DNA of 64,000 nt, from NCBI RefSeq assembly GCF_000974445.1, contig NZ_BBOJ01000024.1, positions 1 through 64,000 of the forward strand, given 5' to 3'. The notes beneath the pieces were generated by a model that was not told where the DNA came from, did no database searches, and saw only the letters and a list, made by a program, of their open reading frames with translations. The position numbers and the translations under genes were made by a program. This document shows positions 1-64,000 of the stretch, in pieces; the stretch's first letter is position 1, and each line of letters starts with the position of its first letter. The stretch comes from Lentzea aerocolonigenes (lineage in GTDB: Bacteria > Actinomycetota > Actinomycetes > Mycobacteriales > Pseudonocardiaceae).

Positions 1-1
1 G

Positions 2-655
2 GTGCTGACCCGCCAAGGCTGGCAGGTGGCCAAGAAGACCGTGCTTACGCTGATGAACACGCTGGGTCTGGTCTGCATAGTGCGGCGGCCCCGGCGGTAC
101 CGGTCCTGGCTCGGGCAGCCCGGCACGGTCGCCGAGAACGTGCTCAACCGCGAGTTCGGCGCCGAGGCTCCGGACACGAAGTGGGTCACCGACGTGACCG
201 AGTTCCGGATCGGGGACCGCAAGGTCTACCTGTCACCCGTGATCGACCTGTTCGACCGGTCCGTCATCGCCTACTCCTGCGGACCCTCGCCGACGCTGGA
301 GCTGACGAACTCCTCGCTGCGCGAGGCGATCGCCACCCTGCCCGCCGGGGCCGCGCCGCTGGTGCACTCCGACCAGGGCTTCCAGTACCAGCACGCCTCC
401 TGGCGTGCCCTGCTGGCCGACGCGTGCCTGACCCAGTCGATGTCACGGCGCGCCAACTGTCTCGACAACTCGATCGCCGAGAACTTCTTCGGCCATCTGA
501 AGGAAGAACTGTTCCACCACACCAGGTTCGACACCGTCGAGGAGTTCACCGTGGCTCTGCACGAGTACATCGACTGGTACAACACCACCCGTATCTCGAC
601 CACGCTCAAGGGCCTGAGCCCGGTCGAGTACCGAGCCCAGGCCCTCGCGGCCTAA
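2..655 (+). CDS. IS3-family transposase OrfB, 5'-truncated by window edge
   Basis: Integrase-core (rve) DDE transposase catalysing strand transfer of the IS element. The three catalytic acidic residues are visible: D in WVTDVTEF (about residue 63), D in HSDQGFQY (about 122), and E in the DNSIAENFFGHLKEEL block, 35 residues further on as in the DD35E class. The C-terminal YNTTRISTTLKGLSPVEYR signature is typical of the IS3/IS150 group. Family OrfB proteins are about 280-300 residues, so roughly 70 N-terminal residues and the upstream OrfA lie off the left edge. The GTG at position 2 is probably an internal codon. The visible part has no stop or frameshift, so the element may be functional. Confidence 0.9.
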   Translation: MLTRQGWQVAKKTVLTLMNTLGLVCIVRRPRRYRSWLGQPGTVAENVLNREFGAEAPDTKWVTDVTEFRIGDRKVYLSPVIDLFDRSVIAYSCGPSPTLELTNSSLREAIATLPAGAAPLVHSDQGFQYQHASWRALLADACLTQSMSRRANCLDNSIAENFFGHLKEELFHHTRFDTVEEFTVALHEYIDWYNTTRISTTLKGLSPVEYRAQALAA

Positions 656-669
656 CCTTTACTTAGCCA

Positions 670-693
670 GTCCAACTTCCGGGGACCAGTTCA
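670..693. repeat. Right terminal inverted repeat of the IS3 element
   Basis: The 24 bp from 670 to 693 (gtccaacttcc...ccagttca) lie just after the transposase stop and end in CA, the expected IS3 terminus. The partner left repeat is outside the window, so the exact inner boundary is a guess. Confidence 0.5.
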
Positions 694-694
694 G

Positions 695-713
695 GATGAA
701 GGCGCCCTTCATC
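695..713. terminator. Palindromic hairpin GATGAAGG-CGC-CCTTCATC
   Basis: A perfect 8-bp stem with a 3-nt loop, 4 bp beyond the stop codon of the minus-strand tetR gene, is a plausible rho-independent-like terminator for tetR. The same 19-bp motif recurs, twice and nested, at 61857-61905, so it looks like a dispersed palindromic repeat family reused as terminators. The IS3 element ends 1 bp away. Confidence 0.6.
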
Positions 714-717
714 GTTG

Positions 718-1347
718 TCAGTGCTGGAGCGGGAAGCCGCCGCCGATGCCTCGCCAGGCGAGGTTCGAGATCAGGGCTACCGCGTCTTCCTTCGGCACTC
801 GGCGGTTGTCCGCCAGCCACGAGCGCGCGGTCACCTGGGAGAGGCCCACCAGGCCCACGGCCAGCAGGCGGGCGCGTTCCTCGTCCAGGCCCGCGTCCGC
901 GGTGATGGTCTCGGTGATCGCGTCCACGGAGTCCGTGGTGGCGCGCTCGACCGCTTGCTGGACCGCCGGTTCGGAGCGCAGGTCGGATTCGAAGACCATG
1001 CGGAAGGCCTGGCCCTCGCCGTCCACGAAGTCGTAGAAGGCGGCCACCGCGGCGCGGACTCGGAGTTTGTTGTCCGTTGTCGAGCCGATCGCCGTGCGGA
1101 CTCGGCCCACGAGCTCGTCCACATGGGACTCGAGCAGAGCCATGTAGAGCTCTAGTTTGCCGGGGAAGTGTTGGTAGAGCACCGGTTTGGACACGCCTGC
1201 GCGTTCGGCGATCTCGTCCATCGCCGCGGCGTGGTAGCCGTTCGTGACGAACACGTCCTGCGCCGCTGCCAGCAGTTGCGCGCGGCGGGCGGTGCGCGGC
1301 AGTCGAACGCCCCTTCCTGCGGGTGCGCTCTGCGCCGTCTCCGTCAT
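718..1347 (-). CDS. TetR family transcriptional regulator
   Basis: A 209-residue TetR/AcrR repressor. The N-terminal helix-turn-helix is clear (TARRAQLLAAAQDVFVTNGYH ... AGVSKPVLYQHFPGKLELY, about residues 19-70). The C-terminal ligand domain is all-helical and generic. It is divergent from the alpha/beta hydrolase at 1475, with 127 bp between the two starts. By position (next to DUF3152 and moeZ) it corresponds to the conserved actinobacterial regulator known as Rv3208 in M. tuberculosis; that equivalence is synteny-based inference. The effector is unknown. An imperfect inverted repeat near 1411-1424 (TTACTCGCTGGTAG) could be its operator, but this is weak. Confidence 0.9.
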   Translation of the reverse strand: MTETAQSAPAGRGVRLPRTARRAQLLAAAQDVFVTNGYHAAAMDEIAERAGVSKPVLYQHFPGKLELYMALLESHVDELVGRVRTAIGSTTDNKLRVRAAVAAFYDFVDGEGQAFRMVFESDLRSEPAVQQAVERATTDSVDAITETITADAGLDEERARLLAVGLVGLSQVTARSWLADNRRVPKEDAVALISNLAWRGIGGGFPLQH

Positions 1348-1474
1348 GGTGCCTCCAGCACGAGTGTTCCGGCCGTCGGAGAGGGGTTGCCAGACCGCGG
1401 CGTGAGCGCAACCTTACTCGCTGGTAGCCCACATCCGGGAACCATCTGGGCGTTCTTTCCCGCATCCTGGTCTG

Positions 1475-2428
1475 GTGAGCACGCTGAACCCCGCCCCGCT
1501 GTCCACGGTCGCGCTCCCACCGCTGGACAAGTCGCAGACGCCGTGGCCTGGTGAATTTTGCCGAATCGACGATCACGAGGTGCACGTCCGGGTCACGCCC
1601 GGCGACGGGCCGCCCGCGGTGTTCGTGCACGGGCTCGGCGGGTCGGCCACCAACTGGACGGATCTGTCCGCGCAGCTCAGGGAGCACGTCAGCGGGTACT
1701 CGATCGACCTGCCGGGGTTCGGGCGGTCGGAGCCGGTTGCCGGGTACGACTTCAGCTTGGCCACGCATGCGCGGACGGTCGTCAAGTACCTCGAGACGCT
1801 CGGGGAGCCCGTGCACCTGTTCGGGAACTCGATGGGCGGTGCGATCTCCGTCATCGCGGCCGCAACCAGGCCTGATCTGGTTCGGACGCTCACGCTGGTG
1901 AGTCCGGCCGTGCCTGATCTGAGGCCTCGGCTGGACCGGATGTCGGATCCTCGGATGGCGCTTGCCGTGTTGCCGGTCATCGGGTCGAAGGTGCGGCGGG
2001 AGCTCGCGAAGCTGACGGCGCACGAGCGGACCAAGCAGATGCTGGACCTCTGCTTCGCCGATCCGAGCGTGGTGCCCGATCACCGGATCGAGGAGTCGAT
2101 CAAGGAGAACGAGGAACGCGCGCGGCAGAAGTGGGCCGGGCACGCGCTCAACCGCAGCACCTTTGGGCTCATGCAGAGCTGGCTGACGCCTGGGCCCAAG
2201 TCGTTGTGGAGGCTGTTGCCGCTGGTCAAGGCGCCCACGCTGGTGTTGTGGGGAGAGAACGACCGGCTCGTCAGCGTGCGGAAGGGTCCCCGGACGGTGC
2301 GGCTGCTCCCGAAGGGGCGACTGTTGGTGCTTCCCCGTACCGGGCACGTCGCCCAGATGGAGCGGCCCGCGACCGTTGCGCGGGCAGTGCTGGGCATGTG
2401 GGAGGCGGTCGATCGACACACATGGTGA
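1475..2428 (+). CDS. Alpha/beta hydrolase
   Basis: A 317-residue cytoplasmic alpha/beta-hydrolase-fold enzyme with no signal peptide. The catalytic set is intact: oxyanion HGLGGS (about residue 52), nucleophile elbow GNSMGG (about 117), acid in WGENDRLV (about 262) and His in TGHVAQME (about 290). The substrate is not predictable; esterase, lipase or ring-cleavage hydrolase are all possible. The start is the GTG at 1475. It is divergent from tetR and runs in the same direction as the DUF3152 gene, whose chosen start follows 40 bp downstream. The TetR protein may control it. Confidence 0.85.
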   Translation: MSTLNPAPLSTVALPPLDKSQTPWPGEFCRIDDHEVHVRVTPGDGPPAVFVHGLGGSATNWTDLSAQLREHVSGYSIDLPGFGRSEPVAGYDFSLATHARTVVKYLETLGEPVHLFGNSMGGAISVIAAATRPDLVRTLTLVSPAVPDLRPRLDRMSDPRMALAVLPVIGSKVRRELAKLTAHERTKQMLDLCFADPSVVPDHRIEESIKENEERARQKWAGHALNRSTFGLMQSWLTPGPKSLWRLLPLVKAPTLVLWGENDRLVSVRKGPRTVRLLPKGRLLVLPRTGHVAQMERPATVARAVLGMWEAVDRHTW

Positions 2429-2468
2429 TGAACGACGGCCATACGGGGGATGTGGGACCCTGGGCAAC

Positions 2469-3461
2469 GTGAATCGCGCCCCCGAGCGAGGACGTCCTGT
2501 TCCGCCTGCTGACCGCTACCGTCGCGGCGAGCGCCGGACCAGTGCCGAGCCGCTCGCGGCCGCCTGGGAGCCGGAAGGCACCGCGCAGCTCAGACGCCCC
2601 CGCAGACGCGGTGGTGTGAAGAAGCTCGTCTCCAACTACGGGTGGCGGATCTACGCGATCCCGGTGCTGCTCGTGCTGACTGCCCTCGTGGTCCTCGACA
2701 CCGTGCAGCCGAAGACGCCCGCGCTGGGAGGCGCGGGCACGACGGCGGTCGAGACGCCGGGCAGCACGCCGGAGGCGCCGCCGTCCGAGGTGCAGGGGCA
2801 GAAGCCCAAGCTCGACGTTCCCACCGCCGAGCTGCCGGCCGGACCGGCGTTCTCCGAGAACGGTGTCGGCACCTGGCGGGCGATCGCCGGCGGCGGGAAC
2901 AGGGTGGGCGAGGGGAACGCGCGGACGTTCCGCAAGTACGCCATCGCCATCGAGGACGGCGTGCAGCCCGGTGACTACAACAACGACGACGCGGCATTCG
3001 CGCGGACCGTCGAGGGGATCCTGTCCGACCCGCGCAGCTGGATCGGCACCAAGCAGGTCGCGTTGCAGCGGGTCGAGGCGAACCAGAACCCGGACTTCAC
3101 CATCAGCCTGACCACCACGAAGACGACCCACACGATCTGCGGCCGGGAGATCCCGTTCGAGACGTCCTGCTACGACAAGCCGACCAAGAGGGTCGTCATC
3201 AACGTGGCCCGCTGGGTGCGCGGGGCCATGGCCTACGGGTCCGACATCCCCGGCTACCGGACGTACGTGATCAACCACGAGGTCGGCCACGCGCTGGGCA
3301 ACAACCACGCCGCGTGCCCGGAGAACGACGCGCCGGCGCCGGTGATGATGCAGCAGACGTTCGGCGTGGCGAACAACTTCGTCTCGCAGCTCAACGCCGG
3401 TCAGGACGTCGTGCCCGCCGACGGCAAGGTCTGCAAGACGAACCCGTTTCCCGCTGGCTGA
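2469..3461 (+). CDS. DUF3152 membrane-anchored metalloprotease-like protein
   Basis: About 330 residues. A basic cytoplasmic N-terminus is followed by one membrane segment (IYAIPVLLVLTALVVLDTV, about residues 60-78), a Pro/Gly-rich linker and an extracytoplasmic DUF3152 domain. The domain carries a complete zinc motif, HEVGHALGNNH (HExxHxxGxxH), followed by VMMQQ, which resembles a metzincin Met-turn. Proteolytic activity is therefore plausible but unproven for the family. The GTG at 2469 is preferred: it follows a GGGGGA-like ribosome site and avoids overlapping the hydrolase gene, unlike the upstream in-frame ATG at 2376. The gene sits immediately upstream of moeZ, as in mycobacteria (Rv3207c-Rv3206c). 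Confidence 0.85.
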   Translation: MNRAPERGRPVPPADRYRRGERRTSAEPLAAAWEPEGTAQLRRPRRRGGVKKLVSNYGWRIYAIPVLLVLTALVVLDTVQPKTPALGGAGTTAVETPGSTPEAPPSEVQGQKPKLDVPTAELPAGPAFSENGVGTWRAIAGGGNRVGEGNARTFRKYAIAIEDGVQPGDYNNDDAAFARTVEGILSDPRSWIGTKQVALQRVEANQNPDFTISLTTTKTTHTICGREIPFETSCYDKPTKRVVINVARWVRGAMAYGSDIPGYRTYVINHEVGHALGNNHAACPENDAPAPVMMQQTFGVANNFVSQLNAGQDVVPADGKVCKTNPFPAG

Positions 3462-3543
3462 GACGGCTTTCCAAGAAGGAAGAGTCGAGGCAGGGTAGAC
3501 GTTGTCTCGGATACAGAGGCATGCAGTCGTCGAGGAGGAGCAA

Positions 3544-4716
3544 ATGGCGCTTCCGCCGCTCGTTGAGCCAGCCGCGGAGCTGACCAAGGAAGAAGTCGCG
3601 CGGTACAGCCGTCACCTGATCATCCCGGACGTCGGGGTGGACGGGCAGAAGCGGCTGAAGAACGCGAAAGTGCTCGTCGTCGGCGCGGGCGGCCTGGGCA
3701 GCCCGGCACTGCTGTACCTGGCCGCGGCCGGGGTCGGCACGCTCGGCGTCGTCGACTTCGACGTCGTGGACGAGTCGAACCTGCAGCGTCAGGTCATCCA
3801 CGGCCAGTCCGACGTCGGCCGCCCCAAGGCGGAGTCCGCGCGCGACTCGGTCGCCGAGATCAACCCGTTCGTCAAGGTCGTGCTGCACCAGACGCACCTC
3901 AACTCCGAGAACGCGCTGGACATCTTCCGCGACTACGACCTGATCCTCGACGGCACCGACAACTTCGCCACGCGGTACCTGGTGAACGACGCCGCGGTGC
4001 TGCTGGGCAAGCCGTACGTCTGGGGCTCGATCTTCCGGTTCGAGGGCCAGGTCAGCGTCTTCTGGGAGGACGCCCCGAACGGCCAGGGCCTCAACTACCG
4101 CGACCTCTACCCGGAGCCGCCGCCTCCCGGCATGGTCCCCTCGTGCGCCGAGGGCGGCGTGCTGGGCGTGCTGTGCGCGTCGATCGGCTCGATCATGGTC
4201 ACCGAGGCGATCAAGCTGCTCACGGGCATCGGCGACCCGCTGCTGGGCCGTCTGATGGTGTACGACGCGCTGGAGATGTCGTACCGGACCATCAAGATCC
4301 GCAAGGACCCGGAGTCGCCGAAGATCACCGAGCTGATCGACTACGACGCGTTCTGCGGTGTCGTGTCCACGGACGCGCAGCAGGCCGCCGCGGGCAACAC
4401 GATCACGCCGCTCGAGCTCAAGCACAAGCAGGAGTCCGGTGAGGACTTCCTGCTGGTGGACGTCCGCGAGCCGCACGAGTACGAGATCGTGAAGATCCCG
4501 GGCTCGGTGCTGATCCCGAAGGACAAGATCCTTTCGGGTGAGGCGTTCTCCGAGCTGCCGCAGGACAAGCCGCTGGTGCTGCACTGCAAGTCCGGCGCGC
4601 GCTCGGCGGAGGCCCTCGCGGCGCTGCACAAGGCAGGGTTCAAGGACGCCGTGCACGTCGGTGGCGGCGTGCTGGCCTGGGCCCGCGAGGTCGACCCCAG
4701 CCTGCCGACGTACTGA
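3544..4716 (+). CDS. moeZ: Adenylyltransferase/sulfurtransferase MoeZ
   Basis: A 390-residue two-domain enzyme that adenylates the C-terminus of ubiquitin-like sulfur carriers (MoaD, ThiS, CysO types) and converts it to a thiocarboxylate. The N-terminal ThiF/E1-like domain has the ATP loop GAGGLGSPALLYLA and the DxxxxSNLQRQ motif (VVDESNLQRQVIHG). PSCAEGGVLGV carries the conserved Cys. The C-terminal rhodanese domain has the active-site loop CKSGARS and ends GGGVLAWAREVDPSLPTY. The ATG at 3544 is chosen because a strong GGAGGAG at 3534-3540 precedes it. In actinomycetes one MoeZ commonly serves molybdopterin, cysteine and specialised-metabolite sulfur transfer. Here it neighbours a molybdenum enzyme cluster, but adjacency alone does not link them. 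Confidence 0.95.
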   Translation: MALPPLVEPAAELTKEEVARYSRHLIIPDVGVDGQKRLKNAKVLVVGAGGLGSPALLYLAAAGVGTLGVVDFDVVDESNLQRQVIHGQSDVGRPKAESARDSVAEINPFVKVVLHQTHLNSENALDIFRDYDLILDGTDNFATRYLVNDAAVLLGKPYVWGSIFRFEGQVSVFWEDAPNGQGLNYRDLYPEPPPPGMVPSCAEGGVLGVLCASIGSIMVTEAIKLLTGIGDPLLGRLMVYDALEMSYRTIKIRKDPESPKITELIDYDAFCGVVSTDAQQAAAGNTITPLELKHKQESGEDFLLVDVREPHEYEIVKIPGSVLIPKDKILSGEAFSELPQDKPLVLHCKSGARSAEALAALHKAGFKDAVHVGGGVLAWAREVDPSLPTY

Positions 4717-4722
4717 CCCGGA

Positions 4723-4786
4723 CTGGGCCGTCCGGGTGGTGGAGTGAAAAAGCCGCGTGTCGGCTTCCACCACCCGGACGGCCCAG
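4723..4786. terminator. Long perfect inverted repeat downstream of moeZ
   Basis: Arms 4723-4743 and 4766-4786 are perfectly complementary over 21 bp (CTGGGCCGTCCGGGTGG...). The loop holds a second 5-bp stem, 4751-4755 with 4761-4765, preceded by a short A-run. It begins 6 bp after the moeZ stop and ends 19 bp before the next start, so it probably terminates moeZ transcription or stabilises its mRNA end. Confidence 0.75.
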
Positions 4787-4805
4787 CCAGGTAGCGTGCG
4801 CGATC

Positions 4806-5603
4806 GTGACCCGGTCCCCCGAACCGCCCCCAGCGCACGTGCGTGCGGCGTTCGGGGCACGTGACGCCGAGCCAGAGCTCATCGACGGTGGCCCTGCGTG
4901 GCGGTGCGGCGACGCCACGATCCGGCCCGCGCCCAAGCCCGCCGAGGCCACCTGGATCGCCAAGACCCTCGACGGCCTGGACGTGCCGAACCTGCGCATC
5001 GGCAGACCGTTGAGATCCACCGACGGCCGGTACGTCGTCGGCGGCTGGTCGGCCACCAAGTTCCTCGCCGGCCGTGCCGAGGCCCGCCACGACGAGGTCA
5101 TCTCCGTCGCCCAGCGCCTGCACCAGGCCACGGCCGAGCTGCCCAAACCCCGATTCCTGGACGCCCGCACGGACGTGTTCGCCGTCGCCGACCGCCTGGC
5201 GTGGGGCGAGGAGACCGTGCCGCTCGACGCGGACCTCGGTGGCAGGCTGTTCGACCTGCTCAAGGAAGTGCAGAAGCCGCTCACCCTCTCCTCCCAGGTC
5301 GTGCACGGCGACCTCTTCGGCAACGTGCTGTTCGCGGGCAACGCCCCGCCGGCCGTCATCGACTTCACGGCGTACTGGCGTCCTGCCGAGTGGGCGGCCG
5401 CCGTGGTCGCCGTGGACGCCGTCGCGTGGGGTGGCGCGGACCCCGGCCTGTTCAAGCGCTGGAGCCACCTGAGCGAGTGGACGCAGGTTCTCGTCCGTGC
5501 GATCTTGTTCCGCCTCGCGGTACACGCTCTTCACCCGTTGTCAACATCACAGTCCTTTGCGGGCTTGGAACGAGCTGCTCACCAGGTGACGGCACTGCTG
5601 TGA
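4806..5603 (+). CDS. TIGR02569 family protein with aminoglycoside-phosphotransferase-like fold
   Basis: 265 residues, a family conserved in actinobacteria next to moeZ (Rv3205c position). The kinase-like catalytic loop is visible as VVHGDLFGNVLF (about residues 176-187), followed by the metal-binding equivalent AVIDFTAYW (about 192-200). The N-terminal half (WRCGDATIRPAPKPAEATWIAKTL) is an unusual small lobe without an obvious glycine-rich loop. It may therefore be a kinase-fold protein with an unknown small-molecule substrate, or a non-catalytic one; no evidence supports antibiotic resistance. The start is the GTG at 4806, 19 bp after the moeZ terminator. The next gene starts 70 bp downstream. 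Confidence 0.8.
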   Translation: MTRSPEPPPAHVRAAFGARDAEPELIDGGPAWRCGDATIRPAPKPAEATWIAKTLDGLDVPNLRIGRPLRSTDGRYVVGGWSATKFLAGRAEARHDEVISVAQRLHQATAELPKPRFLDARTDVFAVADRLAWGEETVPLDADLGGRLFDLLKEVQKPLTLSSQVVHGDLFGNVLFAGNAPPAVIDFTAYWRPAEWAAAVVAVDAVAWGGADPGLFKRWSHLSEWTQVLVRAILFRLAVHALHPLSTSQSFAGLERAAHQVTALL

Positions 5604-5672
5604 GCGGGCCAATTTCCCGGTTCGAAACATTGCGGAGCATCGGGTTAACAGGGGCTTCTTAGCGTCAGCGGG

Positions 5673-7624
<1,952 letters not shown>

Positions 7625-7628
<4 letters not shown>

Positions 7629-9127
7629 GGCGAGTTGTGATCGTGGGTTACGGCATGGCCGGCGCGCGTCTGGCGGACGAGCTGCGGCGCCGTGACCAGG
7701 ACATCTCCATCACCATCATCGGGGCAGAGCCGCACGCCGCGTACAACCGCGTGCTGCTGTCGACGGTTGTCGCCGGGACCATGACGCCGGAGTCGACCCG
7801 GTTGCACGACGAGAAGTGGGCCGCGGACCACAACGTCGACCTCCGCCTGGGCTACGAGGTCATCGAAATCGACCGAGCGTCACGCACGGTGACCATCGAG
7901 CGCACGCGGGGAGCTTTCGTTCGCTCTGAGCGCACGCGGGGGCCCCGCGTGGCCCAGGAGGAAACGGGGGACGCCCGCGTTACCGTTCCGTACGACGCGC
8001 TGGTGCTCGCCACGGGGAGTGTGCCGTGGGTGCCGCCGGCCGAAGGGCTGGTCGAGGACGGCAAGCTGGCGGCTGGTGTGGTGGCGTTTCGGACGCTTGA
8101 CGACTGCGCCGAGATCGAGGCGAAGGCTCACAAGGGGGCGCCTGTCGTCGTGCTCGGTGGCGGGCTGCTCGGCATCGAGGCCGCGCGTGGCCTGGCCGGA
8201 CGCGGCTGCCTGGTCACGGTCGTCCACCCCGTCGGCCACCTCATGGAACGCCAGCTCGACCCCGGTGCCGGCGGCGTCCTCGCCCGCACGCTGGGGCAGC
8301 TCGGCATCGAGTTCCGCCTGAACTCCTTCGCCTCCAAGTACCTCCCCGGCGACGGCCTGATCCTCGACGACGGCACGCACGTTCCCGCTGAACTGGTCGT
8401 GGTGTCCGCCGGCGTGCGTGCCGAGACGTCGCTGGCCGTCAAGGCGGGCCTGGAAGTCGACCGCGGCATCGTCGTGGACGACCAGCTGCGCACCAGCGAC
8501 CCGCGCGTTCACGCGATCGGTGACTGCGCTCAGCACCCCGGCACGGTCTCCGGGCTCGTGCAGCCCGCGTGGGACCAGGCCGCCGTGCTCGCGGACCGGC
8601 TGACCGGCGCGAACCCCGCGTCCCGTTACCGCGGCACGTCCGTCGTCACGCGGTTGAAGGCGCGGGACGTGGACCTGGCGGCGCTCGGGGACGTGCACAC
8701 CGATGTGGACTGCCCGGACTCGGAAGTCCTGTGCTTCCAGGAACCTTCGCGTGGTCGCTACGCCAAGCTCGTGCTGCGCGACGACAGGGTGGCGGGCGCG
8801 ATCGTGCTCGGTGCACCGGACGCGGCCGCGACGATCACGCAGCTCTACGACCGGGGCATTCCCGCGCCGACCGACCGTTTGGCGTTGTTGCTGGGTCGTG
8901 CGCTTCCCGCGGAGGCGGCGTCACCGGCGGACCTGCCGTCCAGCGCGGTGATCTGCCGGTGCAACACCGTCTCCAAGGGACAGATCGTGTCGGCCTGGCG
9001 TTCGGGCGCGGAGTCGTTGCCGCAGCTGGCGGAAGCGACCCGGGCGACCACGGGCTGTGGTGGGTGCAAGGACGCTGTGTGCGGGTTGCTCGACTGGCTC
9101 GGAGCCTCACAACCCGCCTCCGCGTGA
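7625..9127 (+). CDS. nasB: FAD/NAD(P)-dependent oxidoreductase with BFD-like [2Fe-2S] domain (nitrate reductase electron-transfer subunit)
   Basis: About 500 residues, homologous to the front half of NirB and probably feeding electrons to the adjacent nitrate reductase. The FAD loop is GYGMAGARLADEL (about residues 8-20), the NAD loop VVLGGGLLGIEAARGL, and the FAD-closing motif HAIGDCAQHPG. The C-terminal BFD-like cluster is CRCNTVSKGQ ... TGCGGCKDAVCGLLDWL. Between RTVTIE and RVTVPYDALVLATGS there is an extra arginine-rich stretch of about 25 residues (7898-7976) containing ERTRG twice, coded by a 30-bp-period direct repeat. Homologues normally run directly from the RxVT strand into the YDxLVLATGS strand. 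The reading frame is intact, so this looks like a tolerated insertion. Confidence 0.88.
7898..7941. repeat. 30-bp-period direct repeat inside the flavoprotein gene
   Basis: The 14-mer GAGCGCACGCGGGG occurs identically at 7898-7911 and 7928-7941, exactly 30 bp (10 codons) apart, so both copies read ERTRG. The repeat forms the core of the extra segment in the flavoprotein. Confidence 0.7.
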
Positions 9128-9131
9128 TGTG

Positions 9132-9151
9132 CGGCGGAGTTGCCTCCGCCG
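9132..9151. terminator. Hairpin between flavoprotein gene and narK
   Basis: CGGCGGAG-TTGC-CTCCGCCG is a perfect 8-bp GC stem with a 4-nt loop, 5 bp after the flavoprotein stop. A second small palindrome, CCTCGG-TAAT-CCGAGG, lies at 9167-9182, 45 bp before the narK ATG. The first looks like a terminator or processing hairpin; the second could be an operator. Confidence 0.5.
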
Positions 9152-9227
9152 TCATCGGCCAGAACGCCTCGGTAATCCGAGGTTCTTAGCTTTTCCGGCA
9201 GTCGCCGAACCGCTGTGGAGGACATAC

Positions 9228-10532
9228 ATGAGCCGCTGGATCGAGCACTGGGAGCCGGAGAAGCCCGAGTTCTGGGAGAGCACCGGCAAGAAGATCGCCC
9301 GCAAGAACCTCGCGTTGTCGATCTTCGCGGAGAACCTCGGGTTCAGCGTGTGGGTGCTGATGAGCATCGTGGTGGTCAGCCTCGGCTCGGTCGGCTTCAA
9401 CTTCAGCGTGGGACAGCAGTTCTGGCTGCTGATCGTCCCGAACCTGGTCGGCGCCGTGCTGCGGGTGCCCTACACGTTCGCGGTGCCGAAGTTCGGCGGG
9501 CGGCTGTGGACGACGATCAGCGCCGGCCTGCTGCTGATCCCGACCGCGATGCTCACCTACGCGGTGACGACGCCGGGCACGCCGTACTGGTTCTTCCTGC
9601 TCACCTCGGCCGCGATGGGCCTCGGTGGCGGCAACTTCTCGTCGTCGATGGCGAACATCTCGTTCTTCTACCCGGAGGGCAAGAAGGGCCTGGCGCTCGG
9701 CATGAACGCCGCCGGCGGCAACCTGGGCGTCGCGATCACCCAGCTCATCGTGCCGATCGTGATCACCATCGGGACCGGGATCCACCTCGCCTACGCGGCG
9801 CTGATCTGGATGCCGTTCATCGTGCTCGCCACCGCCCTCGCGTGGTTCTTCATGGACAGCCTCACGCAGGCCAAGCCGGACGGCACGTCGTACAAGCTGG
9901 CGCTGTCGAACAAGCACACGTGGGTGATGTCGTTCCTGTACATCGGCACGTTCGGCTCGTTCATCGGCTACTCGTTCGCGTTCCCGTCGCTGATCAAGAT
10001 CAGTTTCGTGGAGTACAAGAGCTGGGTGGCGCTCGCGTTCCTCGGCGCGCTGATCGGCTCGATCGCCCGTCCGGCCGGCGGATGGCTCGCGGACCGCATC
10101 GGCGGCGCCAAGGTGACGCTCGCCACGTTCATCGGGCTGGGCGTCGGCACGATCGGTGTCATGGCCAGCGTGGAGATGAAGAGCTTCCCGCTGTTCTTCA
10201 CCTCGTTCATCGCGCTGTTCATCCTCGCGGGCGTCGGCAACGGCTCGACGTACCGGATGATCCCGGCGATCTTCAAGACGCAGTCCGACGACGACAAGTC
10301 GGCCAAGCGGCAGGCCGCCGCGGTGGTCGGCATCGCGGGTGCGATCGGCGCGGCCGGCGGTGTGCTGGTGAACCTGGTCTTCAAGTTCTCGCTGGAGGGT
10401 TCGAAGACGCTGACGCCCGCTCTGACCGCGATCCTGGTCTTCTACGCGCTCTGCCTGGTCACGACGTGGTGGTTCTACCTGCGGCGCACCGTGTTCGCGA
10501 CGCGTCCGTCGCTCGCCTACGCGGGCGTGTGA
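9228..10532 (+). CDS. narK: NarK-type nitrate/nitrite transporter (MFS)
   Basis: A 434-residue major facilitator with 12 predicted membrane segments, importing nitrate and/or exporting nitrite. The nitrate-signature glycine stretches are visible: GLGGGNFSSSMANISFFYP (about residues 134-152) and GNGSTYRMIPAIF (about 337-349). The N-terminal WEPEKPEFWESTGKKIARKNL is characteristic of actinobacterial NarK. The ATG at 9228 is chosen because GGAGGA at 9217-9222 precedes it with 5-bp spacing; upstream in-frame codons are not transporter-like. It lies between the nitrate reductase pair and nirBD, consistent with coordinated uptake and reduction. Confidence 0.93.
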   Translation: MSRWIEHWEPEKPEFWESTGKKIARKNLALSIFAENLGFSVWVLMSIVVVSLGSVGFNFSVGQQFWLLIVPNLVGAVLRVPYTFAVPKFGGRLWTTISAGLLLIPTAMLTYAVTTPGTPYWFFLLTSAAMGLGGGNFSSSMANISFFYPEGKKGLALGMNAAGGNLGVAITQLIVPIVITIGTGIHLAYAALIWMPFIVLATALAWFFMDSLTQAKPDGTSYKLALSNKHTWVMSFLYIGTFGSFIGYSFAFPSLIKISFVEYKSWVALAFLGALIGSIARPAGGWLADRIGGAKVTLATFIGLGVGTIGVMASVEMKSFPLFFTSFIALFILAGVGNGSTYRMIPAIFKTQSDDDKSAKRQAAAVVGIAGAIGAAGGVLVNLVFKFSLEGSKTLTPALTAILVFYALCLVTTWWFYLRRTVFATRPSLAYAGV

Positions 10533-10566
10533 CGCACACCGCTCTGAGCTGCGGCGAGAGTTTCCT

Positions 10567-10604
10567 TTAACACCCGCGAAATATCGCGGACCTTGGGATG
10601 ACAC
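10567..10604 (+). promoter_or_regulatory. Candidate GlnR box upstream of nirB
   Basis: TTAAC-n6-GAAAT (10567-10582) is followed at the same 11-bp phase by GACCT-n6-GACAC (10589-10604). The remembered GlnR consensus is gTnAC-n6-GaAAC, repeated at 22 bp. Boxes 1, 2 and 4 match 4 of 5 positions; box 3 is poor. A 6-bp palindrome CCGCGA-AATA-TCGCGG (10574-10589) overlaps it. Nitrogen control of nirB by GlnR is expected in actinomycetes. Confidence 0.4.
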
Positions 10605-10646
10605 GCCGCCCGGTGAGCATAACTGGGCGGAAGGAGGAGATGCCCG

Positions 10647-13103
10647 ATGACTCAGACCCTGGTCGTGATCGGTAACGGCATGGTCGGCCACCGGCTCGTC
10701 GAGATCCTTCGTGACTCGTCCTGGCGGATCGTGGTTTTCGGCGAGGAGGCGCGCCCGGCGTACGACCGGGTGGCGCTCTCGTCCTATGTGGACACGTGGA
10801 GCTCTGCCGAGCTGGAACTGCCGCCGCTGACGGGCTGCGAGCTCCGTCTCGGTGAGAAGGCGGTGTCGGTCGACCGGGAACGTCGTGTCGTGGTGGGCGC
10901 GTCCGGCATCGAGGTGACGTACGACGCGCTGGTGCTCGCCACCGGTTCCGTGCCGTTCGTGCCGCCGGTGCCCGGCCGCGACCTGCCCGGATGTCACGTC
11001 TACCGGACGATCGACGACCTCGATGACATCCGTGCGACGGTGAAGGCCGCCGACCGGCCCGGCCGGCACTCCGGCATGGTGCTCGGCGGTGGTCTGCTCG
11101 GCCTGGAGGCCGCCAACGCGTTGCGCGGCATGGGAGTGTCGCCGCACGTCGTGGAGCTGGCGCCGCGGCTGATGCCGATCCAGGTCGACGAAGGCGGTGC
11201 GGGGCTGCTGAAGCGGCTGGTCGAGAAGCTCGACCTGACCGTGCACACCGGCACCTCCGCGTCCTCGATCGAGCGCGACGGTTCGCGGTTGATCGCCAAG
11301 CTGGCGAACGGTCTCGAGCTCGACCTCGACGTCGTGGTGTTCAGCGCGGGCATCAGGCCGCGCACGGACCTCGATCTGGGGCTGGAACTGGGCCCGCGCG
11401 GCGGGTACCTGGTCGACGCCGCCTGCAGGACCGCCGACCCGCGCGTGTACGCGATCGGTGAGTGCGCTGCGGTCGAAGGTGTGACCTACGGGCTCGTGGC
11501 TCCCGGTTACTCGATGGCCGAGGTCGTCGCGGACCAGCTCTCCGGTGGCGCCAAGGTGTTCCCCGGCGCGGACCTGTCGACGAAGCTGAAGCTGCTCGGT
11601 GTGGACGTGGCGTCGTTCGGTGACGCGCACGCGACCACCGAGGGTGCGCTGGAAGTCGTCGTGAACAACGCCGTCGCGGGCACGTACAGCAAGCTCGTGG
11701 TGTCGGACGACGCGAAGACCCTGCTGGGTGGTGTGCTCGTCGGTGACGCCTCGTCGTACCTGTCGCTGCGGCCGTTGGTGGGCAAGGAAGTTCCCGCCGC
11801 GCTGCTGCAGCCCGGCGGCGCCGTCGACGTGGAGATGCCCGCCGACGCGCAGGTCTGCTCCTGCCACGCCGTCACCAAGCAGACGATCACCGACGCCATC
11901 CAGTCCGGTGTGGCGTGCGACGTCGCCGAGCTGAAGGCGTGCACCAAGGCGGGCACGGGCTGCGGTTCGTGCGTGCCGATGCTGAAGAAGCTGCTGACCG
12001 ACTGCGGTGTCGAGCAGTCCAAGGCGCTGTGCGAGCACTTCACGTACTCGCGGGCGGAGCTGTTCGAGATCGTCCGTGCGACTCGGATCACCACGTTCAC
12101 GGCGTTGGTCGAGAAGCACGGCACCGGGCGTGGCTGCGACATCTGCAAGCCCGCCGTGGCCTCGATCCTGGCGTCGCTGAACAACGGGCACATCCTCGGC
12201 GAGGCGCAGGTCTCGTTGCAGGACACCAACGACAGGTTCTTGGCGAACCTGCAGCGCAACGGCACGTACTCGGTCGTGCCGCGCATTCCCGGCGGTGAGA
12301 TCACGCCGGAGAAGCTGATCGTCATCGGTGAGGTGGCGCGTGACTTCGGGCTCTACACGAAGATCACCGGTGGTCAGCGCATCGACCTGTTCGGCGCGAC
12401 CGTCGACCAGCTGCCGCAGATCTGGCGCCGGCTCGTGGACGCGGGCTTCGAGTCTGGTCACGCGTACGGCAAGGCGTTGCGCACGGTGAAGTCCTGCGTC
12501 GGCACGACCTGGTGCCGTTACGGTGTGCAGGACTCCGTCGGTCTCGCGATCGAGCTGGAACTGCGCTATCGAGGCCTGCGTTCGCCGCACAAGCTCAAGT
12601 CGGCGGTGTCGGGTTGTGCGCGTGAGTGCGCCGAGGCCCGCGGCAAGGACTTCGGTGTGATCGCCACCGAGAACGGCTGGAACCTCTACGTGGGCGGCAA
12701 CGGCGGCTTCACGCCGCGCCACGCGGACCTGCTCGTGTCCGATGTGGACACCGAGACGCTGATCAAGGTCATCGACCGGTTCCTGATGTTCTACATCCGC
12801 ACGGCGGACCGGTTGCAGCGCACCTCGGCGTGGCTGGAAGGGCTCGACGGCGGGCTCGACCACCTGCGCGAGGTCGTGGTCGACGACAAGCTCGGCATCT
12901 GCGACGACCTGGAAGCGGCCATGGCGGCACACGTCGACGACTACGCCGACGAGTGGCGCGGTGTGCTCGAAGACCCGGAGAAGCTCGCGCGGTTCACGTC
13001 GTTCGTCAACGCGCCGGGCACGCCCGACCCCACGATCTCGTTCCGCGCTGAGCGTGGTCAGCGCGTCCCCGTCCAGCTCGGCATTCCGGAGGTCGTCAGG
13101 TGA
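10647..13103 (+). CDS. nirB: Assimilatory nitrite reductase [NAD(P)H] large subunit
   Basis: An 818-residue, full-length NirB reducing nitrite to ammonium with NAD(P)H through FAD, Fe-S and siroheme. Domains in order: FAD/NAD(P) reductase (GNGMVGHRLVE; GGGLLGLEAANAL; YAIGECAAVEG), a BFD-like [2Fe-2S] domain (CSCHAVTK ... TGCGSCVP, about 404-440), a second BFD-like unit (CEHFTYSR ... GCDICKPA), the NIR/SIR ferredoxin-like half domain, and the siroheme/[4Fe-4S] domain with CVGTTWC (about 617-623) and CARECAEARGKDFG (about 657). The ATG at 10647 follows AAGGAGGAG at 10631-10639. It overlaps nirD by 4 bp (GTGA), indicating translational coupling. Confidence 0.96.
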   Translation: MTQTLVVIGNGMVGHRLVEILRDSSWRIVVFGEEARPAYDRVALSSYVDTWSSAELELPPLTGCELRLGEKAVSVDRERRVVVGASGIEVTYDALVLATGSVPFVPPVPGRDLPGCHVYRTIDDLDDIRATVKAADRPGRHSGMVLGGGLLGLEAANALRGMGVSPHVVELAPRLMPIQVDEGGAGLLKRLVEKLDLTVHTGTSASSIERDGSRLIAKLANGLELDLDVVVFSAGIRPRTDLDLGLELGPRGGYLVDAACRTADPRVYAIGECAAVEGVTYGLVAPGYSMAEVVADQLSGGAKVFPGADLSTKLKLLGVDVASFGDAHATTEGALEVVVNNAVAGTYSKLVVSDDAKTLLGGVLVGDASSYLSLRPLVGKEVPAALLQPGGAVDVEMPADAQVCSCHAVTKQTITDAIQSGVACDVAELKACTKAGTGCGSCVPMLKKLLTDCGVEQSKALCEHFTYSRAELFEIVRATRITTFTALVEKHGTGRGCDICKPAVASILASLNNGHILGEAQVSLQDTNDRFLANLQRNGTYSVVPRIPGGEITPEKLIVIGEVARDFGLYTKITGGQRIDLFGATVDQLPQIWRRLVDAGFESGHAYGKALRTVKSCVGTTWCRYGVQDSVGLAIELELRYRGLRSPHKLKSAVSGCARECAEARGKDFGVIATENGWNLYVGGNGGFTPRHADLLVSDVDTETLIKVIDRFLMFYIRTADRLQRTSAWLEGLDGGLDHLREVVVDDKLGICDDLEAAMAAHVDDYADEWRGVLEDPEKLARFTSFVNAPGTPDPTISFRAERGQRVPVQLGIPEVVR

Positions 13104-13414
13104 CCGTTGTCTGTGACTTCGAGGTGTTGCGTCCGGAACAGGGCGTCGCGGCGTTGCTGCCCGACGGCACACAGGTCGCGGTGTTCCTGACCGCGGACGG
13201 TTCCCTGCACGCGTTGGACAACATCGACCCGTTCAGCGGCGCCGCGGTGCTGTCGCGCGGCATCGTGGGCGACCGCGGTGGCGTTCCGGTCGTCGTGTCG
13301 CCGGTCTACAAGCAGGCGTTCGAGCTCGCGACCGGCAAGTGCCTGGACGAACCCGAGGTTTCGGTTGCCGTGCATGGCGTGCGCGTGCGTGACGGTGTCG
13401 TGGAGCTGACATGA
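13100..13414 (+). CDS. nirD: Nitrite reductase small subunit NirD
   Basis: A 104-residue Rieske-fold small subunit of NirBD. As usual for NirD, the Rieske Cys/His cluster ligands are absent: the corresponding stretch reads NIDPFSGAAVLSRGIVGDRGG and VYKQAFELATGKCLDEP. It therefore has a structural rather than redox role. The GTG start overlaps the nirB stop by 4 bp, and the gene overlaps the next one by 4 bp. Confidence 0.95.
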   Translation: MTVVCDFEVLRPEQGVAALLPDGTQVAVFLTADGSLHALDNIDPFSGAAVLSRGIVGDRGGVPVVVSPVYKQAFELATGKCLDEPEVSVAVHGVRVRDGVVELT

Positions 13415-14505
13415 CCGGACCGCTGGCGGGCTTCACGATCGGTGTGACCGCGGCCCGCCGCGCCGACGAGTTCGGCGCCCTGCTGGAACGCAAGGGCGCC
13501 ACCGTCATCCACGGCCCGGCCATCCGGATAGTGCCGTTGCCCGACGACGCCGAACTGCACCAGGCGACCCAGCAACTGGTGTCCGCACCGGTCGACGTGG
13601 TGGTCGCCACCACCGGGATCGGGTTCCGCGGCTGGTTCGAGGCCGCGGAGGGGTGGGGCCTGGCAGGCCGCCTGCACCGCGCGCTGGAGAACGCCGTGGT
13701 GCTGCCCCGCGGCCCGAAGGCGAAGGGCGCGGTGCGAGCGGCGGGCCTGGTGGAGACCTGGTCGCCGTCGTCGGAGTCGAACGCCGAGCTGCTGCAGTAC
13801 CTGCTGCGGATGGGCGTGTCCGGCAAGCGGGTCGCGATCCAGCTGCACGGCGAACCGTTGCCGGACTTCGTGAACACCCTGATCGCGGCCGGCGCCGACG
13901 TGGTCGAGATCCCGGTCTACCGCTGGATGCCGCCCGCGGACACCGGCCCGTTGCACCGGCTGCTGGACGCGGTGCTGGCGGGCCAGGTGGACGCGCTGAC
14001 GTTCACGAGCGCCCCGGCGGCCACCTCGGTGCTGCGCGAGGCAGGCGACCGGTACGCCGACCTGGTGTCGGCCCTGCGGCGTGACGTTCTCGTGGTCGGC
14101 GTCGGCGCCATCACCGCGGGCCCGCTGGTGGCCGCGGGCATCCCGGTCGTGCAGCCCGCACGGGCCCGGATCGGTTCGATGGCACGGGAGCTGGCGCTGG
14201 AGCTGCCTGCGCGCGCCACCCGGTTGCGCATCGCGTCCAAGGACATGGAGATGCGGGCGCAGGCTGTGGTGATCGACGGCGAGCTGCGTCGCGTCGCCCC
14301 GGCCCCGATGGCCGTGCTGCGGACTCTGGTGGCGGCGCGCGGACGTGTCGTGTCGCGCCAGGACCTGTTGGCGGCCTTGCCTTCCGGCGGTGAGGAGCAC
14401 GCGGTCGAGACGGCGATCGGCAGGCTGCGGACGGCGCTGGGTTCGCCGCAGATGGTGCGCACGGTTGTGAAGCGCGGATATCGACTCGCCATGGAGCCCG
14501 CATGA
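13411..14505 (+). CDS. nnaR: Uroporphyrinogen-III synthase-like/winged-helix transcriptional regulator (NnaR type)
   Basis: 364 residues with two domains. Residues about 1-255 form a HemD-like bilobed domain (GFTIGVTAARRADEFGALLERKGATV ... TFTSAPAATSVLREAG). Residues about 275-360 form an OmpR/PhoB-type winged helix (LRTLVAARGRVVSRQDLLAALPSGGEEHAVETAIGRLRTALG ... VVKRGYRLA). The same fusion regulates nitrate/nitrite assimilation in mycobacteria (NnaR, MSMEG_0432). Its position inside the nir operon, overlapping nirD and the chelatase gene by 4 bp each, supports that role. Whether the HemD half is catalytic or a sensor of a tetrapyrrole is not evident. Confidence 0.88.
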   Translation: MTGPLAGFTIGVTAARRADEFGALLERKGATVIHGPAIRIVPLPDDAELHQATQQLVSAPVDVVVATTGIGFRGWFEAAEGWGLAGRLHRALENAVVLPRGPKAKGAVRAAGLVETWSPSSESNAELLQYLLRMGVSGKRVAIQLHGEPLPDFVNTLIAAGADVVEIPVYRWMPPADTGPLHRLLDAVLAGQVDALTFTSAPAATSVLREAGDRYADLVSALRRDVLVVGVGAITAGPLVAAGIPVVQPARARIGSMARELALELPARATRLRIASKDMEMRAQAVVIDGELRRVAPAPMAVLRTLVAARGRVVSRQDLLAALPSGGEEHAVETAIGRLRTALGSPQMVRTVVKRGYRLAMEPA

Positions 14506-15161
14506 AGCTTGTACTGGCCTTCCACGGCACGCGTGATCCTCGCGGTGCCGTGGTGTGTGAAGAGATCGCTTCGCTGGCGCGTTCGTCGGTGGACGTTCCG
14601 GTCGAGGTCGCCTACGCCGATGTGCGGCAGCCGGACGTGCGGTCCGTTGTGGACGGTCCGGCTGTGGTGGTTCCCGCCTTTTTGGCTGCTGGGTACCACG
14701 TTCGTGTTGACATCCCGCAGCAGATCGGGTCGCGTCCCGATGTCGTGGTGACGCCGCCGTTGGGTGTGGACGCTGTGGCGGCGGTCCGGGATCGGTTGCG
14801 GGAAGCAGGTTTCCGCCGCGGCGACGCAGTGGTGCTCGCCGCGGCGGGCTCGTCCGATGCTCGCGCTCTGGCGGATGTTCGGCGGGCTGCTGGACTGTTG
14901 GGGGCTTCGGCGGTCGGGTACGTGGCCACTGCTACGCCGCGTGTGCCTGATGTCGTGGCTGAGGTTCGGGAACGGCGCGGGATGCGGGGGCGTCGGGTCG
15001 CCGTCGCCTCGTGGCTCCTGGCACCCGGGGTGTTCCACGGGTCGCTGGCCGAGTGCGGTGCGGATGTGGTTTCGGCACCGATCGGGGCGCATCCTCTGGT
15101 GGTCGATGTGTTGCTGCGCAGGTATTACGAGGCTCGGGCTGTGTTGTTGCAATCTGCGTGA
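14502..15161 (+). CDS. Sirohydrochlorin chelatase (CbiX/SirB type)
   Basis: 219 residues, two tandem class II chelatase halves, probably inserting iron into sirohydrochlorin to make the siroheme used by NirB. The first half has LAFHGTRDPRG (metal-binding His about 9) and PAFLAAGYHVRVDIP (His about 67). The second half retains LAAAGSSDARA and SWLLAPGVFHGSLAECGAD. It overlaps the regulator by 4 bp (ATGA) and closes the nitrogen cluster. No uroporphyrinogen methyltransferase (cysG/cobA) gene is present here, so that step must be supplied elsewhere. A cobalt-specific role is less likely in this context. Confidence 0.88.
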   Translation: MKLVLAFHGTRDPRGAVVCEEIASLARSSVDVPVEVAYADVRQPDVRSVVDGPAVVVPAFLAAGYHVRVDIPQQIGSRPDVVVTPPLGVDAVAAVRDRLREAGFRRGDAVVLAAAGSSDARALADVRRAAGLLGASAVGYVATATPRVPDVVAEVRERRGMRGRRVAVASWLLAPGVFHGSLAECGADVVSAPIGAHPLVVDVLLRRYYEARAVLLQSA

Positions 15162-15500
15162 GTGTTGCGGGTCGGCTTGCGTTGGGGCGTGCGCGGGTCG
15201 GCCTGGGGTGGTTCGGCGCGGGTTCCAGCGGAGTGGTCACCTGTGCGGTCGTGTCGCCTTGCGTAGGTGGGCGCGCAGGTCCTGACGAGCTTTGGTTGCG
15301 TCATTACCGCTTGCCCGATGACGCATAGCCCTGTCCGGCTCGGCTTCGCCATCGCGCCTGTAGGGGTGCTCGGCTTCGCCGTCGCCTGCGTTGCGGCGCG
15401 AGTGGTCACCTTTGCGGGTCGTCTCGCGTGATCACCGTGTCGTCTTGCCGGGTCGGCGTGCCTTGATGCGCCGCCCTCCCCGCGCGTGGCGCGTCAGCGG
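15162..15500. other. Noncoding interval with short decayed repeats
   Basis: 339 bp between the chelatase stop and the ATL gene. No credible gene is seen. It contains near-identical pairs such as GAGTGGTCACCTkTGCGG (15231-15248 and 15400-15417) and GCTCGGCTTCGCC (near 15340 and 15369). These repeats suggest a degraded intergenic repeat or small duplications. This is the boundary between the nitrogen cluster and the ATL gene. Confidence 0.5.
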
Positions 15501-15818
15501 TTACCAGAGGCCTTGCTCCTCCTCCTTGCGCGCGTCCTCCCACCGGTACTCGCGCAGGTTCACCTTGCCGTCCAGGTTCGGCACCCCCTCCTCGTGCAGC
15601 ATCTGGAGCTGGGTGTCGCGGAGATGGGGAGCGCACGTGCCGTCGGCCTTGAGGACGCGTTGCCACGGCAGGTCGTGGCCGTCCTCGTTGAGGATGCGGC
15701 CGACCAGCCGTGGCGACGGGGCCTTGGCGAGATCTGCGATGTCGCCGTACGTGGCGACACGTCCGCGGGGGATGGATTTGATGGTGTCGCGGACTCGCTC
15801 GTGGATCTCTTCGTCCAT
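15501..15818 (-). CDS. Alkyltransferase-like protein (ATL, MGMT fold)
   Basis: A 105-residue single-domain protein with the O6-alkylguanine DNA alkyltransferase winged-helix fold (RVRDTIKSIPRGRVATYGDIADLA ... SPRLVGRILNED). The active-site Cys of the PCHRV motif is replaced: the sequence reads DLPWQRVLKADG, with Trp in its place. It therefore should not repair alkyl groups itself. ATL proteins bind O6-alkylguanine and pass lesions to nucleotide excision repair. The position upstream of adnA matches Rv3204 in M. tuberculosis. The stop codon is followed by the noncoding interval to the left, and 13 bp separate its start from the stop of the minus-strand hydrolase. Confidence 0.9.
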   Translation of the reverse strand: MDEEIHERVRDTIKSIPRGRVATYGDIADLAKAPSPRLVGRILNEDGHDLPWQRVLKADGTCAPHLRDTQLQMLHEEGVPNLDGKVNLREYRWEDARKEEEQGLW

Positions 15819-15831
15819 CCCCCGAGTCTAG

Positions 15832-16821
15832 CTAGATGCCGTTGGCCCAGGAGGTGACCACGGCGTGGTAGTCCGGGGCGTTCGGCGCGTAGTTGATGGA
15901 GTGGCCGTAGCCGTTCAGGACGTAGGTGTCCAAGCGCGGCACGGACGGGAAGAACTGGCCCTCGTCGGCCTTCAGGGCCTCCGGGGAGGAGCAGTCGCTG
16001 CCCATCAGCGGGAGGCCCGCGCTGCAGAAGTGCGTGTCGTTGCCGACCACGATGAGGACGGGAACGGTGATGTTGCGGGAGATCGGGATGATCACCGTGT
16101 CGAGGAGGATGGTGTCCACGGCTTCTGTTGCGGCGAAGACGTCCTTCGTGGACTCGTCGAACGAGATCGCGCCGGGGACCAGCGGGCCCGGTTTGTGGAA
16201 CGCGTTGTAGCGGGTGTCCGGCATCGTCGTCAGGTAGCCCGCGTCGAGGCCTGCCGGGATCATGTTGGCCAGCACCGGGACGACGGTGATGTAGTTCATC
16301 TTGTGCGTGAAGCCGGTGACCAGGACGCCGTCCACGTCGCGGTAGGTGCCCGCTTCGATCATGGCCATCGCCGAGCCGATGGAGTGGCCGGCGACGATCA
16401 CCTTGGAGAAGCGGGGTTTCAGCGTCGCGATGACCTGGTGGGCCGCGCTCGCCTGGGTTGAGGCGGTGACGAACGTGCTCAGGGGCTTGGAGCTCAGGCC
16501 GGTGCCCAGGCGGTCCAGGGCCAGGGTGGCGAAGCCCGCGTTGTTCTGGGCCTGGGTGAACGAGTGGGTCGAGGGTTCGAAGCCGACGTCCCAGTACGTC
16601 CTGTCGTAGGTGCCGCCGGGGATCAGGACCTGGACGGTGGTGGCGCCGTCGGGGACGCACAGCCTGCCGGCCATGGTCTCCAGCGACGTCACCAGCGGGG
16701 TGAGGCCGATTCGGACGGGGTAGCTGACGTTCTGGCAGGAAACGGCGGCGGAGGCGGGCAGCGGAGCTAGCAGGGTTCCGGTTGCCAGCAGAGCCGCGGC
16801 GCACAGCCTGCGGAAACGCAT
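15832..16821 (-). CDS. Secreted alpha/beta hydrolase, cassette copy 1
   Basis: 329 residues with a Sec signal peptide (MRFRRLCAAALLATGTLLAPLPASAA). The mature enzyme has the nucleophile elbow AGHSIGS (about residue 145), an oxyanion segment IPGGTYDRTYWD, and a C-terminal GYGHSINYA that supplies the catalytic His. Cys pairs (SCQNVSYP...GRLCVP; HFCSAG...SDCSS) suggest disulfides outside the cell. The substrate is unknown; a lipid or ester is plausible. The start is 18 bp downstream of the P450 stop with a GGAGGTCG ribosome site, so it is probably co-transcribed with the P450. Paralogues are at 21340 and 25973. Confidence 0.87.
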   Translation of the reverse strand: MRFRRLCAAALLATGTLLAPLPASAAVSCQNVSYPVRIGLTPLVTSLETMAGRLCVPDGATTVQVLIPGGTYDRTYWDVGFEPSTHSFTQAQNNAGFATLALDRLGTGLSSKPLSTFVTASTQASAAHQVIATLKPRFSKVIVAGHSIGSAMAMIEAGTYRDVDGVLVTGFTHKMNYITVVPVLANMIPAGLDAGYLTTMPDTRYNAFHKPGPLVPGAISFDESTKDVFAATEAVDTILLDTVIIPISRNITVPVLIVVGNDTHFCSAGLPLMGSDCSSPEALKADEGQFFPSVPRLDTYVLNGYGHSINYAPNAPDYHAVVTSWANGI

Positions 16822-16839
16822 GGTGGAACGACCTCCAAC

Positions 16840-18153
16840 TTAGTTGGTGCGGGGGACGGTCTTCATCAGCAAGCCGTCCGGGTACGGGGCGGACGTGAAC
16901 TTCACGCGCGCCGGACGGGTGGGGACGAGTCGCCAGCGCCTCGCGACGGTCGCGAGGGTGATGACGATCTCCGTGTGGGCGAAGGTGTTGCCCAGGCACT
17001 GGCGGGTGCCGCCGCCGAACGGGACGTACGCGCCGCGCGGGAGGGAGGCGGTGAACTCGGGCGTCCAGCGGTTGGGCGAGAAGCGGTCCGGGTCCGGGTA
17101 GAAGCGCGGGTCGTGGTGCAGCGCGTGCGGGCTCACGATCACCTCGGTGCCCGCCGGCAACGAGACGTCGCCCAGCTGCACTTCGACGAGGGTTCGGCGC
17201 ATCACGAACCAGATCGGGTACTTCCGCAAGGTTTCCTGCACGACCTGGGCGGTGTAGGTCAACGAGCTCACGTCGGCGAACGTGACCTGGCGGTCGCCGA
17301 CCACCGAGTCGACCTCCTCGTGTAATCGGCGTTCGATCTCGGGGTTCAGACCCACCTCGTACAGCGCCCAGGCCAGTGCGATCGCGGTGGTCTCGATGCC
17401 GGCGGTCAGCAGCGTCAGGACCTCGTCGTAGACCTGCTGGTCCGTCATTCCGACGCCGTCGTCCTGCGCCAGCAGCAGCATCGACAGCACGTCGCCGTGG
17501 TCGGTGCCGTCCGCGCGCCAGCTCTCGATCAGTTGCAGCACAACGGCTTTCATGCGGGCGATCGCGGCGTCGAACTCCCGGTTGCCCGGCAGCGGGAGCT
17601 TCTCGACGAACGACGGGGACAGCGCGCGGATCATGCCCTGCTGGATCACCGTGAAGATCGAGCGGCGGACCTCCGCGACCGCGCGTTCTCCCATCTCCGC
17701 CGAGAAGAGCGCCTCGCCGACGATGGTGACCGCGAGCTCCTGCATGTCGTTCTCGATGACGCGGATCTCGCCGGGCTGCCACCTCTCAACCAGCGCAGAA
17801 GCAGCACGAGCCATCGTCGAGGCATACGCTTGGATCCGTTCCCGATGGAACGCCGGTTGCATCATCCGGCGCTGTCGCAGGTGGTACTCGCCGTTCGACA
17901 GCAGCAGTCCCGTCCCCAGGTACGGCTGGAACTTGTCGAACATCGCGCCCTTGCGGAACTTGGAGCCTTGGGAGACAAGAACTTCGTGGGTCAGCGCCGG
18001 ACTGGTGACGAAGTACGCGCGCAACGGACCGAGGTCGAGGCGCACCACGTCACCGTGCTCGTGCAACGCGTCGGTGAACCCGGCGCGCCGGGTGAGCATC
18101 GCCGGGGTGTGCCCGAGTAACGGCCAGCGGCTGGGAGCCACCGGGACGGGCAT
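16840..18153 (-). CDS. Cytochrome P450, cassette copy 1
   Basis: About 437 residues. The heme loop PFGGGTRQCLGNTFA (Cys about 380), I-helix AGIETTAIALAWALYE, and K-helix ETLRKYP with downstream PDRFSPNRW are all intact, so it should be a functional monooxygenase. The ATG at 18151-18153 is chosen because AGGAG lies 5 bp upstream and the start matches the paralogue at 28308; the longer in-frame extension would run into the opposing methyltransferase gene. A TAGGGT -10 candidate lies at 18192-18197 (minus strand). No ferredoxin or reductase is encoded nearby, so redox partners come from elsewhere. The sequence looks like bacterial class P450s that hydroxylate fatty acids, terpenes or polyketides, but the substrate cannot be called. 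Confidence 0.9.
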   Translation of the reverse strand: MPVPVAPSRWPLLGHTPAMLTRRAGFTDALHEHGDVVRLDLGPLRAYFVTSPALTHEVLVSQGSKFRKGAMFDKFQPYLGTGLLLSNGEYHLRQRRMMQPAFHRERIQAYASTMARAASALVERWQPGEIRVIENDMQELAVTIVGEALFSAEMGERAVAEVRRSIFTVIQQGMIRALSPSFVEKLPLPGNREFDAAIARMKAVVLQLIESWRADGTDHGDVLSMLLLAQDDGVGMTDQQVYDEVLTLLTAGIETTAIALAWALYEVGLNPEIERRLHEEVDSVVGDRQVTFADVSSLTYTAQVVQETLRKYPIWFVMRRTLVEVQLGDVSLPAGTEVIVSPHALHHDPRFYPDPDRFSPNRWTPEFTASLPRGAYVPFGGGTRQCLGNTFAHTEIVITLATVARRWRLVPTRPARVKFTSAPYPDGLLMKTVPRTN

Positions 18154-18334
18154 TCGGACTCCTGGGGAGTTGGGCCGAATGGGGACGGACCACCCTAGGA
18201 GCCGTTTGGGGGAAGACGACAGTGCCTGATCGGGTGGTTCCGCATCACTCTGTTGGTTCAGTGTGCACGCCTCTCGGGTGACTAAGCTCGTGCGTCTTCC
18301 CCCGATCGCCACGAAAACCGAAGAGGTGCTTCCC
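18154..18334. promoter_or_regulatory. Divergent control region of cassette 1
   Basis: 181 bp between the P450 and methyltransferase starts. Seen: minus-strand -10 TAGGGT at 18192-18197, the 20-bp conserved element at 18218-18237, an ATCACTC at 18244-18250, and a plus-strand TAAGCT at 18283-18288. The same order of elements is present in cassettes 2 and 3, with TTCACAC in place of ATCACTC. Confidence 0.65.
18218..18237. promoter_or_regulatory. Conserved palindromic element, copy 1
   Basis: GACAGTGCCTGATCGGGTGG, differing in one position from copies 2 and 3. Here the central palindrome is CCTGATCGGG, one mismatch from CCCGATCGGG. It lies 21 bp upstream of the P450 -10 candidate and 46 bp upstream of the methyltransferase -10 candidate, so a bound regulator could act on both promoters. 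Confidence 0.6.
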
Positions 18335-19153
18335 GTGGCAGAGACCCAGGACTGGGTGCCGCTCGGCATCGACACCACCGTGCCGAGCATGGCCCGCGTC
18401 TACGACTACATCCTCGGCGGCGCCCACAACTTCGCCGCCGATCGCCAGGTCGGCTCCCAGATCGAGAAGCTCGTGCCGGGCCTGCCCAGCGTCGCGAGGC
18501 TCAACCGCCGGTTCCTCGGCCGCGCGGTGAACTTCCTGATGGACCAGGGAGTTCGCCAGTTCCTCGACATCGGTTCGGGCATCCCGACCGTCGCGAACGT
18601 GCACGAGGTGGCGCAGGACCGCGACCCGGCGGCCCGGATCGTCTACGTCGACAAGGATCCCGTCGCCGTCGCGCACAGCCAGTTGATGCTCTCCGGCAAC
18701 GACAACGCCGCCATCGTCCAGGCGGACATGCGCGATCCGGAGGCCGTGCTGGCGAGCCCCGACGTGAGGCAGCTGCTGCGCTTCGACGAGCCGATCGGGC
18801 TGTTGATGCTGCTCATGCTGCACTGGGTGCCGGACGAGGACAGCCCCGAGAAGCTCGTCGCGCACTACCGGGACGCGCTGCCCGCCGGCAGCTTCATCGT
18901 GATGACGCACGTGGCCAAGGACCAGATCGACGAGAAGGTCGACCAGGCCGCCGACGTCGTGAACCGCAGCAAGAGCGCCGACCAGATGCACATGCGCACG
19001 CACGAGCAGGTCAGCGCGTTGTTCGACGGGTTCGAACTGGTCGAACCGGGCCTCGTCGGCTGCGGGGAGTGGCGGCCGGACGGTCCGGGCGACTTCGCGG
19101 ACGAGGCGTCCATGAACATGTTCCTCTACGCCGGGGTCGGTCGTAAGGGATAA
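18335..19153 (+). CDS. DUF574 SAM-dependent methyltransferase, cassette copy 1
   Basis: About 272 residues of the actinobacterial S-adenosyl-methyltransferase family (DUF574/Methyltransf_19). The family N-terminus ...VPSMARVYDYILGGAHNFAADR is followed by FLDIGSGIPT (SAM loop, about residue 78) and VYVDKDPVAVAHS (acidic ribose-binding residue), then LMLLMLHWVPD. The GTG at 18335 follows AAGAGG at 18321-18326; all three cassettes share this GAAGAGG...GTG arrangement. DUF574 enzymes are very numerous in filamentous actinomycetes, and the acceptor is not known. It is transcribed away from the P450; the GGDEF gene starts 102 bp downstream and has its own conserved promoter. Confidence 0.88.
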   Translation: MAETQDWVPLGIDTTVPSMARVYDYILGGAHNFAADRQVGSQIEKLVPGLPSVARLNRRFLGRAVNFLMDQGVRQFLDIGSGIPTVANVHEVAQDRDPAARIVYVDKDPVAVAHSQLMLSGNDNAAIVQADMRDPEAVLASPDVRQLLRFDEPIGLLMLLMLHWVPDEDSPEKLVAHYRDALPAGSFIVMTHVAKDQIDEKVDQAADVVNRSKSADQMHMRTHEQVSALFDGFELVEPGLVGCGEWRPDGPGDFADEASMNMFLYAGVGRKG

Positions 19154-19175
19154 AACCACACAGTAGTGTCGGAGG

Positions 19176-19220
19176 TTCACACTGTCGGCGCAGCGTGCGT
19201 CGACTACCGGTAGGTAAACT
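19176..19220 (+). promoter_or_regulatory. Promoter architecture of GGDEF gene, cassette 1
   Basis: TTCACACTGTCGG at 19176-19188 and TAAACTGCCGG from 19215. The distance from the first T of TTCACAC to the first T of TAAACT is 39 bp, identical in all three cassettes. The TAAnnT box is probably the -10, placing TTCACAC near -50, where an activator or repressor could bind. Confidence 0.6.
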
Positions 19221-19255
19221 GCCGGACACTCTCCAACCCATACAGGGCAACGGGA

Positions 19256-21343
19256 ATGACGAATCCGAGCCGAAGACCCGATGCCGCTCCACCACCGGAC
19301 CACGCCGCCGTCCGCGCGCGGGAAGCCTTGTCGCGCAAGTGGAGCTACCTGCTCAGCAGCGTCATCGTCGTCGCGCTGAGCAGAGACGAGCTGGACGCCG
19401 AACTGGGCGGCCAGCTCGACGCGTTGTGCGCGGCGCTGCACAGCGAGCCGTTCGACCCTGCTCCGTTCGAGGAGGTGGGCGAGCGACTCGTCGCTCTCGG
19501 CTACGTCAACGAGCCCGGCCTCCGGCGCACCGTCGACGTGCTGGGCAAGGGCCTGCTCGCGCTGGAGGAGTTCCAGGAGATCGAGCACTTCCCGGTGCGC
19601 GTCGTCGGTGGCCTCGGCGCGCTCGCCGCAGGGTTCTCGCTGGCCCGCGGCCGCTCGATCCTGGACCAGCAGGAGAGCATGCAGCGCTCGTTGCTCAAGG
19701 CCGCTCGTGACGCGCAGTGGGACCAGCGGCAGAGCGAGGCCAAGTTCGCGGGCATCGCGATCTCGTCGACGAACGGCATCCTGATCGTCGGCCTCGACGG
19801 CAGGATCGTGTGGGCGAACGAGGCGATCGGCGAGATCATCGGCGGCCGGCCCGAGCCAGGTGTCCGGCTCATGGAGCTCATCGCGCCGAACTCGGTCGTG
19901 GCGTTCCGCGAGATGATGGAGAAGGTTCTCGCCGAACGCGACGAGTTCGAGCGCGAGCCGATCCAGTTGCTGCGCGGCGAGGACGATCTGGCCAAGGTGA
20001 CGCTGACCGCGTCACTGCTGCGCGACGGCGACGACAAGCCGAGCCACGTGCTCGTGGTCGCCGACGACGCCACGGAACTCGCGCTGCTGCAAGGAGAACT
20101 GCGCAGGCAGTCGCTGCACGACGTGCTGACGGGCCTGCCGAACCGGCAGTTCTTCACCACGCACCTGGAAACCGTGCTGCGCCGCGCCGACCCGGAGTTC
20201 GGCGTGACCGTGTTCCACCTGGACCTCGACGCGTTCGGCCTGGTGTGCAACAGCCTCGGCGGCCGCGTCGGCGACAAGCTGCTGCAGCACGTCGCGCGCC
20301 GGCTGCGGGCGTTGATGTCCCACGAGCAGGCGATGGTCGCGCGATTCGACGGCGACGAGTTCGGCATCGTCGTGGAGAACACCGAAGCGACACCGGACAT
20401 CGCGACGATCATGGCCGCGATCAACACCGACCTGGCCGAACCGATCTTCGTGGACGAACACGGGCTCGCCGTCTCGGTGAGCGCGGGCGTGGTCCACCGG
20501 CCGTCACCCGACGTCGAGCCCACCGAACTGATGCGCATGGCGGACCTCGCGTTGCGGCAGGCCAAGAAGGACCAGCGCGGCCAGTGGGAGTTGTTCCACA
20601 GCAACCAGGACACCGAACGCAGGCGCGACCACGCGCTGGCCGTCGTGATGCCCGGCGCGTGGGAGCAGGGCGACATCGGCGTCTGCTACCAGCCCGTCCG
20701 CGTCCTCGCGACCGGTGAGCTCGCCGGCGTCGAGGCCGTGCTGCACTGGGACCTCTCCGACCGGTGCGCCGAGCTCGCCGACCAGACAGGACTCATCCTG
20801 CCGATGGGCGAGTGGCTGATCAGGATCGCGACCGGCCAGGCGCAGTGGTGGCGGCAGCGCGGTGAGCTCGACGCGCAGTTCGGCGTCCGGCTCACCCGGC
20901 ACCAGGCGACCGACGCGGACCTGGTGTCACGCGTGGCGAAGGTGCTGGAGGAGACCGGAATGCCGCCCGAGCTGCTGACGCTGACCATGCCGGTCGGCGT
21001 GCTGAGCGTGGCCGGCGCGGCGGAGAACCTGAGCACGCTGGCGGACACCGGCATCCGGATCGCACTCGACGACTTCGGCCTCGGGCCGCGTGACCTGGCG
21101 TGGCTCTCGGAGCTGCCGATCGCGTCGGTGTGCGTGCCGAAGGACCTGGTGCAGCGTCAGGATCCGCGCTCCGCCACGCTGGTCAAGGCCGTGCACGACC
21201 TGGGCGTGAACCTATGCGTCGACGGCGTCGAGACCGCGGAGCAGGCGAAGTGGTGGACGGAAGCGGGCGCCGACCTCGCGATCGGCGCCCACTTCGGTGC
21301 GCCCGAAGCCGCGGGCGACCTGCTCAAGAAGCTCCAGGGCTAG
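19256..21343 (+). CDS. PAS-GGDEF-EAL protein, cassette copy 1
   Basis: 695 residues with no membrane segments. The N-terminal ~150 residues are helical and unassigned, a PAS domain follows (about 155-280, ISSTNGILIVGLDGRIVWANEAIG), then GGDEF (SLHDVLTGLPNRQFF ... RFDGDEFGIV, motif DGDEF about 365) and EAL (GVEAVLHW about 490). Both catalytic domains deviate. The usual guanine-contacting Asn in the F-x3-ND stretch is Cys (LVCNSLGG). In the EAL domain the ELTE, LKID and VAEGVET positions read LTMP, VCVP and CVDGVET. A c-di-GMP sensor or scaffold is at least as likely as an enzyme. No RxxD inhibitory site precedes DGDEF. It ends in a CTAG shared with the stop of the opposing hydrolase. Confidence 0.85.
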   Translation: MTNPSRRPDAAPPPDHAAVRAREALSRKWSYLLSSVIVVALSRDELDAELGGQLDALCAALHSEPFDPAPFEEVGERLVALGYVNEPGLRRTVDVLGKGLLALEEFQEIEHFPVRVVGGLGALAAGFSLARGRSILDQQESMQRSLLKAARDAQWDQRQSEAKFAGIAISSTNGILIVGLDGRIVWANEAIGEIIGGRPEPGVRLMELIAPNSVVAFREMMEKVLAERDEFEREPIQLLRGEDDLAKVTLTASLLRDGDDKPSHVLVVADDATELALLQGELRRQSLHDVLTGLPNRQFFTTHLETVLRRADPEFGVTVFHLDLDAFGLVCNSLGGRVGDKLLQHVARRLRALMSHEQAMVARFDGDEFGIVVENTEATPDIATIMAAINTDLAEPIFVDEHGLAVSVSAGVVHRPSPDVEPTELMRMADLALRQAKKDQRGQWELFHSNQDTERRRDHALAVVMPGAWEQGDIGVCYQPVRVLATGELAGVEAVLHWDLSDRCAELADQTGLILPMGEWLIRIATGQAQWWRQRGELDAQFGVRLTRHQATDADLVSRVAKVLEETGMPPELLTLTMPVGVLSVAGAAENLSTLADTGIRIALDDFGLGPRDLAWLSELPIASVCVPKDLVQRQDPRSATLVKAVHDLGVNLCVDGVETAEQAKWWTEAGADLAIGAHFGAPEAAGDLLKKLQG

Positions 21344-22338
21344 ATGCTGCGCTGCCACGCGATGACCGCCGCGTGGTAGGCGTCCGCGTCCTGGGCCGCG
21401 AAGTTGAAGCAGTGCCCGTAACCGTTGAGGACGAACGCGTCGAACCGCGGAGCGTTCGGGAAGAACGGCCTCTCGGACGCTGCCAGTGCGGCCGAGGACG
21501 AGCAGTCGGCGCCGAGCGGCGGGGTGCCGCAGAAGTAGTCCGCGCTGGACTGCACCGACATCACCGGCGCGGTGATGCTGCGGCTGGAGGGGATCACGAT
21601 GTTGTTCATGAGGATGGCGGTGACGGACTCGTTGGACGAGAACGCGTCCTTTGTGGACTCTTCGTAGTCGATCACCGCCTGGTTCAGCGGACCGGGCTTG
21701 TGGAACGTGTCGTAGCGGCCGCCCGGTGCCGTGGTCAGGTAGCCCGGGTCCAGACCCAGCCTGCTCAGCTTCGGGTCGAGCGTGACCGGGATCAGGCCGG
21801 TGAGCGCGGGCACCACTCTGGTGTAGTCCCACTGGTCGGCCATGCCAGTGGTCAGCACGCCGTCGACGTCGTGGTAGGTGCCCGCCTCCGCGAGTGCGAC
21901 CGCGGAGCCGATGGAGTGGCCGCCGACGAGCACCTTCTGGAACTGCGGGCGCAGGTTCTGGATCACCTGGTGCACCGCTTGGGCCTGGTTCGGGGTGTTG
22001 ATCAGCGCGCTCAGCGGTTTGCTGCTCCTGCCCGAACCGATCCGGTCCACCGTCATGGTGGCGATGCCGGCGTGGTTCATCGCCTGCCGCACCGAGCGGA
22101 CCTCGGGCTCGACCGGGATGTCCCAGTACGCGGTCGTGTACGTCCCACCGGGGACCAGGACCTGCACCGTCGTCGCGCCCTGCGGTACGCACAGGCTTCC
22201 GTACATGGTCTGCTGGGTGAGCCCGAAGGCCACCGGGGTGTACACGTCCTGGCAGCTGGTCTCGACCGCGTTCGCGGGAGCGGGCACGGGGACGAACAAT
22301 GCGAGCAATGCGGCGGCACAGAGCCGACGGAGACGCAT
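21340..22338 (-). CDS. Secreted alpha/beta hydrolase, cassette copy 2
   Basis: 332 residues. Signal peptide MRLRRLCAAALLALFVPVPAPANA, nucleophile GGHSIGSAVALAE (about residue 143), C-terminal GYGHCFNFA with the catalytic His. Cys residues are conserved with copies 1 and 3, plus an extra Cys next to that His shared only with copy 3. The open reading frame is intact although the adjacent P450 is not, so the hydrolase may still be useful or may simply not yet have decayed. A GGAGG ribosome site lies about 10 bp upstream of the ATG. The stop shares CTAG with that of the GGDEF gene on the other strand. Confidence 0.87.
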   Translation of the reverse strand: MRLRRLCAAALLALFVPVPAPANAVETSCQDVYTPVAFGLTQQTMYGSLCVPQGATTVQVLVPGGTYTTAYWDIPVEPEVRSVRQAMNHAGIATMTVDRIGSGRSSKPLSALINTPNQAQAVHQVIQNLRPQFQKVLVGGHSIGSAVALAEAGTYHDVDGVLTTGMADQWDYTRVVPALTGLIPVTLDPKLSRLGLDPGYLTTAPGGRYDTFHKPGPLNQAVIDYEESTKDAFSSNESVTAILMNNIVIPSSRSITAPVMSVQSSADYFCGTPPLGADCSSSAALAASERPFFPNAPRFDAFVLNGYGHCFNFAAQDADAYHAAVIAWQRSI

Positions 22339-22355
22339 CGGGGAACAACCTCCAA

Positions 22356-22798
22356 CTAACGGGGAACGGCCTTCATCACGAGGCCGACGGGGTGGACGGC
22401 GTTGGTGAACTTGGTGCGCACCGGCCGGACGGGGACCAGCTGCCGGACGCGTCGGGGTTCCGGTGGTTCGCGCGGTCGTGGTGCGGCGCGTGCGGGCTGA
22501 GGGTCACCTCGGTGCCGGAGGCCAGGCGCGCGCCGTCCGGACGCACCGTCGAGAGCAGGTCGCCGTGGTCGGCGGGATCGAGCCCGTTGCCGGTGAACAG
22601 GCGGAATCTGTCGAACATCCGCCCTTTGTGGTGCATCAGCTGCGGAATCGTCACGAAAAACGTTCGCACCGGGCCCGGACGTACTTCAGCCAGATCACCC
22701 TGACGCTGTGAATTCGAGGTGGACTCGAATCTTTTCCATAGCATTGGCAAGGTGTTCCCGGGAAATGGCAGCCTGCCGGATGCCGCCGGGACGGACAT
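22356..22798 (-). pseudogene. Cytochrome P450 pseudogene, cassette copy 2
   Basis: Relic of the cassette P450. The N-terminus matches copy 3 closely (GRLPFPGNTLPMLWKRFESTSN, then HKGRMFDRFRLFTGNGL). Several internal deletions follow, and the remaining segments recognisable against copy 3 are DHGDLLST, LASGTEVTLSPHAPHH and, in another frame at 22356-22440, the authentic C-terminus VRPVRTKFTNAVHP ... VPR-stop. The B' to I-helix region, the I-helix threonine, ExxR and the whole heme-Cys loop are gone, so it cannot bind heme. About 443 bp remain of a gene of about 1310 bp. Most junctions keep the frame; only the last is shifted. The start and AGGAG site are preserved. Confidence 0.88.
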
Positions 22799-22961
22799 CA
22801 TCGCTCCTCGCGACGTGGAAAGTGATGGACCACCATAGGAGTCATTCGGGTGAGAGTGACAGTGCCCGATCGGGTGGCCTGCGTTCACACCGGCGGCGTA
22901 ATGTCGTGAGCTTCGTGCCTGCCTAAGCTTGTGCGTCCGCAAACCCGAAGAGGTGGACGCC
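22799..22961. promoter_or_regulatory. Divergent control region of cassette 2
   Basis: Minus-strand -10 TATGGT (22832-22837), conserved 20-bp element (22858-22877), TTCACAC (22884-22890) and plus-strand TAAGCT (22924-22929), 40 bp from the start of TTCACAC. The P450 promoter is retained although the P450 is a pseudogene, probably because it also drives the downstream hydrolase. Confidence 0.65.
22858..22877. promoter_or_regulatory. Conserved palindromic element, copy 2
   Basis: GACAGTGCCCGATCGGGTGG, identical to copy 3, with the perfect 10-bp palindrome CCCGATCGGG at its centre. Confidence 0.65.
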
Positions 22962-23777
22962 GTGACGGATGATCGGAACTGGGTTCCGCAGAGCGTTGAC
23001 GTCTCCGTGCCGAGTCCGGCGAGGCTGTACGACTACATGCTGGGCGGAGCGCACAACTTCGCGGTGGACCGCCAGATGGGCGCGAAGATCGAGCACCTGA
23101 TGCCGCACGCGCGCAGCGCCGCCAGGATCAACCGGAAGTTCCTCGGCCGCGCGGTGAGGTTCATGGTCGACGCGGGGGTGCGGCAGTTCCTGGACATCGG
23201 TTCCGGCATCCCGACGGTGGCCAACGTCCACGAGGTCGCGCAGGCCGTGGCCCCCGAGTGCCGCGTCGTGTACGTCGATCGCGACCCGGTCGCCGTCGCC
23301 CACAGTGAACTGATTCTCGCTGGTAACGACCGGGCCGCCGTGCTCCAGGCCGACATGCGCGACCCGGACAGCATCCTGAACGCCGGAGAGGTGGGCCGGC
23401 TGCTCGACTTCGACCAGCCGATCGGTCTGCTGATGCTGTTCATGGTCCACTGGGTGCCGACCGAGGACGATCCGTGGGGCCTGATGAAGCACTACCGCGA
23501 GGCCCTGCCCAGCGGGAGCTACCTGGCGATCACCCACCTCGCGAACGACCACGACAACGAGGGCGTCAGGGCCGCGGCCACCAGGCTGAGCCAGGTCGGC
23601 GGGGAGCAGGCGATCGAACGCGGCAAGGACGAGATCGCGGCGTTCTTCGGTGAATTCGAGCTGGTCGAGCCGGGACTCGTCAGGTACGCGGAATGGCGCT
23701 CCTCCGGTCCGGGCGACATATCCGATGATCCCACGGTGAACGAGATCGCCTATGGATCCGTCGGACGCAAGCCATAG
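22962..23777 (+). CDS. DUF574 SAM-dependent methyltransferase, cassette copy 2
   Basis: 271 residues, clearly paralogous to copies 1 and 3 and closest to copy 3. Family landmarks: PSPARLYDYMLGGAHNFAVDR, FLDIGSGIPTVANVHEVAQ, VYVDRDPVAVAHSELILAG, MLFMVHWVPTEDDPWG. The GTG at 22962 follows GAAGAGG with the conserved layout; the in-frame upstream TTG-type extension lies within the promoter region. No inactivating change is visible in the SAM loop. It starts 160 bp from the P450 relic and is followed 103 bp later by its GGDEF partner. Confidence 0.88.
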   Translation: MTDDRNWVPQSVDVSVPSPARLYDYMLGGAHNFAVDRQMGAKIEHLMPHARSAARINRKFLGRAVRFMVDAGVRQFLDIGSGIPTVANVHEVAQAVAPECRVVYVDRDPVAVAHSELILAGNDRAAVLQADMRDPDSILNAGEVGRLLDFDQPIGLLMLFMVHWVPTEDDPWGLMKHYREALPSGSYLAITHLANDHDNEGVRAAATRLSQVGGEQAIERGKDEIAAFFGEFELVEPGLVRYAEWRSSGPGDISDDPTVNEIAYGSVGRKP

Positions 23778-23801
23778 GAAATCTCCATCGAGTGATATTG
23801 A

Positions 23802-23846
23802 TTCACACTCTCGGTCCACCGGAGTTCGACGGTGCGTGAGTAAGAT
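23802..23846 (+). promoter_or_regulatory. Promoter architecture of GGDEF gene, cassette 2
   Basis: TTCACACTCTCGG at 23802 and TAAGAT at 23841, again 39 bp apart. The TAAGAT overlaps a perfect palindrome AGATGCC-G-GGCATCT (23843-23857), which cassette 3 keeps as AGATGC-CGA-GCATCT; this could be an operator or a 5' mRNA hairpin. Confidence 0.6.
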
Positions 23847-23880
23847 GCCGGGCATCTGAGCCCACTGCGAGGCAGAGTCA

Positions 23881-25986
23881 ATGCCCAACCCGAGTCGAAT
23901 ACCAGACGCGTCGCCACCGCCCGATGACAATGCCCGGGCACGGCTGACGCTTGCTCGCACTTGGTCATATCGGCTGCTCAGCACGGTCGCGATTCCGATG
24001 GGCAGCAAAGATCTCGACGTGGAACTGAGCGGTCGGCTCGACGCGTTGTGCGCGATGCTGCACGAGGAACCGTTCACCACCGCGGTCGTCGAACAGGCCG
24101 GCGCGGATCTCGCGCGCCTCGGGCACCTCGGCCGGGACGGCCTGAAGTGCACCGCGGAGGTGCTCGGCAAGGGGTTGCTCGCGCTGCCGGAGTTCCAGCC
24201 CGTCGAGCGGTACGCGGAACGGGTCGTGCTCGCGATGGGCGCACTCGGTGCCGGTTTCACCGCCGCGAACACCGAGTCGGTGCTCACGCAGCAGGAGGTC
24301 ATGCAGCGGTCGTTGCTGAAGGCGGTGCGCGACGCGAACTGGAACCTCAGGGAGAGCGAGGCCCGGTTCAACGAGGTGGTCACGTCGTCGACCAACGGCG
24401 TGCTGATCGTCGACCTCGAAGGCAGACTGCTGCGGACCAACGCGGCGACCGGCGACATCCTCGGGTACGCCCAGGAGGAGCTCGTCGGGGTGCCGCTGCT
24501 CGATCTCATCGCGCCCGGCTTCGCCGAGATGCTGCACAACGCGATGGCAGAACTGGTCGACGGTGCGGTGGAGCGGGTCAGCCAGTCGCAGCGGATGGTG
24601 CGCAAGGACGGTGAGGTGGCGCAGCTGACGCTGACCGCGTCGCTGCTGCGCGGTGCCGACGACGCGCCTGCCCACTTCGTCGTGGTGGTGGAGGACGGCA
24701 CGGAACTGGCGTTGCTGCAGGGCGAGCTCAAGCGGCAGTCGTTGCACGACGTGCTGACCGGTCTGCCGAATCGCCAGTTCTTCACCACGCAGCTGGAGAT
24801 CGCGCTGCGCAACGCGGATTCCGAGCACGGCGTCACGATCTTCCACCTGGACCTCGACGCGTTCGGCATGGTCTGCAACGGCTTCGACGGCCGCGTCGCC
24901 GAACGGTTGCTGCAGCACGTCACCCAGCGGCTGGAAGTTCTGCTGGCGGGCGAGAAAGCGATGATCGCCCGGCTCGGCGGTGACGAGTTCGGCGTCCTGA
25001 TCGAGAACGCGGCGGCCACGCCGAGCATCGGCGTGATCATGAAGAGCATCAACGACGACCTGCTCGAACCGGCCTATGTGGACGGTCGTGGACTCGCGGC
25101 GTCCGTGAGCGCGGGTGTCGTGCACCGGCCGGACCCAGACTGGGAACCGTCCGAGGTGCTGCGCGCCGCGGAACGAGTGCTGCGCAAGGCCAAGAAGGGC
25201 AGACGCGGGCAGTGGGAGCTGTTCCACGCCGGCCAGGACGCCGAGGACCGCCGGAACGACGCGGTGGCCGTGGAGATGCCGGGTGCGTGGGAGAACGGCG
25301 AGATCGTCGTGCGGTACCGCCCGGTCGTGCGCCTCGGCGACGGTGAGATCGGCGGCGTCGAGGCGGTGCTGCACTGGGATCGGCCGGGTGCGGGCCCCCT
25401 GGAGCACGACGTGTGCCTGGAGCTGGCCGAGGCCACCGGGTTGATCCTGCCGCTCGGCGAGTGGTTGCTGCGGGTCGCGGCGGGCCAGTCGGCGTGGTGG
25501 CGGCAGCGCGGGCAGTTCGACCAGCCGCTCGTCGTGCGGCTCACCGCGCACCAGTCGGCCGACGCTGATCTGGTCTCACGCGTGGTGGGAGCGCTCGAGG
25601 AAACAGGGCTCCCGTCCGACCGGCTGATGGTCAGCATGCCCAGCAGGGCGCTGCCGATGGCCGACGCGGCCGACGACTTCACGGTGCTCGACCGCATCGG
25701 CGTCCTGACCGCGATCGACGACTTCGGGCTCGGCCCGCGGGATCTGGCGTGGCTCTCCGAGTTGCCGGTGAGGTCGGTGCTGGTGCCGCCGGACCTGACG
25801 AGGAGTCAGGACGCCCGCTTCGCCGTGCTGGTTCCGGCTGTGCACGAGTCGGGTGTGCGGATCTGCGTGGACGGCGTCGAGACCGCGGACCAGGCGAAGT
25901 GGTGGACGGAAGAGGGCGCCGACCTCGCGATCGGCGCCCACCTCGGAGCTCCGCTGGACGCGGGAGACTTCCTCAAGAAGATCTAG
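23881..25986 (+). CDS. PAS-GGDEF-EAL protein, cassette copy 2
   Basis: 701 residues, same architecture as copy 1: unassigned N-terminus (about 1-150), PAS (about 155-280), GGDEF, EAL. This copy alone keeps a canonical GGDEF (RLGGDEFGVL, about residue 365). However, the guanine-binding stretch reads MVCNGFDGRVAERLL, with the conserved Asn and Asp positions as Cys and Glu. The EAL domain is degenerate (GVEAVLHW; VRLTAHQS instead of the NxS strand; VSMPS instead of ELTE; VLVP instead of LKID). No membrane segments. ATG preceded by GAGG at 8-bp spacing. Its 3' end overlaps the opposing hydrolase copy 3 by 14 bp. Confidence 0.85.
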   Translation: MPNPSRIPDASPPPDDNARARLTLARTWSYRLLSTVAIPMGSKDLDVELSGRLDALCAMLHEEPFTTAVVEQAGADLARLGHLGRDGLKCTAEVLGKGLLALPEFQPVERYAERVVLAMGALGAGFTAANTESVLTQQEVMQRSLLKAVRDANWNLRESEARFNEVVTSSTNGVLIVDLEGRLLRTNAATGDILGYAQEELVGVPLLDLIAPGFAEMLHNAMAELVDGAVERVSQSQRMVRKDGEVAQLTLTASLLRGADDAPAHFVVVVEDGTELALLQGELKRQSLHDVLTGLPNRQFFTTQLEIALRNADSEHGVTIFHLDLDAFGMVCNGFDGRVAERLLQHVTQRLEVLLAGEKAMIARLGGDEFGVLIENAAATPSIGVIMKSINDDLLEPAYVDGRGLAASVSAGVVHRPDPDWEPSEVLRAAERVLRKAKKGRRGQWELFHAGQDAEDRRNDAVAVEMPGAWENGEIVVRYRPVVRLGDGEIGGVEAVLHWDRPGAGPLEHDVCLELAEATGLILPLGEWLLRVAAGQSAWWRQRGQFDQPLVVRLTAHQSADADLVSRVVGALEETGLPSDRLMVSMPSRALPMADAADDFTVLDRIGVLTAIDDFGLGPRDLAWLSELPVRSVLVPPDLTRSQDARFAVLVPAVHESGVRICVDGVETADQAKWWTEEGADLAIGAHLGAPLDAGDFLKKI

Positions 25987-26980
25987 TGGCGTGGCGCTGC
26001 CACGCGACGACCGCGTCGTGGTAGCGGGTCGAGTCGGGCGCGAAGTTGAAGCAGTGGCCGTAGCCGGTGAGGACGAACGCGTCGACTCGCGGTGCCTGCG
26101 CGTAGAACGGCCTTTCGGACGCTGCCAGCGCTTCGGAGGACGAGCAGTCGGAACCGAGCGGCGGGGTGCCGCAGAAGTAGTCGGACGGCGTCTGGACGCT
26201 CATCACCGGCACGGTGATGGCGCGACTGGCCGGAATCACGAGGTTCACCATCAGCGGCGTCGTGACCAGTTCACCGGCCGCGAAAACGTCCTTTGTGGAC
26301 TCGTCGTAGGCGACGACGGCCGGGTTCAGCGCACCCGGCTTGTGGAACGAGGTGTAGCGGGATCCCGGTGCCGTCGTCAGGTAACCGGGATCCAGGCCGA
26401 GCTTGCTCAGCTGCGGGTCGAGCGTGACCGGGATCGAGCCGGCGATCGCGGGCAACGCCTTGAGGTAGTCCCACTGGTTGGTCATCCCGGTGACGAGCAC
26501 CCCGTCGACGTCGCGGTACGTGGCGGCCTCGGCGATCGCGATCACGGAGCCGAGGGAGTGGCCGCCGATGAGCACCTTCTGGAACTGCGAGCGCATCCGC
26601 TGGACCACCTTGTGCACCGCGTCGGCCTGGCTCGGCACGGTGACGAGCGCGCTCAGCGGCCTGGTGCTCCTGCCGGTGCCGATCCGGTCGACCGCCATGG
26701 TGGCGATGCCGGCGTGGTTCATCGCGAGCCGGACCGAACGGACCTCGGGGTCGAGCGGGATGTCCCAGTACGCACTGGTGTAGGTGGCGCCGGGAACGAG
26801 GACCTGGACCGTGGTCGCGCCCCGGGGGACGCACAGCTTGCCGTACATGGTCTGCTGGGCGAGGCCGGAGCTCACCGGTGTCTGGACGTCCTGGCAGGTG
26901 GTCTCGACGGCGTTCGCGGGAGCGGGCACGGGGACGAACAAAGCGAGCACAGCGACGGCACAGAGCCGACGGAGACGCAT
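25973..26980 (-). CDS. Secreted alpha/beta hydrolase, cassette copy 3
   Basis: 335 residues. Signal peptide MRLRRLCAVAVLALFVPVPAPANA; nucleophile GGHSLGSVIAIAE (about residue 143); C-terminal GYGHCFNFA. Very similar to copy 2 but with a different C-terminal tail (WQRHATRSS) created because its stop lies inside the end of GGDEF copy 2. The ATG at 26978-26980 is preferred over longer in-frame starts because it gives the signal peptide and has GGAGG about 10 bp upstream. It starts 17 bp after the P450 stop, so co-transcription is likely. Confidence 0.87.
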   Translation of the reverse strand: MRLRRLCAVAVLALFVPVPAPANAVETTCQDVQTPVSSGLAQQTMYGKLCVPRGATTVQVLVPGATYTSAYWDIPLDPEVRSVRLAMNHAGIATMAVDRIGTGRSTRPLSALVTVPSQADAVHKVVQRMRSQFQKVLIGGHSLGSVIAIAEAATYRDVDGVLVTGMTNQWDYLKALPAIAGSIPVTLDPQLSKLGLDPGYLTTAPGSRYTSFHKPGALNPAVVAYDESTKDVFAAGELVTTPLMVNLVIPASRAITVPVMSVQTPSDYFCGTPPLGSDCSSSEALAASERPFYAQAPRVDAFVLTGYGHCFNFAPDSTRYHDAVVAWQRHATRSS

Positions 26981-26997
26981 GGGAGAACAACCTCCGG

Positions 26998-28308
26998 CTA
27001 ACGGGGAACGACCTTCATCAGGAGGTCGATGGGGTACACGGCGTTGGTGAACTTGGTGCGCACGGGCCGGTCCGGGACGAGCCGGTAGCGCGAGCAGACG
27101 GTCGCCACCGCGATGACGATCTCGGTCAGCGCGAAGTGGTTCCCGATGCACTGGTGGATCCCGCCGCCGAACGGGACGAACGCTCCCTTGGGCAGTTGCC
27201 GGGCGCGTTCAGGAGTCCAGCGGTCCGGGTCGAAGCGCTCGGGATCGGGGTAGTGCTGGGGGTTGTGGTGCATGGCGTGCGGGCTGATGATCAGCTCGGT
27301 GCCGGGCGCCAGGTGGACGCCGCCCAGGTCCACGTCCTCCACGACGCGCCGCATGAGGAGCCAGAGCGGGTACTTGCGCAGCACCTCGGTGGCGACCTGG
27401 CCGACGTAGGTCAGCTTCGGCACGTCGTCGAACGTCACCGGACGCCCGGACAGCACCTCGTCGATCTCGGTCAGCACCCGCTGCTCCACCGCGGGATTGG
27501 CGGCGATCTCGTGGAAGATCCACGCCAGCGCCAGCGCGGTGGTCTCGATGCCGGCCGACAGCAGGGTGATGACCTCGTCGAAGACCTGCTGGTCGGTCAT
27601 CGGTTCACCGGCCTCGTCCCTGGCCAGCATCAGCGTCGACAGCAGGTCGCCGTGATCGGTGCCGTCGGCCCGCCAGCTCGCGATGACCTCCTGCACGATC
27701 GCGCGCATCCGGGCGATCGCCGCGTCGAACTCGCGGTTGGCCGGGATGGGCAGCTTCTCGACGAACCCCGGTGAGAGCGCGCGCACGATGCCCTTCTCGA
27801 CGATCGTGGAGATCGAGCGGCGAGCCTCGTCGATCGCGCGCTCGCCGATCTCGGTCGAGAACAGCGCCTCGCCGACGATCGTGATCGCGAGGCCCTGCAT
27901 GTCCTCTTCGATCCGCCGCACCTCACCGGGCCGCCAGTCGTCCACCAACTCCCGCGTCGCGCGGATCATGGTGTTCGCGTAGCCCGCGATCCGGTCGCGG
28001 TGGAACGCCGGCTGCATCATCCGGCGCTGGCGCAGGTGGAAGGGTCCGTTCGACATCGCGAGCCCGTTGCCCATGAACGGCCGGAACTTGTCGAACATCC
28101 GCCCTTTGTGGAACTTGGGCGCGTCGGTGACCAGCACCTGGTGCATCAGTTGGGGGCTCGCCACGAACACCGTGCGCATCGGCCCGAGATAGATTTCGAC
28201 CAGATCACCTTGAGCGCGTAAATTCGAGGTGAATTGGAATCTTTTCCGCAACATCGGCAGAGTGTGCCCGAGAAATGGCAGCCTGCCGGGCGCCACCGGG
28301 ACAGACAT
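26998..28308 (-). CDS. Cytochrome P450, cassette copy 3
   Basis: About 436 residues with all P450 hallmarks: I-helix AGIETTALALAWIFHE, K-helix EVLRKYP, PERFDPDRW, heme loop PFGGGIHQCIGNHFA (Cys about 380). It is closely related to copy 1 (shared GNGL...LRQRRMMQPAFHRxRI and DGTDHGDxLS blocks). Of two adjacent ATGs, the second (28306-28308) has the AGGAG at 5-bp spacing, as in copy 1. It is intact and presumably active; redox partners are not encoded nearby. It is followed by hydrolase copy 3. Confidence 0.9.
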   Translation of the reverse strand: MSVPVAPGRLPFLGHTLPMLRKRFQFTSNLRAQGDLVEIYLGPMRTVFVASPQLMHQVLVTDAPKFHKGRMFDKFRPFMGNGLAMSNGPFHLRQRRMMQPAFHRDRIAGYANTMIRATRELVDDWRPGEVRRIEEDMQGLAITIVGEALFSTEIGERAIDEARRSISTIVEKGIVRALSPGFVEKLPIPANREFDAAIARMRAIVQEVIASWRADGTDHGDLLSTLMLARDEAGEPMTDQQVFDEVITLLSAGIETTALALAWIFHEIAANPAVEQRVLTEIDEVLSGRPVTFDDVPKLTYVGQVATEVLRKYPLWLLMRRVVEDVDLGGVHLAPGTELIISPHAMHHNPQHYPDPERFDPDRWTPERARQLPKGAFVPFGGGIHQCIGNHFALTEIVIAVATVCSRYRLVPDRPVRTKFTNAVYPIDLLMKVVPR

Positions 28309-28470
28309 CATCGCTCCTCGCGACGTGGAAAGAGAAAGTCAACCCTAGGAGTCATTCGGCCCACAGTGACAGTGCCCGATCGGGTGGCGTGTGTTCACAC
28401 GTGCGGACCAGCCGCGGGCCCGTCGTGCCTGCCTAAGCTTGTGCGTCCGCAACCTGAAGAGGTGGTCGTC
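28309..28470. promoter_or_regulatory. Divergent control region of cassette 3
   Basis: Minus-strand -10 TAGGGT (28342-28347), conserved element (28368-28387), GTGTGTTCACAC (28389-28400, itself a palindrome around TTCACAC at 28394-28400) and plus-strand TAAGCT (28434-28439). TTCACAC to TAAGCT is 40 bp, as in cassette 2. Confidence 0.65.
28368..28387. promoter_or_regulatory. Conserved palindromic element, copy 3
   Basis: GACAGTGCCCGATCGGGTGG, identical to copy 2, centred on CCCGATCGGG. Confidence 0.65.
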
Positions 28471-29283
28471 GTGGCCGACGAGAAGAGCTGGGTTCCACAG
28501 AGCGTGGACGTCTCCGTGCCGAGCGCGGCGAGGCTGTACGACTACATGCTCGGGGGTGCGCACAACTTCGCGGTCGACCGCCTGGCGGGTGACCGGATGG
28601 AGGCCGTGATGCCGCACGCGCGCAGTGCGGCCAGGGTGAACCGGGCGTTTCTCGGCCGCGCGGTGCGGTTCATGGTCGACCAGGGCATACGCCAGTTCCT
28701 GGACATCGGCTCCGGCATTCCCACCGTGGCCAACGTGCACGAGGTCGCCCAGGAGGCAGCTCCGGAGTGCCGGGTCGTGTACGTGGATCGCGATCCCGTG
28801 GCCGTCGCGCACAGCGAACTGATCCTCGCCGGCAACGACCGCGTCCGCGTGCTGCAGGCCGACCTGAGGGATCCGGACAGCATCCTGAACAGCCCGGAAG
28901 CGCGTCTGCTGGACTTCGACCAGCCGATCGGCGTGCTGATGCTGCTGATGCTGCACTGGGTGCCGACGGAGTTCGATCCGTGGGGGCTGTTGAAGCACTA
29001 CCGCGAGGCGTTGCCCAGCGGGAGCTACCTGGCGATCACGCACTTCGCCGACGACCACGACTACGAGCCCGTCAAGATCGCGGCCGCCAACATCAACAAG
29101 GCGGGCGGTGACCAGGCGGTCGAGCGCAGCCGGGACGAGATCGCCGCGTTCTTCGGTGATTTCGAACTGGTCGAACCGGGACTCGTCAAATTCGCCGAAT
29201 GGCGACCCTCCGGACCGGGGGACATGTCCACTGATCCGGCGATCAACCGACTCGCGTACGCTGGAGTCGCACGCAAGCCATAG
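28471..29283 (+). CDS. DUF574 SAM-dependent methyltransferase, cassette copy 3
   Basis: 270 residues. PSAARLYDYMLGGAHNFAVDR, FLDIGSGIPTVANVHEVAQ, VYVDRDPVAVAHSELILAG and LMLLMLHWVPTEFDPWG are conserved with copy 2. GTG start at 28471 after GAAGAGG, as in the other copies. The middle segment that differs most between copies (residues about 195-225, after YLAITHF) may carry acceptor specificity. 105 bp separate it from the start of GGDEF copy 3. Confidence 0.88.
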   Translation: MADEKSWVPQSVDVSVPSAARLYDYMLGGAHNFAVDRLAGDRMEAVMPHARSAARVNRAFLGRAVRFMVDQGIRQFLDIGSGIPTVANVHEVAQEAAPECRVVYVDRDPVAVAHSELILAGNDRVRVLQADLRDPDSILNSPEARLLDFDQPIGVLMLLMLHWVPTEFDPWGLLKHYREALPSGSYLAITHFADDHDYEPVKIAAANINKAGGDQAVERSRDEIAAFFGDFELVEPGLVKFAEWRPSGPGDMSTDPAINRLAYAGVARKP

Positions 29284-29307
29284 AGAATCCCGATCGAGTG
29301 ATGTTGA

Positions 29308-29352
29308 TTCACACTGCCGGTCGAGAAGAAACCAACACTCCGTGGGTAAGAT
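29308..29352 (+). promoter_or_regulatory. Promoter architecture of GGDEF gene, cassette 3
   Basis: TTCACACTGCCGG at 29308 and TAAGAT at 29347, 39 bp apart as in the other two cassettes; palindrome AGATGC-CGA-GCATCT at 29349-29363. Confidence 0.6.
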
Positions 29353-29388
29353 GCCGAGCATCTGAGCCCATTGCGAGGCAGCCCTGAG

Positions 29389-31503
29389 ATGGTCAACCCG
29401 AGCCGCATTTCAGATGTCACGCCCTCGCCCGAGGACATCGCCAGGGCGCGGCTGACGCTTGCCAGGACGTGGTCGTACCGCCTGCTCGAGACCGTGGCCA
29501 TCCCGATGGGGCGCGACCTCCTCGACGAGGAACTGAGCACCCGGCTGGACGCGCTGTGCGCGATGCTGCACGAGGAGGCGTTCGCCACCAGCGCGGCGGA
29601 GCAGGCCGGTGCGGAGCTGGCGAACCTGGGGTACCTCGGGCACCTCGGGCTGCGCTGCACCGCGGAGGTGCTGGGCAAAGGACTGGTCGCCCTGCCGGAG
29701 TGCCGGCCCGTCAGCCGGTACGCGGAACGGATCGCGCTGCTGATCGGCGCGCTCGCGAGCGGCTTCACCAAGGCCAACACCGAGTCCGTGCTGGCACAGC
29801 AGGAAAGCCTGCAGAAGTCGTTGCTGAAGGCGGTGCGCGACGCGAACTGGAACCTCAAGGAGAGCGAGGCCCGGTTCAACGAGGTCGTGACGTCGTCGAC
29901 CAACGGCGTGCTGATCGCCGACCTCGAAGGACGGCTGCTCAGGACGAACGCGGCGGTGGGCGACATCCTCGGATACGCCCAGGACGAGCTCATCGGCGTG
30001 CCGCTGCTCGACCTCATCGCGCCCGGCTTCGCCGACATGCTGAGCAAAGCGATGAAGGAGCTGATCAACGGCAGCGCCGAGCGGATCAGGCAGTCGCAGC
30101 GGATGGTGCGCGAGGACGGGGAGCCCGCGCGGCTCTCGCTCACGATCTCGTTGCTGCGCGGCGCGGACGACGGGCCCAGCCACTTCGTCGTCACGATCGA
30201 GGACGGCACCGAGCTGGAGCTGCTGCAGAGCGAGCTCAAGCGGCAGTCGTTGCACGACGTGCTGACCGGACTGCCGAACCGGCAGTTCTTCACCACGCAG
30301 CTGGAGATCGCGGTGCGCACCGCGGATCCCGAGCACGGCGTCACGATCTTCCACCTCGACCTCGACGCGTTCGGCATGGTGCGCAACAGCTTCGGTGGCC
30401 GGGTCGCGGAGCGGTTCCTGCAGCACGTCGCGCAGCGGCTCAGGGTGGTGCTGGCCGGCGAGAAGGCCATGATCGCCCGGTTCGACGGCGACGAGTTCGG
30501 CGTGCTCGTGGAGAACACGGCGACCACGCCGGGCATCGGCGCGATCATGAAGAGCATCAACGACGAGCTGCTCGAACCGACCTATGTGGACGGTCACGGG
30601 CTCGCGGTGTCGGTGAGCGCGGGCGTGGTGCACCGGCCGGCGGTGGGCGCCGAACCGGTTGATCTGCTGCGCGCCGCGGACACGGCGTTGCGCCGGGCCA
30701 AGGTGCGCCGGCGCGGGCAGTGGGAGGTGTTCCACCCCGGGCAGGACGCCGAGGACCGTCGTGACCACGCGATGGCCGTGACGATGCCGGGCGCGTGGGA
30801 GAACGGCGAGATCACCGTGCGGTACCGCCCGCTCGTGCGGCTGGCCGACGGAGAGATCACCGGTGTCGAGGCGGCCCTGCACTGGGACCGGCCGGACACC
30901 GGCCCGCTGGAGCACGACCGCTGCGCGGAGCTGGCCGAGGCCACCGGGTTGATCCTGCCGCTCGGCGAGTGGCTGCTGCGCGTCGCGAGCGGGCAGTCGG
31001 CGTGGTGGCGGCAGCGCGGGCAGTTCGACCGGTCGCTCGTCGTGCGGCTCACCGCGCACCAGTCGACCGACGCGGACCTCGTGTCACGCGTGGTGGGAGT
31101 GCTCGAGGAGACCGGGCTGGCGGTGCAGGACCTGGCGATCAGCATGCCGTCCGAGGTGCTGCCGGTGACCGATGCCGCCGACAACCTCGCCGTGCTCGCG
31201 GGGCTCGGCGTGCACGTGGGGATCGACGACTTCGGGCTCGGACCGCTGGATCCGGCGTCCGTGCCGGAGCTGCCGGTCCGGTCGGTGCGGGTGGCGCGCA
31301 GTCTGGTCGCGCGCCGATCTCCTTACGTGACGGCGTTGCTGCCGTTGGTGCGCGAGGCCGGCATCACGGTCGCGGTCGACGGGATCAGCAGCGCGGAGCA
31401 GGCGCAGTGGTGGCGCGAGGCGGGAGCCGACTTCGCGACCGGCGACCACTTCGGCACGGCGGGGACGTCCGGTGACTTCCTGAAGAGGCTGGAGCCCCGG
31501 TGA
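29389..31503 (+). CDS. PAS-GGDEF-EAL protein, cassette copy 3
   Basis: 704 residues, same layout as copies 1 and 2. The GGDEF motif reads DGDEF (RFDGDEFGVLVE), with MVRNSFGGRVAERFL in the guanine-binding region. The EAL domain is the most eroded of the three: GVEAALHW, ISMPSEVLP, VGIDDFGLGPLDPASVPELP, VRVARSL and VAVDGISSAEQ, so the VxEGVET motif is lost altogether. Phosphodiesterase activity is very unlikely. The ATG at 29389 matches the MxNPSRI start of the paralogues and has GAGG about 10 bp upstream. It is followed by a hairpin shared with the convergent chitinase gene. Confidence 0.85.
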   Translation: MVNPSRISDVTPSPEDIARARLTLARTWSYRLLETVAIPMGRDLLDEELSTRLDALCAMLHEEAFATSAAEQAGAELANLGYLGHLGLRCTAEVLGKGLVALPECRPVSRYAERIALLIGALASGFTKANTESVLAQQESLQKSLLKAVRDANWNLKESEARFNEVVTSSTNGVLIADLEGRLLRTNAAVGDILGYAQDELIGVPLLDLIAPGFADMLSKAMKELINGSAERIRQSQRMVREDGEPARLSLTISLLRGADDGPSHFVVTIEDGTELELLQSELKRQSLHDVLTGLPNRQFFTTQLEIAVRTADPEHGVTIFHLDLDAFGMVRNSFGGRVAERFLQHVAQRLRVVLAGEKAMIARFDGDEFGVLVENTATTPGIGAIMKSINDELLEPTYVDGHGLAVSVSAGVVHRPAVGAEPVDLLRAADTALRRAKVRRRGQWEVFHPGQDAEDRRDHAMAVTMPGAWENGEITVRYRPLVRLADGEITGVEAALHWDRPDTGPLEHDRCAELAEATGLILPLGEWLLRVASGQSAWWRQRGQFDRSLVVRLTAHQSTDADLVSRVVGVLEETGLAVQDLAISMPSEVLPVTDAADNLAVLAGLGVHVGIDDFGLGPLDPASVPELPVRSVRVARSLVARRSPYVTALLPLVREAGITVAVDGISSAEQAQWWREAGADFATGDHFGTAGTSGDFLKRLEPR

Positions 31504-31532
31504 CCGGACGGGGTCGGGGTCACGTCCGGTCA
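31501..31532. terminator. Bidirectional hairpin between GGDEF copy 3 and chitinase
   Basis: TGACCGGAC (31501-31509, containing the stop codon) pairs perfectly with GTCCGGTCA (31524-31532). It lies between convergent genes, 13 bp before the chitinase stop, so it can serve both. Confidence 0.6.
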
Positions 31533-31545
31533 CCGGAGGAGTCTG

Positions 31546-32493
31546 CTAGCCGGTGAACTTCGCCAGCGCCTTGGTGAATTCGTAGGTCTGCTGGCTGATG
31601 CCGGAGCACGAGTCGCTCATCGCTCCGCAGTTGCCCTTGTCCCGGTTGACCGCCCAGAACGAGACGCGGGACAGGTGCTTGGAGTTCGCCCACGTCACGA
31701 TGTCGCGGAAGTTCTGCGGGGTGACGGTCTCACCGGTGTCGGTCTTGCCGTTCATCGACGACAGGCCGGTGCGCCGGTACGCCGCGTCGTCCGACAGCCC
31801 GAACGTGGCCTTGACGTGGTTCTTCAGGCCGTCGACCGCGCTCTTGGTCTTCGCGAACATGTCACCGCCGGTGCCGAAGTCGAACGGCATGACCGCGAAC
31901 GTGTCGATCGGTGCGCCGAGTTCCTTGGCACGGGTGACCAGGCGTTTGCCCCACGAGTTGGGCCCGGTGCTCTCGGTCGGCATGGTGATGACGACCTTCA
32001 CTCCCGCGTTGTTCTGCTTGATGATCTTCAACGCGCCGAGCACGCGGTCCTGCACCGTGTTGTTCTCGAACTCCTGGGCCTCGATGTCGATGTCGATCGC
32101 CTTGAGCCCGTACGCGTCGATCACCTTCTGGTAGGCGCCCGCGAGCGCCGTGGCCGAGCTGCACTTCTGACCGAGCTTGTTGCCCGACCAGCCGCCGATG
32201 GACGGGGTGGCCTCACCGCCCGCCGCGCGGATGTTGCTGATCAGCGTCTTGTCCGACCCGGTAAGCGAGCGAGTGCCGTCCCACTTCGGGTTGCAGCCGC
32301 CGTCGCTGAGGATGAACGCGAGGGTGAACGCCTTGATACCCGTCTGCTGCATGACCGACGTGGCGCTGGGCACGCTGCCCCACTGGTAGAGGTAGGGCGC
32401 GGCGAGGACGGGGTTCACCGCGGCCTGTGCCTGTGCGGGCAGGAGCATCGCCGTGCACGCGGCAGCGACCGCGCCGACCAGGAACCGCTTCAT
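31546..32493 (-). CDS. Secreted GH18 chitinase-like protein
   Basis: 315 residues. Signal peptide MKRFLVGAVAAACTAMLLPAQAQA, then a single GH18 barrel. The catalytic strand reads GLKAIDIDIEAQEFEN, giving DxDxE with the acid/base Glu (about residue 137), and the SIGGWSGN strand (about 98-105) precedes it. No chitin-binding module or linker is present, so this is a compact enzyme resembling the small actinomycete ChiC/D-like group. Two Cys pairs suggest disulfides. The GGAGGA ribosome site is 6-7 bp from the ATG. A DasR-type operator lies about 70 bp upstream, so induction by chitin breakdown products and control by N-acetylglucosamine status are expected. Confidence 0.87.
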   Translation of the reverse strand: MKRFLVGAVAAACTAMLLPAQAQAAVNPVLAAPYLYQWGSVPSATSVMQQTGIKAFTLAFILSDGGCNPKWDGTRSLTGSDKTLISNIRAAGGEATPSIGGWSGNKLGQKCSSATALAGAYQKVIDAYGLKAIDIDIEAQEFENNTVQDRVLGALKIIKQNNAGVKVVITMPTESTGPNSWGKRLVTRAKELGAPIDTFAVMPFDFGTGGDMFAKTKSAVDGLKNHVKATFGLSDDAAYRRTGLSSMNGKTDTGETVTPQNFRDIVTWANSKHLSRVSFWAVNRDKGNCGAMSDSCSGISQQTYEFTKALAKFTG

Positions 32494-32561
32494 CAGTCCT
32501 CCAAGACTGCTCGTTCCAGGGCGGCGGAGCTGGCAGTGAGGGGGCTTGCAACGTCTTCAAA

Positions 32562-32577
32562 AATGGACTAGACCACC
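32562..32577. promoter_or_regulatory. DasR-responsive element (dre) upstream of chitinase
   Basis: AATGGACTAGACCACC contains TGGACTAGACCA, 11 of 12 matches to the remembered dre core TGGTCTAGACCA. It sits about 70 bp upstream of the chitinase ATG, the usual location for DasR operators on chitinase genes. Confidence 0.75.
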
Positions 32578-32668
32578 GCTCTCTGTCAAGAAGGTAGTCG
32601 AAAACCGGGTACTGCTCCGTCCGGCGGGCATCGCTGATCTTGTCGGTGCAGCGTGGTGAAATCGGGAC

Positions 32669-35600
32669 GTGGCACTCGCACCCCAGCTGGTCCGCCGGAA
32701 GCCGGAGACGCGCCCGCGTCCCCGGTGGGACGACGCTGCCCAGCGCGTTTTCTCGCACGAGGGCGGCTTCCTGCGCGTTCTCGGAGGTCCCGGCACGGGC
32801 AAGACGACGTTGCTGGCCGAGCTGGCCGCGCACGTCGTGCTGGAACAGGGGGCCGATCCGGAGAACGTGCTGGTGCTCACCGCGAACCGGCGCGCGTCGG
32901 TGGCGCTGCGGGCGCACATCACGCGGTTGCTGACAGGTCGGTTGTCCGCTGTCCGCGAACCACTGGTGCGGACCGTGCACTCGTACGCGTTCGCGGTGCT
33001 GCGCAACCAGGCGGTGCTGCTCGGCGAGCCGCCCCCGCGGCTGTTGTCGGGCCCGGACCAGGACGCGATGGTGCGCGAGCTGCTGGCCGGTGACGTCGAA
33101 CTGGGCGCTTTGAAGTGGCCGGAGCGGTTGCGGCCGGCGCTGGAGCTGCCGGGGTTCGCCCACGAGTTGCGGGATCTGCTGCTGCGGGCGGCCGAACGCG
33201 GTCTCGGGCCGGAAGACCTGATCGAGCTCGGTGAGGAGCACGGGCGGGACGAGTGGGTGGCCGCCGGCCGGTTCGGTGCGCAGTACGAGGCCGTGAACCT
33301 GTTGTCCGGCATGGACTCCGCCACGGCGTACGCGCCCGCGTACGACGCCGCCGAGCTCGTGTCCTCCGCCTACGCCGCGTTCGTGAACGACGAGGAGCTG
33401 CTGTTCACCGAACGCCGGCGGGTGCGGTACCTGCTGGTGGACGACGCGCAGCACCTCGACCCGATGCAGTACTCGCTGATCAGCTCGCTCGGGTCGGGGG
33501 CGGCGCGGTTCGTGCTGGCCGGTGATCCCGACCAGGCGATCTTCACGTTCCGCGGCGCCGATCCGGAGATCCTGCGGGACGTGCCCGGTGAGACGGTCGT
33601 GCTGCGGCAGTCGCACCGGATGCTGCCCGAGATCCGTGACGCGGTTGCCCGGCTGGCGGCCCGGCTGCCCGGTGCTTCGCCTGCTCGTGTGGTGCTGCCG
33701 GTCGACGGCGAGGGGTCCGTGCAGGTGCGGCTGCTCGCGTCGTCCGCGCAGGAGGCCGCGTGGGTGGCGGACCAACTGCGCCGCTCGCACCTGGCCGACG
33801 AGGTGCCGTGGTCGCAGATGGCCGTGATCGTGCGGTCGGCGACGTTGTCGTTGCCCGTGCTGCAACGCGCGCTGCTGGCCGCCGGTGTGCCGGTGGCGGT
33901 GCCGTCGGACGAGCTGCCGTTGGCGCAGCAGCCTTCCGTGCGCCCGCTGCTGGCTCTCGTGCGTGCCGCGGCGATGCCTGGTTCGTTGGACGAGGACACG
34001 GCGGCGATGCTGCTGTCGTCGTCGTACGGCGGTGCGGATCCGTTGGCGCTGCGGCGGTTGCGGCGTGGTCTGCGACGCCTGGAGATGGCCGCCGGTGGCG
34101 ATCGGCCGAGCGGCGAGCTGCTCGTCGAGGTCGTGGAGACCTCGGACCGGCTGGCCGCGCTGGAGGACGCGGAGTCGCTGCCCGCACGGCGGATCGCGCA
34201 CCTGCTGTCGTTGGCGCGCAAGGCGATCGAGGCGGGGAAGTCCGTCGAGGTCGTGCTGTGGGAGCTGTGGACGGCCACCGGTCTCCAGGACCGCTGGGTG
34301 GCGCAGTCGGCCCGGCGCGGCATGCCCGGGATGCAGGCGGACCGCGATCTGGACGCGATCGTGGCGCTGTTCGAGGCGGCGGCGAAGTACGTCGACCGGC
34401 TGCCGGGTTCCGGCGTCGCGGGCTTCGCGGACTACCTGGAGTCGCAGCGGATCGTCGGCGACACGCTGGCCGCCGCGGCCCCGACGGGCGAGGCGGTGTC
34501 CGTGCTGACGGCGCACTCGGCGGCCGGACGCGAGTGGGAAGTCGTTGCGGTGCCAGGGGTTCAGGAGGGCAGCTGGCCGGATCTGCGGCTGCGCGGCACT
34601 GTGCTGGGCGTCGAACGCATGGTGGACGTGCTGGCCGGTCTCGAACCGTCGGTGTCGGCGGTGGCACCGATCCTGGCGGAGGAACGCCGGCTGCTGCTCG
34701 TGGCGGCCTCGCGAGCGCGCTCGAAGCTGCTGATCAGCGCCGTGCGGGGCGAGGACGAGCAGCCGTCCCGGTTCCTCGACGAGATCGAGTCGTCCGCCGA
34801 GGACGAGCGGAAGCTGCACCGGCCCCAGCGCGGTCTGGTGCTGGGCGAGCTCGTCGGTGAGCTCCGCCGCGTCGTGTGCTCGGACTCGGAGGACCCTGAC
34901 CGCAGGTCTCGTGCAGCCGTTCAGCTGGCCAGGCTGGCCGAGGCCGGCGTGCCGGGAGCCCACCCGGAGTCCTGGTACGGCTTGGCAGACGTGTCGGTGG
35001 ACGCTCCACTGTGGACGGAGGAGCAGAAGGTCAGCGTGACGCCGTCGACCATCGAGGTGATCACGAAGTGCCCGCTGCGCTGGGTGGTGGAACGGCACGG
35101 CGGCCAGGACCCGGCCGAGCTCGCCTCGGTGACAGGCACACTGGTCCACGCCTTGGCACAGGCCGCGGCATCCGGTGCCGACGCGGCCCAGCTGAGGGTG
35201 AAGCTCGACGAGGCGTGGGCCGCCGTCGACGCGGGCGCGCCGTGGTTCTCCCGCCGCGAACGCCTGCGCGTCGAACGCATGCTGGACACGTTCCTCGCCT
35301 GGCTGACCATGAGCCGCAGCCAGCTCACCCAGGTCGCCGTCGAGGAGGAAATGGTCGTCGAGGTCCCGAAACGCGACGGCGGCCCGTGGCTGCAGGTCCG
35401 CGGCCGCGTCGACCGCCTGGAACACGACGAGGACGGCCGCCCGGTCGTCATCGACATCAAGACCGGCAAGAGCCCGGTGTCCCGCGACGCCTCGCAGGAA
35501 CACCCCCAACTCGCGGTCTACCAGCTGGCGACGTCGCTGGGCGGCTTCACCCACATCGGCCTGGGCACCGAACCCGGCGGCGCCCGCCTGCTGTACGTGG

Positions 35601-35809
35601 CGAAGGAGGACAAGAAGACAGGAGCCGTGGAACGCACCCAGGCCCCGCTGGACGAACAGGGTGTCCGAGCCTGGCTGGAAGTGGTGCAGGGCGCAGCCGA
35701 GTCGGTGCTCGGCCCGGAGTACACGGCGCGGGAGAACGCCGACTGCGACCGCTGCCCGGCCCGCACGACCTGCCCAGTCCACCCGTCGGGGCGACAGGTG
35801 AGTGAATAG
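32669..35809 (+). CDS. adnA: AdnA subunit of the AdnAB helicase-nuclease
   Basis: 1046 residues, part of the mycobacterial-type motor-nuclease that resects double-strand breaks. The N-terminal UvrD-like motor has Walker A GGPGTGKTTLL (about 42-52). The Walker B motif is DDAQH rather than DExQ (YLLVDDAQHLDPMQ, about 257), consistent with a weak or auxiliary motor. Later motifs are GDPDQAIFTFRGADPE and VLTAHSAAGREWEVV. The C-terminal RecB-like nuclease is GRVDRLEHDEDGRPVVIDIKTGK (about 910-932) with QLAVYQLA. An Fe-S cluster is indicated by Cys in ITKCPLRW (about 798) and CDRCPARTTC (about 1027-1036), as in AddB. GTG start at 32669. The partner adnB follows after a 343-bp gap. Confidence 0.93.
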   Translation: MALAPQLVRRKPETRPRPRWDDAAQRVFSHEGGFLRVLGGPGTGKTTLLAELAAHVVLEQGADPENVLVLTANRRASVALRAHITRLLTGRLSAVREPLVRTVHSYAFAVLRNQAVLLGEPPPRLLSGPDQDAMVRELLAGDVELGALKWPERLRPALELPGFAHELRDLLLRAAERGLGPEDLIELGEEHGRDEWVAAGRFGAQYEAVNLLSGMDSATAYAPAYDAAELVSSAYAAFVNDEELLFTERRRVRYLLVDDAQHLDPMQYSLISSLGSGAARFVLAGDPDQAIFTFRGADPEILRDVPGETVVLRQSHRMLPEIRDAVARLAARLPGASPARVVLPVDGEGSVQVRLLASSAQEAAWVADQLRRSHLADEVPWSQMAVIVRSATLSLPVLQRALLAAGVPVAVPSDELPLAQQPSVRPLLALVRAAAMPGSLDEDTAAMLLSSSYGGADPLALRRLRRGLRRLEMAAGGDRPSGELLVEVVETSDRLAALEDAESLPARRIAHLLSLARKAIEAGKSVEVVLWELWTATGLQDRWVAQSARRGMPGMQADRDLDAIVALFEAAAKYVDRLPGSGVAGFADYLESQRIVGDTLAAAAPTGEAVSVLTAHSAAGREWEVVAVPGVQEGSWPDLRLRGTVLGVERMVDVLAGLEPSVSAVAPILAEERRLLLVAASRARSKLLISAVRGEDEQPSRFLDEIESSAEDERKLHRPQRGLVLGELVGELRRVVCSDSEDPDRRSRAAVQLARLAEAGVPGAHPESWYGLADVSVDAPLWTEEQKVSVTPSTIEVITKCPLRWVVERHGGQDPAELASVTGTLVHALAQAAASGADAAQLRVKLDEAWAAVDAGAPWFSRRERLRVERMLDTFLAWLTMSRSQLTQVAVEEEMVVEVPKRDGGPWLQVRGRVDRLEHDEDGRPVVIDIKTGKSPVSRDASQEHPQLAVYQLATSLGGFTHIGLGTEPGGARLLYVAKEDKKTGAVERTQAPLDEQGVRAWLEVVQGAAESVLGPEYTARENADCDRCPARTTCPVHPSGRQVSE

Positions 35810-36152
35810 GTTGACCTGCACGTTTCGTTCGTTCGAGCGGCCGCCGGACACACCGGGCCGGGCGGTGCGGCCGGCCGTGAGGCAGGTAGGAAGATGTGTC
35901 GGTGACGTTGCACAGCGCCCTTGACCGGACTGCCCACTTGCGGGGAGTGCGGTCCGGGGTGTTCGAGCGGCGCGCGGTGTCGGAGCGGCGCGCGCCGGGT
36001 GGGTGCACGGACGGCTACCGCGGTTCCTGTCCCACCGGCGGCCGAGCCCTCAACCGTTCCCGCCTCGCCACCTGCGTCCGCACCTGGCCCTGCGCCGCTA
36101 CCCCGCACACGCTCCCCACCACCAACCCGCCCCACCACCACGAGCTCCCCCG
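35810..36152. other. Spacer between adnA and adnB with a doubtful 86-codon frame
   Basis: 343 bp. A GTG-initiated frame at 35896-36156 (MSVTLHSALDRTAHLRGV...) would overlap the adnB start by 4 bp (ATGA) and has high third-position GC. Its product is compositionally odd (Arg/Pro/Cys/His-rich) and matches no family I recognise, so I do not call it a gene. In mycobacteria the two adn genes are adjacent without such a spacer (from memory). Confidence 0.35.
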
Positions 36153-39100
36153 ATGACCGTCAGTCCCTTCGAGATCGCCGAAGCCCTGGGCCTGAACAAA
36201 CCGACCCCCGAACAGGCCGAGGTCATCGCCGCGCCCGCCCAGCCCGCGCTGGTCGTCGCGGGTGCGGGTGCGGGCAAGACCGAGACGATGGCCGCGCGCG
36301 TGGTGTGGCTGGTGGCGAACGGTCTCGTGCTGCCGGACCGGGTGCTGGGCCTCACGTTCACGCGCAAGGCCGCGCGGCAGCTCGCGGACCGGGTCCGGGC
36401 GCGTCTGCGCAGGCTGGCCGGGTCGCCGTTGCTGGACGAGCTGGATCCGAGCGGCGAGCGGAAGATGGCTGTGCTGACCGGCGAGCCCGTGGTGCTGACG
36501 TACCACGCGTACGCCGGGCGGCTGGTGTCCGAGCACGGGTTGCGGCTGCCGGTCGAGCCGGGCGTGCGGCTGCTGACCGAGACGGCGTCGTGGCAGCTCG
36601 CGCACAGGGTGGTGTCGACGTGGGCTCGCGACCTCGACACGGACAAGGTGCCGGCGACGATCACCGGGTACCTGCTGCGGCTCGCGGGGGAGCTGGGCGA
36701 GCACCTCGTGACGCCCGAGGCGTTGGAGGCGCACGCCGCGGAGTTCTGCGCGTTGGTCGAGAACGCTCCGCGCGCGCCTCGCCAGCGGGACGCGTTGCCG
36801 GAGAAGCTGCGGGAGGTCGTTGCGGCACAACGACTCCGCGTGGCTCTGCTGCCGTTGCTGGAGGCCTATCAGCAACGCAAGCGCAAGGAGGCCGCTCTCG
36901 ACTTCGCTGACCAGATGTCGCTGGCCGCGCAGCTCGCCGGGTTCAAGGAGGTGGCGTCCGGCGAGCGCGAGCGGTACGGCGCGGTGCTCCTCGACGAGTA
37001 CCAGGACACCGGACACGCGCAGCGTGTCTTGCTGCGGTCGCTGTTCGGACTCGGCGAGCCCATGCCGGTGACGTCCGTGGGCGACCCCGCGCAGGCGATC
37101 TACGGCTGGCGCGGGGCGTCCGCCGCGAACCTGCCGCGCTTCGCCGAGGACTTCCCGCCGACGCGGAAGTTCGGGCTGCTGACCAGTTTCCGCAACCCTC
37201 CCGAGGTGCTGGAGCTCGCGAACGCGGTGTCGTTGCCGCTGCGGGAGGCCGGGCTGGACGTCGAAGAGCTGCGCGCGCGTCCTGGTGCCGGGCCGGGTGA
37301 CGTCCGGCTGGCGTTGCACTCCGACATCCGGCAGGAGCTCGACTGGCTCGCGGACAACGTTGCGGCGCAATGGGAAGCGCACCTCGACGCCGAGGGCGTG
37401 CCACCGACGGCGGCGGTGCTGGTGCGGCGGCGGTCGGACATGGCGGCGATCGCGTCGGCCCTGCGCGAGCGCGGGCTGCCGGTCGAGGTCGTCGGTCTCG
37501 GCGGGTTGCTGGACGAGCCCGAGGTGCGGGACCTGGTGTCGGCGCTGCGAGTTCTCGTCGACCCCTTGGCGGGAACGGCGGCCGCCCGCCTGCTGACCGG
37601 CTCGCGCTGGCGGCTGGCCGCGGTCGACCTGGCGGCGCTGTGGTCGCGGGCGCGGGAGCTGGCGGGCGTCGCGCCACGACAGTCCGTTGTGGACGATCCA
37701 CTGCTGGTGCTCGCGGACGCGTTGCCGGGCGAGCACGCGGAACAGGCAGGCCTCGCCGACGCACTCGACGACCCCGGCGACCCCGACGCCTACTCGCAGG
37801 ACGGCTACCGGCGGATCCGGCGGCTGGGCGGCGAGCTGGCGGCGTTGCGGCGCAGGCTCGACCAGCCGTTGCCCGAGCTCGTGGCGGACGTCGAACGCAC
37901 GCTGCTGCTGGACATCGAGTCGATGTCGCGACCGGGCATGGTCGGCCGAGCCCACCTCGACGCCTTCTCCGACGTGGTGACCGACTTCGCGGCCGCGTCC
38001 CCATCGGCGACGCTCCCGTCGTTGCTCGACTACCTCTACACCGCCGAGCACGCCGAAGACGGGCTGGAGCCGGGCGAGGTCGAGGTGTCCGAGGACCGCG
38101 TGCAGATCCTGACCGTGCACTCGGCGAAGGGCCTGGAGTGGCACATCGTCGCGCTGCCGCACCTGGTGCGCGACGTGTTCCCCGGCCGCAAGAAGTCGTC
38201 GTGCTGGCTCAAGGCCGTCACGGAACTGCCGGCCCCGCTGCGAGGCGACGCGGCCGACCTGCCGTCGCTGCGGCTGTCCGCGGGCTTCAACCGCAAGGAG
38301 GTCGACGAGGCGCTGACCGTGCACGCCGAGGAGTTCGAGGACCGCAGGCTGGTCGAGGAACGCCGCCTCTTCTACGTCGGCGTGACGAGGGCCGAGCACA
38401 GCCTGCTGATGTCGGGCCACTGGTGGGCCGAGGCGGGCGACAAACCCAAGGGCCCGTCGGTGTTCCTGCAGGAGATGCACGAGGTCCTGCAACGCGACAA
38501 CCCGCCAGGCGACATCAGCCTCTGGGCTCCCGAGCCCGACGCGGACACCCCGAACCCGCTCGCCGAGGACGTGAAGAGCTCCCAGTGGCCGGCCGACCCC
38601 CTGGGCAAACGCCGAGACGCCGTGGTCGAAGGCGCCGAGATGGTCCTGGCCGCCCTGGACGCCCTGCGCAACGCCCCGCCGGAGCCGTTGCCGCTGATCT
38701 TCGAAGAACCCGTCGTCGTCGAGGAGGACTACCCGCCGCCTCCCGACGAGCCGCCGGACGACGACTTCCCGCCGGAGCCCGAACCGCTCCCGGACGACGT
38801 GGTGCCCGACGACCCGGAGATGCCGGAGGAGGACGACCCGGACGGCTGGGCGCGAGACGTCGACGTGCTGCTGGCCGAACGCGCGGCCTCCCAGAACCGT
38901 CGCGAACAGGTGGAGCTGCCCGACCACCTGTCGGTCTCGCAACTCGTGGAACTGGCCAAGGACCCGGACCTGCTGGCCCGCAGACTCCGCCGCCCGCTCC
39001 CGTTCCCCCCGAACCCGCTGGCGCGCCGAGGCACGGCCTTCCACACGTGGCTGGAAAACCGCTTCGGTGCGACCCGCCTGCTGGACCTGGACGAACTACC

Positions 39101-39506
39101 AGGCGCCGGCGACGCCGACGCCTCCCCGGACGCAGACCTGGAACGCCTGAAGGAGGCGTTCCTGCAGAGCGCGTGGGCGGACCGAACCCCGCACGACGTG
39201 GAGGTGCCGTTCGAGACGGAGTTCGAGGGCATCTCGGTGCGCGGCCGCATGGACGCCGTGTACCGCGACCCGGACGGCTGGACCGTCATCGACTGGAAGA
39301 CCGGCGCCGTGCCGGACGCGGAGGCGCTGCCGGCCCTGTCGGTGCAGCTGGCGGCGTACCGGCTGGCGTGGGCGGCGCTGACGGGGGAGCCGTTGGAGCG
39401 GGTGCGGGCCGCGTTCCACTACGTGCGGCACGATCACACGGTGAGGCCGGCGGACCTGCTGGACGAGCAGGGGTTGAAGGACCTGATCCGGTCGGTGGAG
39501 TCGTGA
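36153..39506 (+). CDS. adnB: AdnB subunit of the AdnAB helicase-nuclease
   Basis: 1117 residues. The complete UvrD-type motor is present: GAGAGKTETMAARV (about 37), TFTRKAARQLADRV, LLDEYQDTGHAQ (about 280), GDPAQAIYGWRGA, LTSFRNPPEVLELA, LTVHSAKGLEWHIV and VGVTRAEHSLL. The C-terminal RecB-like nuclease is GRMDAVYRDPDGWTVIDWKTGAVPD (about 1030) with SVQLAAYRLAW. An extremely acidic, proline-rich linker (about 850-905; PPPPDEPPDDDFPPEPEP and similar) separates motor and nuclease. The ATG at 36153 is chosen because upstream residues are proline/histidine-rich low complexity. A functional AdnAB here is expected to replace RecBCD/AddAB for DNA end resection. Confidence 0.93.
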   Translation: MTVSPFEIAEALGLNKPTPEQAEVIAAPAQPALVVAGAGAGKTETMAARVVWLVANGLVLPDRVLGLTFTRKAARQLADRVRARLRRLAGSPLLDELDPSGERKMAVLTGEPVVLTYHAYAGRLVSEHGLRLPVEPGVRLLTETASWQLAHRVVSTWARDLDTDKVPATITGYLLRLAGELGEHLVTPEALEAHAAEFCALVENAPRAPRQRDALPEKLREVVAAQRLRVALLPLLEAYQQRKRKEAALDFADQMSLAAQLAGFKEVASGERERYGAVLLDEYQDTGHAQRVLLRSLFGLGEPMPVTSVGDPAQAIYGWRGASAANLPRFAEDFPPTRKFGLLTSFRNPPEVLELANAVSLPLREAGLDVEELRARPGAGPGDVRLALHSDIRQELDWLADNVAAQWEAHLDAEGVPPTAAVLVRRRSDMAAIASALRERGLPVEVVGLGGLLDEPEVRDLVSALRVLVDPLAGTAAARLLTGSRWRLAAVDLAALWSRARELAGVAPRQSVVDDPLLVLADALPGEHAEQAGLADALDDPGDPDAYSQDGYRRIRRLGGELAALRRRLDQPLPELVADVERTLLLDIESMSRPGMVGRAHLDAFSDVVTDFAAASPSATLPSLLDYLYTAEHAEDGLEPGEVEVSEDRVQILTVHSAKGLEWHIVALPHLVRDVFPGRKKSSCWLKAVTELPAPLRGDAADLPSLRLSAGFNRKEVDEALTVHAEEFEDRRLVEERRLFYVGVTRAEHSLLMSGHWWAEAGDKPKGPSVFLQEMHEVLQRDNPPGDISLWAPEPDADTPNPLAEDVKSSQWPADPLGKRRDAVVEGAEMVLAALDALRNAPPEPLPLIFEEPVVVEEDYPPPPDEPPDDDFPPEPEPLPDDVVPDDPEMPEEDDPDGWARDVDVLLAERAASQNRREQVELPDHLSVSQLVELAKDPDLLARRLRRPLPFPPNPLARRGTAFHTWLENRFGATRLLDLDELPGAGDADASPDADLERLKEAFLQSAWADRTPHDVEVPFETEFEGISVRGRMDAVYRDPDGWTVIDWKTGAVPDAEALPALSVQLAAYRLAWAALTGEPLERVRAAFHYVRHDHTVRPADLLDEQGLKDLIRSVES

Positions 39507-40147
39507 CGGGCGGCGTTCGCCGTGGAGTCGAGACGGGCGGCGTTCGGCTGGAGTTGTGACGGCCCGGGGCGATAGCTGCGGAGTCGCGGCGCGCGGTCGG
39601 CCGCTAGCAAGTCGACACGCGCGGTTGGTTGCGGAGGTCGACACGCGCGGGGTTGGCCGCCGGGCGGTTGTGACGGTCGGGTCTGCCTCTGTGGAGTCGT
39701 GACGGGGCCCTGCCGTTGCGGGTCATGATCGCGAGTTGTCCACAGGGTGCGGCTTTGTGACCTGCGGATACGGGTGCTCGACTAGGCTGTGGACAGCCGG
39801 GAACCCAAAGCGGTTTTCAATCGTTGCGTGACAAGGAAGCGCGCGGGGGAGCAGCAGGCGAGCTGGGGCAGGACGGCGGACTCGTTCCGGTCGGCCGAGT
39901 TCTGGCGAGTTCCGGTCGGGGGGCATGCCGAGTCTGGGCTGGCGCAGCTTCGCCCCCGCACCCTGGGTCAGGGCAGGGCTCGTTCCGATCGCCCGCGCGA
40001 GTCAGGGCTGCGGGCCGCGAATCAGCACTGCGGGCCGCGAGTCAGGACTCTGGGCGAGGCGGGTCAGGACTGCGGGCCGCGAGTCAGGACTGCGGGCGAG
40101 GCGGGTCAGGACTGCGGGCCGCGAATCAGCACTGCGGGCGAGGCGGG
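39507..40147. other. Noncoding interval with DnaA-box-like sites and a minisatellite
   Basis: 641 bp. The first part contains loosely repeated GTCGACACGCGCGG and GTCGTGACGGG phrases. Two DnaA-box-like 9-mers follow: TTGTCCACA (39736-39744) and, on the other strand, CTGTCCACA (39788-39796). A tandem array occupies 39991-40165. Long open frames exist here only because of the GC-rich repeats; none resembles a protein. Confidence 0.6.
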
Positions 40148-40165
40148 TCAGGACTGCGGGCGAGT
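39991..40165. repeat. Minisatellite of alternating 20- and 22-bp units
   Basis: Units A (20 bp, GCGGGCCGCGARTCAGSACT) at 40010-40029, 40030-40049, 40072-40091 and 40114-40133, and units B (22 bp, beginning SYGGGCGAGGCGGG and ending TCAGGACT) at 40050-40071, 40092-40113 and 40134-40155, with partial units at each end. The order A A B A B A B suggests expansion of an A+B dimer. It runs into the 3' end of the minus-strand hypothetical gene. Confidence 0.85.
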
Positions 40166-40696
40166 CCCGGCCGGCGCGTGCGACTCCTTCAGCACCCGCT
40201 CGTACAGCACCTTGAGCAGCCAGCGTCCGAACAGCGACGGTCCGAACTCCGGTGAGCGGTCCTCCGGCGGGACCATCAGGTTGGCTGAGGTGTCGTCGCC
40301 TACCACCACGCCGATGCCGTAGTAGTCGAGCTCGATGTACGACCAGGCCTGGGACTCGTCGGAGCGGGGGAGCATCACCGCGCACGGGGCCAGGGTCAGC
40401 AGTGTGCCGCACGACTGGAGGGCGCGGTCCGTCGTGGACTCGCTCACCAGGACGCCGACCAGTTCCACCGCTGCCACCGGGAGGCGGTCGTGGGCTGCTG
40501 GCTCGAACCACGAGCGGAACCACGACGGGTCGGCGCGGGGTGGCCAGCCGTTCTGGGTTCTCCACTCGTGCACTTCCGGCAGCAAACGCACCACCGCGGA
40601 CACCTGCTGGCCCAGGACGGCTACGTCGGGTACGACGACTCCGTCCCAGCCGAGCGCTGTTGCGGCGCGCTGAAGAAGCGTTTGCACAGGGCGCAT
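40148..40696 (-). CDS. Hypothetical protein
   Basis: About 182 residues, no family recognised. It looks like a folded soluble protein: amphipathic N-terminus (MRPVQTLLQRAATALGWDG), a Trp-rich stretch (SWFRSWFEPAAHDRLPVAAVELVGVLV), strands LTLAPCAVMLP and SYIELDYYGIGVVVGDD, and a C-terminal helix LLKVLYERVLKES. No signal peptide or membrane segment. The ATG at 40696 is preferred because GAGGAA lies about 8 bp upstream; an in-frame ATG at 40726 would include that site. The last codons run into the minisatellite, whose expansion may have altered the C-terminus (APAGTRPQS). Confidence 0.6.
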   Translation of the reverse strand: MRPVQTLLQRAATALGWDGVVVPDVAVLGQQVSAVVRLLPEVHEWRTQNGWPPRADPSWFRSWFEPAAHDRLPVAAVELVGVLVSESTTDRALQSCGTLLTLAPCAVMLPRSDESQAWSYIELDYYGIGVVVGDDTSANLMVPPEDRSPEFGPSLFGRWLLKVLYERVLKESHAPAGTRPQS

Positions 40697-40764
40697 CCTA
40701 AGGGTTCCTCGCGCGGAAAATGACATCGTTTGCGGGAGACTTGGTTAAGGATTACCCAGGGTGG

Positions 40765-41145
40765 TCATGGGGCCGCTTTGGCCACTTTCCAGGCCCAAGC
40801 GACGAGTGGGATCTGCAGTGGCAGGCGACCATACGCCAGGGCGCGGGCTTTCGGCGACTTGTCGCGGAAGTCCAGAGCCATTTTCACGTTTGCGGGGAAC
40901 ACCGCGATGAACAACGCGGCGGCTGCCAGGGCTCCCAGGCGGCGGGTTCGCGGGGTCGCCACGGCTGCGGCCACGGCCAGTTCGGCGACGCCGGACGCGT
41001 AGGTCCACTGCCTCGGGGTGCCGGGGAGGGCTCGCGGGACGATCGCGTCGTAGTACTTCGGCCTGGTGAAGTGGGTGGTCCCCGCCAGGCTCAGCAGTGC
41101 GGCGAGCGCCATCGCCGACCGCGCTCGGGAACGGTTCGGTTCCAT
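40765..41145 (-). CDS. DoxX-like small membrane protein
   Basis: 126 residues with about four membrane helices (MALAALLSLAGTTHF; YASGVAELAVAAAVA; LGALAAAALFIAVFPANV; LPLQIPLVAWAWKVA). The THFTRPKYYDAIVPRALPG motif after the first helix and GVAELxxA in the second are typical of the DoxX family of putative membrane oxidoreductase-associated proteins. Its function is unknown. Divergent from the M20 peptidase gene, with 62 bp between starts. Confidence 0.75.
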   Translation of the reverse strand: MEPNRSRARSAMALAALLSLAGTTHFTRPKYYDAIVPRALPGTPRQWTYASGVAELAVAAAVATPRTRRLGALAAAALFIAVFPANVKMALDFRDKSPKARALAYGRLPLQIPLVAWAWKVAKAAP

Positions 41146-41207
41146 GCGGTCACCCTGTCATGCCTACGCCGCGTAGGCGAGATCGGGCTGGCCTATTCTC
41201 CACGAGC

Positions 41208-42617
41208 GTGGCAGGTGATTCTCATCATCCCGAACGCGCCGCTGTTGCCGCGCTGAGCGATTCCTTCGTCGCGGGACTCTGCGAGTGGATCAAGATTCCG
41301 TCGATCGGCGCCGATCCGGCGCACGTGCCTGACGTGCGGAGATCTGCCGAGTGGCTGGCCGCTCAGCTCAGAGCGGACGGCTGGCCGGAGGTCCGGGTCT
41401 GGGGCGACGGGCCCGCGCTTCCCGCCGTGTTCGCCTGCTGGCCCGCCGCGGATCCCGAGGCGCCGACCGTGCTCGTCTACGGCCATCACGACGTGCAGCC
41501 CGTCGATCCTGTCGAACGCTGGCAGCATTCGCCGTTCGTGCCCGTGATCAGCGGTGACGAGCTGTTCGGCAGGGGCGCGAGCGACGACAAGGGGCAGGTC
41601 CTGATGCACCTGCTCGCGGTCAAGGCGCATCTGGCGGCGACCGGGCGGAATGCGCCGGACGTCACGCTGAAACTCTTCGTCGAAGGCGAGGAGGAATCCG
41701 GTTCGCCGCATTTGCGAAAGCTCCTCGACGATCACCGGAATGATCTCGACTGCGATCTTGTCGTGTTCACGGACACCGCGCTTCACGAACGGGACGCACC
41801 GACGGTCAACACGGGGCAGCGCGGTGTTCTCGCCGGCGAGATCACGTTCTTCGGCGGCACCGACGACGTTCATTCCGGGCGTGCGGGCGGTGCGATCCCG
41901 AATCCCGCGACCGCGCTCGCACGACTGGTCGCAGCGCTGCACGACGAGGACGGGCGCATCCAGCTCCCCGGCTTCTACGACGACGTCCGCGAGCCGACCG
42001 CGAAGGAGCGCGAGGACTACGCGGCGCTGCCGTTCGACGAGCAGAAGTGGCTGGCGCACAACGGCGGCGGGGCGCAGGCGCTGCACGGCGAGCCCGGTTA
42101 CACGACGCTGGAACGGATCTGGGTCAGGCCGACCGCCGAGGTCAACGGGATCAGCGGTGGCTACACCGGTCCCGGCTTCAAGACGATCATCCCCGCGAGC
42201 GCCACGGCGAAGATCAGCTTCCGGCTCGTGCCCGACCAGCTGCCGGAGAACGTCGCCGACCAGCTCAAGGAGTTCGTCGCCAAGCACACGCCGCCGGGCA
42301 TCAGGGCCGAGGTGAGCTTCCGCGGCGACGGTGTGCCGCCGTACGCGATCAGCCCGGACGACCCGGCGAACGCGACGGTGAAAGAGGCGGTGGAGCTGGC
42401 GTTCGGCAGCCCCGTGCGGTTCGCGCGCGCCGGCGGGTCGGGGCCGGCGGCGGTGCTGCAGGCGTGGCTCGGGGTGCCCCTCGTCTACCTCGGCGCCACC
42501 TTGCCGGATGATCGCGTCCACGCGCCGAACGAGCGCGTTGTAGTGCCGTTGCTCCTCAAAGGCGCGGAGGCGGCGGCTCACCTGTGGCGGATGTTGCCCG
42601 AGAGGTTGTCTCGATGA
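41208..42617 (+). CDS. M20 family metallopeptidase (dipeptidase/deacylase)
   Basis: 469 residues. The co-catalytic zinc site is complete: YGHHDVQP (His, with Asp two residues later), GRGASDDKG (bridging Asp), EGEEESGS (catalytic Glu and metal Glu). The lid/dimerisation domain is inserted in the middle (NGISGGYTGPGFKTIIPASATAKISFR). The overall layout resembles the ArgE/DapE/CPG2 dipeptidase group. Exact substrate unknown, probably a dipeptide or N-acyl amino acid in the cytoplasm. The GTG at 41208 is chosen because earlier in-frame residues lie in the promoter region shared with the DoxX gene. It overlaps the channel gene by 4 bp. Confidence 0.88.
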   Translation: MAGDSHHPERAAVAALSDSFVAGLCEWIKIPSIGADPAHVPDVRRSAEWLAAQLRADGWPEVRVWGDGPALPAVFACWPAADPEAPTVLVYGHHDVQPVDPVERWQHSPFVPVISGDELFGRGASDDKGQVLMHLLAVKAHLAATGRNAPDVTLKLFVEGEEESGSPHLRKLLDDHRNDLDCDLVVFTDTALHERDAPTVNTGQRGVLAGEITFFGGTDDVHSGRAGGAIPNPATALARLVAALHDEDGRIQLPGFYDDVREPTAKEREDYAALPFDEQKWLAHNGGGAQALHGEPGYTTLERIWVRPTAEVNGISGGYTGPGFKTIIPASATAKISFRLVPDQLPENVADQLKEFVAKHTPPGIRAEVSFRGDGVPPYAISPDDPANATVKEAVELAFGSPVRFARAGGSGPAAVLQAWLGVPLVYLGATLPDDRVHAPNERVVVPLLLKGAEAAAHLWRMLPERLSR

Positions 42618-43654
42618 GCCTGACTGACGAAGCGTCGCACTCGCTCGTCGGCGTGATCAGGATGCCGGACCAGGTGCAGAGCCCGGTCCGCGCCATCCTG
42701 AAACGCGTCATCGGCGCGATGGCGGCGTTGTTGCTCGCGGTGCTGATCGTCTACCTGGACCGCGACGGCTACCGGGACGTCAACGAAGACGGCGTCTCGC
42801 TGCTCGACGCGTTCTACTACGCGACGGTGTCTCTCTCAACGACCGGCTACGGCGACATCACGCCCGCGTCGTCGTCGGCGCGACTGATCAACGTTCTGGT
42901 CATCACGCCGTTGCGGGTCCTGTTCCTGATCGTGCTGGTCGGCACGACACTAGAAGTTCTCACCGAGCGCTCCCGTCAGGCGTTGCGCATTCAGAAGTGG
43001 AGGCGGGTCGTGCGGGACCACGTCGTCGTCGTGGGTTATGGCACCAAGGGGCGATCAGCGGTCGCGGCGCTGCTCGGCGACGGTGTCGAGCCCGGCTCGA
43101 TCGTCGTCGTGGACACCGTGCAGGAGTCGCTCGACGCCGCCTCCTCCATCGGGCTCGTGACGGTGCATGGCTCCGGTACGCGCAACGACGTGCTGAGGGT
43201 CGCCGGTGCGGCCCGTGCGCGCGCGATCGTCGTTGCACCGAACCGGGACGACACGGCCGTGCTGGTGACGTTGACCGCCCGCGAGCTCGCACCCAAAGCG
43301 CAGATCGTGGCGTCGGTGCGGGAACGGGAGAACGAGCACCTGCTGAAGCAGTCCGGCGCGGATTCGGTGGTCGTGTCGTCGGAAACGGCGGGCCGGCTGC
43401 TCGGCATGGCCACGGCGACGCCGTCCGTGGTCGCGATGGTCGAGGACCTGCTCACGCCCGACGCCGGGCTGGCGATCGCCGAACGCGACGTCGAGGCGAG
43501 CGAGATCGGCGGGTCGCCGCGGCACCTCTCGGACATCGTGCTGGGAGTGGTGCGGGGCGGGACCCTGTTCCGCGTCGACGCCCCGGAGGCGGACGCGATC
43601 GAGCCGGGCGATCGGCTGCTCTACGTCAAGAAGGTCACGCCCGCGGGGGAGTGA
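42614..43654 (+). CDS. Potassium channel with RCK/TrkA-N domain
   Basis: 346 residues. Two membrane helices (AILKRVIGAMAALLLAVLIVYL; LINVLVITPLRVLFLIVLVGTTL) flank a pore loop with the filter STTGYGDITP. A cytoplasmic RCK domain with a Rossmann loop follows (VVVGYGTKGRSAVAALL), then an RCK C-terminal domain. It therefore forms a tetrameric ligand-gated K+ channel. The ATG at 42614 overlaps the M20 stop (ATGA) and has GAGAGG upstream. By position between adnB and nudC it corresponds to Rv3200c. Confidence 0.92.
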   Translation: MSLTDEASHSLVGVIRMPDQVQSPVRAILKRVIGAMAALLLAVLIVYLDRDGYRDVNEDGVSLLDAFYYATVSLSTTGYGDITPASSSARLINVLVITPLRVLFLIVLVGTTLEVLTERSRQALRIQKWRRVVRDHVVVVGYGTKGRSAVAALLGDGVEPGSIVVVDTVQESLDAASSIGLVTVHGSGTRNDVLRVAGAARARAIVVAPNRDDTAVLVTLTARELAPKAQIVASVRERENEHLLKQSGADSVVVSSETAGRLLGMATATPSVVAMVEDLLTPDAGLAIAERDVEASEIGGSPRHLSDIVLGVVRGGTLFRVDAPEADAIEPGDRLLYVKKVTPAGE

Positions 43655-43664
43655 CCGAGGTGCC

Positions 43665-43691
43665 GGTGCCCGCCTCGCCGAGGCGGGCACC
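43665..43691. terminator. Strong hairpin after the K+ channel gene
   Basis: GGTGCCCGCC (43665-43674) pairs with GGCGGGCACC (43682-43691) across a 7-nt loop that can add three further pairs. It lies 10 bp after the channel stop and 23 bp before the stop of the convergent lectin gene, so it can act on both. Confidence 0.75.
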
Positions 43692-43714
43692 GGGTGGCTG
43701 ATCAGGTCAGCCGG

Positions 43715-44326
43715 TTATCGCGGCCACAGCCGCCACGCCTGGTCGACGTATTCCGAGCACGGGAACTGCACCAGCTGGGTGCCGTCGCTGCCTCCGCGAA
43801 CGACCAGGCACTTGCCGCTGTTGGCATTCCTCACCCACAACCACTCACCCTCGACGCCCCCGTAGAAGTGGAAGGTCCAGAACTGGTCGGCGTAGTCCAG
43901 GCAAGAGAACTGGACTGCGGGTGCCTCGTTGTCAGTGCCGCGGATGAGCAGGCATTTGCCGCTGTTCCGATTGCGCAGCTGGTACTGCCCGTTGCCCTTC
44001 TCGACGAAGTCCCACTTCTGGTCGGCGTAGTCCAGGCACTGGTACTGGACGGCGGGGTTGTTGTCGGCCGCACCTTGGACCAGCATGCACTTCGAGCTGT
44101 TGTAGTTCTGCAGCCAGCGGTTGGTGGGTCCCGCTGCCGCGCCCACCTGCGCCAGATCGACCTTGTCCGGCAAGGAAACCGTCGGTTCCGCACCGGCCGG
44201 CTGGATGGCGCCGACCATGGCGAAAATCAATCCGAAGAATACGATCGCGATTCGATTTCTTGCACGCTTCAAAGGAGCCCCCAGGCTTGTGAAGGTGTCG
44301 CAACGGAATCGATCAGAGCATCGCAA
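43715..44326 (-). CDS. Secreted ricin-B-type beta-trefoil lectin-like protein
   Basis: 203 residues. A hydrophobic segment (NRIAIVFFGLIFAMVGAIQPAGA) with preceding Lys/Arg acts as signal peptide. The mature part consists of three repeats of about 42 residues: NYNSSKCMLVQG...QYQCLDYADQKW, NRNSGKCLLIRG...QFSCLDYADQFW and NANSGKCLVVRG...QFPCSEYVDQAW. These are RICIN-type lobes with QxW-like ends and one disulfide each. It should bind carbohydrate, with no catalytic domain attached. The exact start is uncertain: the ATG at 44326 leaves a long N-region, and an in-frame TTG at 44272 would give a more normal signal peptide. Confidence 0.82.
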   Translation of the reverse strand: MRCSDRFRCDTFTSLGAPLKRARNRIAIVFFGLIFAMVGAIQPAGAEPTVSLPDKVDLAQVGAAAGPTNRWLQNYNSSKCMLVQGAADNNPAVQYQCLDYADQKWDFVEKGNGQYQLRNRNSGKCLLIRGTDNEAPAVQFSCLDYADQFWTFHFYGGVEGEWLWVRNANSGKCLVVRGGSDGTQLVQFPCSEYVDQAWRLWPR

Positions 44327-44474
44327 CAGCGGCTCGCGGAATTAATCGGGGGCGCGGTCGCGGCCGCGTTGCGGAGTTTCCCCGGCGGACCTCGATGCCC
44401 CCAGATCAGGTCCAGGAGCCACGGTATTGCGGAATCCTATACGGCGAAAGCGCCCGAATGGCCGAGGCGATTGC

Positions 44475-44927
44475 TCAAGAAACCGAGCTCTGCCGCGGAC
44501 TCGGCATCACGGCCGGCGCGCGCAGAGGCGCGTAGCGGAAGAGGAACGCGTAGAAGCCACCCGCCAGCGCCGCCATGCAGAGCAGCAACGCGGTGAGGCG
44601 GCGCCCGACCGGTAGTCCGGCGGGGAGCGACGACGCTGAGGACACCATGTCGGTGCCGGTGGTGACGACTTCGACGGTCTCGCCCTTGCGGTGACCACAG
44701 CCGTCCAGTTTGGCCTGCTTCTTCTGGCCGCCCGCATCCCATTCGACGGTGTCCATGCCCTGGCCGCAAGCGCCGGTCTCGACGACGGTCGCGGCCACGG
44801 GTCTGGGAGGTTCAGAGGCGCCGAGCACCTTGGCGGGCGCCAGCAGCGCGACCGCGACACCGATCCCGACCAGTCCGACGACCAGCAGGATGAACACCCA
44901 TCTGTCGGGGCTTCGCGGAACCGCCAC
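44475..44927 (-). CDS. Hypothetical membrane protein with extracytoplasmic Cys-containing loop
   Basis: 150 residues. Two membrane helices (WVFILLVVGLVGIGVAVALLA, about 10-30; LTALLLCMAALAGGFYAFLF, about 110-129) enclose an extracytoplasmic loop with two Cys (GACGQGMDTVEWDAGGQKKQ; LDGCGHRKGETVEV) that could form a disulfide. The layout resembles DUF3592-type proteins, but I cannot assign it firmly. GTG start. It lies between the lectin and the DUF5666-like gene on the same strand. Confidence 0.6.
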   Translation of the reverse strand: MAVPRSPDRWVFILLVVGLVGIGVAVALLAPAKVLGASEPPRPVAATVVETGACGQGMDTVEWDAGGQKKQAKLDGCGHRKGETVEVVTTGTDMVSSASSLPAGLPVGRRLTALLLCMAALAGGFYAFLFRYAPLRAPAVMPSPRQSSVS

Positions 44928-44970
44928 ACTGCGATGTTCGCAGACGCGGCGGTCCGCGTGGAGCCCAGGT

Positions 44971-45540
44971 TTATTTCGGCATCTGACGCAGCTGCTCGAC
45001 CTTGATGGTCTTGCCGTCGGACACGGTTCCGGTCACAGCCACGAGGTCGCCGTTCTTCGGCTTCTCGCTCACGGACGACAGGTCCAGCGGGGTCTGCAGG
45101 CCGTCCACCTGGATCAACGTCGCGTTGTTGCCGTTGACGTCCTTGATGGTGCCCTGCTCGTGGGCCTTCGCCAACGCCACGTTCAGCGCCTTGCCGTCCT
45201 TCACGCGCACGGTCACGCGCTGGTCGGCCTTGAGCCCGGCGAGGTCGCCGCCACGCAGCTTCGTGGAGCCGTCAGTGGTCAACGACACCTCGCTGCCGTC
45301 GTCCTTGGTGATCGTGAGCTTGCCGCTCTCGACCGACTTCACCCGGCCGACGACCAGGGTGCTGTCCTTGAGCTTCGCCTTGTCCGGACGGCCGGGCTTG
45401 CCGGGGCCGCCGGGGTGGCGCTCCGCGAACGCCGCGGGAGGGCCATCGGGGTTGTCGGCCGCCGTCGCGACCGCGATGCCGCCGACGGTGAGTCCGACGG
45501 CCGCGACGACGGCGCCGGCCCACGCAGATTTCTTCGACAT
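44971..45540 (-). CDS. Secreted DUF5666-like beta-barrel protein
   Basis: About 189 residues. Signal/anchor (SAWAGAVVAAVGLTVGGIAVATA), a Gly/Pro-rich linker, then a region of repeated short strands (LVVGRVKSVESGKLTITKDDGSEVSLTTDGSTKL; VTVRVKDGKALNVALA; AVTGTVSDGKTIKVEQL) similar to DUF5666/OB-like secreted proteins. Function unknown. It is divergent from the two-component system, with 79 bp between starts; that placement makes it a likely regulatory target of the system. The ATG at 45540 is preferred to one 21 bp upstream because it leaves a normal signal sequence. Confidence 0.7.
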   Translation of the reverse strand: MSKKSAWAGAVVAAVGLTVGGIAVATAADNPDGPPAAFAERHPGGPGKPGRPDKAKLKDSTLVVGRVKSVESGKLTITKDDGSEVSLTTDGSTKLRGGDLAGLKADQRVTVRVKDGKALNVALAKAHEQGTIKDVNGNNATLIQVDGLQTPLDLSSVSEKPKNGDLVAVTGTVSDGKTIKVEQLRQMPK

Positions 45541-45619
45541 GTGCTCAGGGTGCGCGCGCAATCTGAGCGTGAGCTGAAGGCGAGTCGCCCGAACTCCGGA
45601 TGATCAGCAGAATGGTGAG

Positions 45620-46288
45620 GTGTCCGCCAGGGTGTTGGTGATCGAGGACGCCGAGGCGATCGGCGCCGCGGTGTCGTCCGCGTTGCGCGAGTCGGGTTAC
45701 GAGGTGCAGCACCGCCTGGACGGGCGTCAGCTGGAGGCCGATCTCGGCCGCTTCCGCCCCGACCTGGTCGTGCTCGACGTGATGCTGCCCGGCCGCGACG
45801 GCTTCCAGCTGCTCGAGGTCATCCGCCGTTCCTCCGGCGCCGGGGTGGTCATGCTGACCGCCCGCGACGGCGTGCCGGACCGGTTGCGCGGGCTCTCCGG
45901 CGGCGCCGACGACTACGTGGGCAAGCCGTTCGTGCTGGCAGAACTGGTGGCGCGGGTGTCGGCCGTGTTGCGCAGGCTCGGGCGCACGCCGTCGACGGTG
46001 CAGGTCGGCGACCTGGTCGTGGACGCCGACGCCGGTGTCGTGATGCGCGCCGACCAGCCGATCGAGCTGACCGCCACCGAACTGCGGCTGCTCGTGTACC
46101 TGGCGGCCCAGCGCGGGCGCGTCGTGTCGAAGACGCAGATCCTCACGGCCGTGTGGGGGTACGAGGACTACGACCCGAACCTGGTCGAGGTCCACGTTTC
46201 CGCCGTGCGCCGCAAGACCGAGGAACACGGGCCACGGCTCGTGCACACCGTGCGTGGTCTTGGGTACGTGTTGCGGGCTGAGGAATGA
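45620..46288 (+). CDS. OmpR-family response regulator
   Basis: 222 residues. The receiver domain has the acidic pair ED (about 9-10), phospho-acceptor Asp in LVVLDVMLPGRDG (about 54), MLTARD and the Lys of VGKPF. The C-terminal winged helix of OmpR type (ELTATELRLLVYLAAQRGRVVSKTQIL ... VEVHVSAVRRKTEEHG ... TVRGLGYVLR) binds DNA. GTG start; its stop overlaps the histidine kinase start by 4 bp. The input is unknown. Confidence 0.93.
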   Translation: MSARVLVIEDAEAIGAAVSSALRESGYEVQHRLDGRQLEADLGRFRPDLVVLDVMLPGRDGFQLLEVIRRSSGAGVVMLTARDGVPDRLRGLSGGADDYVGKPFVLAELVARVSAVLRRLGRTPSTVQVGDLVVDADAGVVMRADQPIELTATELRLLVYLAAQRGRVVSKTQILTAVWGYEDYDPNLVEVHVSAVRRKTEEHGPRLVHTVRGLGYVLRAEE

Positions 46289-47547
46289 ACCTCCGCACGG
46301 TCTCGTTGCGGCGGCGGGTCGCCGTGTCGGTGCTGCTGGTGCTGTTCCTGGTGCTCGTCGCGTTGGTGATCGGGGTCGACCGGACGTTCGCCGGGCAGTC
46401 CTCCCGTGATGTCGAAGGGGTGCTGCGGGACCTCGAGACGCGTGCGGTCACCTCGGTGCTGCGGGGAGCACCGCCACGTGAGGTCGTGCGGCAGCTGTCG
46501 AAGAAGAACGGCGTCCAGGTGACCGTGGAGTTGCCCAACGGCACGTCTTTCGGGGACGCGCCGGAGGACGGGCAGTACCAGCGCAAGGCGCGCACCATCA
46601 ACGGCAACAGGTTCACCTTCTACGCGGACACCGAGGCGATCTCGCAGGCGCAGGTCCGGTTGCGGAAGCTGCTGGTGCTGCTGGGGCTCGGGGCGATCGC
46701 CGTCACCGGGCTGTTGATGATCGTGGTGGTGCGGCGGGCCTTGGCGCCGTTGGACGCCATGACGTCGTTGGCGCAGGCCATTGCCGCCGGGCATCGGGGC
46801 GGGCGGCTGAACCCCTCGCGCACCGACACCGAACTGGGGCGCACCGCGGCCGCTTTCGACGGGATGCTGGACTCGCTGGAGGGCTCCGAGCAGCGCACGA
46901 GGCGGTTCGTCGCGGACGCTGCCCACGAGCTGCGCACACCGATCACCGGGGTGCAGGCCGTGGCCGAGGCGCTGGTGCAGGCGCCGGTGGACTCGCCCGA
47001 CCGGGACCAGATGTCGTTCCTGCTGGTGCGGGAGGCGCGACGGGCCGGGCGGCTGGTGGACGACCTGCTGGCGCTGGCCCAGCTGGACGCCGGGTACGAG
47101 ATGCAGCGCGAACCGGTGGACCTGCTCGGGCTGGCCGAGGCCGAGGTCGCCAGGACCCGGTACGTGGCACCCGACTTCGACATCGCCGCCGAAGGCGTCT
47201 CGGTCACCGTTCACGGCGACGGGCAGAGGCTGGCCCAGGTGCTCGCGAACCTGGTGGACAACGCCCGGCAGGCCACCGGCCCGTCCGGAACCGTGCGAAT
47301 TCGCGTCGACCTGACGGGATTCACCGTCTCCGACAACGGACCCGGCGTGCCCGAGGCCGAACGCGAGCGGATCTTCGACCGGCTCGTGAGGCTCGACGAC
47401 GCACGGGACCGGCGGTCCGGCGGGTCCGGGCTGGGGCTCGCCATCGCCCGCGGGGTGGTGCGGGCTCACGGTGGCGAGCTGACCTGTGAGCCGTCGGAGA
47501 ACGGGGCCGTGTTCCGGGTGACCTTGCCGGTCGCGCGGCCTTCCTAA
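46285..47547 (+). CDS. Sensor histidine kinase
   Basis: 420 residues. Two membrane helices (VAVSVLLVLFLVLVALVIGV, about 12-31; LLVLLGLGAIAVTGLLMIVVV, about 132-152) enclose a roughly 100-residue extracytoplasmic sensor, followed by HAMP, HisKA with the phosphorylated His in ADAAHELRTPITGVQA (about 215), and HATPase (NLVDNARQA; SDNGPGVP; GGSGLGLAIARGVV). All catalytic boxes are intact. It is coupled to the response regulator through the ATGA overlap. Its last 4 bp overlap the end of the convergent zinc peptidase gene. Confidence 0.93.
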   Translation: MNLRTVSLRRRVAVSVLLVLFLVLVALVIGVDRTFAGQSSRDVEGVLRDLETRAVTSVLRGAPPREVVRQLSKKNGVQVTVELPNGTSFGDAPEDGQYQRKARTINGNRFTFYADTEAISQAQVRLRKLLVLLGLGAIAVTGLLMIVVVRRALAPLDAMTSLAQAIAAGHRGGRLNPSRTDTELGRTAAAFDGMLDSLEGSEQRTRRFVADAAHELRTPITGVQAVAEALVQAPVDSPDRDQMSFLLVREARRAGRLVDDLLALAQLDAGYEMQREPVDLLGLAEAEVARTRYVAPDFDIAAEGVSVTVHGDGQRLAQVLANLVDNARQATGPSGTVRIRVDLTGFTVSDNGPGVPEAERERIFDRLVRLDDARDRRSGGSGLGLAIARGVVRAHGGELTCEPSENGAVFRVTLPVARPS

Positions 47548-48437
47548 CCGACTTTGTCCGCCGGTGCCGCGAAGGTGTTGCACGCCGTCGTCGTGTTGCT
47601 CTTGAAGCCCGCGGTCGCCCACTGCGCCTGGTTCGCCGCTGAGCCGTGAGCGTTGTTCTCCGGCTTTTCCTCCACGGCGTACTGGAAGTCTTCCTGCGCC
47701 TGGCGGGCCAGGTTCGTCGTCACCGAGCCCCGGCCCTGCGCGCTGGTGAGGAACATTCCGGCGAAGCAGTTCGCCTGCAGCTCGATCCGGCGTGACATCT
47801 CCAGGCCAGCCGGGGTCTTCTCGCCAGCGTCGGTGATCTTCAGGTCCGCTGCCCGCAGCAGACCGGTCAGCGCCTGGACGTGGTGGCCGTACTCGTGGGC
47901 CAGCGTCGCCAGGTGGGTGGCCGGGGCGTCACCGCCGCCGTTCTCGCGCAGGCGGCTGGTCGGCATGTAGATCGTGCGGTTGCGGCCGCAGTAGTAGGCC
48001 ACCGCGTGATCCGACTCCGGGGCGGCGCCGCACGGGCCGTCCTTCAGGTCGGGAGAAGCGTCCAGGGACGGCTTCTCGAACGGCATGTTCGCCGCCGTCA
48101 GGAGAGGGCCCCAGGCCGCGTCGAGGCACTCGACGCCCGCCGCGTAGTACGCCGCCAGCTGCTTGTCCGTGGTGGCGAACTGGGGGAGCGTGCAGGTGAT
48201 CGGGGCCAGGGAGGCCGCGTTCACCAGGACCGGGTGGTCCGCCAGGCGGTAGACGGCTCGCGGGCGGATCGGGGTCGACGGTTCCGTCGACGTGACCGGC
48301 GCCGGGCGCGAACCCGCCAGGGCGTGACCCGTCACCACTCTCGGGCGACTCAGTTGACCGATTCCGAGGACGAAGGCGACCACCAGCACGAACACTCCCG
48401 CGAGGACCACCGGGTTGTTCTTGGCCGGTTGGGTCAC
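47544..48437 (-). CDS. Neutral zinc metallopeptidase, membrane-anchored (tandem copy 1)
   Basis: 297 residues. One N-terminal membrane anchor (VVLAGVFVLVVAFVLGIGQL) and an extracytoplasmic domain of the putative neutral zinc metallopeptidase family (YpfJ-like). The zinc motif is LAHEYGHHVQALTG, with the third ligand region ELQANCFAGMFL. Unlike copies 2 and 3 it lacks the proline-rich cytoplasmic region and Thr-rich linker. GTG start; 12 bp separate it from copy 2 upstream, so they are probably co-transcribed. Biological substrate unknown. Confidence 0.83.
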   Translation of the reverse strand: MTQPAKNNPVVLAGVFVLVVAFVLGIGQLSRPRVVTGHALAGSRPAPVTSTEPSTPIRPRAVYRLADHPVLVNAASLAPITCTLPQFATTDKQLAAYYAAGVECLDAAWGPLLTAANMPFEKPSLDASPDLKDGPCGAAPESDHAVAYYCGRNRTIYMPTSRLRENGGGDAPATHLATLAHEYGHHVQALTGLLRAADLKITDAGEKTPAGLEMSRRIELQANCFAGMFLTSAQGRGSVTTNLARQAQEDFQYAVEEKPENNAHGSAANQAQWATAGFKSNTTTACNTFAAPADKVG

Positions 48438-48449
48438 GTTCGCCCCTTT

Positions 48450-49682
48450 CTAGGAGACAGAGCCCGGGTCCGCTGCCCAGGTGTTGCACTCCGACGCCTT
48501 GTTCGACTTGTAACCGCGGTCCACCCAGGTGGCGTTGTTCTCGGGTGTGCCGTGGTCCTTGGTCGGATAGATGTCGTAGTCGCCCCGGTTGCCCGCGTCG
48601 GTCAGACCCACCCGGATCACGTCCATGGGCACCGCTCCGTGTGAGAGCGGGGCCAGGGTCATGCCTCCGAAGCAGGTTGCTTGCAGCTCCATCCGGCGGT
48701 TCAGGTCGAGGCCCTTCGGAGTATCCCACCCTCCCGCGTCGTACTGCGCGCGGTCCGACGCTTTCAGCATTCCGGTGAGCCACTGGATGTGGTGGCCGTA
48801 CTCGTGGGCGAGCTGGCCCAGGTACTTGCCGGGGTGGTTCGGGTTGTTCGGGTTGCGTTCGGCGGCGTAGGCGTTGGCCGTCCAGTAGATGCCGCCCTGG
48901 CAGTACCGCGCGGTCTGGTCGGGGCGCACGGTGCCGCACGGGTACTGCGACGTCTCGGTGACGACGTGCAGCTCAACGGGCTGGTACGGGAGGTTGGCCG
49001 CCTGCAGCGCAGGCTTCCACATGCTCTCGATGCACGGCAGGGCCGCCCGCAGGAAGCGGTCCTGGCCCGCCGGCGAGTAGTCCATCGCCGGAAGCGGGCA
49101 GCCGGAGATCGTGTTCGCGCCGAAGGCCGGCTTCAGGAACGGGTGGTCGGCCAGCGTGTAGACGGCCTTCGGGCCCGCCTGCGCCGGCTGGGACGTCTGC
49201 GTGCGCGAGGCCGACGGACGTGACGGCGTGGTCGTCGTCGTGGTGGCCTCGGTGGTGGTGGGGGCAGCCGTGAGGGTCGGGCTGTACGTCGTGTAGTTCG
49301 AGTAGCCCGTGTCCTTGAACTTGCTGTTCAAGGTCGCCGCGAACACGCCGACCGCACCCAGGCCGAGGATCACCACGCCGCCGAGGATCAGCGCGACCAC
49401 CGGGCCGTTGTTCTTGCGGCGCGGCGGTGGCATTACCGGGTACGGCGCGTAGCCGTTGGGCGGCGCGCCCCACGTCGGTTGCGGCGGCGGCATCACCTGG
49501 CCGGGCGGCGGCGGACCGTAGTGGCCGTACTGGCCAGGAGGGGGTCCCTGTGGTGGTGGCGCGCCGTACGGAGGAGGTGGCGGGCCTTGTGGCGGACGCT
49601 GCTGCCCGAGTGGTGCGGGCATCGGCGGCGGGCCGACCGGGCGTGGCGGCGGCCAACTGCCCGGCGGCGGTGGTTGCGTCAT
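48450..49682 (-). CDS. Neutral zinc metallopeptidase with proline-rich cytoplasmic tail (tandem copy 2)
   Basis: About 410 residues. A Pro/Gly-rich N-terminus (about 1-85) is followed by a membrane helix (GPVVALILGGVVILGLGAVGVFAA), a Thr/Ser linker (TTTEATTTTTTPSRPS) and the peptidase domain with LAHEYGHHIQWLTG and ELQATCFGGMTL. Several Cys (GCPLPAMD, LPCIESMW, YPCGTV, RYCQGG, SECNTW) suggest disulfides outside the cell. Proline-rich tails of this kind are common in actinobacterial membrane proteins and may mediate interactions. The ATG at 49682 follows GGGGGGACC, in preference to one 45 bp upstream. Confidence 0.83.
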   Translation of the reverse strand: MTQPPPPGSWPPPRPVGPPPMPAPLGQQRPPQGPPPPPYGAPPPQGPPPGQYGHYGPPPPGQVMPPPQPTWGAPPNGYAPYPVMPPPRRKNNGPVVALILGGVVILGLGAVGVFAATLNSKFKDTGYSNYTTYSPTLTAAPTTTEATTTTTTPSRPSASRTQTSQPAQAGPKAVYTLADHPFLKPAFGANTISGCPLPAMDYSPAGQDRFLRAALPCIESMWKPALQAANLPYQPVELHVVTETSQYPCGTVRPDQTARYCQGGIYWTANAYAAERNPNNPNHPGKYLGQLAHEYGHHIQWLTGMLKASDRAQYDAGGWDTPKGLDLNRRMELQATCFGGMTLAPLSHGAVPMDVIRVGLTDAGNRGDYDIYPTKDHGTPENNATWVDRGYKSNKASECNTWAADPGSVS

Positions 49683-49810
49683 CGCCTGAGGTCCCCCCAT
49701 TGGTGAGCCTGGGTCGGGTACGAGCATAGGCGGACAGAGATCGCGCGTCCCCCGACCGGGCTAACGCGTCCCGTCCACGTTTCTTCAGACGCGCGGGTCG
49801 GCGGATCGGT

Positions 49811-51169
49811 TCACGAGACGTCCGCGGAACTCGCCGCCCAGGTGTTGCAGGCCTTGATGTTGTTCTGCTTGTGGCCGTGCATCACCCAACGCTCGTTGTT
49901 CGGCGCGCTGCCGTGGTCTGGCGTGCGGTTGTAGTCGCCGCGTTGGCCCGCGTCTGTCAGACCGGTGTTCACGACGTCCATGGGCACGACGTTCTTGTGC
50001 GAGAACGGCGCCAGCGTCATGCCGCCGAAGCAGGTCGCCTGGAGCTCCAGCCTCCGGTTGAGCTCGAGACCCTTGGTGGTGTCGAAGCCGCCCACGTCGT
50101 ACTGGGCCTGGTCGGCGGCGCGCATCATGCCGGTGAGCCACTGGACGTGGTGGCCGTACTCGTGGCCGAGCTGGCCGAGGTACACGCCGGGGTGCCGCGT
50201 CCCGTTCTGCTCGTTGGCGTAGAAGTTGCCCGGCCAGTAGATGACGCCGCGGCAGAACATCGCGGTCGTGTCGGCCCTGCGCGAGCCGCAGGGCGTCTGC
50301 GTGCTGCCGGTGAACACCTGGAGCTCCACCGGCTGGTACGGCAGGTTGGCCGCCTTCAACGCCGGCTGCCACGCCTTCTCGATGCACGGCAGCGCGGCCG
50401 ACAGGAACCGCTCCTCGCCCGCCGGGTTGTACTCCATCCTCGGCAGCGGGCAGGAGTCGAAGTCGTTCGCGCCGACGTTCGTGGCGAAGATCGGGTGGTC
50501 GGCGAGCTTGTAGACGGCCTTCGGACCGACCGGGGTCGACGGGGTGGAGGTCCTGGTCGACGACGTGGTTGTTGTCGTGGTGGTCGTTGTCGTCGTGGTG
50601 CTCGTGTAGGAGTAGGTCGGGCTGTACGTCGTGTAGTTCGAGTAGCCCGAGTCCTTCACCTTGCTGTTCAACGCGGCTGCGAAGACGCCCACGGCGCCGA
50701 GGCCGAGGACCACCACGCCGCCGAGCACCAGGGCCAGGATCGGGCCGCTGCTGCTCTTGCGGGGCATGGGCGGGTACGGCGCGTATCCGGGGTGCGGGTG
50801 GTGGCCCCAGGTCGGCTGCGGTGGGGGCATGACCGGGCGCGGCGGTGGCAGGGGTGCGCGGCCGGGCGGCGGGGCGTACGGAGGTGGGTTCGGCGGTCGC
50901 AGCTGCGGCGGGCCCACGGGTGGCGGGCTCGCGGGTGGTGGACCGTATGGAGGAGGAGGCGAACTCACCGGGCGCATCCCCGGCGGCGGTCCTTGGACCG
51001 GGTGCGCAGGCGCGGGCGGCCGGCCCTGAACAGGGCGCGCAGGCACGGGCGGCGGCCCCTGGACCGGGCGGGGAGGCATCGGCGGCCCGTACGGTGGTGC
51101 TGCGGGCACGGGCGGCGGACCGACCGGGCGTGGTGGCGGAAAACTGCCCGGCGGCGGTGGCGTTGTCAT
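49811..51169 (-). CDS. Neutral zinc metallopeptidase with proline-rich cytoplasmic tail (tandem copy 3)
   Basis: About 452 residues, closely paralogous to copy 2: even longer Pro/Gly-rich N-terminus (about 1-135, containing repeated PPPxPARPVQG-like units), membrane helix (GPILALVLGGVVVLGLGAVGVFAA), a run of threonines in the linker, and a peptidase domain with LGHEYGHHVQWLTG and ELQATCFGGMTL. The membrane-proximal SNYTTYSPT and KAVYKLADHP blocks are shared with copy 2, indicating tandem duplication. The ATG at 51169 is 48 bp from the divergent DUF2207 gene, so both start from one short promoter region. The Pro-rich codon repeats make the opposite strand look open over its whole length. Confidence 0.83.
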   Translation of the reverse strand: MTTPPPPGSFPPPRPVGPPPVPAAPPYGPPMPPRPVQGPPPVPARPVQGRPPAPAHPVQGPPPGMRPVSSPPPPYGPPPASPPPVGPPQLRPPNPPPYAPPPGRAPLPPPRPVMPPPQPTWGHHPHPGYAPYPPMPRKSSSGPILALVLGGVVVLGLGAVGVFAAALNSKVKDSGYSNYTTYSPTYSYTSTTTTTTTTTTTTSSTRTSTPSTPVGPKAVYKLADHPIFATNVGANDFDSCPLPRMEYNPAGEERFLSAALPCIEKAWQPALKAANLPYQPVELQVFTGSTQTPCGSRRADTTAMFCRGVIYWPGNFYANEQNGTRHPGVYLGQLGHEYGHHVQWLTGMMRAADQAQYDVGGFDTTKGLELNRRLELQATCFGGMTLAPFSHKNVVPMDVVNTGLTDAGQRGDYNRTPDHGSAPNNERWVMHGHKQNNIKACNTWAASSADVS

Positions 51170-51217
51170 CGCCGAAAATCCCCCAGATGGCGTCTGTTCG
51201 AAAGTCCGCCGGAGCAT

Positions 51218-52879
51218 ATGAGGACTCCAGTATTGTCCGCAGCCGTGTTGAAGAACTGGGGAGTGGCGATCTTCGCCGCGGCCGCGCTGACGTCCGTCAT
51301 GACCGTCGGGACGGCTGCCGGCGCGCTCGCGCAGCCGCTGCCGGGGACCGTCAGCACCGAGGTGCGGATGAAGCTGGAGCGCGACTCCAGGCTCTCCGTC
51401 ACCGAGACCGTCCACGTGCCGGACGGCAAGACGGTGAAGCGGACCGTCCCCTTGCGACTCGCGGTCGGCAACGACCTCGAGCGCCAGTACCAGGTCACCG
51501 ACGCGAGGGTCGAGGGCAAGGGCAGCGCGAACGTCAGCGGTGACAAGTTCTCCGTCACGCTCGAGGGCGGGCAGGCCACGCTGACCTACACGGTCGTCGG
51601 CGCGGTCGCACCCGTCGGCGACGCGCTCGAGGTGCGCTGGCAGGTCGCCGGTGGCTGGGACACCGAGCTCGACAAGGTCGCCGTCACGTTCTCCGCACCG
51701 GACTCCCCGACGTCGGTCAACTGCCTCGCGGGACCCGTCGGCTCGTCGCAGCCCTGCACGAGCGCGGACCTCGCGGACGGCAAGGGCGTGCGGGCGCAGG
51801 AGATCAAGCTCGGCGCGGGGGAACGGGTCGACGTCGCGATCGGACTGTCCGCCGGGGTCGTGCCGCCCAACGCCGTCGTGGTCGAGCAGTCCGGGCTGGC
51901 CGCCGCCTTCGCGCTCACCCCGATCAGCGGCGCCGCGCTCGGCGGGCTCCTCGTCCTGCTGCTCGGCGGTGTCGCGCTGCTGTGGTACCTGCGCGGCCGG
52001 GACGCGGCGGCGCTCGCCAGCGAGGTCGGCGCGGTCAGCGTCCTCGTGCGCGACCAGAACAACAGGGTCGCGTTCGCCTCTCCCGACGGTGTGCTGCCCG
52101 GCCAGGTCGGCACCGTCGTCGACGAGCACGTGGACGTCGTCGACGTGACCGCCACGGTCATCGACCTCGCCGTGCGCAACTACCTGTGGATCGCCGAGAC
52201 AGAGGGCCACGACTGGCAGATCGTGCGCCGCAACCCGGCCGACGCCTCGCTGTCCGGCTACGAGCGGGCCGTCTACGAAGCCCTTCTGCCGCAGGGCGTC
52301 GACGCCGTGACGGTGTCCGAGCTGCGCGGCCGGCGGATCGATCTGGCCCGCGTCCGCGACGAGCTGTACGCGGACGTCGTGGAGAAGCGCTGGTTCGTGC
52401 GCCGCCCCGACGCCGAACGCAGCCTGTTCTGGTGGGTCGGTGTCGTGATCGCGGTCCTCGGCCTGGTCGCGACCGTCGTGCTGGCGCTGACGGTCGGCAA
52501 CGCGCTGTTCGGGCTCGCCGTCGCGGTCGGTGGTGTAGCGCTGGCGTTCGGCGCGCGGTCGATGCCCGCCCGCACCAAGCGCGGCAGTGAGCTGCTGGAG
52601 CACGTCCGGGGCCTGCGCGGCTACCTGCACGGCGTGACGCCGGACGACGTTCCCGAGGAGGACCGCGAGCTCGTGTTCTCCCGCTCGCTGCCGTACGCGG
52701 TGGTGCTCGGCGAGACCGAGGGGTGGCTGACCAAGTTCGGGCAGCAGGACCTCTACTGGTACGGGAACGCGGAAACCAGCACAGACTTCCGGCGCAGCTT
52801 CCCCGCGTTCCTCGGGGCGCTCGACGGCGTGCTCGCCCAGGCGGGCCACCTTCGATCGCTCCGGGCGCCGAACCCGTAG
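51218..52879 (+). CDS. DUF2207 domain membrane protein
   Basis: 553 residues. Signal peptide (WGVAIFAAAALTSVMTVGTAAGALA), an extracytoplasmic DUF2207 domain (about 35-225), a membrane helix (GAALGGLLVLLLGGVALLWYL), a cytoplasmic region with a winged-helix-like segment (SGYERAVYEALLPQGVDAVTVSEL), two more helices (WVGVVIAVLGLVATVVLALTV; LFGLAVAVGGVALAFGA) and a C-terminal YxGYLxGV/EEDRELVFSRSLPYAVVLG block typical of the family. Function unknown. The ATG at 51218 has GGAG 4 bp upstream. The start of the M16 gene is only 10 bp after its stop. Confidence 0.85.
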   Translation: MRTPVLSAAVLKNWGVAIFAAAALTSVMTVGTAAGALAQPLPGTVSTEVRMKLERDSRLSVTETVHVPDGKTVKRTVPLRLAVGNDLERQYQVTDARVEGKGSANVSGDKFSVTLEGGQATLTYTVVGAVAPVGDALEVRWQVAGGWDTELDKVAVTFSAPDSPTSVNCLAGPVGSSQPCTSADLADGKGVRAQEIKLGAGERVDVAIGLSAGVVPPNAVVVEQSGLAAAFALTPISGAALGGLLVLLLGGVALLWYLRGRDAAALASEVGAVSVLVRDQNNRVAFASPDGVLPGQVGTVVDEHVDVVDVTATVIDLAVRNYLWIAETEGHDWQIVRRNPADASLSGYERAVYEALLPQGVDAVTVSELRGRRIDLARVRDELYADVVEKRWFVRRPDAERSLFWWVGVVIAVLGLVATVVLALTVGNALFGLAVAVGGVALAFGARSMPARTKRGSELLEHVRGLRGYLHGVTPDDVPEEDRELVFSRSLPYAVVLGETEGWLTKFGQQDLYWYGNAETSTDFRRSFPAFLGALDGVLAQAGHLRSLRAPNP

Positions 52880-52889
52880 GCTTGCCTGC

Positions 52890-54173
52890 ATGGCCTCACC
52901 CGAACTGCACAGGTTCACGTTGCCCAACGGCCTGCGGGTGGTGCTCGCCCCCGACGCCAGCGCACCGGTCGTCGGCGTCAGCGTGCACTACGACGTCGGC
53001 TTCCGCTCCGAGCCGGAGGGGCGCACCGGCTTCGCGCACCTCTTCGAGCACCTGATGTTCCAGGGCAGCGAGAGCCTGGAGAAGCTGGCCCACTTCCGGC
53101 ACGTGCAGTCGTCGGGCGGCACGTTCAACGGGTCCACGCACCCGGACTACACGGACTACTACCAGGTGCTGCCGAGCGCGGCGCTGGAGCGGGCGCTGTT
53201 CCTCGAAGCCGACCGCATGCGCGCGCCGAAGCTCACCGAGGAGAACCTCCGCAACCAGATCGACGTGGTGAAGGAGGAGATCCGGCTCAACGTGCTGAAC
53301 CGCCCGTACGGCGGGTTCCCCTGGATCCTCCTGCCCGCGGTGCTGTTCAAGACGTTCGCCAACGCGCACAACGGCTACGGCGACTTCGTCGACCTGGAGA
53401 GCGCCACAGTCGACGACTGCGCGGAGTTCTTCGACACCTACTACAGCCCGGCGAACGCGGTGCTGACGGTGGCGGGCGACCTCGACGTCGAAGCCACGAA
53501 GGCGTTGGTGGAGAAGCACTTCGGTGACGTGCCCGCACGTCCGAAGCCGGAGCGCCCCTCGTTCGCCGAGCCCGCCCCGCAGGGTGAGGTGCGCCACGAG
53601 CACGGCGACGCGCTGGCCCCGCTGCCCGCGATCGCGATCGGCTACCGCGTCCCGGACCCGGTCACCGACATCGACGGCTACCTCGCGTACCTGGTGCTCG
53701 CCGGCGTGCTGACCGACGGTGACAGCTCCCGCCTGCAGCAGCGCCTGGTGCACCGCGAGGGCATCGTGATCGACCTGAACGCCGGCTGCGGCCTGTTCGG
53801 CCCGCTCGAGGCCCGCGACCCGGACACGTTCAGCATCACCGCGATCCACACCGCCGAGGTCTCGCCCGACCAGGTCATCGCCGCCATCGACGAGGAACTG
53901 CAGAAGCTCGCGCAGGAACCGCCGTCGGCGGAGGAGCTCGCGAAGGTCACGGCCCGCTGGGCGTCGACCATGCACAAGGAGCACGACCGGCTCACGAACC
54001 GCACGCTGGGCCTCGGCTCCGCGGAGCTGCTGTTCGGCCGCGCCGAGCTGATCTACGAACTGCCCGAGCGGATCGCCGCGGTGACCGTGGACGAGGTGTC
54101 CGCCGCGGCCAAGGCGCTGCGTCCCGACGCCCGCGCCCTTCTCTTCGTCAAGCCCACCGGAGGAGCTCAGTGA
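52890..54173 (+). CDS. M16 family metallopeptidase, catalytic subunit
   Basis: 427 residues. The inverted zinc motif HLFEHLMFQGS (HxxEH) is at about residue 51, with the distal Glu in the ESATVDDCAEFF helix, followed by the second M16 domain. It pairs with the next gene as active and inactive halves, as in two-subunit bacterial processing peptidases. No signal peptide is present, so it is probably cytoplasmic. The last 4 bp overlap the next gene (GTGA), indicating coupled synthesis. Confidence 0.9.
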   Translation: MASPELHRFTLPNGLRVVLAPDASAPVVGVSVHYDVGFRSEPEGRTGFAHLFEHLMFQGSESLEKLAHFRHVQSSGGTFNGSTHPDYTDYYQVLPSAALERALFLEADRMRAPKLTEENLRNQIDVVKEEIRLNVLNRPYGGFPWILLPAVLFKTFANAHNGYGDFVDLESATVDDCAEFFDTYYSPANAVLTVAGDLDVEATKALVEKHFGDVPARPKPERPSFAEPAPQGEVRHEHGDALAPLPAIAIGYRVPDPVTDIDGYLAYLVLAGVLTDGDSSRLQQRLVHREGIVIDLNAGCGLFGPLEARDPDTFSITAIHTAEVSPDQVIAAIDEELQKLAQEPPSAEELAKVTARWASTMHKEHDRLTNRTLGLGSAELLFGRAELIYELPERIAAVTVDEVSAAAKALRPDARALLFVKPTGGAQ

Positions 54174-55576
54174 CCGTCTCAATTTCTTCTCCGGGGCAAA
54201 AGACCCACCGGTCGGCAGAAGAGATCGGACGCACCGAGGTCGGCCCGCGTCCGCTGCCGGAGCTGGGCTCGCAGAAGGCGGCCGCTGATCTGTCCACTGT
54301 GGACACCGTGCTGCCGAACGGCCTGCGCGTCATCGCGATCAAGCGCGCCACCGTGCCGATGGTCGAGCTGCGGCTGCGCGTCCCGTTCGCGGACCCGGCG
54401 ACCTCCAGCGAGGGCTCTGCGCACTCGGCGCAGGCGGAGATCCTCGCGAACACCGTGCTGACCGGCACCGCGACCCGTTCGCGCGTGCAGATCGACACCG
54501 AGCTGGCGCTGGTCGGCGGCGAGCTCGACTCCGTGGTCGACCCGGAGCGCCTCAGCTTCACCGGCAACGCGCTGGCCACGGGCCTGGGCACCGTGCTGGA
54601 CGTGCTGCGCGACGTGCTGACGTCGGCGGCGTACCCGGCCGACGAGCTGGAGCGCGAGCGCGCCCGTCTCGTCGAGCGCATCACGCTCGCCCGCTCGCAG
54701 CCGAACGTCATCGCGCGGGAGGCGTTGCAGAAGAAGCTGTACGGCGACCACCCGTACGCCAAGGAGATGCCGGAGGCCGACGAGGTCGCCGCCGTCACCC
54801 GTGACGAAGTGGTGGCGTTGCACGCCAAGGCGTTGCTGCCGCGCGGCTCGGTCTTCGTGATCGTCGGCGACGTGGAGCCGGCCGAGGCCGTCGCGCAGGT
54901 CGGCGAGGCGCTGGGCGCGTGGCAGGGCGAGGGCGAGGCCGTTCAGCTGCCGCCGTTGCCCGCCGTCGAGGGCGGCGACGTGCTGCTGGTGCACCGCGCC
55001 GGTGCCGTGCAGTCGCAGATCCGCCTCGCCGCGCAGGCGATCCCGCGCACGGACGAGCGCTACCCGGCGTTGCAGCTCGCGAACCTGGTCTACGGCGGGT
55101 TCTTCTCGTCCCGCCTGGTCGAGAACATCCGCGAGGACAAGGGCTACACCTACAGCGCCCGCTCGCACCCCGAGTTCACGATCCACGGCGCCACGCTGCT
55201 GATCGACGCGGACACGGCGTCCGACGTCACGGCCGCGGCACTGCTGGAGACCCGGTACGAGCTCGCGCGGCTCGGCATGGTGCCGCCGTCGGAGTCCGAA
55301 GTGGACGTGGCGCGCCGGTACGCGATCGGCACGCTGCTCACCAGCACGTCCTCGCAGGGCGGCCTGGCGTCGTTCGTCGTGAACCTCGTCGCGCTCGGCC
55401 TGGGCATCGACTGGCTGGTCGCGCACCCGCAGCGGCTGCAGGCCGTCACGCCGGAGCAGGTGGCCGCGGCGGCGCTGGAGTTCTTCGCGCCGGGCAACTT
55501 CACCGGTGTGCTCGTCGGTGACGCCGAGCAGCTCAAGCCGAAGCTCGCCGCGCTGGGCGGGGTCTCGTTCCAGTGA
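54170..55576 (+). CDS. M16 family peptidase-like protein, non-catalytic subunit
   Basis: 468 residues of M16 fold without the HxxEH zinc motif: the corresponding helix reads SEGSAHSAQAEILANTVLTG. It retains the substrate-binding signature SSRLVENIREDKGYTYSAR (Arg/Tyr pair, about residue 325) that these partner subunits contribute to the active site of the catalytic half. It therefore probably forms a heterodimer with the preceding protein. It overlaps both neighbours by 4 bp. Confidence 0.9.
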   Translation: MTVSISSPGQKTHRSAEEIGRTEVGPRPLPELGSQKAAADLSTVDTVLPNGLRVIAIKRATVPMVELRLRVPFADPATSSEGSAHSAQAEILANTVLTGTATRSRVQIDTELALVGGELDSVVDPERLSFTGNALATGLGTVLDVLRDVLTSAAYPADELERERARLVERITLARSQPNVIAREALQKKLYGDHPYAKEMPEADEVAAVTRDEVVALHAKALLPRGSVFVIVGDVEPAEAVAQVGEALGAWQGEGEAVQLPPLPAVEGGDVLLVHRAGAVQSQIRLAAQAIPRTDERYPALQLANLVYGGFFSSRLVENIREDKGYTYSARSHPEFTIHGATLLIDADTASDVTAAALLETRYELARLGMVPPSESEVDVARRYAIGTLLTSTSSQGGLASFVVNLVALGLGIDWLVAHPQRLQAVTPEQVAAAALEFFAPGNFTGVLVGDAEQLKPKLAALGGVSFQ

Positions 55577-56520
55577 GCTTCGAGCTGGCCTCACTGCCCG
55601 CGCTGTCGCGGTTCGTGGTCGACCGGTGTGAGCCGTTGCGCGGCGACGACGAGAAGCTCGCCGCGCTCTGGCCCAAGGCCCGGATGATCGTCGTCGACAC
55701 GCGTGGCCGCACGCTGGTCGCGGACCGGGGCACGCGGCTGGCCGACCGGCCGGCCGTGGACTTCGGCGACCAGCCGCCCGTGAACGCCGTCCTGCTGGGT
55801 GAGCAGGACGGCGTGGCGTACTTCGCCGTGCAGATGCCCGCCGAGGAAGACGAGCAGGTTCCGGTCGGTCGTTCGTGGGTCGCACCGGAGCTGACGGACG
55901 AGCCGCAGTGGCTCGACCTGCGGCAGTCCGGTGCGACGCTGGACGACATGTCCGCCGGGTTGTTCACGACCGCGGCGGCGTTGTTCCAGTGGCACCGGCT
56001 CGGCAAGTACTGCGCCAAGTGCGGTGCCAGGACCGTGCTGGAGAAGTCGGGCTGGGTGAGCGTCTGCTCCGGGTGCGGACGGGAGGAGTACCCGCGAACC
56101 GACTCCGCGGTGATCTGTCTCGTGCACGACGGGGCCGACCAGGTGCTCGTCGCCCGCGGGCCGGAGTGGCCGGAAGGCCGGTTCTCGGTGCTCGCCGGGT
56201 TCGTCGAGGCCGGGGAGTCGCTGGAGGCCTGCGTCGCGCGGGAGATCCTCGAAGAGGTCGGCGTGACCGTGAAGGACATCCGCTACCTCGGTTCGCAGCC
56301 GTGGCCGTTCCCCCGGTCGTTGATGATCGGCTTCGAGGCCGTCGCGGATCCGGCCGAGCCGTTGCGGCCGGCGGAGGGCGAGATCGCCGAGGCCAAGTGG
56401 GTGTCGCGGGCCGACGTCCGCAAGGCGATCGAGGAACCGGGAAGCGTTCCCGGGCTCGGGCTCGCGGGTGGCGCGTCGATCGCGTTCCGCATGCTGCAGA
56501 GCTGGTCCGGCGCGGTCTAG
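55573..56520 (+). CDS. nudC: NADH pyrophosphatase NudC (Nudix hydrolase)
   Basis: 315 residues. Zinc ribbon CAKCGARTVLEKSGWVSVCSGCG (about 152-174), complete Nudix box GFVEAGESLEACVAREILEEVG (GX5EX7REUXEEXGU, about 213-234) and the NudC-specific SQPWPFPRSLMIGF. It hydrolyses NADH/NAD+ at the pyrophosphate and, in this family, can remove NAD caps from RNA. The GTG start overlaps the M16 stop by 4 bp. Corresponds to Rv3199c in the conserved block; the mycobacterial neighbours beyond it (mycoredoxin, uvrD2) are not found here. Confidence 0.93.
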   Translation: MSFELASLPALSRFVVDRCEPLRGDDEKLAALWPKARMIVVDTRGRTLVADRGTRLADRPAVDFGDQPPVNAVLLGEQDGVAYFAVQMPAEEDEQVPVGRSWVAPELTDEPQWLDLRQSGATLDDMSAGLFTTAAALFQWHRLGKYCAKCGARTVLEKSGWVSVCSGCGREEYPRTDSAVICLVHDGADQVLVARGPEWPEGRFSVLAGFVEAGESLEACVAREILEEVGVTVKDIRYLGSQPWPFPRSLMIGFEAVADPAEPLRPAEGEIAEAKWVSRADVRKAIEEPGSVPGLGLAGGASIAFRMLQSWSGAV

Positions 56521-56534
56521 CCGGCGCCAGGGCT

Positions 56535-56673
56535 GCCGGCCGGGAACCGGGGCCGCGTCGGCCGCGGCTTCGCCTTGCTCCGCCTCGGCCGGGCCGCCCA
56601 ACGAGGTCATCAGGAAGACGCCGTCCACGCCGGTGAACGCCTCGGCCGGCGAGGCCGGGTCGTCGAAGTCGCG
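56535..56673 (-). pseudogene. Remnant of an NmrA-like NAD(P)-binding protein
   Basis: The minus strand encodes DFDDPASPAEAFTGVDGVFLMTS followed by GGPAEAEQGEAAADAA. This is the typical middle of NmrA/NAD(P)H-azoreductase-like proteins (GDFDDPxSLxxAFxGVDxVFLxT ... EAxQGxAxxDAA). The Rossmann N-terminus and the C-terminal two thirds are absent: one side is replaced by the monooxygenase 3' end and the other by nudC. I read it as a gene fragment left after rearrangement. Confidence 0.45.
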
Positions 56674-56723
56674 TGGACGTCGTTGGCGTGCTTGGGTTTT
56701 CGGTTACGCGGTCACGGCGATCT

Positions 56724-57926
56724 TCACGAGGTGATCCTGGAGATGTAGCCGTCCGGGCGGACGGTGGCGTCGAGGCCGTCCAGCACGATGCTGGTGCCCT
56801 TGCCGTCGGACAGGTCGAGGCCGGGGACGAACGTGCCCGCGAGCGGGTGGTCGCAGCCGGTCTCGTAGCGGATGTCGGTGCCCTGGACCATCGCGGAGAT
56901 GCGCCGTTTGACCTCCGGCAGGTCCAGCAGGTCGCTGAAGAGCGCGTACAGCTCGCGGGCCTGCGGGTCGGGGCGGGTGAGGGCGACCTGGGCCATGGTG
57001 TTGCGCAGCACGCGTTCCGCGACCGGGTGGCGTTCGGCGGTGTAGGTGTCGATCAGCTCGGAGTCGCCGGTCGCGAGCTTCCAGCCGAGGTTCAGCGCGT
57101 CGTGCAGGCCGAGGTTCAGGCCCTGGCCGCCGAACGGGGAGTGCACGTGGGCCGCGTCGCCCGCGAGCAGGACGTTGCCGCGGCGGTAGGTGGTGGCCTG
57201 ACGGGTGTTGTCGGTCCAGACCGTCGCGGTGTGGACGGCGGTGATGCGGACGTCGCGGCCGCTGACCCGGCGCAGCGACGCTTCCAGCACCTCGCGGGTG
57301 GGTTCGCGGTTCTCGGGAGGACCGTCGTACTCGATCATCATGATCCGGCCCTGGAGCGGACCGGAGGCGTAGACGCCGGTGGGCGTGCGGTTCCAGCCGC
57401 GGTCGAGCTCGCCGTCGAGGTCGACGATCGCCTGGTAGCCGGTGAGGCTCGGGCCGGTGCCCGGGAAGTCGATGCCGGCGAGCTTGCGGACGGTGCTGCG
57501 GCCGCCGTCGCAGCCCACGACGTAGTCCGAGTCGAAGTCGAGGCTGGTCACCTCGACACCGCGGTGGATCGTGACGCCCAGTTCCAGGGTGCGGGCTTCG
57601 AGCACGCGTTCCAGGGCCTGCTGGCTCAGCATCACCAGGTCCTGACCGTCCAGTTTGAACAGTCCGGCGAAGTGGCCGGTGCTGGCGCGGTACCAGGCGA
57701 GGCGGGAGGTCTCGGCCTCGCTCGCGGCGGTGACGGCCGGGCCGAGGCCGCGCATGGCGAGCATGTCGAACGTGCGGCCGCTGATCATGTGGGCCTTGAT
57801 GGTGTCGGCCTGGGTGGTGAGGCGTTCGAGCACGGTGGTGCGGACGCCCTGCAGGGCGAGTTCGCACGCGAGCAGGAGACCGACAGGGCCGGCGCCGACG
57901 ACGGTGACGTCGGTTGAGGTTTTCAT
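56724..57926 (-). CDS. FAD-dependent aromatic monooxygenase (PHBH type)
   Basis: About 400 residues. N-terminal FAD loop VVGAGPVGLLLACELAL, the DG motif VVGCDGGRSTVRKLAG (about 155), and the GD motif NVLLAGDAAHVHSPFGGQGLNLGL (about 270). This is the group of class A flavoprotein hydroxylases that includes tetracycline- and rifampicin-modifying enzymes and polyketide hydroxylases; the substrate cannot be told from sequence. The ATG at 57926 has no ribosome site; a TTGAC -35 in the palindrome at 57935-57963 suggests a leaderless message. Divergent from marR, which probably represses it. Confidence 0.87.
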   Translation of the reverse strand: MKTSTDVTVVGAGPVGLLLACELALQGVRTTVLERLTTQADTIKAHMISGRTFDMLAMRGLGPAVTAASEAETSRLAWYRASTGHFAGLFKLDGQDLVMLSQQALERVLEARTLELGVTIHRGVEVTSLDFDSDYVVGCDGGRSTVRKLAGIDFPGTGPSLTGYQAIVDLDGELDRGWNRTPTGVYASGPLQGRIMMIEYDGPPENREPTREVLEASLRRVSGRDVRITAVHTATVWTDNTRQATTYRRGNVLLAGDAAHVHSPFGGQGLNLGLHDALNLGWKLATGDSELIDTYTAERHPVAERVLRNTMAQVALTRPDPQARELYALFSDLLDLPEVKRRISAMVQGTDIRYETGCDHPLAGTFVPGLDLSDGKGTSIVLDGLDATVRPDGYISRITS

Positions 57927-57934
57927 GCACAACA

Positions 57935-57963
57935 TTTGACTGTGGAAATGTCGCGGTGTCAAA
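57935..57963. promoter_or_regulatory. Operator/promoter palindrome between monooxygenase and marR
   Basis: TTTGAC (57935-57940), 17 bp, GTCAAA (57958-57963). Each arm supplies a TTGAC -35-like hexamer for one of the divergent genes, so a MarR dimer bound here would cover both promoters. Confidence 0.5.
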
Positions 57964-57979
57964 CCTGTTTTAGGATGAG

Positions 57980-58450
57980 GTGGTGACGGAGCCGATCTAC
58001 TCGTGGCTGTACGTGCAGCAGGGCGTCGACGCGGTGAAGGCCGCCATGGGACGCCGCATGGAGGCCGACGCCGGGTGCTCGCTGCTGGAGCACGTGGCGC
58101 TCTACCAGCTGCACCACAACGGCGGACGGCTGAAGATGCTGGAGCTCGCCGAGCTGCTGGACGTGAGCCCGTCGGGAGTCACGCGGCTGATCGAACGGCT
58201 GGTGAAGCGCGGGTGGGTGACGCGCGAGCAGCCGCCGGACAACCGGCGGCTCGTCTACGCCGTGCTCACCGAGGAGGGCGAGGAAGCGTGCCTCGGCACC
58301 ACGGCGCGCGTGTACCGGGCGTCGCTCGCCGAGGAGTTCACCGGGTTGCTCAACGACCGCGACCTCGCCGACCTGCGCCGGATCGGCCGCAAGCTCCTCG
58401 AGGGGCACGGCCGGTGGGACGTGAAGCGGTTCGCGCCGTCAGAGGAGTGA
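57980..58450 (+). CDS. MarR family transcriptional regulator
   Basis: 156 residues. Winged helix: LLEHVALYQLHHNGGRLKMLELAELLDVSPSGVTRLIERLVKRGWVTREQPPDNRRLVYAVLTEEG (about 35-100), with the DxRxxx wing (DNRRLVYAVLT) intact. Probable local repressor of the divergent monooxygenase, responsive to a phenolic or other small ligand. Two tandem GTG codons (57980 and 57983) are possible starts; AGGATGAGG is immediately upstream. Its last 12 bp overlap the end of the convergent TIGR02679-like gene. Confidence 0.9.
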   Translation: MVTEPIYSWLYVQQGVDAVKAAMGRRMEADAGCSLLEHVALYQLHHNGGRLKMLELAELLDVSPSGVTRLIERLVKRGWVTREQPPDNRRLVYAVLTEEGEEACLGTTARVYRASLAEEFTGLLNDRDLADLRRIGRKLLEGHGRWDVKRFAPSEE

Positions 58451-59458
58451 CGGCAGCACGTGCTCCTCGGTGACCATCAGACCCGTGGTGGCCATGGTGT
58501 CGGCCAGGTCCGGGTCCCAGCTCGCGTTCTCGGGGCGTGAGTTGAGGGTCGGCAGCTCCACGCCGCGGGCGATCAGCGTGGCGACGGCCTCGCGGTAGTC
58601 GTTCGCCGACATCCGCCACGCCGTTCCGCCCGTCCAGGCGAGGACCTCGTTGGTGGTGCGGATGCCGTCCGGCGTGAAGTCGTTGTGGCACCGCACGGTC
58701 CTGCCGTCGAGGTGGTGCTTCGCCTGTGCCGTCAGGCCGTTCGGGAGCACCACCAACGGTCCGGGCACGCCGGACTCGAGCAGGCGCGGGCTGTGGACGA
58801 CGGTGACCTCATCGGTGTCCAGGGTGTCGTGCAACGTCAGGTAGCCCTGGGAGGTCAGCACCGGGTCGCTGTACGCGTCCGGCAGCACCCCGGCGCGTTC
58901 CCAGTCGGTGCCGGCGAGCCGCAACGCCTGCCGCACGACGCGGGCGAGCGGGCGGCCGTCGTCGAGATCGTTGCCCGCCAAGGCGAACCGGGTCGTCCAC
59001 TGCCGGGGTTCCTGCTGGAGCCGGGCGAGGATCGACGCCGCCTGGTTCGCGATCATCGGCAACGCGGGCTGCGGGATCTTGCCGTACCTGCGCACGTGCT
59101 CGATCCACTCGGCCGCCCAGGGCGCGTGCAGCAGGCCGTGCTCGCGCAGTGCGAACCTCAGCACGGCGTCCGCGGTGGACGCCTCCTCGGTGCTCGACAT
59201 CCCGACCGGCCTGCCGTGCACGGACTCCAGGACCTCGGGCAGGGTGCTGCCGTGCGCGCGGACGTGTTCGTCGAGACGTGCCAGTGAGATCTGACGACGC
59301 GCCGGGTGCGCGACCGGTTTGCGGAGGAGCTCGCCGAGCGCGGTCGCGGTGCGGGCGTCCTCGACGCGGAAGCTGAACGCCGAGCGGCCGCCGCCCTCCA
59401 TCGTCTCGCGGGCGAGGCGCCAGAACTCTGCCAGCTCAGGGCGGTCGAACTCAGTCAC
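58439..59458 (-). CDS. TIGR02679/DUF2399-like protein (JetD-related) with altered Toprim site
   Basis: 339 residues. The N-terminus (FWRLARETMEGG ... ALGELL ... ISLARLDEHV ... LPEVLESVHGRPVG) and C-terminal DUF2399 region resemble the TIGR02679 family, the nuclease (JetD) of some Wadjet-type plasmid defence systems. In intact members the Toprim-like core reads approximately VCENP ... YHGDFDWPG. Here those positions are VVHSP and CHNDFTPDG, so the catalytic Glu and the second Asp are lost while DF remains. The following WRMSANDYREA and the C-terminal LADTMATTGLMVTEEHVLPSLL are preserved, which argues for a folded protein with changed function. A GTG start 6 nt after TAAGTT suggests a leaderless transcript. 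Confidence 0.65.
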   Translation of the reverse strand: MTEFDRPELAEFWRLARETMEGGGRSAFSFRVEDARTATALGELLRKPVAHPARRQISLARLDEHVRAHGSTLPEVLESVHGRPVGMSSTEEASTADAVLRFALREHGLLHAPWAAEWIEHVRRYGKIPQPALPMIANQAASILARLQQEPRQWTTRFALAGNDLDDGRPLARVVRQALRLAGTDWERAGVLPDAYSDPVLTSQGYLTLHDTLDTDEVTVVHSPRLLESGVPGPLVVLPNGLTAQAKHHLDGRTVRCHNDFTPDGIRTTNEVLAWTGGTAWRMSANDYREAVATLIARGVELPTLNSRPENASWDPDLADTMATTGLMVTEEHVLPSLL

Positions 59459-59464
59459 GACGCC

Positions 59465-59538
59465 AACTTAGGCCTTGACTTCCGGACGTCGTGAGCGGAC
59501 CGTACCTAACCATGAGCGCCGCACCTAATCGCGATAGG
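59465..59538. promoter_or_regulatory. Divergent promoter with repeated TTAGG/CCTAA sites
   Basis: TTAGG at 59468-59472, CCTAA at 59505-59509, and CCTA-n7-TAGG at 59524-59538. The first overlaps the -10 candidate of the JetD-like gene (TAAGTT on the minus strand, 59465-59470) and the others flank the tetR start. They could be TetR operators controlling both genes. Confidence 0.4.
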
Positions 59539-60129
59539 CAAGCCGAACGGCGTGAGGCCACCCGAAGAGAGATAGTCGACGCCGCGTGGGAGATCGCGCG
59601 CCGCGACGGGCTGGGTGCCGTCACGTTGCGCGAGGTCGCGGCCATGATCGGCATGCGCTCACCGTCGCTGTACTCGCACTTCGACTCGAAGAACGCTATC
59701 TACGACGCGATGTTCGGCCAGGCGTGGACGCTCTTCCTCGCCGAGGCCGAGCAGAACTTCGAAGACCTGCCGGAAGCGCCGCGCGAGGCGTTGCTGGCGA
59801 TCGTCCGCCACTTCTACGACTTCTCGGTCGCCGACGTGGCCCGCTACCAGCTGATGAACCAGCGCTCGATCCCCGGCTTCGTGCCGTCCGACGCTGCCTA
59901 CGCGCCGTCGGTGCAGGTCATCGACCTGCTGCAGCGGACGTTCCACCGGCTCGGCATCACCGACGGTGCCGACGTCGACCTCTTCCTCGCGCTGGGCGGC
60001 GGGTTGCTCGAACGGCAGCTCGCGAACGAGCCCGGCGGCGACCGCTGGCTCCGTCAGCTGCCGCGCGTGATCGACATGTTCGCCGACGACCTCGACCTTC
60101 CCGGACCTCCGCTGAGGAGCACGACATGA
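59512..60129 (+). CDS. TetR family transcriptional regulator
   Basis: About 205 residues. The helix-turn-helix is RREIVDAAWEIARRDGLGAVTLREVAAMIGMRSPSLYSHFDSKNAIYDAMF (about 18-70). The C-terminal domain resembles the group that binds bulky aromatic or antibiotic-like ligands, without a clear ligand. Start: the ATG at 59512 gives the common TetR N-terminus; a GTG at 59491 is possible. Neither has a clear ribosome site. Overlaps the next gene by 4 bp (ATGA) and is divergent from the JetD-like gene, so it may regulate both sides. Confidence 0.88.
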   Translation: MSAAPNRDRQAERREATRREIVDAAWEIARRDGLGAVTLREVAAMIGMRSPSLYSHFDSKNAIYDAMFGQAWTLFLAEAEQNFEDLPEAPREALLAIVRHFYDFSVADVARYQLMNQRSIPGFVPSDAAYAPSVQVIDLLQRTFHRLGITDGADVDLFLALGGGLLERQLANEPGGDRWLRQLPRVIDMFADDLDLPGPPLRSTT

Positions 60130-60866
60130 CTTCCGCACTCGCCACCAGACCGAGGACCTCCGCGCTCGACCGCGACACCGCGATGCGGCTCGCCGAGACC
60201 GAGTACGGACGGGTCGTCGCGCTGCTCGACGGCCTCGGGTCCCGGGACTGGGCCAGGCCCACTGACTGTCCCAGGTGGGACGTGCGCGCGATGGTCGCGC
60301 ACATGCTGGGCATGGCGGAGATGTCCGCGTCCATCCGCGAGAGCCTGCGCCAGGTCAAGGCGGCGGAGAAACGCGGCGGGGTGTTCATCGACGCGCTGAC
60401 CGAGCTCCAGGTCGCCGAGCGCGCGGACATGTCCCCGGCCGGCATCGCGGCCCGCTACGCCGAGGTCGCTCCACGCGCGGTCAAGGGACGGCGTCGCATG
60501 CCGTGGTTCGTGCGCAAGCAGAAGATGGGCCAGGCGCAGCAGATCAACGGCCGCGACGAGACGTGGACGCTCGGTTTCCTCGGCGACGTGATCATGACGC
60601 GTGACCCGTGGATGCACCGGGTCGACATCTCGCGGGCGGTCGGGGCGCCGCTGGTGCTCACCGCCGACCACGACGGCGTGCTCGTCGACGACGTCGTGCG
60701 CGAGTGGGCGCAGCGGCACGGCAGGCCGTTCACCCTGCACCTGACCGGTCCGGCGGGCGGCACGTGGGGCGAGGGCGGCCCGGTGCTGGAGTTCGACGCG
60801 GTCGAGTTCTGCCGCGCGCTGTCCGGACGTGGGGCCGCCCCGCTGGACACCGAGGTGCCGTTCTAG
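60126..60866 (+). CDS. Mycothiol-dependent maleylpyruvate isomerase-like (DinB-fold) protein
   Basis: 246 residues. The N-terminal DinB-like four-helix bundle has metal-ligand candidates His in MVAHMLGMAEM (about residue 60) and the Asp/His of MTRDPWMHRVDISRAVG (about 159-170). A C-terminal SCP2-like region follows (PFTLHLTGPAGG ... VLEFDAVEFCRALSGRG). This architecture belongs to mycothiol-dependent enzymes of actinobacteria, consistent with an organism making mycothiol. Possible roles are thiol-dependent isomerisation or detoxification; the adjacent TetR may respond to the toxicant. Confidence 0.83.
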   Translation: MTSALATRPRTSALDRDTAMRLAETEYGRVVALLDGLGSRDWARPTDCPRWDVRAMVAHMLGMAEMSASIRESLRQVKAAEKRGGVFIDALTELQVAERADMSPAGIAARYAEVAPRAVKGRRRMPWFVRKQKMGQAQQINGRDETWTLGFLGDVIMTRDPWMHRVDISRAVGAPLVLTADHDGVLVDDVVREWAQRHGRPFTLHLTGPAGGTWGEGGPVLEFDAVEFCRALSGRGAAPLDTEVPF

Positions 60867-60949
60867 GGAACGATCCACTCAGGACGGCCGGTACACATCG
60901 GTCGCGAATACGGGGCATCCTCGTCGACACGTGAGGCGTCTACTGGGAC

Positions 60950-61843
60950 ATGAAGAAAATCCGACTGCTCGCCGCAGGGGTCACGGCGGCGGTCATGGCA
61001 ACTTTCCTGGCGCCACTGCCCGCGAATGCCGACCCCCGGGCTGAGATCGCCGTGGACGCCGAGGCGGCGTTCGCCGTGTTCGACCGCAAGACCGGACGTA
61101 CGACGATCGCCTGGGACGAGCACAAGCAGTACCGCTCGGCGTCGGTGGTCAAGATCCTCATCGCGCTCGACTACCTGGAGAAGCGCGGCCCTGACGCCGA
61201 AATCCCGCAGGCCGACCTGGTGCGGCTGGAGCCGATGCTGAGGTCGAGCGACGACAACGCGGCTTCGGAGCTCTGGGTCCAGGAGGGCTGGGAGAAGATC
61301 GTCGAACGCATGGTCGTGAAGCTGGGGCTCGAGGACACCGCACCGCCGGTCAAGGTCGGGTTCTGGGGCTACACGGCGCTCAGCGCGGCCGATGTCATCA
61401 AGATCTACCGTTATGTGCTCGAGCAGGCACACCCGAAGTTCCGCGATTTCATCATGGGCAACCTGCACCAGGCGACGAAGTGCGCGACCGACGGCTTCGA
61501 CCAGTCGTTCGGCCTGCCGAGCGTCGTTCACGGTGCGCTGGCCTACAAGCAGGGGTGGTCGCGCTTCGGTGACACGCCGCCCAGGCCGTGTGTCGAGTCG
61601 CCCAAGCCGCCGACCTATCCCGGTGTCGGCAAGGACGGTCCGGTGGGTGAGGGCCTGCGTTCGGCCGCCGATGTCGACCTGACGCGTCCGGCGATGCACA
61701 CCACCGGCACCTACGGGCGCGACGACCGCAAGATCATGGTCGTGCTCACGCTGGAGCCGGTGGGCACCACCTGGGACGTGTCCGCCGACCGGATCACCAG
61801 GCTCACGCGCGCCGTGCACCTGGCAGACCGCATCCTCGACTGA
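60950..61843 (+). CDS. Secreted class A beta-lactamase-fold serine hydrolase
   Basis: 297 residues. Signal peptide MKKIRLLAAGVTAAVMATFLAPLPANA. The acyl-serine motif SVVK is in YRSASVVKILIAL (about residue 63), the SDN-like loop reads SSDDNAAS (about 101), and the third motif is KQGWSR in place of KTG. No convincing ExxxN omega loop is visible. Deviations at SDN and KTG suggest a penicillin-binding-like or esterase activity rather than a true beta-lactamase. One Cys pair (ATKCATDG; RPCVESP) may form a disulfide. ATG at 60950, 83 bp after the isomerase-like gene; followed by a large palindrome. Confidence 0.83.
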   Translation: MKKIRLLAAGVTAAVMATFLAPLPANADPRAEIAVDAEAAFAVFDRKTGRTTIAWDEHKQYRSASVVKILIALDYLEKRGPDAEIPQADLVRLEPMLRSSDDNAASELWVQEGWEKIVERMVVKLGLEDTAPPVKVGFWGYTALSAADVIKIYRYVLEQAHPKFRDFIMGNLHQATKCATDGFDQSFGLPSVVHGALAYKQGWSRFGDTPPRPCVESPKPPTYPGVGKDGPVGEGLRSAADVDLTRPAMHTTGTYGRDDRKIMVVLTLEPVGTTWDVSADRITRLTRAVHLADRILD

Positions 61844-61856
61844 CCCGTTTGAAAAC

Positions 61857-61905
61857 GATGAAGGGTCCCTTCATCCACGTCACGTGGATGAAGGGACCCT
61901 TCATC
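61857..61905. terminator. 49-bp perfect nested palindrome between convergent genes
   Basis: Left arm 61857-61880 and right arm 61882-61905 are perfect reverse complements around one central base. Each arm contains the self-complementary unit GATGAAGGGWCCCTTCATC (61857-61875 and 61887-61905). It lies 13 bp after the beta-lactamase-like stop and 6 bp before the JetC-like stop, so it can terminate both. The unit is the same as the hairpin at 695-713. Confidence 0.75.
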
Positions 61906-61911
61906 GCGAGC

Positions 61912-64000
61912 CTAGGGGTCGATCCGGTCCAGCGCCGCGCCGTCCCAGGTGGTTTGGGTGCACGCCACGCCACGGCCGTTCTTTGGCCGCAGCACGTCGA
62001 AGATGTGCATGCGCGGGATCTTGTCGGACACGCCCCAGCCGCTCGGCCAGGTGATCACCCAGTCCATGTCGAGGTCGACCAGCAGGCCCAGCATGCGCGC
62101 GATGGTCGGGTCGTCGAGCCGTTCGAAGGCCTCGTCCAGCAGCACCAGGCGCAACGGGTCGAACTCGTTGCTCACCGCGTCGTAGAAGCTCGCCGCCGCC
62201 GCGAACAGCGTCACGTACGAGATCAGCCGGGTCTCACCGGACGACAGCTGGCGCAACCGTCGTTCGCGCGGGTTGCCGTCGGGGCCGGTGTCGGCGACGG
62301 TCACCGTGAACTGGTGCCACGTCCGGTAGTCCAGCGCCCGGGACAGGATTTCGGCGTAGCCGCCGGAGTGCGTGTCGCGCTCGTTCTCGATCCGTTCGGT
62401 GAAGACGCGGCGCAGCGTCGCGTCCTGCTCGGGCGTGCGTTCGCCGAACGGCAGCCGCACGAGCGCAAGCGCTTGCCTCGTCTGGTCGTCGAGCGCGCTG
62501 GACGACTTCCAGGCGAGTTTCACGTGCACGCCCTGGCTGGACCGGGCCTGGGAGAGCACCTCGTTCATGCGCTTGGTGAGGTCCTCGGCGACGGTGATCT
62601 GGCCGCGCAGCCACTCCGCGAGGTCGCGGATCAGGTAGTCGGCGAAGATGCCCTGGTACTGCTCGTCGAGGAACCCGCGCTGCTCGGCCAGCTTCGTCGT
62701 GACCTGGCGGGCGGCGACGGCGACGGGCTTCGCGCCCTCCTCACCGGTCACCGTCACGGTCAGCAGGCCCGCGTGCTGCTCGGCGGCGATGTCGTGGCTG
62801 CCGGCGAGCGCGGTCTGGAGGGCCTGCAACTTGGCGATCACGGTGGCCTCGGTGCCGCCGCGCCGGTCCGGCGTCTCGGCGATGGCCTGGCGCACCAGAG
62901 CTTCCTCGGGAGCCTCGGGGAAAGCCGCTGCCAACAGGCCCGGTGCGCGCACCGTCGCCTGGAAGTTCGCGGACGCGCGGTCCAGCGCCTCGGAAGCGTC
63001 GGCGACCTGCGTGGAGTTGGTCTCCAGCAACGCTTCGAGCTTCGCCGCCTGCTCACGCGCGGTCGTGATGCTCTCGCGCACTCCCTTGAGGTCCTCGCGC
63101 ATCTTCTTGCGCGACTTCTCCAACGACGTGAGCTGCTCGCTGATCTCCTTGGCCTCGCCGCCGACCGCGTCGGTCAGCTCGGCGAGCGTCCCTGCCTGGG
63201 CCGCGTAGTCGACGCACCGGGTGTCGGCGTCGGCCTCGGCGGTCCGCCGGTCGGCGACGGCCTCGTGGTAGCGGTGCGAGGCGTCGGTGAGGTCGGAGAT
63301 CGTGCCCTGGCAACGCCTCTTCACGGCGTCGCCGAGCAGATCGGCCGTGCGCTGGGCTTCCGACGCCGCTGCTCGGGCCTGCCTGAGCGCCTCGGTGTCC
63401 GACGGCAGACCGGCGTCGCCTGCCTGGCGGGTCAGCTCTGATCGTGCCGCTTCCAGCCGTGCGTTCGCGTTCTCCAGGGCGTCGCGCAGCTCGAACGTGC
63501 GCTGCTGCGCGCGTGCCGCGGACTCCTCGGCGGCCTGGACGCGGCTGTGCTTCGCGATCAGCTCGCCGTCGCCGGGGAACGCCGCGAGGTGCGCCTCCCA
63601 CGTGGCGACGTGCTCGTGGGCGCGGGCCAGTTCGTCCTCAGCGGTGCCGAGTCGTGCGCGCAGCTCGGCCAGTTCCTCTTCCAGAGCCGCGATTCGACGG
63701 CCCCGAGCGGCTTCTCGCGCGCCCGCACCGATGAACTCGGCCTCGGGCTTGACCCAGCGACCGGTCAGCACGCCCGTGCGCCAGTCACCCGTGGTCGTCA
63801 TGTCGTCCAACGACACCGCGCGCAACAGGTCGGCGACGAGCGACTCCGGCACCGGTGATCCTTCCACCGCCGGCACCAGGAACTCGGACAGCGAACGGCC
63901 GTCGACGGCGTCCCGCGGAACGGCCAGGACGTCGTCGAGCTCACCGCCGTGCGCCGTCACCCACGCGTCGAGCAGGCCGCTCGCCTGCAACGCCGCCTCC
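61912..64000 (-). CDS. jetC: TIGR02680-like SMC/ABC-type ATPase (Wadjet JetC-related), truncated at window edge
   Basis: The C-terminal 696 or so residues of a large SMC-like protein. Long coiled coils (ALEEELAELRARLGTAEDEL ...; heptad-rich to about residue 330 of the visible part) lead to an ABC head half with signature LSSGETRLISYVTLFAAAASFYD, Walker B RLVLLDEAFERLDD and the family ending DMDWVITWPSGWG. These match TIGR02680, the MukB-like motor of Wadjet-type condensin defence systems. The Walker A half and the other components (JetA/JetB-like TIGR02677/02678) would lie to the right. Downstream, where JetD normally follows, is a palindrome and a convergent unrelated gene. Confidence 0.8.
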   Translation of the reverse strand, partial: EAALQASGLLDAWVTAHGGELDDVLAVPRDAVDGRSLSEFLVPAVEGSPVPESLVADLLRAVSLDDMTTTGDWRTGVLTGRWVKPEAEFIGAGAREAARGRRIAALEEELAELRARLGTAEDELARAHEHVATWEAHLAAFPGDGELIAKHSRVQAAEESAARAQQRTFELRDALENANARLEAARSELTRQAGDAGLPSDTEALRQARAAASEAQRTADLLGDAVKRRCQGTISDLTDASHRYHEAVADRRTAEADADTRCVDYAAQAGTLAELTDAVGGEAKEISEQLTSLEKSRKKMREDLKGVRESITTAREQAAKLEALLETNSTQVADASEALDRASANFQATVRAPGLLAAAFPEAPEEALVRQAIAETPDRRGGTEATVIAKLQALQTALAGSHDIAAEQHAGLLTVTVTGEEGAKPVAVAARQVTTKLAEQRGFLDEQYQGIFADYLIRDLAEWLRGQITVAEDLTKRMNEVLSQARSSQGVHVKLAWKSSSALDDQTRQALALVRLPFGERTPEQDATLRRVFTERIENERDTHSGGYAEILSRALDYRTWHQFTVTVADTGPDGNPRERRLRQLSSGETRLISYVTLFAAAASFYDAVSNEFDPLRLVLLDEAFERLDDPTIARMLGLLVDLDMDWVITWPSGWGVSDKIPRMHIFDVLRPKNGRGVACTQTTWDGAALDRIDP

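Follow-up and report, generated by a model that had tools for sequence, protein, structure and literature searches.

Within a 64,000-nucleotide stretch of Lentzea aerocolonigenes DNA (the window), positions 15832 to 31503 hold three consecutive cassettes, each with a hydrolase-P450 pair divergent from a DUF574 methyltransferase-PAS/GGDEF/EAL pair. By Pfam, the four families are Abhydrolase_6, p450, Methyltransf_19 (DUF574), and PAS-GGDEF-EAL. They are labeled H, P, M, and G, with a digit for the cassette, and the arrangement H-P <> M is called a triad. The features are as follows.

15832..16821, minus strand: H1, putative secreted alpha/beta hydrolase of the StnA-methylesterase family (Abhydrolase_6; 54% identity to H3, which carries the StnA match)
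16840..18153, minus strand: P1, cytochrome P450 (Pfam p450, 7e-83; heme Cys present)
18218..18237, plus strand: cassette element of cassette 1, in the promoter shared by the divergent P1 and M1 (1 mismatch against the 20-mer; 0.01 expected per whole window)
18263..19153, plus strand: M1, DUF574/Methyltransf_19 SAM methyltransferase, start codon uncertain (Pfam 1.1e-92; PDB 2qe6, 3giw)
19256..21343, plus strand: G1, predicted helical N-terminal domain, PAS, eroded GGDEF (DGDEF), and degenerate EAL
21340..22338, minus strand: H2, putative secreted alpha/beta hydrolase (Abhydrolase_6)
~22356..22801, minus strand: P2, remnant of a P450 gene that has lost large internal parts (no Pfam match; tblastn pieces only)
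22858..22877, plus strand: cassette element of cassette 2 (0 mismatches), retained although P2 is a remnant
22929..23777, plus strand: M2, DUF574 methyltransferase (Pfam 8.1e-88)
23881..25986, plus strand: G2, PAS-GGDEF-EAL protein (GGDEF signature intact; EAL degenerate)
25973..26980, minus strand: H3, putative secreted alpha/beta hydrolase, StnA family (phmmer to PDB 5hdf)
26998..28311, minus strand: P3, cytochrome P450 (Pfam 2.5e-81; closest solved structure 3dbg)
28368..28387, plus strand: cassette element of cassette 3 (0 mismatches)
28474..29283, plus strand: M3, DUF574 methyltransferase, start approximate (PF04672, 296.8 bits at 28489-29280)
29389..31503, plus strand: G3, PAS-GGDEF-EAL protein with a DGDEF signature (upstream TTG start possible at 29371)

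The initial annotation described the same four families three times in the same order; coordinates, order, orientation, and the absence of intervening genes agreed with this, but the middle P450 proved to be a deleted remnant, recognizable by tblastn only as pieces matching P3 residues ~1 to 84, 216 to 227, 331 to 368, and 410 to 437. Hydrolases, methyltransferases, and GGDEF/EAL proteins therefore number three each in the array, against two P450s. Gene calls and Pfam placed no transporter or efflux gene within the array, and no scaffold-building enzyme was present in the cassette.

DNA repeats connect the cassette copies of the window in all four gene families. Because of these repeats, and because other genera keep this arrangement too, the array is not a product of chance. 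The word "triplicated" must be qualified. Cassettes 1 and 3 share group-mean identities of 54 to 62%, and for each of H, P, M, and G, cassette 1 lies nearer to its closest counterpart from a different genus than to cassette 3. Both observations speak against a tandem triplication in the recent past. Cassettes 1 and 3 are old paralogues that diverged anciently. Cassette 2, which is 74% identical to cassette 3 in its GGDEF/EAL protein and 75% in its hydrolase, is a younger copy, derived from cassette 3.

Each of the 23 other Lentzea genomes searched carried one or more cassettes in which all four families could be recognized. Two cassettes per genome is the usual state (18 of 24 Lentzea genomes searched), and three-cassette arrays occurred in 3 of the 24 (G000, G002, and G020). 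When sampling was anchored on the P450, the triad was found at all 43 named close-P450 loci, spread over nine genera with some genomes counted twice, and H, M, and G were all absent from 35 of 35 distant-P450 loci. A second P450-anchored sample, partly overlapping the first, had the triad at 15 of 15 close loci. In the 10.7-Mb genome that contains the window, H matches occurred at four places, each within such a triad. Distances correlated at 0.85 to 0.88 among H, P, and M and at 0.84 to 0.88 with G, values inflated by species relatedness. The neighborhood thus recurs beyond close relatives and the trees of its four families match, as the initial annotation had anticipated. Order-level and class-level searches found no triads outside one family.

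Pseudonocardiaceae keep a compact, conserved four-gene unit in which G is optional: the GGDEF/EAL protein was also present at 31 of the 43 named loci, and no adjacent G was found at the other 12. Where present, G attaches in three positions, of which the unusual two, convergent after M and downstream of H, each correspond to one G clade (FastTree support of 1.0). We considered whether another signaling protein replaces G in such triads, but 10 neighbor genes from 8 of 14 G-less loci shared no common family (two RecQ, two GH20, two FAD monooxygenase-like, an S15 peptidase, an NlpC/P60 protein, a metallo-beta-lactamase-fold protein, and, at L197, an AraC-type regulator). No description of the cassette was found in titles, abstracts, or passages of the open-licence PMC literature.

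H3 matched PDB 5hdf by phmmer over query residues 3 to 328 of 335 (E value of 1.5e-54), covering the whole enzyme including the cap. Entries 5hdf and 5hdp were identified as StnA by agreement of chain residues 185, 308, and 349 with excerpts of PMC5225493, which describe StnA as a streptonigrin methylesterase with the triad Ser185-Asp308-His349. These three residues align with S, D, and H columns that were invariant in 102 of 102 H sequences, and a simple in-house score detected a signal-peptide-like N terminus in 100 of 102 copies. The near-full-length match and aligned catalytic triad place H, by sequence, in the StnA-type methylesterase family, and StnA shares its N-terminal leader. The settings differ, as the streptonigrin cluster comprises 48 genes (PMC5225493, in part), while the cassette has no scaffold-building gene and uses a methyltransferase of the DUF574 family.

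The heme Cys was present in 107 of 107 P sequences. The closest solved structure to P3 is 3dbg, which we take to be CYP170A1, and pentalenene oxygenase was among the best NCBIfam models; these nearest relatives differ from the cassette P450, as P3 scored 375 bits, far under the curated cut-off of 700, and the cassette has no terpene synthase. M1, M2, and M3 scored 310.8, 294.8, and 296.8 bits against a Pfam DUF574/Methyltransf_19 cut-off of 26. The SAM-motif Asp and both Gly residues were found in 100 of 100 M sequences, a count that excludes 5 of 105 because their open reading frames were called too short. Active-site residues of H, P, and M are thus essentially invariant. The Lentzea genome encodes 16 DUF574 methyltransferases; structures exist for this family, and no proven reaction was found in the open-licence PMC literature.

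In 46 of 46 Lentzea regions, the promoter between the P450 and methyltransferase genes carries a 20-bp element, and this element or a second form of it was present in 36 of 59 non-Lentzea regions. The exact 18-mer occurred at 28 sites in 249 genomes, 27 of them at the cassette or its remains, compared to 0 for a reversed control. The element is therefore cassette-specific, and this shared stretch of DNA probably switches the unit on.

Three candidates for its regulator were considered. The cassette element has the core CCCGATCGGGTG in common with TCACcCgnncGgGTGA, the operator of BldM in Streptomyces venezuelae (PMC4125116, in part). The convergent-clade element GCACTCGATCGGGTGA (L193) is close to this operator, and several genera have forms nearer to it than that of the window. 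This match is tempting, but of the 14 specified positions the cassette-specific element of the window departs at 4, and it does not conform to the TCACcCgnncGgGTGA Group I site of the BldM regulon; BldM remains a lead. A NarL-type response regulator has the second element form upstream of its gene at 6 of 30 read sites, but there the element is nearer the start of the opposite gene, judged dipeptidase-like by inspection (no match to NCBIfam). G as its own DNA-binding regulator was discarded: it has no N-terminal Pfam match, and triads that lack a neighboring G still retain the element or its variants: variants with 3 to 4 mismatches at L188 and L192, and element sites with no G within ~600 bp after M at L329, L330, L332, L346, and L347.

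The reading we favor, whose chances we put at about even, is a cassette with its own sensor that masks and unmasks, a co-regulated unit making or remodeling a hydrophobic small molecule. The P450 would oxidize this molecule inside the cell, the DUF574 enzyme would then methylate it there, perhaps to a methyl ester, and the StnA-family hydrolase, if exported as its leader suggests, would cleave the ester once outside; the final form would then appear only extracellularly. This fits the order of hydroxylation, methylation, and external hydrolysis first proposed for the locus. A single palindrome-like element in their common promoter, bound by a regulator probably encoded outside the cassette, would drive both divergent operons. 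G would act as a sensor or scaffold, and not as an enzyme of c-di-GMP metabolism, perhaps reading the molecule or its redox or lipid context.

The same genes could instead serve detoxification or scavenging, with H cleaving a foreign compound outside, P and M inactivating it inside, and G sensing it. The cassette's lack of a scaffold enzyme, the signal-peptide-like start of H, a sensor-like G, and several diverged versions per genome, which would suit several foreign substrates, make this a tentative possibility. We consider it unlikely, as H has a biosynthetic methylesterase among its relatives, the array lacks a transporter or efflux gene, and the locus occurs in every other Lentzea genome searched, while detoxification genes are often patchy.

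Judged by the usual roles of EAL catalytic residues, the Glu of EAL was mostly retained among 86 G sequences, but the ExTE Glu was kept in 6, the Lys in 3 (mostly Arg instead), and the Asn in 4. With most catalytic residues lost, G does not look like an EAL-type c-di-GMP phosphodiesterase. The GGDEF site is eroded in many members, though not all. Among 37 main-clade sequences, 35 had the GGDEF Glu, 6 had the first Gly, and none had the FK-motif Lys, which we take to correspond to PleD K332. This Lys was also absent in the GHP clade, where GGDEF was fully intact in 11 of 11. All 3 convergent-clade members had Lys in place of the GGDEF Glu, and the I-site motif was absent. An apparent internal TGA in G of several genus g27 genomes was, at L113, the one read, simply the end of the protein.

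The N terminus of G had no Pfam match. An AlphaFold model of G3 residues 1 to 162 (mean pLDDT of 90.7) predicts an all-helical domain, for which a single-tool fold comparison suggested a possible resemblance to globin-coupled sensors and to the RsbR-type domains of stressosomes. The weak part of the original proposal was its tie to nucleotide second messengers; one clade does retain the GGDEF signature, but most EAL catalytic residues are lost, the GGDEF site is eroded in many members, and G is optional.

G might nevertheless work as a diguanylate cyclase, with only its EAL domain dead, and so tie the cassette to c-di-GMP levels. Streptomyces CdgC is a precedent, having sensory domains, GGDEF, and an EAL without catalytic residues, and is a membrane-bound, active cyclase with a highly conserved GGDEF (PMC6205966, in part). 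The GGDEF Glu of the main clade, the whole motif of the GHP clade, and the intact GGDEF of window G2 are consistent with this. The missing FK Lys, scarce first Gly, convergent-clade Lys, and absent I-site make it improbable, and unlike CdgC, G has a GGDEF eroded in many members and a predicted helical N-terminal domain.

A poorer prospect still is that two modules share one promoter, M-G being a self-contained regulatory pair in which M acts on G or makes its ligand, and H-P an output or passenger. M-G pairs do occur without H-P at three further places in the Lentzea genome (L005 to L007) and at L127, H is present without P at L125, and only fragments of H and P remain at L104. G-less triads are common, however (12 of 43), and the distances of all four families correlate. 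In the one lineage with G on the H side, moreover, M remains with P.

That the genes are accidental neighbors held together only by descent, as confinement to one family and correlations inflated by relatedness might suggest, is already disfavored and highly improbable, since paralogous cassettes within one genome retain this gene set, the position at which G joins varies, H occurs only in triads in the Lentzea genome, and the promoter element is cassette-specific.

Conservons, which sometimes include a P450, resemble the cassette as small regulatory-looking operons present in several versions. However, none of the four core proteins of these Actinomycetota Cvn operons (PMC13343842, in part) was found by Pfam among the ten cassette proteins.

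Our favored reading, the masking and unmasking of a small molecule, can be extended to a multi-channel chemical signaling system of the Pseudonocardiaceae, an idea we regard as improbable. In it, P450 and DUF574 enzymes would build a masked (methyl-ester) signal, the StnA-type esterase would unmask or destroy it outside, the globin-fold/PAS protein G would read it, and the cassette-specific operator would close the loop; a genome could hold as many as four diverged channels, possibly insulated from one another. As the element is cassette-specific, the unit should be easy to find and switch, making a hunt for the metabolite directly feasible in cultivable strains. The cassette gives the DUF574 methyltransferases a genomic context, and G looks like a c-di-GMP-type protein converted into a local sensor for small-molecule chemistry. 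If the signaling reading is true, it would represent a new kind of multi-channel chemical signaling.

Three head-to-tail cassettes lie on contig C32 of the 10.69-Mb Lentzea aerocolonigenes genome (G000), each with M and G divergent from H and P.

Genes of each cassette in the array at 15832-31503
H, - strand, hydrolase (StnA family)
P, - strand, P450
M, + strand, DUF574/Methyltransf_19 methyltransferase
G, + strand, PAS-GGDEF-EAL protein

The P450 of the middle cassette in the window is a remnant with large deletions. A chitinase-like gene follows the array (31546-32493), with a GH18 match slightly below the Pfam cutoff; it adjoins the array in 14 of the 20 first-fetched Lentzea loci and is probably unrelated to it.

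All 24 Lentzea genomes searched had a G match at E <= 1e-150. The 20 first-fetched same-genus loci carried two cassettes (16 loci), three (2 loci, one without the middle P450), or one plus a lone G (2 loci). All three cassettes were complete in genome G002, and in G020 the middle P450 was undetectable and the 20-bp element of the shared P/M promoter was retained with 2 mismatches. The remaining three same-genus genomes contained one cassette (L173), two with one cut by the contig end (L174), and two (L175; G010:C1, a single-contig genome), with both G genes of L175 split and each matching as two separate pieces, reflecting either decay or sequencing errors. Mean identity between the cassette 1 and cassette 3 groups was 58.1% for H, 61.5% for P, 55.8% for M, and 54.5% for G, and mean best matches of cassette 1 outside Lentzea were 69.0, 70.8, 65.4, and 56.4%, respectively. 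Cassettes 1 and 3 did not arise by a recent duplication; cassette 2 is near cassette 3 (G, 74% identity; H, 75%).

Anchoring on the P450 provided a test independent of G. Among 78 named loci sampled, 43 had a close P450 (>450 bits against our own reference set), with H and M in place at all 43 and G at 31, some of these loci sharing one genome and several genomes recurring in the other locus samples. None of H, M, or G was found at the 35 named loci with more distant P450s, mostly from Streptomyces. In a second sample, 20 loci picked from P450 search hits, H and M accompanied all 15 close P450s, with G downstream of H (8 loci), after M in the same direction (2), convergent after M (2), or absent (3); the other 5 lacked H, M, and G. 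Ten class-level P450 loci (best scores, 355 to 443 bits) showed no H or G; at one of them, L157, a DUF574 gene lay on the opposite side of the P450. The H-P<>M triad occurred in Lentzea, Amycolatopsis, Kibdelosporangium, Kutzneria, Umezawaea, Saccharothrix, Longimycelium, Allokutzneria, and Crossiella, and in two further records labelled Rhodococcus rhodnii (L184, JOAA01000002.1) and Nocardia sp. (L217, NZ_LGDY01000164.1). Both labels are probably wrong; L184 was 93.7% identical to Kibdelosporangium aridum over 11.9 kb.

With G as the anchor, a match at E <= 1e-180 was found in 60 of the 249 genomes of the family, counting those of Lentzea. Of 40 non-Lentzea loci picked from these hits (family presence, >120 bits), 17 had all four families, 15 had G alone, and 8 were partial (PG, PMG, MG, and HMG, 2 each). 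Within G000, H matches (E <= 1e-8) fell in four places, every one in a triad: three in the window array, including the one with the P450 remnant, and one on C34 without an adjacent G. Four of 16 DUF574 genes above the cutoff were in triads and three more were directly upstream of a G. DUF574-GGDEF/EAL pairs at L005, L006, and L007 (C55, C52, and C33) had no hydrolase or P450 nearby, so M-G is a stand-alone module as well. GGDEF-EAL matches numbered 14 (E <= 1e-20), and G paralogues in several genera (L167, G000:C42:84136; L117 to L123) stood without M, P, or H over the stretch fetched around them.

Trees were built from 66 of 107 distinct P450 units, keeping few from Lentzea and requiring complete H-P-M. 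Patristic distances, whose correlations are inflated by species relatedness even though several genomes supply paralogues, correlated at 0.879 (H-P), 0.846 (H-M), and 0.872 (P-M), and 200 label permutations reached at most 0.14; for G versus H, P, and M the values were 0.84 to 0.88 (48 units, without a permutation control). In a tree of 86 G proteins, cassette-linked and unlinked G were interleaved and the two unusual G positions were each monophyletic (FastTree support, 1.0). The simplest reading is more than one attachment of G to the triad; elsewhere G may have been lost repeatedly, and some unlinked G proteins clearly nest inside linked clades.

Alignment of P/M intergenic regions revealed the element GACAGTGCCCGATCGGGTGG, present within 4 mismatches in all 46 Lentzea regions. 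This form, with at most 4 mismatches, or a second, CACACGATCGGATG, with at most 1, occurred in 36 of 59 regions from other loci and neither in 23, and shuffled regions reached neither cutoff (fraction, 0.000). The window contains three occurrences of GACAGTGCCCGATCGGGTGG versus 0.01 expected, and these were the only exact sites of a degenerate 18-mer in G000; with 1 to 2 mismatches the 18-mer was not commoner than its reversed control (54 versus 58 overall). A stricter 18-mer, derived from part of the same loci and favouring specificity over sensitivity (the cassette 1 form, for example, is missed), had 28 exact sites in 24 of the 249 family genomes, with none tabulated for its reversed control. 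These lay at P/M junctions (24, including two in the window, of which one is beside the P450 remnant), between P and G with no M found (2), upstream of a lone G (1), and elsewhere (1); 14 were in Lentzea, and 13 of the other 14 were at cassettes. At L333 (G149:C1:1690221) the element is just upstream of a lone G, with neither P nor M found in the 3 kb fetched, which looks as though the other genes of a cassette had been lost.

The second form was less specific. Of its 45 sites, 30 were read: 10 at P/M junctions, 6 in the gap separating a dipeptidase-like gene from a NarL-type response-regulator gene, 4 apparently in a single Lentzea coding region, and 10 elsewhere. At L286 (G000:C25:50328), L351, L352, L364, L365, L371, and L376, CACACGATCGGATG separates a dipeptidase-like gene, identified by eye, from the gene of a NarL/LuxR-type response regulator. 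The regulator matches were 96 to 100% identical across three genera, and this protein is a candidate regulator of the cassettes. Both forms resemble the Streptomyces venezuelae BldM site, TCACcCgnncGgGTGA (PMC4125116), to which the window form has mismatches at 4 of the 14 specified positions. The BldM palindrome matched G000 at 22 places within one mismatch, none exact, and its reversed pattern, a weak control, at none; these places are a possible developmental regulon.

No description of this neighbourhood was found in the literature searched. The parts of the cassette are each known. What appears new within that literature is their combination, the promoter element specific to it, and a GGDEF-EAL protein used in a sensor-like way. 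Conserved active sites of the three enzymes suggest that oxidation and methylation would take place inside the cell, followed by ester cleavage outside, and G, which combines degenerate nucleotide-cycling domains with two sensor-like ones, would serve as reader; we infer the step order, the ligand of G, and that the ester is a methyl ester. Some cassettes lack one member and so may be complemented by neighbours or by unlinked genes. StnA hydrolyses a methyl ester (PMC5225493), and by analogy the cassette would be a portable version of the mask-then-unmask logic which that hydrolysis suggests.
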